From assembly GCA_021297795.1 (NCBI GenBank), contig JAJTGL010000029.1:1-35070 (forward strand): a stretch of DNA of 35,070 nucleotides, in the 5' to 3' direction. This document shows positions 1-35,070 of the stretch, piece after piece; position 1 is the first letter of the stretch; every line of letters begins with the position of its first letter. A program made the translations under genes and the position numbers. Under the pieces are notes generated by a model. That model was not told the origin of the DNA and did not search any database. It was given only the letters and a program-made list of their open reading frames with translations. This stretch comes from Planctomycetaceae bacterium (GTDB lineage Bacteria > Planctomycetota > Phycisphaerae > Phycisphaerales > SM1A02).

Positions 1-104
1 GTCGCGAGCTCGGGGTAAAGGTCGTTGAGCGTCTGGGCAGAAGCGACGGAGGCGGATGCGAGCGAGAGGGCGACCGCGAGGGGCCGGGTCAGGATGTTGC
101 GCAT
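1..104 (-). CDS. N-terminus of secreted protein, paralogue of the adjacent FG-GAP/dockerin protein (partial)
   Basis: Only the first 34 residues lie in the window; the gene runs off the left edge. The ATG at 104 is preceded by AAAGGA nine bases upstream. The peptide is a clean signal sequence: a short basic start (MRNILTRP), a hydrophobic core and an ASA-type cleavage site before QTLNDLYPELA. That mature N-terminus also begins the next gene (2701-200), and the DNA over positions 1-35 matches 2595-2629 with a single difference, while the signal peptides differ. The two genes are therefore tandem paralogues. FG-GAP repeats and a dockerin are expected downstream by analogy but cannot be seen. 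Function unknown; secretion is well supported. Confidence 0.8.
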   Translation of the reverse strand, partial: MRNILTRPLAVALSLASASVASAQTLNDLYPELA

Positions 105-146
105 GGCTGCGTGTCCTTTGCGTGTCCTTGAATGCTGAACGAGCGA

Positions 147-175
147 AGTACGGGCTCGAGATTCGATCTGTGCAA
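147..175 (-). promoter_or_regulatory. Candidate promoter of the partial gene at 104
   Basis: On the minus strand TTGCAC (175-170) is followed by a 17-base spacer and CGTACT (152-147), about 40 bases before the ATG at 104. The -35 box is close to consensus and the -10 box moderate. Downstream, AAGGACACGC occurs twice in tandem, and the second copy supplies the ribosome binding site. Confidence 0.4.
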
Positions 176-199
176 CAACGGCGACGACGCGGCAGCGCG

Positions 200-2701
200 T
201 CAGTTCGCGCACGGCCCCCAGCTGACGAGGAGGAGGCTGAGGTCGGCGGCGCCGACGTTGCCGTCGCCGTCGATGTCGGCGATGCACGCGCCCGAGCACG
301 GGCCCCAGCGCTCGAGCAGGATGCTGAGATCGGCCGCGCTGACGACGCCGTCGGGGAAGAGATCTGCCGCGCACGGCGGAGTTCCGGGCACGACGATCAC
401 ATCCGCCGGATCGGACACCGTGCCCGCGATCGTCGCCGCGCGCGTGTAGATCCGGTAGCCGTTGGTGACGAGCGTGGCGCCCGCGGGCACGAACAGATCG
501 TTCGTGTAGATCGCCTCCTGGCCCTTGCCGGTCGCGTTGTTATGGTTGTCGACGAGCTCGACGGTGGCACCCGCGCGGATGCGCAGCGCGCCGAGCAGGT
601 AGTTCGAGTTCGCGAAGCCTTCGTCGACCGCGCCGTAGTCTCGCGCGAAGACTTCGAGCGTCTGCGACGGCGCGTCACCGACGCCCGTGAGCTCGATCGT
701 GGCCTGGTCCATCACGAAGCGCGTGGGGCTATTGATCGCGATGTCGAGATCGCCGCCGACGCGCAGCCACCAGACGGGGTCGGGCAGGACGAGCGACGAG
801 TCCGCCGACAGCGCGTAGTCGCCGCCGATCGAGTAGCCGTCGCCCGGGGCGGGCGGCATGAAGCTCGTGTCGACCTCGCCCGTCAGCGTGCCGGTGTTCA
901 CGAGCGTGCCGTAGATGTAGAGGATGCCGCGCTGGACGATCGTGGCGCCCGCGTTCGTGTAGTTCGCGAAGATGTCCGTATCGCCGGCGCAGCGGTTCTG
1001 TGCGCCGACGGCGGTCGTCACGGCCTCGGCGAGGATCGGGCCCTGCAGGTAGCAGACGCCGCCCGAGGTCGTCGCGAGGTTTTGGTTCACCAGGATCGTC
1101 GAGCCGCGCTGCAGGAGCTGCCCGCCGCTTGCGACGGAGAGTTGCTCGAACGTGAGGGTGCCTGCCTGCGGCGCGGAGAGATCGCCCGCGATCGTCAGCC
1201 CGCCCGCGACGACATTCGGCGACTTCTCGAAGACGGTATTGGTCGCGACCGTCATGAGCGCGCTCTCGGCGAGGACGAGCGGCTCGAGCGCGACATAGGT
1301 GAAGCGCTTCTGCGATGCGTCGACGATGCCGGTCGCCTCGGCAAACGCCGGGGCGCCGCAGAGGAGGCGGGCGCCGGCCGACGAGCCGGCGATCGCGGAG
1401 GCAAGGCTCGAGTACCCGATGCTCGTCGTGTCGTTGAAGACGCGGTAGCTGCCGAAGATGCGGACGGAGCCTTGGTTCCCGACGCCGTTCACGTCGTCGT
1501 ACGGCGCTCCCACCGCGATGGTCGTCCCGTCGATCGCCACCGCGTCGCCGAAGTAGTCTGACGCTTCTCCGTCAGATGCGAGCAGTCGGACCCGTTCCTG
1601 CCACGTCGTTCCGTTCCGGACGAAGACCCACGCACTACCGGTGTTCACGGGGGGGATTCCCGAGTTCGATGTCACCGAACCCGCGATGAGGACATCGTCT
1701 GCGAGCGCGATGCTGACGCCGAAGTAGCCGAATGAGCTGCTCACCGCGGGAACGAGCGTGGCCCGCTCGGACCAGAAGGTTCCGTCCCGCGTGAAGATGC
1801 GCACGCTGCCTTGGTCCGTGTTCGCGCCGACGTCGTCGGCACTTGCGCCGACGGCGAGGGTGTTCCCCGAGATCGAAACGGAGAATCCGAAACCATCGCC
1901 ACCGGCACCATCTGCGGCAACGACCGACTGCTGCTGCAACCAGGAACCGCCGATTCGCACGAACACCTTCGCGCTTCCCTGATTGGCCGTGCCGTTCACT
2001 CCGTCGTAGGGCGCTCCGACCGCGATCGAGTCGCCTGAGATCGAGACAGAAGCGCCGAAGGCATCGCCCGCTGCACCATCGAACGCGAAAAGCGCCACGG
2101 CAGTCCAGGTTCCACCGTTCCGTGTGTAGACCCGCACGCTTCCCTGGCCTACGTTTGCGCCAACGTCGTCATCTCGCATGCCAACGACGAGCGTGTTGTA
2201 CTCGTATGCGAGCGCGCTACCGAAGTTGTCCGCGGCGGCGCCATCACCGGGGGTCAGGGTGGCACCCGCCGTCCATACGGCACCCGATCGAGAAAAGGTA
2301 CGCACGCTCCCTTGACTTGAGTTCGCACCGACGTCGTCTCCCGGAGCGCCAACGGCGATCGAGTCGCCGCTGATCGCGACCGTGGACCCGAAGAAGTCGC
2401 CGGCGGCGCCATCGGATGCCGTGAGGGTTGCCTGGAGCGTCCACGTCGATCCACTGCGCACGAAGACGCGGGCACTGCCCTGGTCCGCATTCGCGCCGAC
2501 GTCATCCGTCGATGATCCGACCACGAGCGTGTCGCCATCGATCGCGACCGAAGTGCCGAGGTTGTCCGAACTTGCACCGTCTGCTGCGATGAGGGTCGCG
2601 AGCTCGGGGTAGAGGTCGTTGAGCGTCTGAGCGTGTGCCGTCCCGGCCGCGGCGAGCGCCAGAGTGGCGACGGAGCGAACAACAACCCGGTTCATGCGCA
2701 T
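200..2701 (-). CDS. Secreted FG-GAP repeat protein with C-terminal dockerin-like module
   Basis: An 833-residue protein starting at the ATG at 2701, chosen because AAGGA lies nine bases upstream; an ATG two codons on (2695) is the alternative. A signal peptide ends at AHA before QTLNDLYPELATLI. About residues 24-430 hold seven FG-GAP units of about 55 residues, with patterns like FGxSVAIxGDTLAVGAP and QGSVRVFxRxGxxW, as in integrin-type beta-propellers. A beta-rich region follows (about 430-770) with repeated short strands suggesting a beta-helix. The last 60 residues are a paired dockerin-like module: a first half with a degenerate calcium loop (ADLFPDG), then an intact one (DIDGDGNVGAADLS), each ending in WGPC. 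Likely exported and attached or assembled outside the cell. The ligand is unknown. Confidence 0.85.
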   Translation of the reverse strand: MRMNRVVVRSVATLALAAAGTAHAQTLNDLYPELATLIAADGASSDNLGTSVAIDGDTLVVGSSTDDVGANADQGSARVFVRSGSTWTLQATLTASDGAAGDFFGSTVAISGDSIAVGAPGDDVGANSSQGSVRTFSRSGAVWTAGATLTPGDGAAADNFGSALAYEYNTLVVGMRDDDVGANVGQGSVRVYTRNGGTWTAVALFAFDGAAGDAFGASVSISGDSIAVGAPYDGVNGTANQGSAKVFVRIGGSWLQQQSVVAADGAGGDGFGFSVSISGNTLAVGASADDVGANTDQGSVRIFTRDGTFWSERATLVPAVSSSFGYFGVSIALADDVLIAGSVTSNSGIPPVNTGSAWVFVRNGTTWQERVRLLASDGEASDYFGDAVAIDGTTIAVGAPYDDVNGVGNQGSVRIFGSYRVFNDTTSIGYSSLASAIAGSSAGARLLCGAPAFAEATGIVDASQKRFTYVALEPLVLAESALMTVATNTVFEKSPNVVAGGLTIAGDLSAPQAGTLTFEQLSVASGGQLLQRGSTILVNQNLATTSGGVCYLQGPILAEAVTTAVGAQNRCAGDTDIFANYTNAGATIVQRGILYIYGTLVNTGTLTGEVDTSFMPPAPGDGYSIGGDYALSADSSLVLPDPVWWLRVGGDLDIAINSPTRFVMDQATIELTGVGDAPSQTLEVFARDYGAVDEGFANSNYLLGALRIRAGATVELVDNHNNATGKGQEAIYTNDLFVPAGATLVTNGYRIYTRAATIAGTVSDPADVIVVPGTPPCAADLFPDGVVSAADLSILLERWGPCSGACIADIDGDGNVGAADLSLLLVSWGPCAN

Positions 2702-2840
2702 GGCGGTCCATCCTTCGGGAAAGAGACAGTCCCGGGACGTGCGGACGGCCATCCGACGCGCACGTGCTCGGCTCCCGAAGTTACAGAATCGAGGCGCGGA
2801 TCCCTAGGAACAACGCGCGAATTCGCGGAGCGCCCGGAAG

Positions 2841-2895
2841 GGTGCCTGGCACGTGCCGCGCGGTACCTGGCACCGCCTGGCACGTGCCAGACACC
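2841..2895. repeat. Inverted repeat with two GGCACGTGCC cores
   Basis: The arms 2841-2857 and 2879-2895 (17 bases each, one mismatch) flank a 21-base loop that itself contains a CCTGGCACC half-element. Each arm carries the self-complementary core GGCACGTGCC (2848-2857 and 2879-2888). It is the same element family as 2950-3002 and as the 6370 and 6543 palindromes. Confidence 0.75.
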
Positions 2896-2949
2896 AAGAT
2901 CGCGCGGCGTAATCCCCTACGCCACAACGACTTACAGCGACGGCGCGAT

Positions 2950-3002
2950 GTGCCTGGCACGTGCCGTTTGGTGCCTGGCACCAGACGGCACGTGCCAGGC
3001 AC
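2950..3002. repeat. 53-bp near-perfect palindrome just downstream of the SYLF gene
   Basis: Positions 2950-3002 read almost identically on both strands. The outer arms are TGCCTGGCACGTGCC and its complement, and the centre is GTGCCTGGCAC. GGCACGTGCC cores lie at 2956-2965 and 2987-2996. It begins nine bases after the stop of the SYLF gene, so it would form a strong hairpin at that mRNA's 3' end and could act as a terminator or stabiliser, although no T-tract follows. Confidence 0.75.
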
Positions 3003-3011
3003 CGTCTGGAG

Positions 3012-3590
3012 TTACTCGACGTCAGCGATCGACTGATAGCCGAACTGCTGCCCGCCCACCGACGCCTCGAGCATGAGGCCCTCGGGGTTCATCACGAAGA
3101 TCGCCACGCCGCCCTGGTACTTCGCCGCAGCTCCCGCACCCGCCTGGAGGGCGACGGCGGAGGCCTGCGCCGCCAGCGCGAACTTGCCGCCCTTGAACGC
3201 CGTCATCGCTTCCTTCGTTTCGAAGAAGATAATCTCGCCGAAGGTCTGTGCGCCGATCTGCGCGCCGATCGAGCCCTGGCTCACGTCGCAGAAACCGACG
3301 CGCGTGCCGGACTTGTCGAACACCTCGCCCTTGCCATACGCGCCACCGACGATGAAGCCGCCCTTCGCGATCGACGGAATCGCCGCGTAGCCGACGCAGT
3401 TGTCGAAGAACTTCGAAAGCGACGGGTCGAGGCTCTTGGCATTGCCGACAAACGACGCGGTACGGCTGGTCAGCGCCGCGCGGTCCTCGGCCGTCTGCGG
3501 CGTGGTGTTGCACGCGGTCAGCGTGAGCGTTGAAACGAGAGCGGTGGCGACGAGCGAGAGCGAGAGGATGCCGCGGGCGAGAGTCTGCAT
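3012..3590 (-). CDS. SYLF/Ysc84-domain lipoprotein
   Basis: A 192-residue protein. The ATG at 3590 follows CGGAG by about five bases and begins a lipoprotein signal: the hydrophobic stretch ends in LTAC, with Cys27 as the lipidated residue. The mature part matches the SYLF (Ysc84-like) lipid-binding family, with helical N-terminal residues (SLSKFFDNCVGYAAIPSIAK), then GGFIVGGAYGKGEVFD, SQGSIGAQIGAQTFGEIIFF and the C-terminal GGQQFGYQSIADVE. SYLF proteins bind phosphoinositides in eukaryotes; the bacterial role is unclear and probably envelope-related. It is transcribed alone. The region before the start holds a short inverted repeat (3608-3632) and a TATGTT box. Confidence 0.85.
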   Translation of the reverse strand: MQTLARGILSLSLVATALVSTLTLTACNTTPQTAEDRAALTSRTASFVGNAKSLDPSLSKFFDNCVGYAAIPSIAKGGFIVGGAYGKGEVFDKSGTRVGFCDVSQGSIGAQIGAQTFGEIIFFETKEAMTAFKGGKFALAAQASAVALQAGAGAAAKYQGGVAIFVMNPEGLMLEASVGGQQFGYQSIADVE

Positions 3591-3607
3591 GGGGTCTCCG
3601 GGTTTGG

Positions 3608-3632
3608 ATCGTCCCGCGGATGCGGGAACGAT
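3608..3632 (-). promoter_or_regulatory. Possible 5' leader hairpin of the SYLF gene
   Basis: ATCGTCCCGC (3608-3617) pairs with GCGGGAACGAT (3622-3632) across a 4-base loop, with one bulged base. A TATGTT box on the minus strand (3648-3643) would place the transcription start close to the hairpin, so the stem could cap the 5' end of the mRNA. This rests on sequence pairing only. Confidence 0.3.
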
Positions 3633-3756
3633 GGAATGCGGAAACATAGCGAAGAATCCGATGCGCGCGGGCGAGGATTCCTCCCACCCCGCATTTGGCC
3701 ACCGATCCAGCGAGTTCCGGTCGCCTCTCGCTCCGCGGCTCACGCCCGCTTCACCC

Positions 3757-5007
3757 TCACGCCCTCTTCACCTTCGTCCACTTGCCCGTGCGCGCGGCCT
3801 CGAGCACGGCGTCGCACACATACTGCGTGCCAAGCGCATGGCGGAAGTCGGGGAAGCGCTTCTCCGACTTCGGTGCGTCGAGGCTGGTGAGGAACTCGTA
3901 CAGCCCGTGCGCGAACGAGTGCTCGTAGCCGAGGCAGAGGCCCGGCACCCACCACTTGCCCGCGTACGGATGATCGCCATCGGTGCAGTGGATGCTCGAC
4001 CAGCCGCGGCGGTCGCCCGGCACGCCGTGGTCGAAGTACGAGAGCCGGTTGAGGTCGTGGAGATCCCACGCAAGGCTCTTCTTCTCGCCGTTGATCTCGA
4101 AGGTGTAGAGCGCCTTGTGACCGCGCGCATAGCGGGTCGACTCGAACACCGCCATCGAGCCGTTCTCGAAGCGCGCGAGGAACGCGCACGCATCGTCGAT
4201 CTTGACCGGCTGCTTCTTGCCCGTCGCGGTATGGACGCGCTCCTTGATGAAGGTCTCGGTCATCGCGCTGACCGCGACGATGTCGCCGTTGATCCAGCGC
4301 GCCGTGTCGATGCAGTGGGCGAGGAGGTCGCCGGTCACGCCCGAGCCCGCCACCTTCGCGTCGAGGCGCCAGAGACCGGTGCCGCCCTGCGGAAGATCCG
4401 CCGAGATCGTCCAGTCCTGCAGGAAGTTCGCGCGGTAGTGGAAGACCTTGCCGAGCTCGCCCGCGTCGACGATGTTCTTCGCGAGCGTCACAGCCGGGAG
4501 GAACCGATAGTTGTACCAGACGAGGTTCGGCAGCTTCGCCTTCTCGACCGCCTTCACCATCGCCTCGCCCTGCTTGCCGTCGAGGGCCAGCGGCTTCTCA
4601 CAGAGGATCATCTTGCCGTGCTTCACGCACGCAAGCGCGATCTCCATGTGCGAATCGTTCGGCGTGCAGATGTCGACCGCGTCGATGTCGTCGCGCGCAA
4701 CGAGCTTTCGCCAGTCGGTCTCGATCGAGCGCGCGTCCCATGCCGCCGCGAACTCGCGCACCTTCGGCTCATCGCGTCCGCACACCGCCTGCAGCACGGG
4801 CTTGCGCGAGGTCTTGAAGAAGTGCGGCACCTGGCGAATGGCGTTTGCGTGCGCGCGACCCATGAAGCCGTAGCCGATGAGGCCGATGCGCAGCTCGTTC
4901 GCGGGGGCGGGAGCGGGCTCGGTGGTCGAGATCGTCGCGGAGACGAGCTTCGTCCCGTGCTTCGCGGCGGTCGTGTTCTTCGTATTCTTCGTGGTCTTCT
5001 TTGCCAT
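3757..5007 (-). CDS. Gfo/Idh/MocA-family oxidoreductase
   Basis: A 416-residue NAD(P)-dependent sugar or inositol dehydrogenase-type protein. A Lys/Thr/Ala-rich leader (residues 1-38) precedes the Rossmann fold ([16 protein letters not shown], residues 41-55). The family motif EKP is at 137-139, with Lys138 as the likely catalytic lysine. The C-terminal alpha/beta domain carries [21 protein letters not shown]. It starts 21 bases after the stop of the TIM barrel gene upstream, so the two form an operon. Such pairs usually oxidise and isomerise cyclic polyols or sugars, but the substrate cannot be told from sequence. The basic leader is unusual: it is not a recognisable signal peptide, and no clear Tat twin-arginine motif is present. 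The start is supported only by reading frame and weak GGGGA. Confidence 0.9.
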
Positions 5008-5028
5008 GGCTGTTCGTATCCCCGCCGT

Positions 5029-6045
<1,017 letters not shown>

Positions 6046-6667
6046 CGTGTGCCCCTCTTGAGAACCTTGCCGTGAGAACCGTGCCGCTTGGAGACCGCGC
6101 GAGTGACGGGGACTTGGCTGGCACCGGACCTGTGGACGCAAACTCGCCCGACTCCACAGGTTGCAAGGTACCGATTCGTGCGCGGCAGTTGCGCGGCACC
6201 GGCCCGCGCTTGACCAGGCACGGAGTTGCTTCACCCGGCGCGGTGTTTCTGGAGTTCTTCCCGAGCGACCGGACTATCCGCCGCCGACACCGTGCGCGCG
6301 ACGCGGCCTCCGTCGTCCCGGGAGGCGGGTCGGTCGTGAGAACCGTGCCGGCTGGAGACCCCGCGTGTACCCGGCACGTGCCGGGCACCGCGTCAATCTC
6401 TCCAAACCTCATGCCGGGCGCGGGTTCCAGGTGGCCAGACGGTGCCAGACACCTCGCGGGGAGCTGCCCGCCAACTGCGCGGCACGGTTTCCAGATCGCG
6501 CGGAAGTCGTGAGAACCGTGCCGGCTGGAGACCCCGCGTGTACCCGGCACGTGCCGGGCATCGCGTCAATCTCTCCAAACCTCACGCCGGGCGCGGGTTC
6601 CAGGTGGCCAGACGGTGCCAGACACCTCGCGGGGAGCTGCCCGCCAACTGCGCGGCACGCGTTCCCA
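6046..6667. other. Gene-free repeat region
   Basis: These 622 bases between the TIM barrel start and the cupin stop show no convincing gene. They contain the 154-bp direct repeat (6333-6659) and a third, short copy of its left end at 6071-6095 (CGTGAGAACCGTGCCG). The octamer TGAGAACC is also tandemly doubled around 6059-6080. The rest looks non-coding. Confidence 0.6.
6333..6659. repeat. 154-bp direct repeat, two copies separated by 19 bp
   Basis: Copy 1 is 6333-6486 and copy 2 is 6506-6659, with a constant offset of 173 bases. I find two differences: C6388/T6561 and T6412/C6585. Each copy starts with GTCGTGAGAACCGTGCCG and contains the perfect palindrome CCCGGCACGTGCCGGG (6370-6385 and 6543-6558). 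The second copy ends nine bases short of the cupin stop codon. The near identity points to a recent duplication or continuing homogenisation. No transposase is encoded nearby. Confidence 0.9.
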
Positions 6668-7948
6668 TCACGCGCGATGCGCGCCGACCTTCGGCGCGTT
6701 CGGGTTCACTTCCGGGCCAAAGTACCTGAGGCAGACCAGCGGTTCCACCGCCGAGGTGTTCGTGAAGGTCACGCCGCGCTTTGCGCCCGCCTCGGTGCAG
6801 AAGTACTCGTCGTTCGTCAGTTCGCGGAATCGGATCAGCCGCGGGCTCGACAGCGGCTCGCCGTTGATCGTGCCCGTGCCCTGCACGCAGGTCAGGCCGT
6901 ACGCGCCGTTGTCGACGACGGTCGCCGTCGCACCCGGCTCGACCGTCAGTTCCTTTGCGGTGAAGTACTCGAAGCCGTTCATCTTGCCGTAGATGATCCA
7001 GCGGTCGTGCCAGCCCGCGCCCTGCGCGGCGGTCACCGGCTCGAGGTAGCGGTTCGCCTTGAAGTTCGGGTCGACGTTCTTCTCCCAGTCGAGCTGCTCG
7101 ACGATGAAGTCGAGATCGCGGTGCTTCTCCTTCGGCATGTCCTTGACGAGAAGCTCCCACGGCACCATGCGCCCCTCGACCAGCGACTGGTACATCGCGA
7201 AGACGTCGCTCCCCCACTGCGGCTCGTAGGTGCACAGCGATCCGGGCGCGTGCAGCACGCGCGGTTCCATGATCCAGCCCGAGCCCACCTTGAGGCGATA
7301 CGCCTGCGAGATGTCGAGGATGCCGTTGTCGCCCTTGTTCCAGTTCTCAAGGCAACGCCGCACATCGGCTTTCGTTGTGCCTGGCACAAGTCCCATGAAG
7401 GTGTGCGGGAAGTTGTTGCCGACGGGGTTGTGCTGCGGCGGGAAGTAGTACGCCTCGGGCTTCCCTTCCTGTCCGACGAGCGCCGCCTGCGCATCGTCCT
7501 GATGCATGTGGTGCGGGATCGGCCCCATGTTGTCGAAGAACTTCGCGTACACGGGCCACTTGCCGTAGCGCTTCCACAGCCGCTCGCCGATCAGTTCGGC
7601 GCCGGATTCGGCGACGGCCTGCTTCAACGTGAAGCGCTCGCGCCCGACCACGCAGTACGAGAGTCCCTCGTCGGGCGTGCGGTTGTCGTTCGCCGCCTCG
7701 GTGGTCGAGCTGAACCAGCGCTCGTCGATGCCACCGCGATGGAGGCCGTAGGCGTAGGTGTCGTCGGGATGCAGCTTGATGCGCAGGCCCGGCTGCAGGA
7801 ACGATCGCGGCACCCAGCACGGGGCGAGGCGCAGGAGACCGTGCGTTCGCGCGAGTTCGCGCGACACGGTGGCCGCGACGCCGTCGGCGCGGGTCGAGAG
7901 TTCGAGGGTGGTCGTCGGTGCCGAGGCGGCGGAGGCGGCGGAAGACAT
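6668..7948 (-). CDS. Phosphomannose-isomerase-like cupin protein
   Basis: A 426-residue protein related to class I mannose-6-phosphate isomerases. The metal-site cluster is visible as PIPHHMHQ (His146, 147, 149) followed by GKPEAYYFPP with Glu165, and a later His233 (IMEPRVLHAPG). The C-terminal half is a second beta-barrel ending in LVCLRYFGPEVN. It is cytoplasmic, with no signal peptide. Family members interconvert hexose phosphates or bind sugars; this one is divergent, so mannose-6-phosphate is not assured. The ATG at 7948 has no Shine-Dalgarno but lies seven bases after CATACT, suggesting a leaderless mRNA. The GH13 gene lies upstream on the same strand, 174 bases away. Confidence 0.8.
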   Translation of the reverse strand: MSSAASAASAPTTTLELSTRADGVAATVSRELARTHGLLRLAPCWVPRSFLQPGLRIKLHPDDTYAYGLHRGGIDERWFSSTTEAANDNRTPDEGLSYCVVGRERFTLKQAVAESGAELIGERLWKRYGKWPVYAKFFDNMGPIPHHMHQDDAQAALVGQEGKPEAYYFPPQHNPVGNNFPHTFMGLVPGTTKADVRRCLENWNKGDNGILDISQAYRLKVGSGWIMEPRVLHAPGSLCTYEPQWGSDVFAMYQSLVEGRMVPWELLVKDMPKEKHRDLDFIVEQLDWEKNVDPNFKANRYLEPVTAAQGAGWHDRWIIYGKMNGFEYFTAKELTVEPGATATVVDNGAYGLTCVQGTGTINGEPLSSPRLIRFRELTNDEYFCTEAGAKRGVTFTNTSAVEPLVCLRYFGPEVNPNAPKVGAHRA

Positions 7949-7955
7949 GTGCCGC

Positions 7956-7961
7956 AGTATG
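7956..7961 (-). promoter_or_regulatory. -10 box (CATACT) at a leaderless-type start of the cupin gene
   Basis: CATACT on the minus strand ends seven bases before the ATG at 7948, so the transcript would begin at or next to the start codon. It matches the arrangement at six other genes in the window, although its first two bases are CA rather than TA. Confidence 0.45.
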
Positions 7962-8122
7962 GCGCGAGAGCCGCGCGGCAGGGATCCGGGACGCCGCGCA
8001 TGCGGAAAATCCGCAGTCCGGACCTCCCCCGCATCAACGGCGCGTCGACGGCGCATCGACAGTGCGACCGACTCGGGGCGAACTCCGCCCGAGCCCGGCC
8101 ACCGAGTCCCCTGCCGTGTCGC

Positions 8123-9667
8123 CTACCGCATCCGCTTGTACGGCGAGTGCTGCCCCGGCGTCGGCGGCACGATCTTCAGCACGCGCACCGATTTCGGCGG
8201 CAGCTTCAGCGTGGCGAAGCCCATGTGGACGTGCGTCGAGAATGCGTCGGGCCGATCGAACGCGAGCGCGTCGCGGAAGTGCGTGCCCGCCATGATCCGG
8301 CCGTCGCGCATCGAGAGCGTCTCCTCGACCTCGACATCCTCCATGTTCGCGACGACGAGCACGCTCTCGAGCGCGCGGTCGGTTGTCCGCAGGAACGCGA
8401 GGAGCTTCCGCCCGCGCAGGAAGATCACATCGCCCTTCGCGGCCGCTCGCATCGCGCGACGCGCGCCGTAGAGCCCGCGCATGAACTCCCACTCGGGGTG
8501 CCCGTCGTGCACCAGATCCCAGCGCATCGGCGCGCGGTTCTCGGGGTCGGCCCCGCCCGGCGTGCCGACCTCCTGCCCGTAGTAGAGGTTCGGACAGCCC
8601 GGCAGCATCGCCTGCAAGACGTGCGCGATGCGCCGCTCGCGCTCGTTGGGCACAAGATGCGCAAGGCGCTCGGTGTCGTGGTTCTCGAGCGTCGTCCAGC
8701 AGCGCAGGACGAACTCGATGCCCGCGTCGTCGACCATGTCGCGCAGACGCTCGGCCGTCACGGTCGCATCGGCGCGGCCGCGGCAATAGTCGAGCACGAT
8801 CATGCGCGCGTTCATGTTGAGGATGCCGTCGAGCGAGCGCTCCCAGCCGCTCGGCGCGTTCCAGATCTCGCCAACGACGCACGAACCCGGCTTCTCGCGG
8901 TGCGCGCTCTGCGTGAGTTCGCGGAGGAAGTGCGGCCCGAGGTCGCTCGCCACGTCCAGGCGCCAGCCGTCGACGCCGTCGCGCAGGTACGAGCGCACCA
9001 CGCTGTCGGTCGCCAGCCACAGGTGATCGCGCACCTCCTCGCGCTCGACGCGCAGGTCGGGCAGGTTCGCCACGTCCGCCCAGCCGCGGTAGCCGTTCGG
9101 ATACTCGCTGCCGATGAAGAACCACGATCGGTACGGGCTCCGGTCGTCGCGCATCGCCTCCTCGAACAGGCGGTGGCGGCGGCCGACATGGTTGAAGACG
9201 CCGTCGAGCACGACCTTGAGCCCACGCGCGTGGGCATCGCCGACCAGCATGCGCAGATCGGCGCGCGAACCGTACTCGGGGCTCACCGCGAGATAGTCGG
9301 CGCTGTCGTACTTGTGGTTCGTGTACGCGAGGTGGATCGGGTTCAGGTAGAGGACGTCGGCCGGGATCGCGCCGAGGTGATCGAGCCGCGCGCGCACGCT
9401 CGCCAGATCGCCGCCCCAGAAGTCGATCTCGTGACTCCAGACGCCGGCCTCCTCGACGAAGTGTCCCTTCGCCGGCAACTCGTTCCAGTGACGGAGACGC
9501 TTCGGCGACGGATACTGCGCACGCTTCGCGTCGAGGTCCGTGCTCGGCGCGAAGCGGTCGACGAAGACCTGGTAGACGACGGCGCCGGCGCGCCAGTCAG
9601 CCTCGCGCGCGGCGATCCGGTCGGACATGTCCATGACGCTGTGAAGAACGTTGTTCTGGGGGAGCAC
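8123..9667 (-). CDS. GH13 alpha-amylase-family glycoside hydrolase
   Basis: A 514-residue enzyme counted from GTG 9667. All four GH13 regions are present: I, DGVFNH (155-160); II, GWRLDVA with nucleophile Asp238; III, VGEIWN with acid/base Glu267; IV, ENHD with Asp331. The N-terminal part reads AVVYQVFVDRFAP and the C-terminal beta domain includes VLVVANMEDVEVEETLS. There is no signal peptide, so it is probably cytoplasmic, like maltodextrin glucosidase or cyclomaltodextrinase/neopullulanase. GTG 9667 is preferred because TATCCT lies eight bases upstream; ATG 9634 or 9628 are alternatives without a visible ribosome binding site. It probably hydrolyses alpha-glucan oligosaccharides. Confidence 0.92.
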   Translation of the reverse strand: MLPQNNVLHSVMDMSDRIAAREADWRAGAVVYQVFVDRFAPSTDLDAKRAQYPSPKRLRHWNELPAKGHFVEEAGVWSHEIDFWGGDLASVRARLDHLGAIPADVLYLNPIHLAYTNHKYDSADYLAVSPEYGSRADLRMLVGDAHARGLKVVLDGVFNHVGRRHRLFEEAMRDDRSPYRSWFFIGSEYPNGYRGWADVANLPDLRVEREEVRDHLWLATDSVVRSYLRDGVDGWRLDVASDLGPHFLRELTQSAHREKPGSCVVGEIWNAPSGWERSLDGILNMNARMIVLDYCRGRADATVTAERLRDMVDDAGIEFVLRCWTTLENHDTERLAHLVPNERERRIAHVLQAMLPGCPNLYYGQEVGTPGGADPENRAPMRWDLVHDGHPEWEFMRGLYGARRAMRAAAKGDVIFLRGRKLLAFLRTTDRALESVLVVANMEDVEVEETLSMRDGRIMAGTHFRDALAFDRPDAFSTHVHMGFATLKLPPKSVRVLKIVPPTPGQHSPYKRMR

Positions 9668-9675
9668 GGGGCGGG

Positions 9676-9681
9676 AGGATA
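9676..9681 (-). promoter_or_regulatory. -10 box (TATCCT) at a leaderless-type start of the GH13 gene
   Basis: TATCCT on the minus strand is followed by eight bases and then GTG at 9667, in frame with the GH13 protein. The spacing equals that at the 29927 and 14977 starts. Confidence 0.5.
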
Positions 9682-9847
9682 GCGCGCGGGCGAGAAGGTG
9701 CAGGCGCGGGAGGATGCCGCGGTCGTGGCTCGGTGAACTCGGAAGTCGACGGCACATGAACCGAGAGCGTGACGCACGTCGGCACGTTCCGCGCGCGTCA
9801 TCCACGCGAGGGATCGCCTCTCCGGACAGCCGGCCGGGCGACATCGA

Positions 9848-9863
9848 CGGCGACTCGTCGCCG
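9848..9863 (-). terminator. Hairpin after the Deg-type protease gene
   Basis: CGGCGA and TCGCCG form a perfect 6-bp stem with a CTCG loop, 30 bases beyond the protease stop codon. No T-tract follows, so it could be a terminator without a tail or a simple 3' stem. Confidence 0.35.
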
Positions 9864-9892
9864 AGCGGCACGCGGGTCCGGCGCCCGCAGGC

Positions 9893-11560
9893 TCACTCCT
9901 TCGTCCACACCGACTGGACGTCCTTCGAGCACTGCCGGCGGATGCCGTTCGAGTCCATGATCTTCTCGGTCGAGCCCTCGATCTCGGCGCGCTTGAAGAC
10001 GAGCCGCTCGATGCCGCGCTCGTTGAATTCGAACACGACGTACTCGTCCTGGAGGTCGTTGAGGATCTTCACGAACTCGGCGAAGTTCGCGAAGGTCTTG
10101 CCGTTCACGCTCTTCACCGACTGGCCGGGGTTGACCTCGTAGCCGCGACCGACCGGATGCGAAAGGAGCGGCGATGCCACCGTCACCACCTGCCGTCCGC
10201 CGCTCGGGCGCTCGTCGGTGATCGACGCCGCGATCGGGCTTTCGCCGAAGAACATCCAGCCACCCGTCATGCGCAGGAGATCCCAGTGGAGCGGGCTGAA
10301 CACGAGCGGCCCGTACACGAGGTACGGATAGTTGCCGTCGGGATAGCTGCCGATCGTGCGCGTGGCGCGCGTGAACGCCGGGATCTCGGCGGTCGCGGTC
10401 TTTCCGTCGCGCACGTACTCCACGGTGATCGTCTTCTTGTCGGCCGTCGGCACGAAGCGCCCGACCGCGCAGTCCATCGCCACCTTGCGATCACCCTCGA
10501 TCGTGATCTGCCCCTTGTTGTCGATCGAGTAGCCGTTGATCTTGGCGAGGATGTCCCACGACTGCAGCGGACCGCCCTTCTGGTCGATCACGACCACGCC
10601 CGACACGTCGGCCCCGGCGCCGAGCTTCGCGCGCAGCGCCGGATTCTCGAGCGTCTGCGTCTCGATTCCGATGATCGTGTTGCCGTCGACCGCGCCCGCC
10701 TCGACCTCCGCGAGGAACCGCCGGACCTCTTCCGTCGCGAGGAGATACGCGATGTTGTCGGCCATCGAGTTGTCCATGCCGCTGAAGGCGAGACCCGCGA
10801 CCTTGCCGTCGACGAACGCCGGTCCGCCCGAGTTGCCGAAGTTGATCGCGGCGTCCACCTGGACGCGCATGCCCTCCTCGCCCGACTGGCCGATCTCGGC
10901 CCATTCGATGCGCGAGATCACGCCGCTCGTCGTCGAGAGCTGCTCGCCGCCGAGCGGGTAGCCCATCACCACCACGCGCGCGCCTTCCTTGGGCAGGCCC
11001 TCGAGGATCGGAATCGGCGGGTGCGCGGCGATGAACGCCTCGTCGGTCGTCCCGAGCAGCGCGAGGTCACGCGTTGGGTCGAAGCCAAGCAGCTCCGCCT
11101 GCACGGGCAGCGTGGTCTGGTTTGTCTCGAGCAGGATCTCGCTCGCCTGCTCGACCACGTGCGCGTTGGTGAGAATCTTGCCGGGAGCGATGACGACGCC
11201 CGACCCACCGAGTTCCTGCGGGCTCTCACGCTTCCATGGCGTCGTGGGGTCGCGCGTCTCCTGGCGCACCTTGATGTTGATCACCGACTTCCGCAGCGCG
11301 GCCTCGACGTCGGATGCGGCCTGTTCGACGCCCTTCCCGGCGCCCTGCCCTGCGGCTTCCGCGGACTTTGCCTGTTGCGCGGGCGCGGCGGCGGGCGGAA
11401 CCGCCGGCTTGGCCAGGTCCTGCGCAGCGTCCTGCGTGGCCGGCACGGCGAAGAGCGGCGCGGCGAGTCCGAGAGCGGCGCAGGCGACGAGCGCCGGGCG
11501 GAGGATGGACGAGGAGCAAACGGCGCGGGAGAAGTCGATCTGCATCGCCGCATTGAACAT
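9893..11560 (-). CDS. Secreted Deg/HtrA-type trypsin-like serine protease
   Basis: A 555-residue exported protease. The signal peptide spans about residues 1-40 (LVACAALGLAAPLFA), followed by an Ala/Pro/Gln-rich linker to about 80. The chymotrypsin-fold catalytic triad is intact: His134 in LTNAHVVE, Asp165 in DPTRDLALLG and Ser244 in NFGNSGGPAF. Residues 270-555 hold PDZ-like segments, one around GVVVIDQKGGPLQSWDILAKING and another near GYEVNPGQSVKSVNGK. The overall order, including YGPLVFSPLHWDLL, recalls plant Deg9-like proteases more than E. coli DegP (inference). Likely periplasmic quality control. The start at ATG 11560 is uncertain; ATG 11545 would shorten the signal peptide by five residues. 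It is divergent from prfC. Confidence 0.9.
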   Translation of the reverse strand: MFNAAMQIDFSRAVCSSSILRPALVACAALGLAAPLFAVPATQDAAQDLAKPAVPPAAAPAQQAKSAEAAGQGAGKGVEQAASDVEAALRKSVINIKVRQETRDPTTPWKRESPQELGGSGVVIAPGKILTNAHVVEQASEILLETNQTTLPVQAELLGFDPTRDLALLGTTDEAFIAAHPPIPILEGLPKEGARVVVMGYPLGGEQLSTTSGVISRIEWAEIGQSGEEGMRVQVDAAINFGNSGGPAFVDGKVAGLAFSGMDNSMADNIAYLLATEEVRRFLAEVEAGAVDGNTIIGIETQTLENPALRAKLGAGADVSGVVVIDQKGGPLQSWDILAKINGYSIDNKGQITIEGDRKVAMDCAVGRFVPTADKKTITVEYVRDGKTATAEIPAFTRATRTIGSYPDGNYPYLVYGPLVFSPLHWDLLRMTGGWMFFGESPIAASITDERPSGGRQVVTVASPLLSHPVGRGYEVNPGQSVKSVNGKTFANFAEFVKILNDLQDEYVVFEFNERGIERLVFKRAEIEGSTEKIMDSNGIRRQCSKDVQSVWTKE

Positions 11561-11580
11561 GGAGCCGCCACACCGCGCAA

Positions 11581-11626
11581 CCGACCGACTCGACGATTCG
11601 GACGCTCGAGTCCGTCGAGCGGTCGG
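11581..11626. repeat. Inverted repeat in the protease/prfC divergent region
   Basis: CCGACCGACTCGACG (11581-11595) pairs with CGTCGAGCGGTCGG (11613-11626): 14 base pairs with one bulged A, around a 17-base loop. It lies 21 bases before the protease start, so it could be a hairpin in the protease leader or a protein-binding palindrome. Confidence 0.5.
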
Positions 11627-11688
11627 GCACCGGGCACCTCCGTCCGCCACTTCTCCCACCGCGCCGTTTCTGCGACAATCCCGCCCCC

Positions 11689-11739
11689 TCGAACCGCGAA
11701 GACACTCGAACCGCGAAGACACTCGCACCGCGCAGATAC
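11689..11739. repeat. Three tandem 17-bp units directly before prfC
   Basis: TCGAACCGCGAAGACAC occurs exactly twice (11689-11705, 11706-11722), followed by a third copy with three changes (11723-11739). The array ends four bases before the prfC ATG and fills the space where a ribosome binding site would be; no Shine-Dalgarno is visible. Confidence 0.85.
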
Positions 11740-11743
11740 CCGA

Positions 11744-13348
11744 ATGGCACAGACTTCCGCGCATCTCCCCCGCCGCACGTTCGCGATCATCTCGCACCCG
11801 GACGCCGGCAAGACCACGCTCACCGAGAAGTTCCTCCTCTACGGCGGCGCGGTCGCGCTCGCGGGCTCGGTGACCGCGCGCAAGGACCAGCGCGCGACGG
11901 CGTCCGACTGGATGGAGCTCGAGAAGCAGCGCGGCATCTCGATCTCGTCGACGGTGCTCCAGTTCGACTACAACGGCTACCGCGTCAACCTGCTCGACAC
12001 GCCGGGCCACAAGGACTTCAGCGAGGACACCTACCGCGTGCTCACCGCGGTCGACGCGGCGGTGATGGTGATCGACGCGGGCAAGGGCATCGAGCCGCAG
12101 ACGCGGAAGCTGTTCGAGGTGTGCCGTCGACGCGGCGTGCCGATCTTCACCTTCATGAACAAGTGCGACCGGCCGACGAAGGATCCGATCGCGCTGCTCG
12201 ACGAGCTCGAGAGCGTGCTCGGGATCGGCGCGTTCCCCGTGAACTGGCCGTTCGGCAACGGTCCCGAATTCCGCGGCGTCTACGACCGCCTCGACAAGCG
12301 CCTGCATCTCTTCGAGCGCACGAAGGGCGGCATGCGCGAGGCCCCCGTGCAGGTGGTCGGCCTCGACGACCCCGCGATCACGTCGCGGATGGACGCCGAC
12401 ATCTACCGCCAGGGTCGCGACGAGCTCGACATGCTCGAGGGCGCCGGAGCCGGGTTCGACCGCGCGCGCGTCCTCGCGGGCGAGATCACGCCGGTCTACT
12501 TCGGGAGCGCCGCCAACAACTTCGGCGTGCAGCTTCTCCTCGACGGATTCCTCGAGCATTCGGCCGATCCCGGCGCGCGTCGCTCGGGCGAGCGCCTCAT
12601 CGAGCCGAAGGATCCGACGTTCAGCGGCTTCGTCTTCAAGATCCAGGCGAACATGGATCCGAAGCACCGCGACCGCATCGCGTTCGTACGCGTCGTGAGC
12701 GGCAAGTTCGAGCGGGAGATGACCGTCGTGCACGTCCAGAGCGGCAAGAAGATCCGCCTCTCGAGCGCGCAGAAGCTCTTCGGGCAGGAGCGCGAGACCG
12801 TCGAGGAGGGCGAGGCCGGCGACGTGATCGGCATCATTGGCCACGACATCCTCCAAATCGGCGACACGCTCGCCGAGGACCGCACGATCCGCTTCAGCGA
12901 GATCCCGCAGTTCACGCCCGAGGTCTTCGCGTACCTCACGAATCCGCAGCCCGGCAACTCGAAGAAGTACCGCCTCGGCGTCGACCAGCTCCTGAAGGAA
13001 GGCGTCGTGCAGCAGATGGAGGTCGGCGCCGGTCAGCTGAAGACGCCGATCCTCGCGGCGGTGGGCCCGCTCCAGTTCGAGGTCGTGCAGTACCGGCTGA
13101 AGAGCGAGTACGGCGCCGAGTCGCGCCTCGAGAAGGCGCGCTGGCAGATCGTGCGCTGGTGGCGGAAGAACGGCGCGCCCGCCGACTTCCTGCCCGAGGT
13201 CCTCAGCGATTCGACGCACGGCGTCGACGCCGCGGGCCGCCCGGTGATCTTCTTCTCCGACGAGTGGGCGCTGCGCAACTTCCAGAAGCGCCTGCCCGAC
13301 GTCGAGATCTCACCGCTTCCCTTCGACGATGTGGCGGCGGGAGCGTGA
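11744..13348 (+). CDS. prfC: Peptide chain release factor 3
   Basis: A 534-residue translation GTPase, close to the usual RF3 length of about 530. GTPase motifs are clear: G1 SHPDAGKTT, the switch region EKQRGISISS, G3 DTPGHKDFSEDT, G4 NKCD. RF3-specific features follow, including VYFGSAANNFGVQLLL, the HVQSGKKIRLSSAQKLFGQER segment and the C-terminal VGPLQFEVVQYRLKSEYG. It recycles RF1/RF2 from the ribosome after termination. The ATG at 11744 begins MAQTSAHLPRRTFAIISHPDAGKT, a normal RF3 N-terminus. The pyruvate kinase gene follows 77 bases downstream on the same strand. A GACAAT box near 11674 could be its -10. Confidence 0.97.
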   Translation: MAQTSAHLPRRTFAIISHPDAGKTTLTEKFLLYGGAVALAGSVTARKDQRATASDWMELEKQRGISISSTVLQFDYNGYRVNLLDTPGHKDFSEDTYRVLTAVDAAVMVIDAGKGIEPQTRKLFEVCRRRGVPIFTFMNKCDRPTKDPIALLDELESVLGIGAFPVNWPFGNGPEFRGVYDRLDKRLHLFERTKGGMREAPVQVVGLDDPAITSRMDADIYRQGRDELDMLEGAGAGFDRARVLAGEITPVYFGSAANNFGVQLLLDGFLEHSADPGARRSGERLIEPKDPTFSGFVFKIQANMDPKHRDRIAFVRVVSGKFEREMTVVHVQSGKKIRLSSAQKLFGQERETVEEGEAGDVIGIIGHDILQIGDTLAEDRTIRFSEIPQFTPEVFAYLTNPQPGNSKKYRLGVDQLLKEGVVQQMEVGAGQLKTPILAAVGPLQFEVVQYRLKSEYGAESRLEKARWQIVRWWRKNGAPADFLPEVLSDSTHGVDAAGRPVIFFSDEWALRNFQKRLPDVEISPLPFDDVAAGA

Positions 13349-13425
13349 CCGACGCCGCGGAGAAGCCGCAGGCCTGACGCACGCGGAAGAGCCCGCACGG
13401 GACGAAACCTCACGAGAGACGACGC

Positions 13426-14910
13426 ATGGATCACCCTCGCCTCGCCGACCTCCACGACGCGATCCGCACGTTGCGCGACGAAGCGAGCGCGCTGGAGCGC
13501 TCGATGCGCGCGTCGATCGACGCCACGCCGCCGTCGATGCACCGGAGCGCGGAGAACCTCGCCCACTACCTGGCGCTCCGCGCCTCGGATCACGTGCCCC
13601 TGCAGGCGGAGCTGATCCGCACCGGGCTTTCGTCGCTCGCGCGCCGCGAGGCGCACGTGATGCCCACGCTCGACGCGGTCGAGCGCGCGCTGGCGGCGAT
13701 GTGTGGGCGCACGCCCGACGCGCCGCGCGCGGACATCGCGATCGACGACGGCGCCACGCTGCTCGAGCGCCATGCGGCCGAACTGCTCGGCCCTTCCGCG
13801 CCGCATCCGACGCGCATCGTCGTCACGCTTCCGCCCTGGGGCGCGGGCGACGTGACGCTCATGGGCTCGCTGATCGACGCGGGGATGGATTGCGGCCGCA
13901 TCAACGCCTCGCACGGAGACCCGGCGCAGTGGAAGGCCTGCGCCGATGCGCTGCGCACCGCGGCCGCCGCGCGCGGACGTCGCATCCCGATCTCGATCGA
14001 CCTCGCGGGTCCGAAGGTGCGCACGGGCGCCTGCGCAAGCGGCCCGGTCGACCTGCGCGCCGGCGACACGGTCGTGCTGCATGCCGGCGCATCGAGCACC
14101 GATGCGCCGCGCGACGCCGAGGGCCGAGCGACCGGTGCCGCGCGCATCGCCGTTCGTCCGCGCGAACTCGTCGCACACATCGAGCCGCGTCACCGCGTCC
14201 TCTTCGACGACGGCAACATCCGCGCGCGCTGCACCGCGGTCGACCGCGCCGCGGGCGAGGCGACGTGCACGATCGAAGCCGCGCGCACCGGCGCCTGGCC
14301 GCTCAAGGACCGCAAGGGCGTGAACGTGCCTGATACGAATCTCCCGATTCGCGCGCTGACCGACGACGATCTCGTCACGCTCGACTTCGCCGTCCCGCAC
14401 ATCGACTACGTCTCGATGAGCTTCGTGCGCGGACCTGCCGACATCGCCGATCTCCATGCAGCCATCCTTGCGCGCACGCGGCGGCCGATCGGCATCGTCG
14501 CCAAGATCGAGACTCCGCAGGCCTGCCATGCGCTTCCCGAGATCCTGCTCGAGCTGATGAAGATGCCGCCGTGCGGCGTGATGCTCGCGCGCGGCGATCT
14601 CGGCGTCGAGATCGGCTTCGAGAATCTGCCCGAGGCGCAGGACGAGATCCTCGCGCTCTGCGAGGCCGCGCACGTGCCGGTGATCTGGGCGACGCAGGTG
14701 CTCGAGTCGATGACCGACCACGGGTTCCCGACGCGCGGCGAGGTGACCGACGCCGCCGACGCCGCCCGCGCCGACGCGGTCATGCTCGGGATCGGCCCCT
14801 TCATGCTCGACACCGTGCGCTTCGTCGAGGATCTGCTCGCGCGCACGAAGCTCCGTCGCGCGCGCAGCCGGGCGATCCTCGGCAAGTGGAACGCCGAGTT
14901 CGGCGCCTGA
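13426..14910 (+). CDS. Atypical pyruvate kinase with N-terminal extension
   Basis: A 494-residue protein. Residues 1-127 form a helical, non-standard extension (RLADLHDAIRTLRDEASALE ... TLDAVERALAAMCG). The catalytic barrel then begins (TRIVVTLPPWGAGDVTLMG, RINASHGD with Arg158 and Asn160, DLAGPKVRTG at 192-201). The B domain spans about 205-300. The barrel resumes with KGVNVPDTNLP, MSFVRGPADI, KIETPQA (Lys360, Glu362), ARGDLGVEI (Asp391) and ATQVLESMTDHGFPTRGEVTDAADA. The usual SGETA after VML is replaced by GIGPFM, and the C-terminal regulatory domain is absent. It probably converts PEP and ADP to pyruvate and ATP, or the reverse, but it is divergent and its activity and regulation are uncertain. 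It may be co-transcribed with prfC. Confidence 0.82.
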   Translation: MDHPRLADLHDAIRTLRDEASALERSMRASIDATPPSMHRSAENLAHYLALRASDHVPLQAELIRTGLSSLARREAHVMPTLDAVERALAAMCGRTPDAPRADIAIDDGATLLERHAAELLGPSAPHPTRIVVTLPPWGAGDVTLMGSLIDAGMDCGRINASHGDPAQWKACADALRTAAAARGRRIPISIDLAGPKVRTGACASGPVDLRAGDTVVLHAGASSTDAPRDAEGRATGAARIAVRPRELVAHIEPRHRVLFDDGNIRARCTAVDRAAGEATCTIEAARTGAWPLKDRKGVNVPDTNLPIRALTDDDLVTLDFAVPHIDYVSMSFVRGPADIADLHAAILARTRRPIGIVAKIETPQACHALPEILLELMKMPPCGVMLARGDLGVEIGFENLPEAQDEILALCEAAHVPVIWATQVLESMTDHGFPTRGEVTDAADAARADAVMLGIGPFMLDTVRFVEDLLARTKLRRARSRAILGKWNAEFGA

Positions 14911-14962
14911 ACGGCGTCGCGCGCGCACGCGCGGTCCGCCGCCCTCCGGCCGGGGCCTTGGA

Positions 14963-14968
14963 TACACT
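14963..14968 (+). promoter_or_regulatory. -10 box (TACACT) at a leaderless-type start of lemA
   Basis: TACACT is followed by eight bases and ATG 14977, and no Shine-Dalgarno is present. Transcription would start at or beside the start codon. Confidence 0.5.
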
Positions 14969-14976
14969 GCGCCGCC

Positions 14977-15600
14977 ATGGAAGGGATCCCGCTCGTTCTC
15001 GCGAACACCGCGCTCTTCGTCGCGCTCGGCGTCGTCGTCGCCGCGCTCCTCATCCCCGCGATCTGGGTGATTTCGGTCTACAACGGCCTTCGCCGCTCGC
15101 AAGTCCGCGCGAAAAACGCCTTCAGCCAGATCGACGTGCAGTTGAAGCGGCGCTTCGAGCTGATCCCCAATCTCGTCGAGACGGTGAAGGGCTACATGCA
15201 GCACGAGCGCTCGACGCTCGAGGCCGTGATCGCGGCGCGCGCGCAGGCGGCGGGTGCGCTCGGCGCCGCGCAGGGCGCGATGCTCGGCGTGTCGGCCATC
15301 ACGAATCTCGCGAACGCCTCGACCGCGCTTGACGGCGCGCTTGGGCGATTGATGGGTCTTGTCGAGGCGTACCCCGAGCTCAAGGCGAACCAGAACGCGC
15401 TGCAGCTCCAGGAGGAGCTCGCGAGCACCGAGAACCGCATCGCGTTCGCGCGGCAGGCCTACAACGACTCGGTGATGCGGCTCAACGAACAGATCGTCGT
15501 GTTTCCGGCAAGCATCGTGGCGCGCACCTTCGGGATCGGCGAAATGGGCCTCTTCGAGGCGGATGCCGCTGCGCGTGCAGCGGTCGCGGTGAAGTTCTAA
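14977..15600 (+). CDS. LemA family protein
   Basis: A 207-residue membrane-anchored protein. One transmembrane segment (about 8-35) is followed by the conserved LemA core: VYNGLRRSQVRAKNAFSQID, VQLKRRFELIPNLVETVKGY, ELKANQNALQLQEELASTENRIAFARQAYND and a C-terminal FPASIVARTFGI. LemA proteins are long coiled helical bundles of unclear function and are often encoded beside M48 membrane proteases, as here (69 bases to the next gene, same strand). The start is supported by the TACACT box eight bases upstream. Confidence 0.93.
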   Translation: MEGIPLVLANTALFVALGVVVAALLIPAIWVISVYNGLRRSQVRAKNAFSQIDVQLKRRFELIPNLVETVKGYMQHERSTLEAVIAARAQAAGALGAAQGAMLGVSAITNLANASTALDGALGRLMGLVEAYPELKANQNALQLQEELASTENRIAFARQAYNDSVMRLNEQIVVFPASIVARTFGIGEMGLFEADAAARAAVAVKF

Positions 15601-15669
15601 GCCTGCACACGCGGTAGACGATCGCGAGAAGGCGAACGAGACGACGGGCGCGGATTCGAGAGGAGGAAC

Positions 15670-17601
15670 ATGTCGACCGACTTCTTCACGAGCCAGGACA
15701 ACGCGCGCCGCCAGACCGGCCGGCTGGTGCTCCTCTTCTCGCTCGGCGTCGCCGGCACGATGATCTCGCTCTGGCTCGTCGCGGCCATCCTGTACGCATT
15801 CGGGCAGGCGGATCGCAACGACGGCGTGCCGTACTGGTCGGGCGCCTTCACCAACTGGAAGTTGATGCTCGGCGTGTTCGGTGCGGTGGGCGCGGTGGTG
15901 CTCCTCGTGACCGCGGTCAAGCTCGGGCAGATGTCGCAGGGCGGCGCGATGATCGCGGAGCTGCTCGGCGGCCGCCGCATCGCGCCGGCGACGCGCGACC
16001 CCGGCGAGCGGCAGCTCCTCAACATCGTGGAGGAGATGTCGATCGCCTCGGGCGTGCCGGTGCCGCCCGTGTACGTCCTCGAGGATCGGTCGATCAACGC
16101 GTTCGCCGCGGGACCCGATCCGTCGAACTCGGCGATCGGCGTCACGCGCGGCTGCATGGAGCTCCTCTCGCGCGACGAGATGCAGGGCGTGATCGCGCAC
16201 GAGTACAGCCACATCTTCCACGGCGACACGCGCATCAACGCGCGCACCACCGCGGTCATCGCAGGCATCATGGCGATCGGCCTCATCGGCTACGTCTGCT
16301 TCCGCTTCATCGGCCCTGCACTCGCGCGTTCGCGCGGCGGCAAGAACAACCCCGGGCCCGCAATCGGCGCGGGCCTCATCGTGCTCGGCCTCGTGGTGTG
16401 GGGAATCGGTTCGATCGGCATGCTGTTCGGCCGACTCATCCAGGCCGCGATCAGCAGGCAGCGCGAGTTCCTCGCCGATGCGGCGGCGGTCCAGTACACG
16501 CGCAATCCGAACGGGATCGCCGGCGCGCTCGCCAAGATCCGCGACCACTCGGCGCGCGTCGCGTCGCCGAAGGCGAGCGAACTCAACCACTTCTTCTTCG
16601 CCTCGACGCTCAACACGCTCTTCGCGACGCACCCGCCGATCGGCCGCCGCATCGAGGCGCTGAAGGCGATGGGCGCGACGGGGATCCCCGAGCGTCCGCG
16701 CCCGGGAAGCGCCGACTCCGCGAACCGCATGTACGCCGAGCGCGCCGAGCAGCGCCGCGCGGCGAACGCCGGCGCGATGCCGGCGGCGGGAGTCGCGGGA
16801 CTCGCGGGCGCCACCGCGGTCGAACACGCAGGCACGCTCGATGCCGGTTCCATCGCAGCCGCCGCGGCGTGGCGCGCGTCGCTTCCCTCCTCACTCGTCG
16901 ATGCGGCGCACGAACCGATCGGCGCGCGCGCCATCTGCTATGCGATCGCGCGCCGCGCGGCCGGCCACGAGGCCTGCGACGCGATCGTCGCCGAACGCGA
17001 CCGCGATGCCTACGCGGAGTACGCGCGCATCGCCGATCCACTGGCGCGGCTTTCGGGCGATGCCCAGCTTGCGCTGGCCGAGCTCGCGGCCCCGGCGCTC
17101 ACGCAACTTGGCGCGCAGGGCTACCGCACGTTCCGCGAGACGCTGGCGCGCGCGATGCGCTCGGATGGATCGATCGATCTCCGCGAGTGGGCGCTCACGA
17201 AGTGCCTGGAGCGGCATGTCGAGCGCCGACTCGCGCAGGCTCCGTCGCAGGCAAACCGCACGCTCGTGGGCTGCACCGCCGAGACACGCACGGTGCTCGG
17301 CGTGATCGCGGGGCTCGAGCATTCCGGGGACGACGTCGCCGCCAGCTTCAACCGCGCCTACTCCGCGCTCGGCATGCAGGCGCCGAGCCTCCCATCCGCG
17401 AACGAGCGCACGCTTGATGCCCTCAACGCCGCGGTCGCGAAGCTGGCGGAACTGCGCTTCACCGACCGTGCCCGCTTCCTCACCCTCGCCGCGCGGGCCG
17501 CCGCCCACGACGACCGGGTCGGCGAGTCGGAGCACCTCGTCCTCCGCGCGGTCGCCGACGCCCTCGATGTGCCGATCCCCGCCCTCGCGCGGAAGAGCTG
17601 A
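15670..17601 (+). CDS. M48-family membrane metalloprotease with long C-terminal extension
   Basis: A 643-residue protein with AGGAGG three bases before the ATG. Transmembrane segments lie at about 18-44 and 66-84, and again near 193-215 and 232-255. The zinc site is HEYSH (His177, Glu178, His181) with the third ligand Glu266 in REFLADAAAVQYTRNPNG. Residues about 340-643 are an additional Ala-rich helical region; its end (LTLAARAAAHDDRVGESEHLVLRAVADAL) resembles a TerB-like helical domain. The protease half resembles HtpX, a membrane-protein quality-control enzyme. With lemA upstream it forms the familiar lemA-M48 pair. The role of the extension is unknown. Confidence 0.9.
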   Translation: MSTDFFTSQDNARRQTGRLVLLFSLGVAGTMISLWLVAAILYAFGQADRNDGVPYWSGAFTNWKLMLGVFGAVGAVVLLVTAVKLGQMSQGGAMIAELLGGRRIAPATRDPGERQLLNIVEEMSIASGVPVPPVYVLEDRSINAFAAGPDPSNSAIGVTRGCMELLSRDEMQGVIAHEYSHIFHGDTRINARTTAVIAGIMAIGLIGYVCFRFIGPALARSRGGKNNPGPAIGAGLIVLGLVVWGIGSIGMLFGRLIQAAISRQREFLADAAAVQYTRNPNGIAGALAKIRDHSARVASPKASELNHFFFASTLNTLFATHPPIGRRIEALKAMGATGIPERPRPGSADSANRMYAERAEQRRAANAGAMPAAGVAGLAGATAVEHAGTLDAGSIAAAAAWRASLPSSLVDAAHEPIGARAICYAIARRAAGHEACDAIVAERDRDAYAEYARIADPLARLSGDAQLALAELAAPALTQLGAQGYRTFRETLARAMRSDGSIDLREWALTKCLERHVERRLAQAPSQANRTLVGCTAETRTVLGVIAGLEHSGDDVAASFNRAYSALGMQAPSLPSANERTLDALNAAVAKLAELRFTDRARFLTLAARAAAHDDRVGESEHLVLRAVADALDVPIPALARKS

Positions 17602-17650
17602 GCGGGGCCTGTCGAGATAGACGGCGCGGGGCCAGCTGAAACGAGCGCGT

Positions 17651-18376
17651 TCAGAGTTCGAACGCCGAGAGCAGTTCGCGGATGTACGCGACCTCGCCCT
17701 CGCACTCGCCGGGCTGATCGATCGTCTCGGCGACAACCTCCTCGAGCGACTGCAGCACACGCATCCGCGTCTCGCGAAGCAGCACGTGGCCACGGGCCGC
17801 GTCGGAAACGCCCGCTTCAGCCGCAACATCACGCATCTCCGGCCGTGCCGTGCCGTACACGCACGGCAGCAGTACCGCACGCTCGAAGATCGTCCACCCC
17901 TGCCGATGCGCTTCAGTCGAACAACGCTCGCGCACGCGATGGATCGCCTCCGTCAACTGTGCGCGCGCCCACTCACCGTCAAATCCGGGCGCGATACCGC
18001 GCTCGCCGTGCATTCCTCCCTGAGCCGCGTCATCCGCATCGCGCGCTGCATGCGCCTCGTGCCGTCCACGGGCCATCCCGCGACGCAGCGTGTCGCGCGC
18101 GTAGTTCTCAAGCGCACGCCGGATGAGCGAGCGAAGCCTTCCCTTGTCCGGCGCCGCACCATGGAGCAGGTTGCGTGCGAGCACAACATCCGTGAAGAAG
18201 CCCTGCGTCACCTCGTCGGCAAACTCCGCCTGGAATCCACGTTGGCGCAGGAAGCCAACACAGGCCGGACGGTAGATGCGCACGAAGGCATCGAGCGCCT
18301 CGCGGCGCGTCGATTCGTCGGCAGATGCCGCACGCGCGATGATCGACCAGCGGGTGTTCTCGAAATCGGATGGCAC
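17651..18376 (-). CDS. ECF-like RNA polymerase sigma factor
   Basis: A 241-residue protein from GTG 18376. The N-terminus PSDFENTRWSIIARAA, then YRPACVGFLRQRGFQAEFADEVTQGFFTDVVLARNLL and GRLRSLIRRALENYARDTLRR, match sigma region 2 as seen in a planctomycete-enriched ECF-like group. Region 4 is represented by FERAVLLPCVYGTARPEMRDVAAEAGVSDAARGHVLLRETRMRVLQSL, a helix-turn-helix that probably reads the -35 box. The GTG start is favoured because TACAAT lies seven bases upstream and the protein then begins where family members usually do; ATG 18436 (after GAGGGG) or 18418 would add a poor-quality N-terminus. No anti-sigma factor gene is adjacent. Its regulon is unknown; the divergent PA14 genes are a candidate target. 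Confidence 0.85.
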   Translation of the reverse strand: MPSDFENTRWSIIARAASADESTRREALDAFVRIYRPACVGFLRQRGFQAEFADEVTQGFFTDVVLARNLLHGAAPDKGRLRSLIRRALENYARDTLRRGMARGRHEAHAARDADDAAQGGMHGERGIAPGFDGEWARAQLTEAIHRVRERCSTEAHRQGWTIFERAVLLPCVYGTARPEMRDVAAEAGVSDAARGHVLLRETRMRVLQSLEEVVAETIDQPGECEGEVAYIRELLSAFEL

Positions 18377-18383
18377 CCGTTCG

Positions 18384-18389
18384 ATTGTA
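18384..18389 (-). promoter_or_regulatory. -10 box (TACAAT) at a leaderless-type start of the sigma factor gene
   Basis: TACAAT on the minus strand is followed by seven bases and then GTG 18376, in frame with the sigma factor. No good -35 hexamer is visible 17 bases further upstream. Confidence 0.55.
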
Positions 18390-18705
18390 CGTCGAGCGCA
18401 TAGATCGTCGTTGACCATCTGGATCCCGCACTGCATCGATCCCCTCGATGCGCGGCAAGTCGCAACCGGCACCACGCGGGGACGGCACCGATGCCGCTCG
18501 TGCGTTCACGATGTGGCCGTAGCCGACGGAACCTCGCACGCCGATCGACGTGTAAGGCTGTAGACCGACGTTGCCGGGACGCCGCCTGCGACTCCTCCGA
18601 TCGGGGCACCGCTGGATCGCCATGACGAAGTCTGGGCGATTCCCTCGACGGCACCTTCCATCGAACAGCATCCCGGGCTGGCGCTGCCCATCGCCATCGT
18701 CGGCC

Positions 18706-18765
18706 CCCCTCGCGGGGACGAACATCGCCGGGACAGACCTCGCCAGGACAGACCTCGCCAGGGCA
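18706..18765. repeat. Four 15-bp tandem units resembling pentapeptide-repeat DNA
   Basis: Units begin at 18706, 18721, 18736 and 18751; the last two read GACCTCGCCAGGACA and GACCTCGCCAGGGCA. Read on the plus strand they would encode PLAGT-NIAGT-DLART-DLARA, the pattern of pentapeptide repeats. They lie outside any supported gene, so they may be a decayed gene remnant or a regulatory repeat array. Confidence 0.7.
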
Positions 18766-18836
18766 GACCCTGAGTCCCGCGCCTGTTGGCTCCCAGCCCA
18801 GCTTGCCGCGACTCCGCCAATCCCCGACCTTTCCGC

Positions 18837-18865
18837 TTGCATTTGGGTCCGTTGTGGTGCATTTT
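18837..18865 (+). promoter_or_regulatory. Candidate promoter of the PA14 gene
   Basis: TTGCAT (18837-18842), a 17-base spacer and CATTTT (18860-18865) lie 26 bases before ATG 18892. GGAG at 18881-18884 supplies the ribosome binding site. The stretch is noticeably more AT-rich than its surroundings. Confidence 0.45.
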
Positions 18866-18891
18866 CTGGAAATCCTCCCTGGAGCCGGCGC

Positions 18892-20985
18892 ATGTCCTAC
18901 GTCCACACCCTGACCCTCGCCACCATGGCGCTGCTTGCCGCCAACGCACCCGCCGCCGCACAGGATTGCAACAACGACGGGCTCGCCGACGCGCAGCAGG
19001 TCGGCGTCCAGGGACTCACCGCACAGTACTTCGCGAACCGCACATGGTCGGGCACCCCTGCCGCCGTGCGCGTCGACCTCGGCGGCACGGGGACCTTCGA
19101 CCTCAACAACTGGTCGCTCCCCGCGGGCGTCCCGAGCGATGAGTTCAGCGTGCGCTGGACCGGCGGACTCGTCTTCAACCAGACCGCGCCGTTCCAGTTC
19201 CGCATCACCGCGGACGACGGCTACCGCCTCTACCTCGACGGCGTCCTCATCGGCAGCTCGAACGGCGTCACCAACAACGAGATCGTGCCCGAGACGCCGA
19301 TCACGGTGACCGCCGGCACGCACTACATCCGCATCGAGCTGCGCGAGGACTACGGCGAGGCGAAGATGAAGGTCGAGCGCAAGACCTCGTCGTCGACCAC
19401 GTGGAACGTGATCGCGAACACGAACTTCCGCGCCGGCGTCGACACGAACGGAAACGGCGTGCTCGACCTGTGCGATTCGGGCGACTGCAACCGGAACTAC
19501 ATGCCCGATGCCTTCGACATCGCGCTGAACCCCGCGCTCGACTGCAACACCAACGGCGTGCTCGATGGATGCGAGACGGTCGCCGTCGACTGCGACCAGA
19601 ACGGGATTCCCGACAGCTGCGAGCCGTCGCTCGTCGGTCTCGCCGGCCGCTACTACGCGACGAACGACTTCTCCGGCCCGATCGTGGCGACGCGCCTGGA
19701 TGCGACCGGGCCGCTCGGCCTCGACTTCAACGTGACCAACGGCGACAACAACGAATGGATGCCGGATGGGGTGCCCACCGACAACTTCTCGGTGCGCTGG
19801 ACCGGCTCGTTGATCGTCCCGAAGAGCGGAAACTACCACTTCCAGATGCAGTCGGACGACTTCGCGCGGCTCATGGTCGATGGCGTCCTCCTCTTTGGCT
19901 CAAACGTCGGGAACGAGGAGCGCGGCCCCTTCTACCTCGAGGCGGGCACGCGGCTGATCCAGCTCGATCTGCGCGAGATCGGCGGCGATCAGCGCATGCG
20001 CCTCCGCTGGCGCCCGAGCGGCACAGCGGACTGGCTTCCGATCGCTGGGTCGCGCTACCGCCCGGGTTACGACGGCGACGGCGACGGCACCGCGGACATC
20101 TGCGAAACCGGCGACTGCAACGCGAACGGCGTGCCCGATGGCTTCGAGCTGTCGGAAGGTCTGGCGACCGACTGCAACGCGAACGGTCTGCCCGACGGCT
20201 GCGACGTCGCCACGGGCGCCGCCGACTGCAACGCCAATGGCGTGCTCGACTCGTGCGAGGGTGCGGCGACCGGCCTCGTCGGCCGCTACTACCCGCGGCT
20301 CGGTTCGGCGAATCCGAAGGATCCGTACCGACCGGGGCCGCTGCTCGCCGCGCGCCGCGACGCGAGCATCGCCTTCGCCGACGGCAACTGGCAGCCGACC
20401 GCCGTACCGAACGACAACTTCATCGCGATCTGGACCGGCACGATCAGGACGAGCGCCGAATCAGGCCTCTGGCGCTTCCGCACCGACTCGGACGACGGCA
20501 TCCGCCTCTCCATCGACGGCGAGGTCGTGATCGACCGTTGGCTCGGGAACGCGGGCATCGGCTTCGGCGCGATCGAGCTGGCGGCCGATACCGCATACGA
20601 CATCCGCATGGAGTTCCACGAGGGCATCGGCAACCAGTACTGCTTCCTGCAGTGGGCGCCGCCATCCGCGGGCAGCGACCCCGCGTACGCCAATGTGCCG
20701 ACATCGGCGTTCCGCATGGCGATCCCCGACTGCAACGGCAACGACATCCCCGACGACTGCGACATCGCGAACGGCACGCTCGCCGATCCGGGCGCCGGCA
20801 TCCCCGATCCCTGCTCGGCGCCGACGTGCCCGGCCGATCTCGACGGGAACGGCTCGGTCGAGGCCGCGGATCTCTCGCTCCTTCTCGCGGCATGGGGTGC
20901 GGCCGGCGGCGACGTCGACGGCAACGGCACCACCGATGCGGCGGACCTCTCGCTGCTCCTCGCCGCATGGGGCAACTGCGGCTGA
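18892..20985 (+). CDS. Secreted triple-PA14 protein with Cys-rich repeats and dockerin-like C-terminus
   Basis: A 697-residue exported protein. The signal peptide (MSYVHTLTLATMALLAANAPAAAQ) starts at ATG 18892 with GGAG eight bases upstream. Three PA14-like domains lie at about 41-161, 249-383 and 461-590, each with the pattern VRWTG...F.TDDG.RL.VDG. Between them are Cys-rich acidic repeats of the form DCNxNGVxDxC, similar in spacing to thrombospondin type 3 calcium loops. The C-terminus (about 645-697) is a paired dockerin-like module, DLDGNGSVEAADLSLLLAAWG and a second copy, bracketed by cysteines. PA14 domains often bind carbohydrate, so a glycan-binding surface role is plausible. It is 18 bases upstream of the next gene and probably in the same operon. 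Confidence 0.88.
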   Translation: MSYVHTLTLATMALLAANAPAAAQDCNNDGLADAQQVGVQGLTAQYFANRTWSGTPAAVRVDLGGTGTFDLNNWSLPAGVPSDEFSVRWTGGLVFNQTAPFQFRITADDGYRLYLDGVLIGSSNGVTNNEIVPETPITVTAGTHYIRIELREDYGEAKMKVERKTSSSTTWNVIANTNFRAGVDTNGNGVLDLCDSGDCNRNYMPDAFDIALNPALDCNTNGVLDGCETVAVDCDQNGIPDSCEPSLVGLAGRYYATNDFSGPIVATRLDATGPLGLDFNVTNGDNNEWMPDGVPTDNFSVRWTGSLIVPKSGNYHFQMQSDDFARLMVDGVLLFGSNVGNEERGPFYLEAGTRLIQLDLREIGGDQRMRLRWRPSGTADWLPIAGSRYRPGYDGDGDGTADICETGDCNANGVPDGFELSEGLATDCNANGLPDGCDVATGAADCNANGVLDSCEGAATGLVGRYYPRLGSANPKDPYRPGPLLAARRDASIAFADGNWQPTAVPNDNFIAIWTGTIRTSAESGLWRFRTDSDDGIRLSIDGEVVIDRWLGNAGIGFGAIELAADTAYDIRMEFHEGIGNQYCFLQWAPPSAGSDPAYANVPTSAFRMAIPDCNGNDIPDDCDIANGTLADPGAGIPDPCSAPTCPADLDGNGSVEAADLSLLLAAWGAAGGDVDGNGTTDAADLSLLLAAWGNCG

Positions 20986-21003
20986 CCTCGACTGCACACA
21001 TCC

Positions 21004-24000
21004 ATGAACACGTTCCTCCGAACCCCGTCCTTCCGGAACCCTGTCGCGCTGCGCGCGCTTTCGATCCTCTCGCTCGCCGCGACCGCAGCGCTCACGCCGC
21101 TCGCGGCGGCGCAGTCGTGCGACGATTGCGATAACAACGGCATGACCGAGGCGGCCGAGCAGGCGGCGCCAAGCGGCCTCGTGGGGCAATACTGGAGAAG
21201 CCAGAGCGGTGGCCAGTTCACCGAGCGGCTGCTCGCGCGGATCGACGAGACGATCGCCTTCCAGTGGAACGGGAACTCGCCCGACCCGAGCATCCCGAAC
21301 GACAACTTCGCCGTGCGATGGACCGGAACGCTCGTCGCGCCCGCCACGGGCACGTACACGTTCTGGACCACGACCGACGACGGCGTGCGCCTGTGGGTCG
21401 GCGGCCTCAACCTCATCAACAAGTGGCAGCCGCAGTCGCCGACCACGTGGAGCGCGACGGTGTCGCTGGTCGCCGGGCAACGATACATCTTCCAGATGGA
21501 CTACTACGAGTCGGGCGGCGGCGCCGAAGCGAAGCTCGAGTGGGCGTTCCCGGGAACCGCGCGACAGATCGTGCCGACGACCGCGTTCGATCCGATCGCC
21601 GACGGCGACGGCGACGGCTGGCCCGACGCCTGCAACGACTGCAACCTCGACGGCATCGTCGACGCGGCCGACTTCGCCGCGGGCACCGCGACCGACTGCA
21701 ACGGCAACTGCATTCCCGACTCGTGCGAGATCGCGCAGAGCGCGACGCTCGCATACTGGCGGCTCGAGAAGGCGGGCGCGACCCTCGTCGACAGCGGGCC
21801 CAACGACCTCCATGCGACGCCGACCTCGGTGACCGCCGAAACCGATGTGGCCGAACCGATCATTCCGGCGACCGCCGAGCCGAACAACGGCGCGGTGCGT
21901 CTCGGTTCCGTCGGTCGGTTCCAGGTCAACGACCCGGCCCGCATCCTCGACACGACCGGCGAGAGCTTCACCATCGAGGCGTGGGTCAAGCTCAACCAGA
22001 ACGCCGCTGCCGCCGATGCGGCCGGTCGCCAGGTGCTCATCCAGCGCAAGGCGCTTGCGACGGGCGACAAGTTCGCCGACTACATCGTCTTCGCGCAGGC
22101 GGGCGACATGCCGTCGGTCGGACTGGCGAACTACGGTCGCACCGGCGGCTTCAATGGGCGCGAACTCTGCATCGCGTTCGGTAACGGCGGACCGCAGACA
22201 AGCGCGTTCTGGTCGATCACGTCGAACGCGCGCATCGACGACACCGTGTGGCACTACGTCTCCGTATCGGTGGATGTCGACCGCAGCGAGGTTCGCTTCG
22301 TGATCGACGACACCGTCGAGTATCACACCTTCGCAAGCCTCGGCCGCGTGTCGGTCGACGCGCCCGTCCTCGTCGGGTCGCATACGAACTCGACCGGCGT
22401 GTTCAACCAGCCGCTGCGTGGCAGCGTCGACGAGTTGCGCATCTCGGCGGGAGTCATCGAGCCCGGGCTCCTGCTCGCGCGCTTCGGCGCGGGAGACTGC
22501 AACGACAACGGCCAGCCCGACAGCTGCGACATCGCGTCCGGCGGCTCGACCGACTGCGATCGCGACGGGCTTCCCGACGACTGCGAGGCGGACTGCAACG
22601 GAAACGGCGTGCCGGACGCGTGCGACATCTCGGGGGGCACGAGCGGCGACTGCAACTCCGACGGCATCCCCGACGATTGCCAGCTTGTCGACAACGACTG
22701 CGACGCCGACGGCATTCCCGACGAATGCCAGATCCTCAACAACGACTGCAACGGCAACGGCCTCCCCGACCAGTGCGACCTCGCTGCGGGCACGGAGACC
22801 GACTGCAACGTCAATCAGAAGCCAGATTCGTGCGAGCTCGGCGAGCCCTACGACTACCGGATCGACGACGGCGGACCCGAATTCGGCATCCGCGGCGCGG
22901 GCGACAACATGGCGTGGCTCACGAACCACCGCGTGACGCAGGGCGCGAGCACGGTCGAGGCGATCGAGATCATGTTCGTCTTCGCTCCGAACACGCAGCC
23001 GGCCACGATCTTCATCTGGAGCGATCCGAACGGCGACGGCAATCCCGCCGACGCGCAGGTGCTCGCGTCGAAGACGGTGCCGATCACGACGCTCGGCGTC
23101 CTCCAGACGATCGACATGCCCGACACCTACGTCGGCGTGAACGGCACCAGCTTCTTCATCGGCGCGATCACGACGGCAACCACCGCCGACTTCCCGGGAC
23201 CGCTCGATACGAGCGGCGCCGCGGTGCTCGGACGCTCATGGATCATCGGCAGCGACAACACGATCGATCCGAACGACCTCTTCACCGGCGCCCTCGAGGC
23301 AGCGCTCATCGAGGATGCGGTGCCGTTCCCGGGCAAGTGGGTGCTGCGCGCGAAGGCCGAGTCGACGGTGTACGACTGCAACGCCAACGACATCATCGAC
23401 TCGTGCGAGATCGCCGCGGGCACCGTGGTCGACTCGGATGGCACGGGCATCCCCGACGAGTGCGAGGACTGCAACCAGAACGGCCGGCTCGACTCGCTGG
23501 ACATCGCGCTCGGCGAGAGCGCCGACTGCCAGAAGGACCGGATTCCCGACGAATGCCAGCTGCTCGGCGCCGATTGCAACGGCAACGGTCTGCCCGACGC
23601 ATGCGAGGTGGAGAGTGGCGCGGCCGCCGACTGCAACGCGAACGGCGCACCAGACAGCTGCGATCTTGCTTCCGGAACGAGCGTCGACACCGATGCGACG
23701 GGCATCCCCGACGAGTGCGAGGACTGCAATGCGAACGGATTCCTCGACACCGTCGATATCTCGGCCGGCATCAGCCAGGACTGCAACGTCGACCGCATTC
23801 CGGACGAGTGCCAGTTGGGCGATCCGACCTACGCGGTCGAGTATCTCATCGAGGACGGCACGCGCGACGGCAACTACGGATTCGGGTCGATCGCGGACGT
23901 GCTCTGGATGAACCGCTTCACCGTCGAGCCGGGCGCCGAGTGGATCGGCGAGATCCGCGTGGTGCTTGGCAACGTGGTGGCGAACGAGCCGTATCAGGTG

Positions 24001-24624
24001 GCGCTCTGGAGCGATCCGAACAACGACGGCAATCCGACCGACGCGCAGCTGCTCGTGACCGCCAACGCCCGCGCGGCGAACGGCAACACGAGCATCTTCA
24101 ACGAGATCCGCATCGACCCGACGTACATCGGCGTTCCCGGCACCGGTTTCTTCGCCGGCGTGATCTACGGCGACCGCTACGGAAACCAGTTCCCGGTGGG
24201 GGTCGACACGAGCACGATCTCGCAGCAGAGCTGGGTCGCAGCCGGGCCCGAGGTGGATCCGAACAACCTCTCCGGCGCGGCGGTCTTCGGCTACCTCACG
24301 CAGGCGACGGCGCTCGTACGCGCCATGGGCTTCGACGGCGCGCTGCCGTTCGATTGCAACGCGAGCGGCGTGCCCGATGCCTGCGAGATCGAGAGCGGCC
24401 TTCTCGACGATGCCGATCAGGACGGCATCCCCGACTGCTGCGAAAGCGGCACGAACTGCAAGGGTTGCGCGACCGATCTCGATGGCGATGGCCAGATCGG
24501 CGCGAGCGATCTGTCGCTGGTGCTTGCAAACTGGGGCTCGGCCGCCGGCGACGTGAACGGCGACGGCACGACCGACGCAGCCGATCTCTCCGACGTGCTC
24601 GCGACGTGGGGCGTGTGCAAGTAG
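21004..24624 (+). CDS. Large secreted PA14/LamG protein with duplicated unknown domain, Cys-rich repeats and dockerin-like C-terminus
   Basis: A 1206-residue protein with a signal peptide (about 1-36, ending LAAAQS). In order: a PA14 domain (about 58-184, VRWTGTLVAPATGTYTFWT), a Cys-rich segment, a LamG/concanavalin-like domain (about 247-496, SFTIEAWVKLNQ ... GSVDELRIS), a run of DCNxNGxPDxC repeats, an unrecognised domain at about 616-785, more repeats, a second copy of that domain at about 943-1115, and a paired dockerin-like end (DLDGDGQIGASDLSLVLANWG ... VCK). About 20 Cys-rich units occur in total. It is likely a calcium-stabilised extracellular rod with carbohydrate-binding heads (inference). 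No ribosome binding site is evident; translation may be coupled to the gene upstream. Confidence 0.87.
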   Translation: MNTFLRTPSFRNPVALRALSILSLAATAALTPLAAAQSCDDCDNNGMTEAAEQAAPSGLVGQYWRSQSGGQFTERLLARIDETIAFQWNGNSPDPSIPNDNFAVRWTGTLVAPATGTYTFWTTTDDGVRLWVGGLNLINKWQPQSPTTWSATVSLVAGQRYIFQMDYYESGGGAEAKLEWAFPGTARQIVPTTAFDPIADGDGDGWPDACNDCNLDGIVDAADFAAGTATDCNGNCIPDSCEIAQSATLAYWRLEKAGATLVDSGPNDLHATPTSVTAETDVAEPIIPATAEPNNGAVRLGSVGRFQVNDPARILDTTGESFTIEAWVKLNQNAAAADAAGRQVLIQRKALATGDKFADYIVFAQAGDMPSVGLANYGRTGGFNGRELCIAFGNGGPQTSAFWSITSNARIDDTVWHYVSVSVDVDRSEVRFVIDDTVEYHTFASLGRVSVDAPVLVGSHTNSTGVFNQPLRGSVDELRISAGVIEPGLLLARFGAGDCNDNGQPDSCDIASGGSTDCDRDGLPDDCEADCNGNGVPDACDISGGTSGDCNSDGIPDDCQLVDNDCDADGIPDECQILNNDCNGNGLPDQCDLAAGTETDCNVNQKPDSCELGEPYDYRIDDGGPEFGIRGAGDNMAWLTNHRVTQGASTVEAIEIMFVFAPNTQPATIFIWSDPNGDGNPADAQVLASKTVPITTLGVLQTIDMPDTYVGVNGTSFFIGAITTATTADFPGPLDTSGAAVLGRSWIIGSDNTIDPNDLFTGALEAALIEDAVPFPGKWVLRAKAESTVYDCNANDIIDSCEIAAGTVVDSDGTGIPDECEDCNQNGRLDSLDIALGESADCQKDRIPDECQLLGADCNGNGLPDACEVESGAAADCNANGAPDSCDLASGTSVDTDATGIPDECEDCNANGFLDTVDISAGISQDCNVDRIPDECQLGDPTYAVEYLIEDGTRDGNYGFGSIADVLWMNRFTVEPGAEWIGEIRVVLGNVVANEPYQVALWSDPNNDGNPTDAQLLVTANARAANGNTSIFNEIRIDPTYIGVPGTGFFAGVIYGDRYGNQFPVGVDTSTISQQSWVAAGPEVDPNNLSGAAVFGYLTQATALVRAMGFDGALPFDCNASGVPDACEIESGLLDDADQDGIPDCCESGTNCKGCATDLDGDGQIGASDLSLVLANWGSAAGDVNGDGTTDAADLSDVLATWGVCK

Positions 24625-24648
24625 AGCGCGCGTAGGACACGAAGCTCG

Positions 24649-24698
24649 CGCTCCGAAGGAGCGACGGTTCACATCACGCGGGACGGCGCGAAGCGCCG
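24649..24698. terminator. Two GAA-loop hairpins between convergent genes
   Basis: CGCTCC-GAA-GGAGCG (24649-24663) and CGGCGC-GAA-GCGCCG (24684-24698) lie in the 82-base gap between the secreted protein stop (24624) and the rhaM stop (24707). The second is followed on the plus strand by GTCGTTTCT. Together they could terminate transcription from both sides. Confidence 0.5.
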
Positions 24699-24706
24699 GT
24701 CGTTTC

Positions 24707-25027
24707 TCACGCGAGATAGAACACCTGCTCGAGCGGCACGATCGACGTATCCGCGCGGCCGCCAGGCAGTTCCTCGAAGTACTCGACCATCGACTTCTGC
24801 CACCGGGCGTTCACTTCCTCGCTCTGCATTCCCGCAACGGCCTTCTTGAAGTCGGGTGTTTCGAGATACCCGATGAGGAGTCCATCCTCGCGCAGGAAGA
24901 TCGAGTAGTTCGTCCACCCATGCCGCGACAGCGCGGCGAGCATCTCGGGCCAGACGGCCTTGTGGCTCTCGCGATACTCGGCGAGGCGATCGGCCTTGAC
25001 ACGCAGCGTGAAGCAGACTCGTTGCAT
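24707..25027 (-). CDS. rhaM: L-rhamnose mutarotase
   Basis: A 106-residue protein matching RhaM/YiiL, which interconverts the alpha and beta anomers of L-rhamnose. The family signature is clear: RVCFTLRVKADRLAEYRESHKAVWPEML with His22 at the position of the known active-site histidine, then GWTNYSIFLREDGLLIGYLE and a C-terminal WQKSMVEYFEEL. The ATG at 25027 has AGGAG six bases upstream, so it is translated independently. It is the last gene of the rhamnose operon, 41 bases after the aldolase/dehydrogenase stop at 25069. The upstream gene's frameshifted frame runs into it, but that is an artefact of the damage upstream. Confidence 0.94.
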   Translation of the reverse strand: MQRVCFTLRVKADRLAEYRESHKAVWPEMLAALSRHGWTNYSIFLREDGLLIGYLETPDFKKAVAGMQSEEVNARWQKSMVEYFEELPGGRADTSIVPLEQVFYLA

Positions 25028-25068
25028 CGGTATCTCCTGCTCTCTCGGCGGACGACGCGACAGATCGT

Positions 25069-27142
25069 TCAGCGGACGAACGCGTCCGCCAACCCACCGT
25101 CGACGTGCAGCACCTGTCCCGTCGTCCGCGAGCTCTCCGGCCCCGCCATGAAGCGGATCGCCATCGCCTGATCGCGCGGGCCGCGGGAACATCGTGCTGC
25201 CCTCGATCACCGTCGCGGGCGCCACCGCGTTCACGCGAACGAATGGCGCGAACGTCACCGCCAGCGACCGAACCAGATGGTTCGCGGCCGCCTTCGACGC
25301 GTCGTAGGCGCTCGAACCCTTCTTCGAGACCACCGCGTTGACGCTCGTCGTCACAACCGCGCTGCACGCAAGCTTCTGCGGCGCCATCGTCGCGGCGGCC
25401 TCCTCGACGAGCACCGCGGGCGCAAGCACGTTCACCTGCATCGCGCGCATGAAGTCGCCATCGCTCGTGCGACCATCCGCACCGGGCGTCGGGAAGAGTC
25501 CCGCGGTCACGACCAGTTCGTCGATGCCGCCGTAGGCAAGCGTCACGTCGTCGAGCATCCGGCGCACCGCCGCGCGATCGGTCGCATCGCACGAAAGCGC
25601 GATCGCCGGTCCGCACGACGAGATGCCGCTGCCAGCGACGCCGATGCCGGTGCCGACCGACTTCTCGAGTTCCTTGGCGCACGCCTCGGCGGCCTTTGCG
25701 TCGAGGTCGATGCACGCGACGCACGCATCGTCGGCGGTGAAGAACGGCGCGGCCGCGCGGCCGATGCCGCTTCCAGCGCCCACGATCAACGACACGTGGC
25801 CCGCAAGCGGCTTCGGCTTCGGCATCCGCTGCAGTTTCGCCTCCTCGAGCCGCCAGTACTCGATGTCGAAGGCCTCCTGCCGCGGCAGCGCGCGGTAGCC
25901 GCCGATCGACTCGGCGCCCTTCATCACCTCGACCGCGCAGCGATAGAACTCGGCGGTGGTGCGCGACTCCGACTTCGACGATCCCCACGCGATCATGCCG
26001 ACCCCGGGCACGAGGATCACCGTCGGCTCGGGCGCGCGCATCGCCGGGCTATCCGGGTGGCGGCACGCCTCGTAGTACGCGGCGTAGTCCTTCACGTACT
26101 GCGCGAGACCGGCCTCGGTCTTCTCGCAGAGCTCGGCGAACGAACCCGTGTTCGGGTCGAAATCGACGAGCAGCGGCTTGATCTTCGTGCGCAGGAAGTG
26201 GTCGGGGCACGAGGTTCCCAGTTCGGCAAGCCGCGCCGCGTCGTGGCTCGACACGAAGTCGAGCATCGCCGCATCGTGCTGCACCGTCGCGATCATGCGC
26301 CGTCGCGTCGAGACCTTGCCGCGCAGGAACGGAAGGAACTTCACGAGCAGCGCACGCCGCGCGTCGTCCGCGACGGGCGTGATCCTCCGTCCGCCGAAGG
26401 TCTTCGCGCCGCGGTCGTGCGCGGCGAGGTACTCCGACGCGCGCGAGATCAGCGACAGCGTGAGGTCGTAGCACTCGCGCGGGTCGTCGGCCCAGTTGAT
26501 GAGGCCGTGCTGACCCATGATCGCGCCGACGGCGTTCGGATGGTCCTTGCACAGCTTCTCGAGCGCGAGTCCGAGCTCGAAGCCCGGACGCATCCACGGC
26601 AGCCATTCGAGTTCGCCGCCGAAGACCTCGCGCATCGCCTCCTCGCCGCGCACGCAGGCGGCGATCGCGATCAGCGCGTTCGGATGCGTATGGTCGACGT
26701 GCGCGCGCGGCACGAACGCGTGGAGCGGCGTGTCGATCGAGGTCGCGCGCGGATTGAGGTTCCACGTGCAGTGCCGGTAGAGGTCGACCATGTCGTCCTC
26801 GGCCTGCGTCTTGATCCCCTTCGGCGTGCGCGCGGCGTACACCGACTTGAGCTCCTCGAGCTTGTCGAGCGAGAGCGACGAGAAGAACTCGCGCCCGGCG
26901 GTGCGGAGGTCGCCGCCCGAACCCTTCACCCAGAGGACGCGCTCGGCGCGGCCCGTGAGCGGGTCCTTCTCGATCGTCTTGCTCGACGTATTGCCGCCAC
27001 CCGTGTTGGTCACGCGCTGGTCGTCGCCAAGGCGGTTCGAGCGATAGACGAGAAGGCCGACCGGATCGAGCTTCGCCGCGTCCCCGTCGTTCCAGGTGCG
27101 GGTGACGAAGGCGGGATTCTGCGTGAACTTCTTGGTGGTCAT
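25069..27142 (-). pseudogene. Bifunctional rhamnulose-1-phosphate aldolase/lactaldehyde dehydrogenase, disrupted by internal deletion and frameshift
   Basis: Residues 1-430 are a class II aldolase/adducin-type domain with metal-site candidates His151, His153 (HVDHTHPNALIA) and His212 (GQHGLINW). From about 445 a short-chain dehydrogenase follows, with nucleotide site GAGSGIG, Ser600 and YDASK (Tyr613, Lys617). After VIEGSTMFPR (Arg654, at 25183-25181) the frame breaks. The expected C-terminus, DQAMAIRFMAGPESS...VLHVDGGLADAFVR, continues in another frame to TGA at 25071-25069, and about 44 residues normally between these points are missing. The intact family splits rhamnulose-1-phosphate to DHAP and L-lactaldehyde and oxidises the latter to lactate. 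The aldolase half looks intact; the dehydrogenase half is probably inactive unless this is an assembly error. Confidence 0.85.
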
Positions 27143-27175
27143 GGGTGTCGTCCGGCGAAAGGCAGGACGCGGAGA

Positions 27176-28657
27176 CTAGCGGGAGAGACGAATCGCCGCG
27201 TCGCGCATGCGCGCCGCGTTGCTGAAATCGGGCTCGAAACGCTGCGCGGCCAACGCATCGCGGACGAGTCCGCGCAGGGTCCGCGCCTCGGAAACGCCCT
27301 CGAGCGCCGCGTGCTGGGCGAGCGCGTTTCCGATCGCGGTCGCCTCGAGCGGGCCTGTCTCGACGACCAGCCCCGTCGCGTCGGCGACGAGCTGGTCGAG
27401 CAGCGCATTCGCCGCCCCGCCGCCGACGATCACGAGGCGCTTCGGCGCGAGCGAGGCGGTCTCGGCCACCATCCGCGTTGCGCGCGCGGTCGCGAGCGCG
27501 ATCGAATCGAGCGCGCAGCGCACGAGCTCGCCATCGGTCTCGGGAACCGGCTCGCCGCGCGCCCGGCAGAGTTCGGCGATGTGCCTCGGCATGTCGCCGG
27601 GCGCGAAGAGCGACGGATCGTCGGGATCGACCACGCTCCGCAGCGGCTCGACCTCCGACGCAAGCGCCGCGAGCTCCGTCCAAGTCCGCGCGCGCCCGGC
27701 CGCGGCGAACGCCGCATCGAGCTGCTGCACGAGCCACAGTCCCGCGACATTCCGGAGGAAGCGCGTGGTGCCGAAGACACCGGCCTCGTTCGTCAGGTTC
27801 GCCACGCGCGCGGCGTCGGTGAGGACGGGCTTCGACAGTTCGGCTCCGACGAGCGACCACGTGCCGCTCGAGACATACAGGTCGTGCCGCGGATCGATCG
27901 GCGCCGCGAGCACCGCCGACGCCGTGTCGTGCGTACCGACCGCAAGCACGGGCGTGTCGGCGGAAAGCCCGGTTTCATCGGCGATATCCGGGAGAAGCGT
28001 GCCGAGCGGCTCGCTCGACGCCGCGTCGACGAGCTCGGGCAGGATGCGCACCGGCACACCCGCCGCACGCACGAGCTCGCGGTTCCAGTCGCGCGTGCGC
28101 GCGTCGAGGAACTGCGTCGAGCTCGCGTTCGTCCGCTCGCACGCCATGCTGCCGGTGAGACGCATGGCGATGTAGTCGGGCAGCATCAGCATCCGCTGCG
28201 CGCGCTCGAAGGGACGCATCGGATCGACCGCGTCGGCCGCCAGCTGGTAGAGCGTGTTGAACGGCTGGAACGCGATGCCGGTCGCGCCGTAGATCGCCGC
28301 GTCGCCCAGCTCGGCGCGCAGCCGCGCGAAGGGCGCCTGCGTGCGCGGGTCGCGATAGGCCGCGATCGGGCGCACGAGTTCGCCCTCGTCGTCGACGAGC
28401 GCGTAGTCGACCGCCCACGAATCGATGCCGATCGCATCGACCGGCCCATCCTCCGCCGCACGGCGGAGACCCTCGAGGATCGACTCGAAGATCCGCTCGA
28501 ACGGCCAGCAGAGCGTCACGTCGCCCGCGTGGCGTGCGGCGACGGGTGCGTTGGCGAAGCGATGGAGTTCGCGCACCGCAAGCGTTCCCTCGCCGACCGT
28601 GACTTCCATCACACGCCCGCTGGAGGCTCCGAGATCGATCGCGATGTGACGGCGCAT
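27176..28657 (-). CDS. rhaB: Rhamnulokinase (FGGY kinase family)
   Basis: A 493-residue sugar kinase. The N-terminal nucleotide-fold motif DLGASSGRVM, the substrate-site segment GIDSWAVDYALVD, AAYRDPRT, and AVGTHDTASAV with catalytic-base candidate Asp244 all match RhaB. The C-terminal domain has SSGTWSLVG and VIVGGGAANALLDQLVADA. It phosphorylates L-rhamnulose at C1. The ATG at 28657 comes two bases after the rhaI stop (28662-28660), so translation is probably coupled. The aldolase/dehydrogenase gene follows after 33 bases. Confidence 0.93.
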   Translation of the reverse strand: MRRHIAIDLGASSGRVMEVTVGEGTLAVRELHRFANAPVAARHAGDVTLCWPFERIFESILEGLRRAAEDGPVDAIGIDSWAVDYALVDDEGELVRPIAAYRDPRTQAPFARLRAELGDAAIYGATGIAFQPFNTLYQLAADAVDPMRPFERAQRMLMLPDYIAMRLTGSMACERTNASSTQFLDARTRDWNRELVRAAGVPVRILPELVDAASSEPLGTLLPDIADETGLSADTPVLAVGTHDTASAVLAAPIDPRHDLYVSSGTWSLVGAELSKPVLTDAARVANLTNEAGVFGTTRFLRNVAGLWLVQQLDAAFAAAGRARTWTELAALASEVEPLRSVVDPDDPSLFAPGDMPRHIAELCRARGEPVPETDGELVRCALDSIALATARATRMVAETASLAPKRLVIVGGGAANALLDQLVADATGLVVETGPLEATAIGNALAQHAALEGVSEARTLRGLVRDALAAQRFEPDFSNAARMRDAAIRLSR

Positions 28658-28659
28658 GC

Positions 28660-29844
28660 TCACGCGTAGCTCCCGCCGCTCGCCTTCTTGCGCGGAAGTC
28701 GCGCGGCGGCGGCGCGGGCAACGTAGCCGGACGCGCGGTGCGCGGCGAGCGGATCGCGCGGCAGTCCGCGCGATTCGCGCCACGCGGCGAGCGCGCCGCG
28801 GACGTCGGTCGCGAACGCGCTCTTCAGGCACTCCTCCGCGGCGACGATGTCGTTCGCCGCGCGCGCCGCATCGAGCCGGTCGAGATCGACGAGCAGCGCC
28901 TTCGCAAAGAGTTCCTGCACCGTGGTCACGGTCTGGATCATCGCCTCGATCTTCGGCTTCTCGTTGTGCGACTGGTCGACCATGTACTCGATGTCGAGGT
29001 CGCGGCCGGCGCCGCGTTCGGCCTCGGCGATCGCGACGAAGATGCGGAAGACGCGGTAGGGGTCGATCGAACCCGTCGTCAGGTCGTCGTCTGCGTAGTG
29101 GCGGTCGTTGAAGTGGAAGCCGCCGAGCATGCCTTCGTCCGCGAGGAACGCGACGATGTGCTCGATGTTCTGCCCGGGCAGATGGTGGCCCGTATCGACG
29201 AGCACCTTCGCCTTCGGCCCCGCATGACGGGCGAACGCCGCGGCCATGCCCCAGTCGGCGATGTCGGTGTGGTAGAAGGCGGGCTCGAACGGCTTGTATT
29301 CGACGAGCATGCGCATGTCGCGGTCGAGCGCCGCATGCACCTCGGCGAGCGCCTCGGTGAACCAGCGCTTCCTGCGCACGAAGCTCCCCTGCCCCGGATA
29401 GCTGGTGCCGTCGGCGAACCAGAGCGCGAGCGTGCGCGAGCCGACCGCACGCGCGACGGCGACCGAATCGAGCATGTGGTCGACGGCGCGCCGCCGCACG
29501 GCCGCGTCCTCGTTCGCGACCGAGCCGTGGCGATAGCACTGGTCCTGGAAGACGTTCGGGTTGATCGAGCCGATGCGCAGGCCGCGAGCGCGCGCCGCCG
29601 CGGCCAGCGCCGTCGCACCGCCCTCGGGGAGATCCCAGAGGACATGCACCGCCACGCTCGGACACGCGCCGGTCAGGCGATGAACCTCGGCGGCGTCGTC
29701 GAGCTTGTCCTCGAGGGTGAGCGCCGCGGCATCCTGCAGGTACTTCCCGAAGCGGGTACCGGTGTCCGCGAATCCCCACGACGGGAGTTCGATCGACAGG
29801 CGAGAAAGTCGATCGGAAATCTTTCCGGAAAACTCGCGGCTCAT
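28660..29844 (-). CDS. rhaI: L-rhamnose isomerase, RhaI type
   Basis: A 394-residue TIM barrel enzyme of the RhaI group (Pseudomonas stutzeri-like), not the E. coli RhaA group. Metal-site candidates are in MLVEYKPFEPAFYHTDIADWG (Glu), VLVDTGHHLPGQN (Asp, His) and GGFHFNDRHYADDDLTTGSID (His, Asp); the N-terminus reads IELPSWGFADTGTRFGKY. It converts L-rhamnose to L-rhamnulose and is the first gene of the rhamnose operon. The ATG at 29844 lacks a clear Shine-Dalgarno but follows TATCTT by six bases. No dedicated regulator or transporter gene is in the window. Confidence 0.92.
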   Translation of the reverse strand: MSREFSGKISDRLSRLSIELPSWGFADTGTRFGKYLQDAAALTLEDKLDDAAEVHRLTGACPSVAVHVLWDLPEGGATALAAAARARGLRIGSINPNVFQDQCYRHGSVANEDAAVRRRAVDHMLDSVAVARAVGSRTLALWFADGTSYPGQGSFVRRKRWFTEALAEVHAALDRDMRMLVEYKPFEPAFYHTDIADWGMAAAFARHAGPKAKVLVDTGHHLPGQNIEHIVAFLADEGMLGGFHFNDRHYADDDLTTGSIDPYRVFRIFVAIAEAERGAGRDLDIEYMVDQSHNEKPKIEAMIQTVTTVQELFAKALLVDLDRLDAARAANDIVAAEECLKSAFATDVRGALAAWRESRGLPRDPLAAHRASGYVARAAAARLPRKKASGGSYA

Positions 29845-29850
29845 GCTCGC

Positions 29851-29856
29851 AAGATA
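29851..29856 (-). promoter_or_regulatory. -10 box (TATCTT) at a leaderless-type start of the rhamnose operon
   Basis: TATCTT on the minus strand is followed by six bases and ATG 29844. The divergent gene at 29927 has its own box at 29913-29918, so both promoters share an 82-base gap. Confidence 0.5.
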
Positions 29857-29912
29857 CGCGATCCGGCCGCATGTTGAGGAGGAGTGCCGCCCGTCGCGGC
29901 GCTCGCGCGAGG

Positions 29913-29918
29913 TAGGAT
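29913..29918 (+). promoter_or_regulatory. -10 box (TAGGAT) at a leaderless-type start of the 29927 gene
   Basis: TAGGAT is followed by eight bases and GTG 29927. The same hexamer precedes the carbonic anhydrase gene. Confidence 0.5.
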
Positions 29919-29926
29919 TCCGACCC

Positions 29927-31159
29927 GTGAGCGCATCACCCAAGGATCAACCTGCCGTCACCACGATCCGCGTCCGAGACGCGCTCGTGCGGCTGCAGAC
30001 CTCGGTGCGCGAGGCGATGGCCGGCGCGAAGCAACTCGAGGGAGGCCGCCCGGTCGACCTCGTCGCGGCATTTGGTCTCGATCTCAAGCTGGCGTGGAAG
30101 ATTTCGCGCATCGCGCAGTCGGGCGACCCGTTCGCCGCCGTACGCCACATGCCGGGCGCCGCGGGCTGGAAGATCGCGATGGATGCGATGCGCGCTGCGG
30201 GTTCCCCCGCCACGCGCATCGAGGCCGCCGACGCGGCGTTCGAGGAAGCGATCGACCTCGGCACCGCATGGGCCGGCGACCGCAAGGCGTTCGACATGAT
30301 GGCCGCGGGCCTCGCGGCGGGCAGCGACCTCCGCATCGACGTCGAGCATCGACGCCAGCTCTATCTCGGCGGCAGCTACGTGTGGGGCGTGCGCGCACGC
30401 CTCGCGCTTCGCTTCGACGTGATGGGTCCCGCCGCGAAGAAGGGACTGCTCGACTGCGCGACCGTGCGCGGGTTCGTCGACCTCGAGCGACTGCGCGCCG
30501 ATGCACCGTGGCAGTTCGAGGCGCCGGTCGTCTTCGACGATCGCGCGACCAAGGCCGTGAGCTTTCGCGCCGAACCGATCGAGCCGCCGCCGGCGGGTGC
30601 TCCCGATGGACTGCCGCTCATCGGATCGCTCTCGTCGCAGCCGATCCCGCAGCTGCGTGCGACCTCCGCACCGAAGGGCTTCCGGGCCTTCGAGATCCCC
30701 GAGACCGGCGTCGGCATCGAGGGTCGCTTCACGATCTTCCAGGGCTCGATCCTGCGCGCCGTGCAGCCGATGCAGCGTTCGAAGCGCCATACCGGCATCT
30801 TCCAACTGTTCCGGCAGCGCACGCCCGCGGAGCGCTCCGTGTTCGATCTCCTCGTGCACGAATCGCTGCTGGCGGACGGCCGGCTGCCCGAGGCGATCCT
30901 CTACAGCGATCTCCACCGCACGCCCGACGCGCCCGTGCACCAGCCGAAGGACCGCATTCCCGCGGGAATCGGCGTCGAATCGCTCGGCCCGGCGTCGAAG
31001 CGTCTGAAGCTCGAGGGTTTCGAGCAGTACGCGCAGATGAGCGCGCAGGTCTTCGCGGCGACCGGTTGGAAACCCTCGGAGTTCCGCGCGTTCCGCGTGG
31101 CCGCGCCATATCTGCCCGTGCCGTCGACGCTCGTCCTCGAGATGCAGATCGCCGACTGA
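29927..31159 (+). CDS. Protein of unknown function, divergent from the rhamnose operon
   Basis: A 410-residue protein with no signal peptide or membrane segment. I do not recognise the family. The first 90 residues (VTTIRVRDALVRLQTSVREA ... LVAAFGLDLKLAWKISRIAQSGDPFAAVRHMPGAAGWKIAM) look helical, and the LKLAWKISRI stretch could be part of a helix-turn-helix. The remainder is mixed alpha/beta with PIGSLSS-like turns, QPMQRSKRHTGIFQLFRQ and a C-terminal PVPSTLVLEMQIAD. GTG 29927 is chosen because TAGGAT lies eight bases upstream and no ATG fits. Its position suggests either a regulator of the rhamnose operon or an independent gene; the sequence does not decide. Confidence 0.75.
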   Translation: MSASPKDQPAVTTIRVRDALVRLQTSVREAMAGAKQLEGGRPVDLVAAFGLDLKLAWKISRIAQSGDPFAAVRHMPGAAGWKIAMDAMRAAGSPATRIEAADAAFEEAIDLGTAWAGDRKAFDMMAAGLAAGSDLRIDVEHRRQLYLGGSYVWGVRARLALRFDVMGPAAKKGLLDCATVRGFVDLERLRADAPWQFEAPVVFDDRATKAVSFRAEPIEPPPAGAPDGLPLIGSLSSQPIPQLRATSAPKGFRAFEIPETGVGIEGRFTIFQGSILRAVQPMQRSKRHTGIFQLFRQRTPAERSVFDLLVHESLLADGRLPEAILYSDLHRTPDAPVHQPKDRIPAGIGVESLGPASKRLKLEGFEQYAQMSAQVFAATGWKPSEFRAFRVAAPYLPVPSTLVLEMQIAD

Positions 31160-31200
31160 GCGACCGGGAACCTTCATCCGAGCCCGCTGCGCCGATCCCG

Positions 31201-31206
31201 TAGGAT
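31201..31206 (+). promoter_or_regulatory. -10 box (TAGGAT) at a leaderless-type start of the carbonic anhydrase gene
   Basis: TAGGAT is followed by six bases (GCGGCC) and ATG 31213. No Shine-Dalgarno is present. Confidence 0.55.
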
Positions 31207-31212
31207 GCGGCC

Positions 31213-31833
31213 ATGTCGACCGAGCATCTTCTCGAGAACAACCGCGCCTGGGCCGCGCGGATGGAGCGGGAGCGCCCGGGGTTCTTCAGGAGCCTCGTCT
31301 CGCAGCAGAAGCCGCGCTACCTCTGGATCGGCTGCGCCGACAGCCGCGTGCCCGCCAACGAGATCATCGGCCTGCCGCCCGGCGAGGTCTTCGTCCACCG
31401 CAACGTGGCGAACCTCGTCGTCCACAGCGACCTGAACTGCCTCTCCGTCCTCGACTTCGCCGTGAACGCGCTCGGAGTCCAGGACATCATCGTCTGCGGT
31501 CACTACGGCTGCGGCGGCGTGAATGCCGCGCTCGCGCCGACGGAGAACCGCATCGTCGACCACTGGATCCGCCACATCCGCGACATCGCCAAGCACTACA
31601 AGGACGACATCGAGCGCGAGCCGACGGCCACCGCGCAGTCGCGGCGCCTCTGCGAGCTGAATGTCGCCGTGCAGGTCGTCCACGTACGCGAATCGCCGGT
31701 GCTCCTCGCCGCGCGCACGAAGGGCGTCCAGGTGCACGGCTGGATCTACGACGTCGCCGACGGCCTCCTCCGCGACCTCACGCCGATCGTCGACGAGGTG
31801 CGCGCACTCGAACCCTCGTGCAGGCTCTCGTGA
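31213..31833 (+). CDS. can: Beta-class carbonic anhydrase
   Basis: A 206-residue enzyme interconverting CO2 and bicarbonate. Zinc ligands and catalytic dyad are clear: Cys41, Asp43 and Arg45 in IGCADSRV, and His97 and Cys100 in GHYGCGG. HRNVANLV and the C-terminal VHGWIYDVADGLL match the Can (CynT-like) clade. It is cytoplasmic and of normal length. The stop overlaps the start of the permease gene (GTGA at 31830-31833), so the two are probably translated together. Confidence 0.95.
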   Translation: MSTEHLLENNRAWAARMERERPGFFRSLVSQQKPRYLWIGCADSRVPANEIIGLPPGEVFVHRNVANLVVHSDLNCLSVLDFAVNALGVQDIIVCGHYGCGGVNAALAPTENRIVDHWIRHIRDIAKHYKDDIEREPTATAQSRRLCELNVAVQVVHVRESPVLLAARTKGVQVHGWIYDVADGLLRDLTPIVDEVRALEPSCRLS

Positions 31834-33233
31834 GCGCGGGCGACGTCCCCGCGAGCAAGCCCGACGTCCCGGCCGATTCGCAGGCCGGCGGGAAGTACCG
31901 CGTGATCGGCGCGGTCGGCGCCACCGGCATGATCGTCGCGTCGATGGTCGGCAGCGGCATCTTCTCGCTGACCGGGCGCTTCGGCGCCAGCGTCGCCACC
32001 GATGAGAACGTGCTCGTCGCGTGGACGATCGGCGGCATCCTCGCGCTGTGCGGCGGACTGTCGCTCGCCGAACTCGGTGCGATGATCCCCTGCTCGGGCG
32101 GCAGCGTCGAGTTCGCGCGCCGCGCGTTCGGACAGGCCACCGGCTACCTCGTCGCGATGGTGACGATCCTGTCGGGGTACTTCCTCTCGATCGCGGTCGT
32201 CGCGCTCCTCCTCGCCGAATACGTCAACAAGCTGCTGCCGAAGGCGATCGACCCGCATCAGATCGCCGTGGTCGTGATCGTGGCGGCGTACGTGTCGCAG
32301 CTGGCGAACCTGCGCGCGGGATTCGCGGTCAACACCGTGCTCTCGGTGCTGAAGATCGGTTTCTGCGCGGTGTTCGTGGTGCTCGGGCTCCTCTGGCCCG
32401 TCGCCGAACGCGGCGCGGCGCCCGCGCTCGACGCAGCCGGTGGCGCAGCCGCCACGCCAGGCATGTTCTCCGCGCCGGTCGCAAGCGCGGTGCTCGCCGT
32501 CAGCTTCGCCTACCTCGGCTGGTCGACCGGCGCCGACGTCGCGGGCGACATCCGCCGGCCGGGTCGCAACGTGCCGCTTGCGATCTGCCTCTCGATCGCG
32601 ATCGTCTTCCTCCTCTACATCGGCGTCAACCTCGTCTACCTGCGGGTGATGGCACCAGGCGCGATGGTCGAGCCCGATGGAAGCCCGATGCAGGCGATCG
32701 GCTCGGTGGTCGCGACGCGCCTCTTCGGCGAGCCAGTCGGAGACGCGATGTCGGGCGTGATCGCGCTCCTCTTCTTCTCGACGATCGTCGCCGGCACCAT
32801 CACCGCCGCGCGCATCCTCGAGTCGATGGCGGCCGCGCGCGAGATCCCCGCATGGGTCGGCGTGCGCGAGCCGAACGGCGTACCCCGCCGCGCGCTCGAC
32901 ATCACGGTGCTCGCGTCGCTCGCCGCACTCCTCATCGGCGGGCTCGACGACATCCTCGGGCTCCTCACCGTGCTCGTGAACGTCTTCTCGTCGCTCTCCG
33001 TCGCGGCGGTGATCGTCCTCCGCCGCACGATGCCCGACGCGCACAGGCCGTTCCGCGTCCCGCTCTATCCGTTCACGCCGCTCCTCTACCTCGCGCTCGC
33101 CGGGTGGAGCATCGTGGCGAGCGTGTCCGAGGGCGGGCTCCAGGCGATCATCGGATCACTCGCGACCGTCGCGATCCTGCTTGCGACCAAGCGCCTTCTC
33201 GCACCAAGTCAAACACCGGATCACACGCCGTGA
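31830..33233 (+). CDS. APC-family amino acid/polyamine-type permease
   Basis: A membrane transporter of about 467 residues with roughly 12 transmembrane segments. The first holds the family's unwound-helix motif (GATGMIVASMVGSGIFSLTG). Later segments include GGILALCGGLSLAELGAMIPCSGGSVEFARRAFG and FAYLGWSTGADVAGDIRRPGRNVP. It probably moves an amino acid or related solute by proton symport or exchange; the substrate is unknown. GTG 31830 overlaps the carbonic anhydrase stop and has a weak AGG five bases upstream; GTG 31818 is the alternative and adds four residues. The YCII-like gene begins two bases after its stop. Confidence 0.9.
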   Translation: MSAGDVPASKPDVPADSQAGGKYRVIGAVGATGMIVASMVGSGIFSLTGRFGASVATDENVLVAWTIGGILALCGGLSLAELGAMIPCSGGSVEFARRAFGQATGYLVAMVTILSGYFLSIAVVALLLAEYVNKLLPKAIDPHQIAVVVIVAAYVSQLANLRAGFAVNTVLSVLKIGFCAVFVVLGLLWPVAERGAAPALDAAGGAAATPGMFSAPVASAVLAVSFAYLGWSTGADVAGDIRRPGRNVPLAICLSIAIVFLLYIGVNLVYLRVMAPGAMVEPDGSPMQAIGSVVATRLFGEPVGDAMSGVIALLFFSTIVAGTITAARILESMAAAREIPAWVGVREPNGVPRRALDITVLASLAALLIGGLDDILGLLTVLVNVFSSLSVAAVIVLRRTMPDAHRPFRVPLYPFTPLLYLALAGWSIVASVSEGGLQAIIGSLATVAILLATKRLLAPSQTPDHTP

Positions 33234-33235
33234 CC

Positions 33236-33730
33236 ATGCGGCATCCGCTCCCAACCACCGCCATGCACCACACGCTTCCGCTTCTCGCTCCCTCGCTTCT
33301 CGCGATCCTCGCCCTCATGTCGTGCTCGTCCACGCCGTCGAGCGCACCGCAGGTCAGCGCCGCCACCGAGGCGCGCATGCACGGCAAGATGCAGTTCGCG
33401 ATCCTGATGTACGAGACGAACGACGCGTGGCACCGCATGCCCGTCGCCGAGCGCGACATCCTGCTGAAGAAGTACGGCCTCTGGGTGCGCGACCTCAAGC
33501 AGAAGGGCATCCTCAAGGAAGGCAACCCGCTCGGCCGCGGCGGCGTGGCGATCGCGGTCGACCGTCGCGGACAACCCGAGGCGGCGCCGATCGACATGAA
33601 CGCGCGCAACCTCACCGGCTACTTCATCATCGAGGTCGCGAATGCGCGCGAGGCCGAGGCGATCGCGGCGAGCTGTCCCGCGCTCACGCACGGCGAGATC
33701 GTGCATCTCCGGCCCGTCGGGCACGAGTGA
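33236..33730 (+). CDS. YCII-domain lipoprotein
   Basis: A 164-residue protein. The N-terminus is a lipoprotein signal ending LALMSC, so it is probably membrane-anchored outside the cytoplasm. The remainder resembles the YCII dimeric alpha/beta-barrel family: FAILMYETNDAWHRMPVAERDILLKKYGLWVRDLKQKGILKEGNPLG, then GYFIIEVANAREAEAIAASCP and a terminal EIVHLRPV. YCII proteins are mostly small and cytoplasmic, so export is unusual. ATG 33236 follows the permease stop by two bases; ATG 33263 is an alternative. It ends three bases before the convergent rmuC stop. Confidence 0.8.
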   Translation: MRHPLPTTAMHHTLPLLAPSLLAILALMSCSSTPSSAPQVSAATEARMHGKMQFAILMYETNDAWHRMPVAERDILLKKYGLWVRDLKQKGILKEGNPLGRGGVAIAVDRRGQPEAAPIDMNARNLTGYFIIEVANAREAEAIAASCPALTHGEIVHLRPVGHE

Positions 33731-33733
33731 CGC

Positions 33734-35070
33734 TCACGCGCCGGGAAGTGCGCGCACCGCACCGGCGACCTCGCGCACGGACGTCTCGGTCGTCGGGAGC
33801 TCCTCCGGCGCGAGTGCAAGGTCGCCCGCCAGTTCGGCGGTGTCGCGCGCGCTCGGCAGGAGACGCGTGTTGAAGCTTCCGACCGCGGCGTTGTAGCTCT
33901 TCGCCGCACTCGTAAGCCCCGAACCGACCTTCTCGAGATGCTCGGCGAACTTGCCGATCCGGTCGAGCAGTTCCTTCGCGTTCTCGCCGATCCGACGCGC
34001 GTTCTCGTTGAGCTTCGCCTGCTGCCATTGCATCGCGCACGTCCGCAGGAGCGCGAGCAGCGTCGAGGCGGTGGTGATGATCACGCCCTTCGCGAGCGCC
34101 TCCTGGTAGATGGTGGCATCCTCCTCGAGCGCGGCGATCAGGCCACTCTCGAGCGGCACGAAGAGCACGGTGATCTCGACGCCGCCGCCGAGGGCGCGCG
34201 CGTAGTCGCGCGAGGCGAGCGCGCGCATGTGGCTGCGGAGCGCCTGCGCGTGCGCGCCGCGACGCAGCGCGCGGTCGGCGTCCGAAAGCGCGCCGTCGAG
34301 CGAGTCGAGATAGGCGTTCATCGGCACCTTCGCATCGATCGGCACGAACCGACCTCCGGGGAGGCGTACCGTCATGTCGGGACGCAGGCGATTGCCCTCG
34401 TCGTCGACGAGGCCCGCGAGTTCCGCGATGTTGCGAAGAGAGATCTCGCCCCACTGCCCGCGCTGGCGGTTGTCGCGCAACGCGCTCGAGAGGGTCTGCG
34501 CGGCGCTCGAGGCCTTCTGCTGGAGTTCGGCGATCTGCCGCAGCTGCTCGCCGAGCGTCTTCGCATCGCCCTCGCGCTTCTCGCCGAGCTGCTTGACCAG
34601 CTCCTCCTGCCGCGCGAGCTGATCCTTGAGCGGCGCGATCGTCGCGTCGATCGCCTTCTGCCGCGCCTCGAGTTCCTGCTGCGAGAGCTGCTTGTGCCCC
34701 TCGAACTGCTCCTTCGCCTGGCGAAGCAGGTTCTCCGCGGTCGCGCGAAGGACATCGGCGCCGGCCGACTTGAAGACATCGGTGAGCTGCGCCTTCGACT
34801 GCTCGAGCGATGTCCTCAGTTCCGCAAGCGCCTTCTCGCGCTCCTCGAGCACGCGACGCATCGCCTGCTCGCGCTCGCTGATCCGCTCCTCGGCGGCGCG
34901 CAGCTCTTCCTGCGTCTTCGCGCGCAGGCGCGCCTCCTGATCGGCGCGCGTCCGCTCGGTGTCGACCTGCGCGCGGAGTTCCTGCGCCGCCGCCTGCGCG
35001 GCGCCGCACAAGGCCTTCGCCGAGGCCTCGGCCGCGGCGGCCGAACCCGCCTCGCCGCGCAGACGGTCGC
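33734..35070 (-). CDS. rmuC: DNA recombination protein RmuC (5' end outside the window)
   Basis: The reading frame is open to the right edge, so the start lies beyond 35070; about 445 residues are visible. A long coiled coil (ERTRADQEARLRAKTQEELRAAEERISEREQAM ... LGEQLRQIAELQQKASSAAQTL) precedes the RmuC nuclease-like core: LRDNRQRGQWGEISLRNIAELAGL, RPDMTVRLPGGRFVPIDAKVPMNAYLD, FVPLESGLIAALEEDATIYQEAL and ASTLLALLRTCAMQWQQAKLNENARRIGENAKELLDRIGKF. RmuC limits inversions between short inverted repeats in E. coli, which is of interest given the many inverted repeats here. A TTG at 35011 could be read as a start but is internal. Confidence 0.93.
   Translation of the reverse strand, partial: DRLRGEAGSAAAAEASAKALCGAAQAAAQELRAQVDTERTRADQEARLRAKTQEELRAAEERISEREQAMRRVLEEREKALAELRTSLEQSKAQLTDVFKSAGADVLRATAENLLRQAKEQFEGHKQLSQQELEARQKAIDATIAPLKDQLARQEELVKQLGEKREGDAKTLGEQLRQIAELQQKASSAAQTLSSALRDNRQRGQWGEISLRNIAELAGLVDDEGNRLRPDMTVRLPGGRFVPIDAKVPMNAYLDSLDGALSDADRALRRGAHAQALRSHMRALASRDYARALGGGVEITVLFVPLESGLIAALEEDATIYQEALAKGVIITTASTLLALLRTCAMQWQQAKLNENARRIGENAKELLDRIGKFAEHLEKVGSGLTSAAKSYNAAVGSFNTRLLPSARDTAELAGDLALAPEELPTTETSVREVAGAVRALPGA

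Follow-up and report, generated by a model that had tools for sequence, protein, structure and literature searches.

Several genes of a planctomycete genome are preceded, a few bases before the start codon, by a hexamer resembling a -10 promoter element, raising the question of whether their mRNAs begin at the start codon itself. The stretch of DNA analysed here (35,070 nucleotides, hereafter the window) comes from a lake-dwelling organism belonging to the order of Phycisphaera mikurensis, which agrees with the planctomycete setting suggested in an earlier note. That note listed seven genes lacking a Shine-Dalgarno (SD) sequence, each with a -10-like hexamer six to eight bases before ATG or GTG. 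In six of them the hexamer is a TANNNT, with boxes and spacers exactly where they had been placed (Table 1); the seventh, CATACT-7-ATG at 7948, is present as written but is not a TANNNT. The absence of an SD sequence holds with a reservation for 29927 and 31213, whose TAGGAT boxes include AGGA, the middle bases being variable in relatives of the latter gene.

Table 1. Boxes upstream of the seven listed starts, and one SD sequence from the contrasting class.
Feature	Position	Strand	Start codon	Bases before start	Gene product or class
CATACT, variant -10 box	7956..7961	-	ATG 7948	7	426-aa protein, no Pfam match
TATCCT box	9676..9681	-	GTG 9667	8	alpha-amylase family (Pfam)
TACACT box	14963..14968	+	ATG 14977	8	LemA family (Pfam)
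TACAAT box	18384..18389	-	GTG 18376	7	no Pfam match
TATCTT box	29851..29856	-	ATG 29844	6	xylose-isomerase-like TIM barrel
TAGGAT box	29913..29918	+	GTG 29927	8	410 aa, no confident Pfam match
TAGGAT box	31201..31206	+	ATG 31213	6	beta-type carbonic anhydrase, Pro_CA (Pfam)
AGGAGG, Shine-Dalgarno	15661..15666	+	ATG 15670		peptidase M48; contrasting leadered class

Six further starts had been presented as a contrasting class with a normal SD sequence. All of them carry a loose SD motif (AGGA, GGAG or GAGG, with 3-12 bases between its end and the start), but 25027 is doubtful as a gene start because it is an in-frame ATG within an 811-aa ORF. The 16S gene was looked for in the assembly and not found, so that the anti-SD sequence could not be read.

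Enrichment of the box before start codons

Such boxes had been expected to be rare by chance, and within the window their excess is weak at the DNA level: TANNNT-N6-8-NTG occurs eight times, six of them at listed starts, against a total of 12 over the seven control offsets 12-18. The expectation is borne out in the genome sample (908 kb, 28% of the genome, 617 genes), in which class sizes depend on a home-made gene finder. Of the 617 genes, 97 (hereafter boxed genes) have a TANNNT separated from the start by 6-10 bases, where 6.8 are expected from farther offsets, and 78 have it at spacers 6-8, versus 4.1 expected from offsets 16-45 (1.37 boxes per offset). Spacers 6, 7, 8, 9 and 10 account for 47, 15, 16, 13 and 6 genes, the mode being 6, and no TANNNT stands at spacers 0-5 before any of the 617 starts. 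Dinucleotide shuffles yielded about 0.8 boxes per offset, with 0.8 at spacer 6, versus the 47 observed, and 0.6 to 1.1 at each of spacers 7-10. Searched on both strands of the 908 kb, TANNNT-N6-[AG]TG is found 78 times, 47 of them at called starts, compared with 2 of 15 for the N15 control pattern; over the whole assembly, TANNNT-N6-ATG occurs 259 times versus 25 for N15. The enrichment in the genome sample is overwhelming, and the count that the earlier note had proposed, made here by genes over 28% of the genome and by pattern over the whole assembly, gives a clear answer at 6-8 bases.

A mixture model seeded with the TA motif (T74 A98 T98) reached a log-likelihood of 215, versus 27-39 in ten shuffled sets, and placed the motif in 22% of the genes, a rough figure only because the fitted fraction in the shuffled sets spanned 0.19-0.66, with low likelihoods. 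The seed was needed: an unseeded search from 60 random seeds did not recover the TA motif, and the nine distinct solutions listed were all SD-like or G-rich (best log-likelihood 258).

Gene context and promoter elements

The box and the SD-like motif tend to occur in different genes, the latter being present in 8 of the 97 boxed genes versus 172 of the 520 others (Fisher p 1e-7); 348 of the 617 genes have neither signal. Boxed genes make up 41 of 200 divergent heads (SD-like, 38) and a single one of the 68 that overlap or abut a gene on the same strand (SD-like, 43). Of the 46 genes that follow a same-strand gene at a distance of 1-25 bases, however, 9 are boxed, and their promoters would be needed inside the end of the preceding gene. 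TTG serves as start codon in 1 of the 97 boxed genes versus 20 of the 520 others.

A TTG-type -35 element, which in a classical sigma-70 promoter would lie about 17 bases from the box, was looked for and not found: TTG at spacers 14-22 was counted 7 times over the 97 boxed genes, about 7 being expected from base composition. An extended -10 was not found either, TG standing one base before the box in only 3 of the 97.

As a separate observation, G is frequent immediately before the box, at the second-last position in 57 and at the last in 52 of the 97 boxed genes. The corresponding counts are 12 and 12 of 20 in another genome (G054) and 19 and 6 of 29 in pooled same-genus stretches, thus at one position only; the preference does not recur in P. 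mikurensis (5 and 5 of 16) or in genome G024 (4 and 3 of 12). We regard it as a hint.

Conservation in homologues and spread over the order

In six of seven homologues, the CATACT of 7948 recurs upstream of the nearest start at a spacing of 6-10 bases, and the box and GTG of 9667 recur at the nearest start in eight of nine. For the LemA gene 14977, all 13 of the same-genus homologues whose start could be read have a box at spacer 6-8; among the 14 LemA loci of other families, six are closer to a second LemA gene of the source genome, leaving eight usable counterparts. In both homologues found for 18376, 8 bases separate a box from an ATG, which in one of them is not the nearest start, and the sole homologue found for 29927 has the box. 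Among homologues of 29844, the first gene of a probable rhamnose operon, the start shifts by 0-7 codons and the spacer of 6 stays constant, in seven of seven distinct homologues when any start within 20 codons is counted and in six of seven when the nearest is taken. The carbonic anhydrase comparison covered 19 of 80 loci (L063-L081); of the 16 closest in which the start could be read, 13 have the box upstream of it at a spacing of 6-9 bases. The boxes of these relatives read TAGGAT, TACGAT, TACCAT or TAGCAT, TANNNT being kept and the middle three bases varying. Across relatives, the box travels with the start codon and keeps its spacing. The SD gene 6045 is unboxed in seven of seven homologues, and none of the 13 homologues of 15670 has a box at 6-10 bases.

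Within the order, 58 of 71 genomes, the source genome included, show a significant signal (N6 > N15), and a reversed-pattern control left 14 of the 71 without excess (ratio below 1). The signal is strongest in the cultured P. mikurensis (N6 321 versus N15 14). Among Planctomycetota outside the order it is patchy, being significant in 17 of 56 genomes. Initial samples of other genomes, too small for gene calling, held 0 boxed genes of 13 (G108), 0 of 20 (G082), 2 of 31 (G085), 2 of 41 (G054) and 1 of 35 (G078); G108, G054 and G078 were later enlarged. As yardsticks, among the 41 annotated genes on a plasmid stretch of Deinococcus deserti, 7 have a box at 6-10 bases (1.5 expected), and a stretch of E. 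coli K-12 has 2 of 43 (4.0 expected).

Probable leaderless mRNAs and competing explanations

From the motif, its spacing and enrichment, the gene context, the conservation and the spread over the order, we infer that many mRNAs of the source organism probably begin at the start codon itself; the same signal suggests the same for many genes of P. mikurensis, again probably. About a fifth of the organism's genes would be expressed in this way. RNA polymerase with a housekeeping-type sigma factor would read a minimal -10 element, with A and the last T nearly invariant, the first T usual, and neither a visible -35 nor a TG extension. Transcription would begin about 7 bases downstream of the box, at the A or G that opens the start codon and usually after a C, giving an mRNA without, or almost without, a 5' leader. 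Translation would then proceed without SD pairing: ribosomes carrying initiator tRNA would recognise the 5'-terminal start codon, and operon-internal genes would mostly use ordinary SD starts. Spacers of 9-10 may correspond to leaders of a few bases. We consider this explanation as a whole (minimal -10, no leader, SD-free translation) highly probable. The substantial leaderless class suggested in the earlier note is supported: the box is strongly enriched at 6-8 bases, and this chiefly concerns genes that lack an SD sequence. The further suggestion that it has a promoter geometry of its own finds no support, because the box sits where a usual -10 would, counting the first base of the start codon as +1.

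Transcription could instead begin slightly upstream, on mRNAs with leaders of 1-4 bases that would not be strictly leaderless. The 50 of 97 boxes at spacers 7-10 rather than 6 would allow for this, as the polymerase could start at least one base upstream of the start codon. The mode at spacer 6 (47 of 97) speaks against it, as does the C directly before the start codon in 72 of the 97 boxed genes, as expected just before +1, a weak point since C also predominates at that position in the other classes (58-60%). We hold such short leaders to be unlikely as the general explanation.

A second possibility is that starts were mis-assigned and that the boxes belong to ordinary promoters, the genes having a leader and a true start farther downstream. 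Coding score alone selects the same start for five of the seven listed genes (7948, 14977, 18376, 29844 and 31213) and leaves 9667 and 29927 tied with nearby downstream codons, for 29927 with GTG 29987. The homologues favour the listed starts of these two genes as well (eight of nine for 9667, the single one found for 29927). In relatives, however, the box shifts together with the start codon at unchanged spacing, and 15 of the 78 spacer-6 occurrences are in frame upstream of the called start of the same ORF, with only 3 within 40 codons downstream of it, making this reading very improbable. Equally hard to sustain is a role in translation rather than transcription, the box being an SD variant such as TAGGAT or an AT-rich site for ribosomal protein S1. 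It would suit the AGGA at 29927 and 31213 and the eight boxed genes counted as SD-like, but only T, A and T are fixed among the carbonic anhydrase homologues, and boxed genes head operons and rarely occur where genes overlap. That AT-rich hexamers were met by chance in searching one window, as the window counts alone might suggest, is already refuted by the counts in the genome sample and the whole assembly, and the boxes are conserved in homologues.

Relation to known leaderless classes and significance

A survey of 953 bacterial genomes reported TA-led leaderless genes in 207 of them (Zheng et al. 2011, PMC3160421). As here, TANNNT occurs there in high-GC genomes and coexists with an SD class; its first T lies about 12 bases before the start, which is also the mode here (spacer 6), and it concerns about 20% of genes in Actinobacteria, compared with about 22% here by the seeded model. 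Planctomycetes are absent among the groups listed in that survey. In Deinococcus-Thermus, a -10 region adjoins about 30% of ORFs, promoter function and leaderless products have been demonstrated experimentally, and transcription rises when a -35 is added (Zhong et al. 2025, PMC12340547). The two cases share a TANNNT adjoining the ORF at set spacing alongside a ribosome-binding-site motif, and differ in that the evidence is experimental there and sequence-based here; the domain-wide Fig S7 and Table S6 of that study may include planctomycetes. A survey of non-SD initiation included one Planctomycetes species, with an upstream bias tied to leaderless mRNA and/or S1, but we found in it no motif, spacing or gene-level assignment for this phylum (Nakagawa et al. 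2017, PMC5397173). The class described here is the TA-led leaderless one already known from Actinobacteria and Deinococcus-Thermus, with its usual promoter geometry.

For the Phycisphaerales together, we offer tentatively, as a possibility, that the promoter core consists of a three-letter -10 together with the start codon, lacking both -35 and TG, the two co-migrating in evolution at constrained spacing. Single genes would switch to and from the SD state. The class would date back to the ancestor of the order and be a main expression mode in common lake planctomycetes and P. mikurensis.

The leaderless reading would place a large class of such genes, in freshwater planctomycetes and a cultured type strain, within a phylum missing from the list of the 2011 survey, and P. 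mikurensis permits direct testing of the class. Gene finders that expect an SD sequence will misplace boxed starts, and expression designs for these bacteria should not presume a leader. Genes boxed in one lineage and preceded by an SD sequence in another offer natural pairs for studying when and why genes switch.

A box a few bases ahead of the start codon

The earlier note had listed seven starts in the window, each with a -10-like hexamer, TANNNT (the box), six to eight bases ahead. Six of the seven carry TANNNT at this spacing, but the seventh has CATACT. A purpose-written gene finder, which scores candidate starts by their coding statistics and type of codon and makes no use of upstream sequence, chose five of the seven, with the other two tied in score. 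The window alone holds barely more boxes here than at other offsets; as this excess is slight, the claim of recurrent boxes before starts rests on the genome count.

The source assembly (3.2 Mb, 147 contigs, 83% complete) was sampled as the window (contig C137) and 60 further stretches (L003-L062), together 908 kb at 68.8% GC, with 617 genes having 60 bases upstream. The enrichment proposed earlier is strong: 97 of the 617 genes are boxed, i.e. have TANNNT at a spacer of 6-10 bases (47, 15, 16, 13 and 6 genes at spacers 6, 7, 8, 9 and 10, respectively), with none at spacers 0-5 and a background of 1.37 genes per offset at 16-45. On both strands of the sample, TANNNT-N6-[AG]TG occurs 78 times, 47 at called starts and 15 in-frame upstream of the called start in the same ORF, and the control offset N15 gives 2 of 15 occurrences at called starts. 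The whole assembly has 259 TANNNT-N6-ATG versus 25 N15-ATG, and 89 versus 77 for the reversed patterns.

Given the TA motif as its seed, a mixture model assigned this motif to 22% of 616 genes, with fixed positions T74, A98 and T98 (G18 as alternative first base), 86% of its weight on spacers 6-10 and a log-likelihood of 215 versus 27-39 in ten shuffled sets; an unseeded search favoured SD-like or G-rich motifs (log-likelihood 258), not the TA motif. Four homologues of the RF3 gene (L209, L212, L215, L216) have GAGAAT, GACAAT or GACACT 11-12 bases before an ATG. This may be a variant box of the form GANNNT; G18 is also what the model gives for the first position.

Starts considered in the window
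Start	Strand	Gene	Upstream signal	Homologues
7948		 	CATACT-7-ATG	CATACT kept in 6/7
9667		alpha-amylase family	box, GTG start	GTG and box kept in 8/9
14977		LemA family	box	
18376			box	
29844	-	isomerase-like	box	
29927	+		box	
31213		carbonic anhydrase	box	
6045			SD	boxed in 0/7
15670		peptidase M48	SD	boxed in 0/13
25027	-	within ORF 24710-27142	SD-like AGGAG, in-frame ATG	
11744	+	RF3		

Two classes of genes

As the earlier note expected, the enrichment lies chiefly in genes without a Shine-Dalgarno (SD): an SD-like motif precedes 8 of the 97 boxed genes versus 172 of the 520 others, and 348 of the 617 have neither signal. SD-like motifs follow gene context in the opposite direction to boxes.

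Boxed genes and SD-like motifs by gene context
Context	Boxed	SD-like
Divergent heads	41/200	38/200
>150 bases behind same-strand gene	15/125	
61-150 bases behind	17/98	
26-60 bases behind	12/66	
1-25 bases behind	9/46	
Overlapping or abutting	1/68	43/68
Stretch edges	2/14	

Upstream of the 97 boxed genes, neither a -35 element nor a TG extension was found, and the base before the start codon is C in 72. Over all gene classes of the sample, C precedes 273 of 453 ATG starts; before internal in-frame ATGs it is C in 1735 of 4159, mostly G, and A and T are rare before starts.

Transcription usually starts seven bases downstream of the -10 hexamer. Counted from the box, +1 would then be the initial base of the start codon, which would account for the mode at spacer 6, the lack of boxes at shorter spacers, the few TTG starts (1 of the 97) and the evolutionary linkage of box and start. 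The boxed mRNAs would be translated by ribosomes loaded with initiator tRNA, as described for leaderless mRNAs in other prokaryotes (PMC10783764).

The boxed starts 29844 and 29927 are divergent, with start codons 82 bases apart, a very short stretch to hold two promoters. On the minus strand, the genes between 29844 and 24710 (the boxed isomerase-like gene first, an FGGY kinase just behind and an aldolase-dehydrogenase-RhaM fusion) look like a rhamnose breakdown pathway. The signal at 25027 lies directly ahead of the RhaM domain (residues 708-810), and the mutarotase of the fusion may also be made separately by internal initiation there.

Conservation in relatives

Same-genus LemA homologues whose start could be read number 13, and all of them have the box at 6-8 bases. 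None of 14 loci from other genera or families of the order is boxed at 6-10, and several have an AAGGAG-like sequence, but 6 of the 14 match a second LemA gene of the source genome better, leaving 8 fair counterparts. For the carbonic anhydrase, the 16 closest loci whose start could be read are 69-92% identical, and 13 of them are boxed at 6-9 bases; the middle bases of the box vary, so that AGGA is not the conserved feature; L075, L078 and L080 (69-74%) have an SD-like sequence instead, and at 57-58% identity 0 of 2 loci are boxed. Record titles of L064, L067 and L069 (e.g. Candidatus Kuenenia, Limnohabitans) suggest wrong labels, given carbonic anhydrases 83-92% identical to the planctomycete's.

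In homologues of 29844 the start, extrapolated from alignments, moves by 0 to 7 codons, and the spacer stays at 6 in all 7 distinct homologues (6 of 7 by the nearest start only). A box tracking the start codon is what a common start of transcription and translation would predict. Both SD genes compared, 6045 and 15670, are unboxed in every homologue.

Spread over the order and phylum

N6 was compared with N15 at a Bonferroni threshold of 0.001 in 71 genomes of the order, source included, and 56 further genomes of the phylum. N15 was preferred over the reversed control because it preserves pattern and codon phase. N6 significantly exceeds N15 in 58 of 71 (ratio at least 2 in 38) and in 17 of 56 (at least 2 in 10); 29 of the 56 have a ratio of at most 1.1. 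The order-wide claim is weaker for the 14 of 71 genomes whose reversed-control ratio is below 1. The highest ratio, 321 versus 14, belongs to Phycisphaera mikurensis NBRC 102666 (G108), placed in the same order as the source, Phycisphaerales according to a reference in PMC6461901; its second contig is identical to plasmid NC_017081.1 over the 12,000 bases compared. Gene-level profiles agree with the genome counts.

Genes with a box at 6-8 bases in five compared genomes
Genome	Boxed	Expected
P. mikurensis	13/167	0.1
G054 (same phylum, not placed in class)	18/173	2.6
G024	10/109	1.3
G078	7/146	3.7
G071	0/55	1.7

The mechanism would be that of the TA-led leaderless genes of Zheng 2011 (PMC3160421) and Zhong 2025 (PMC12340547), here read from sequence. 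The groups that Zheng 2011 lists with leaderless genes do not include Planctomycetes. Among the papers listed by our literature search on leaderless genes or mapped starts in planctomycetes, none deals with leaderless genes in this order. The domain-wide figure of Zhong and the GeneMarkS-2 paper may already score planctomycetes. The mechanism is a known one, and what is added is another group with a probable leaderless class.
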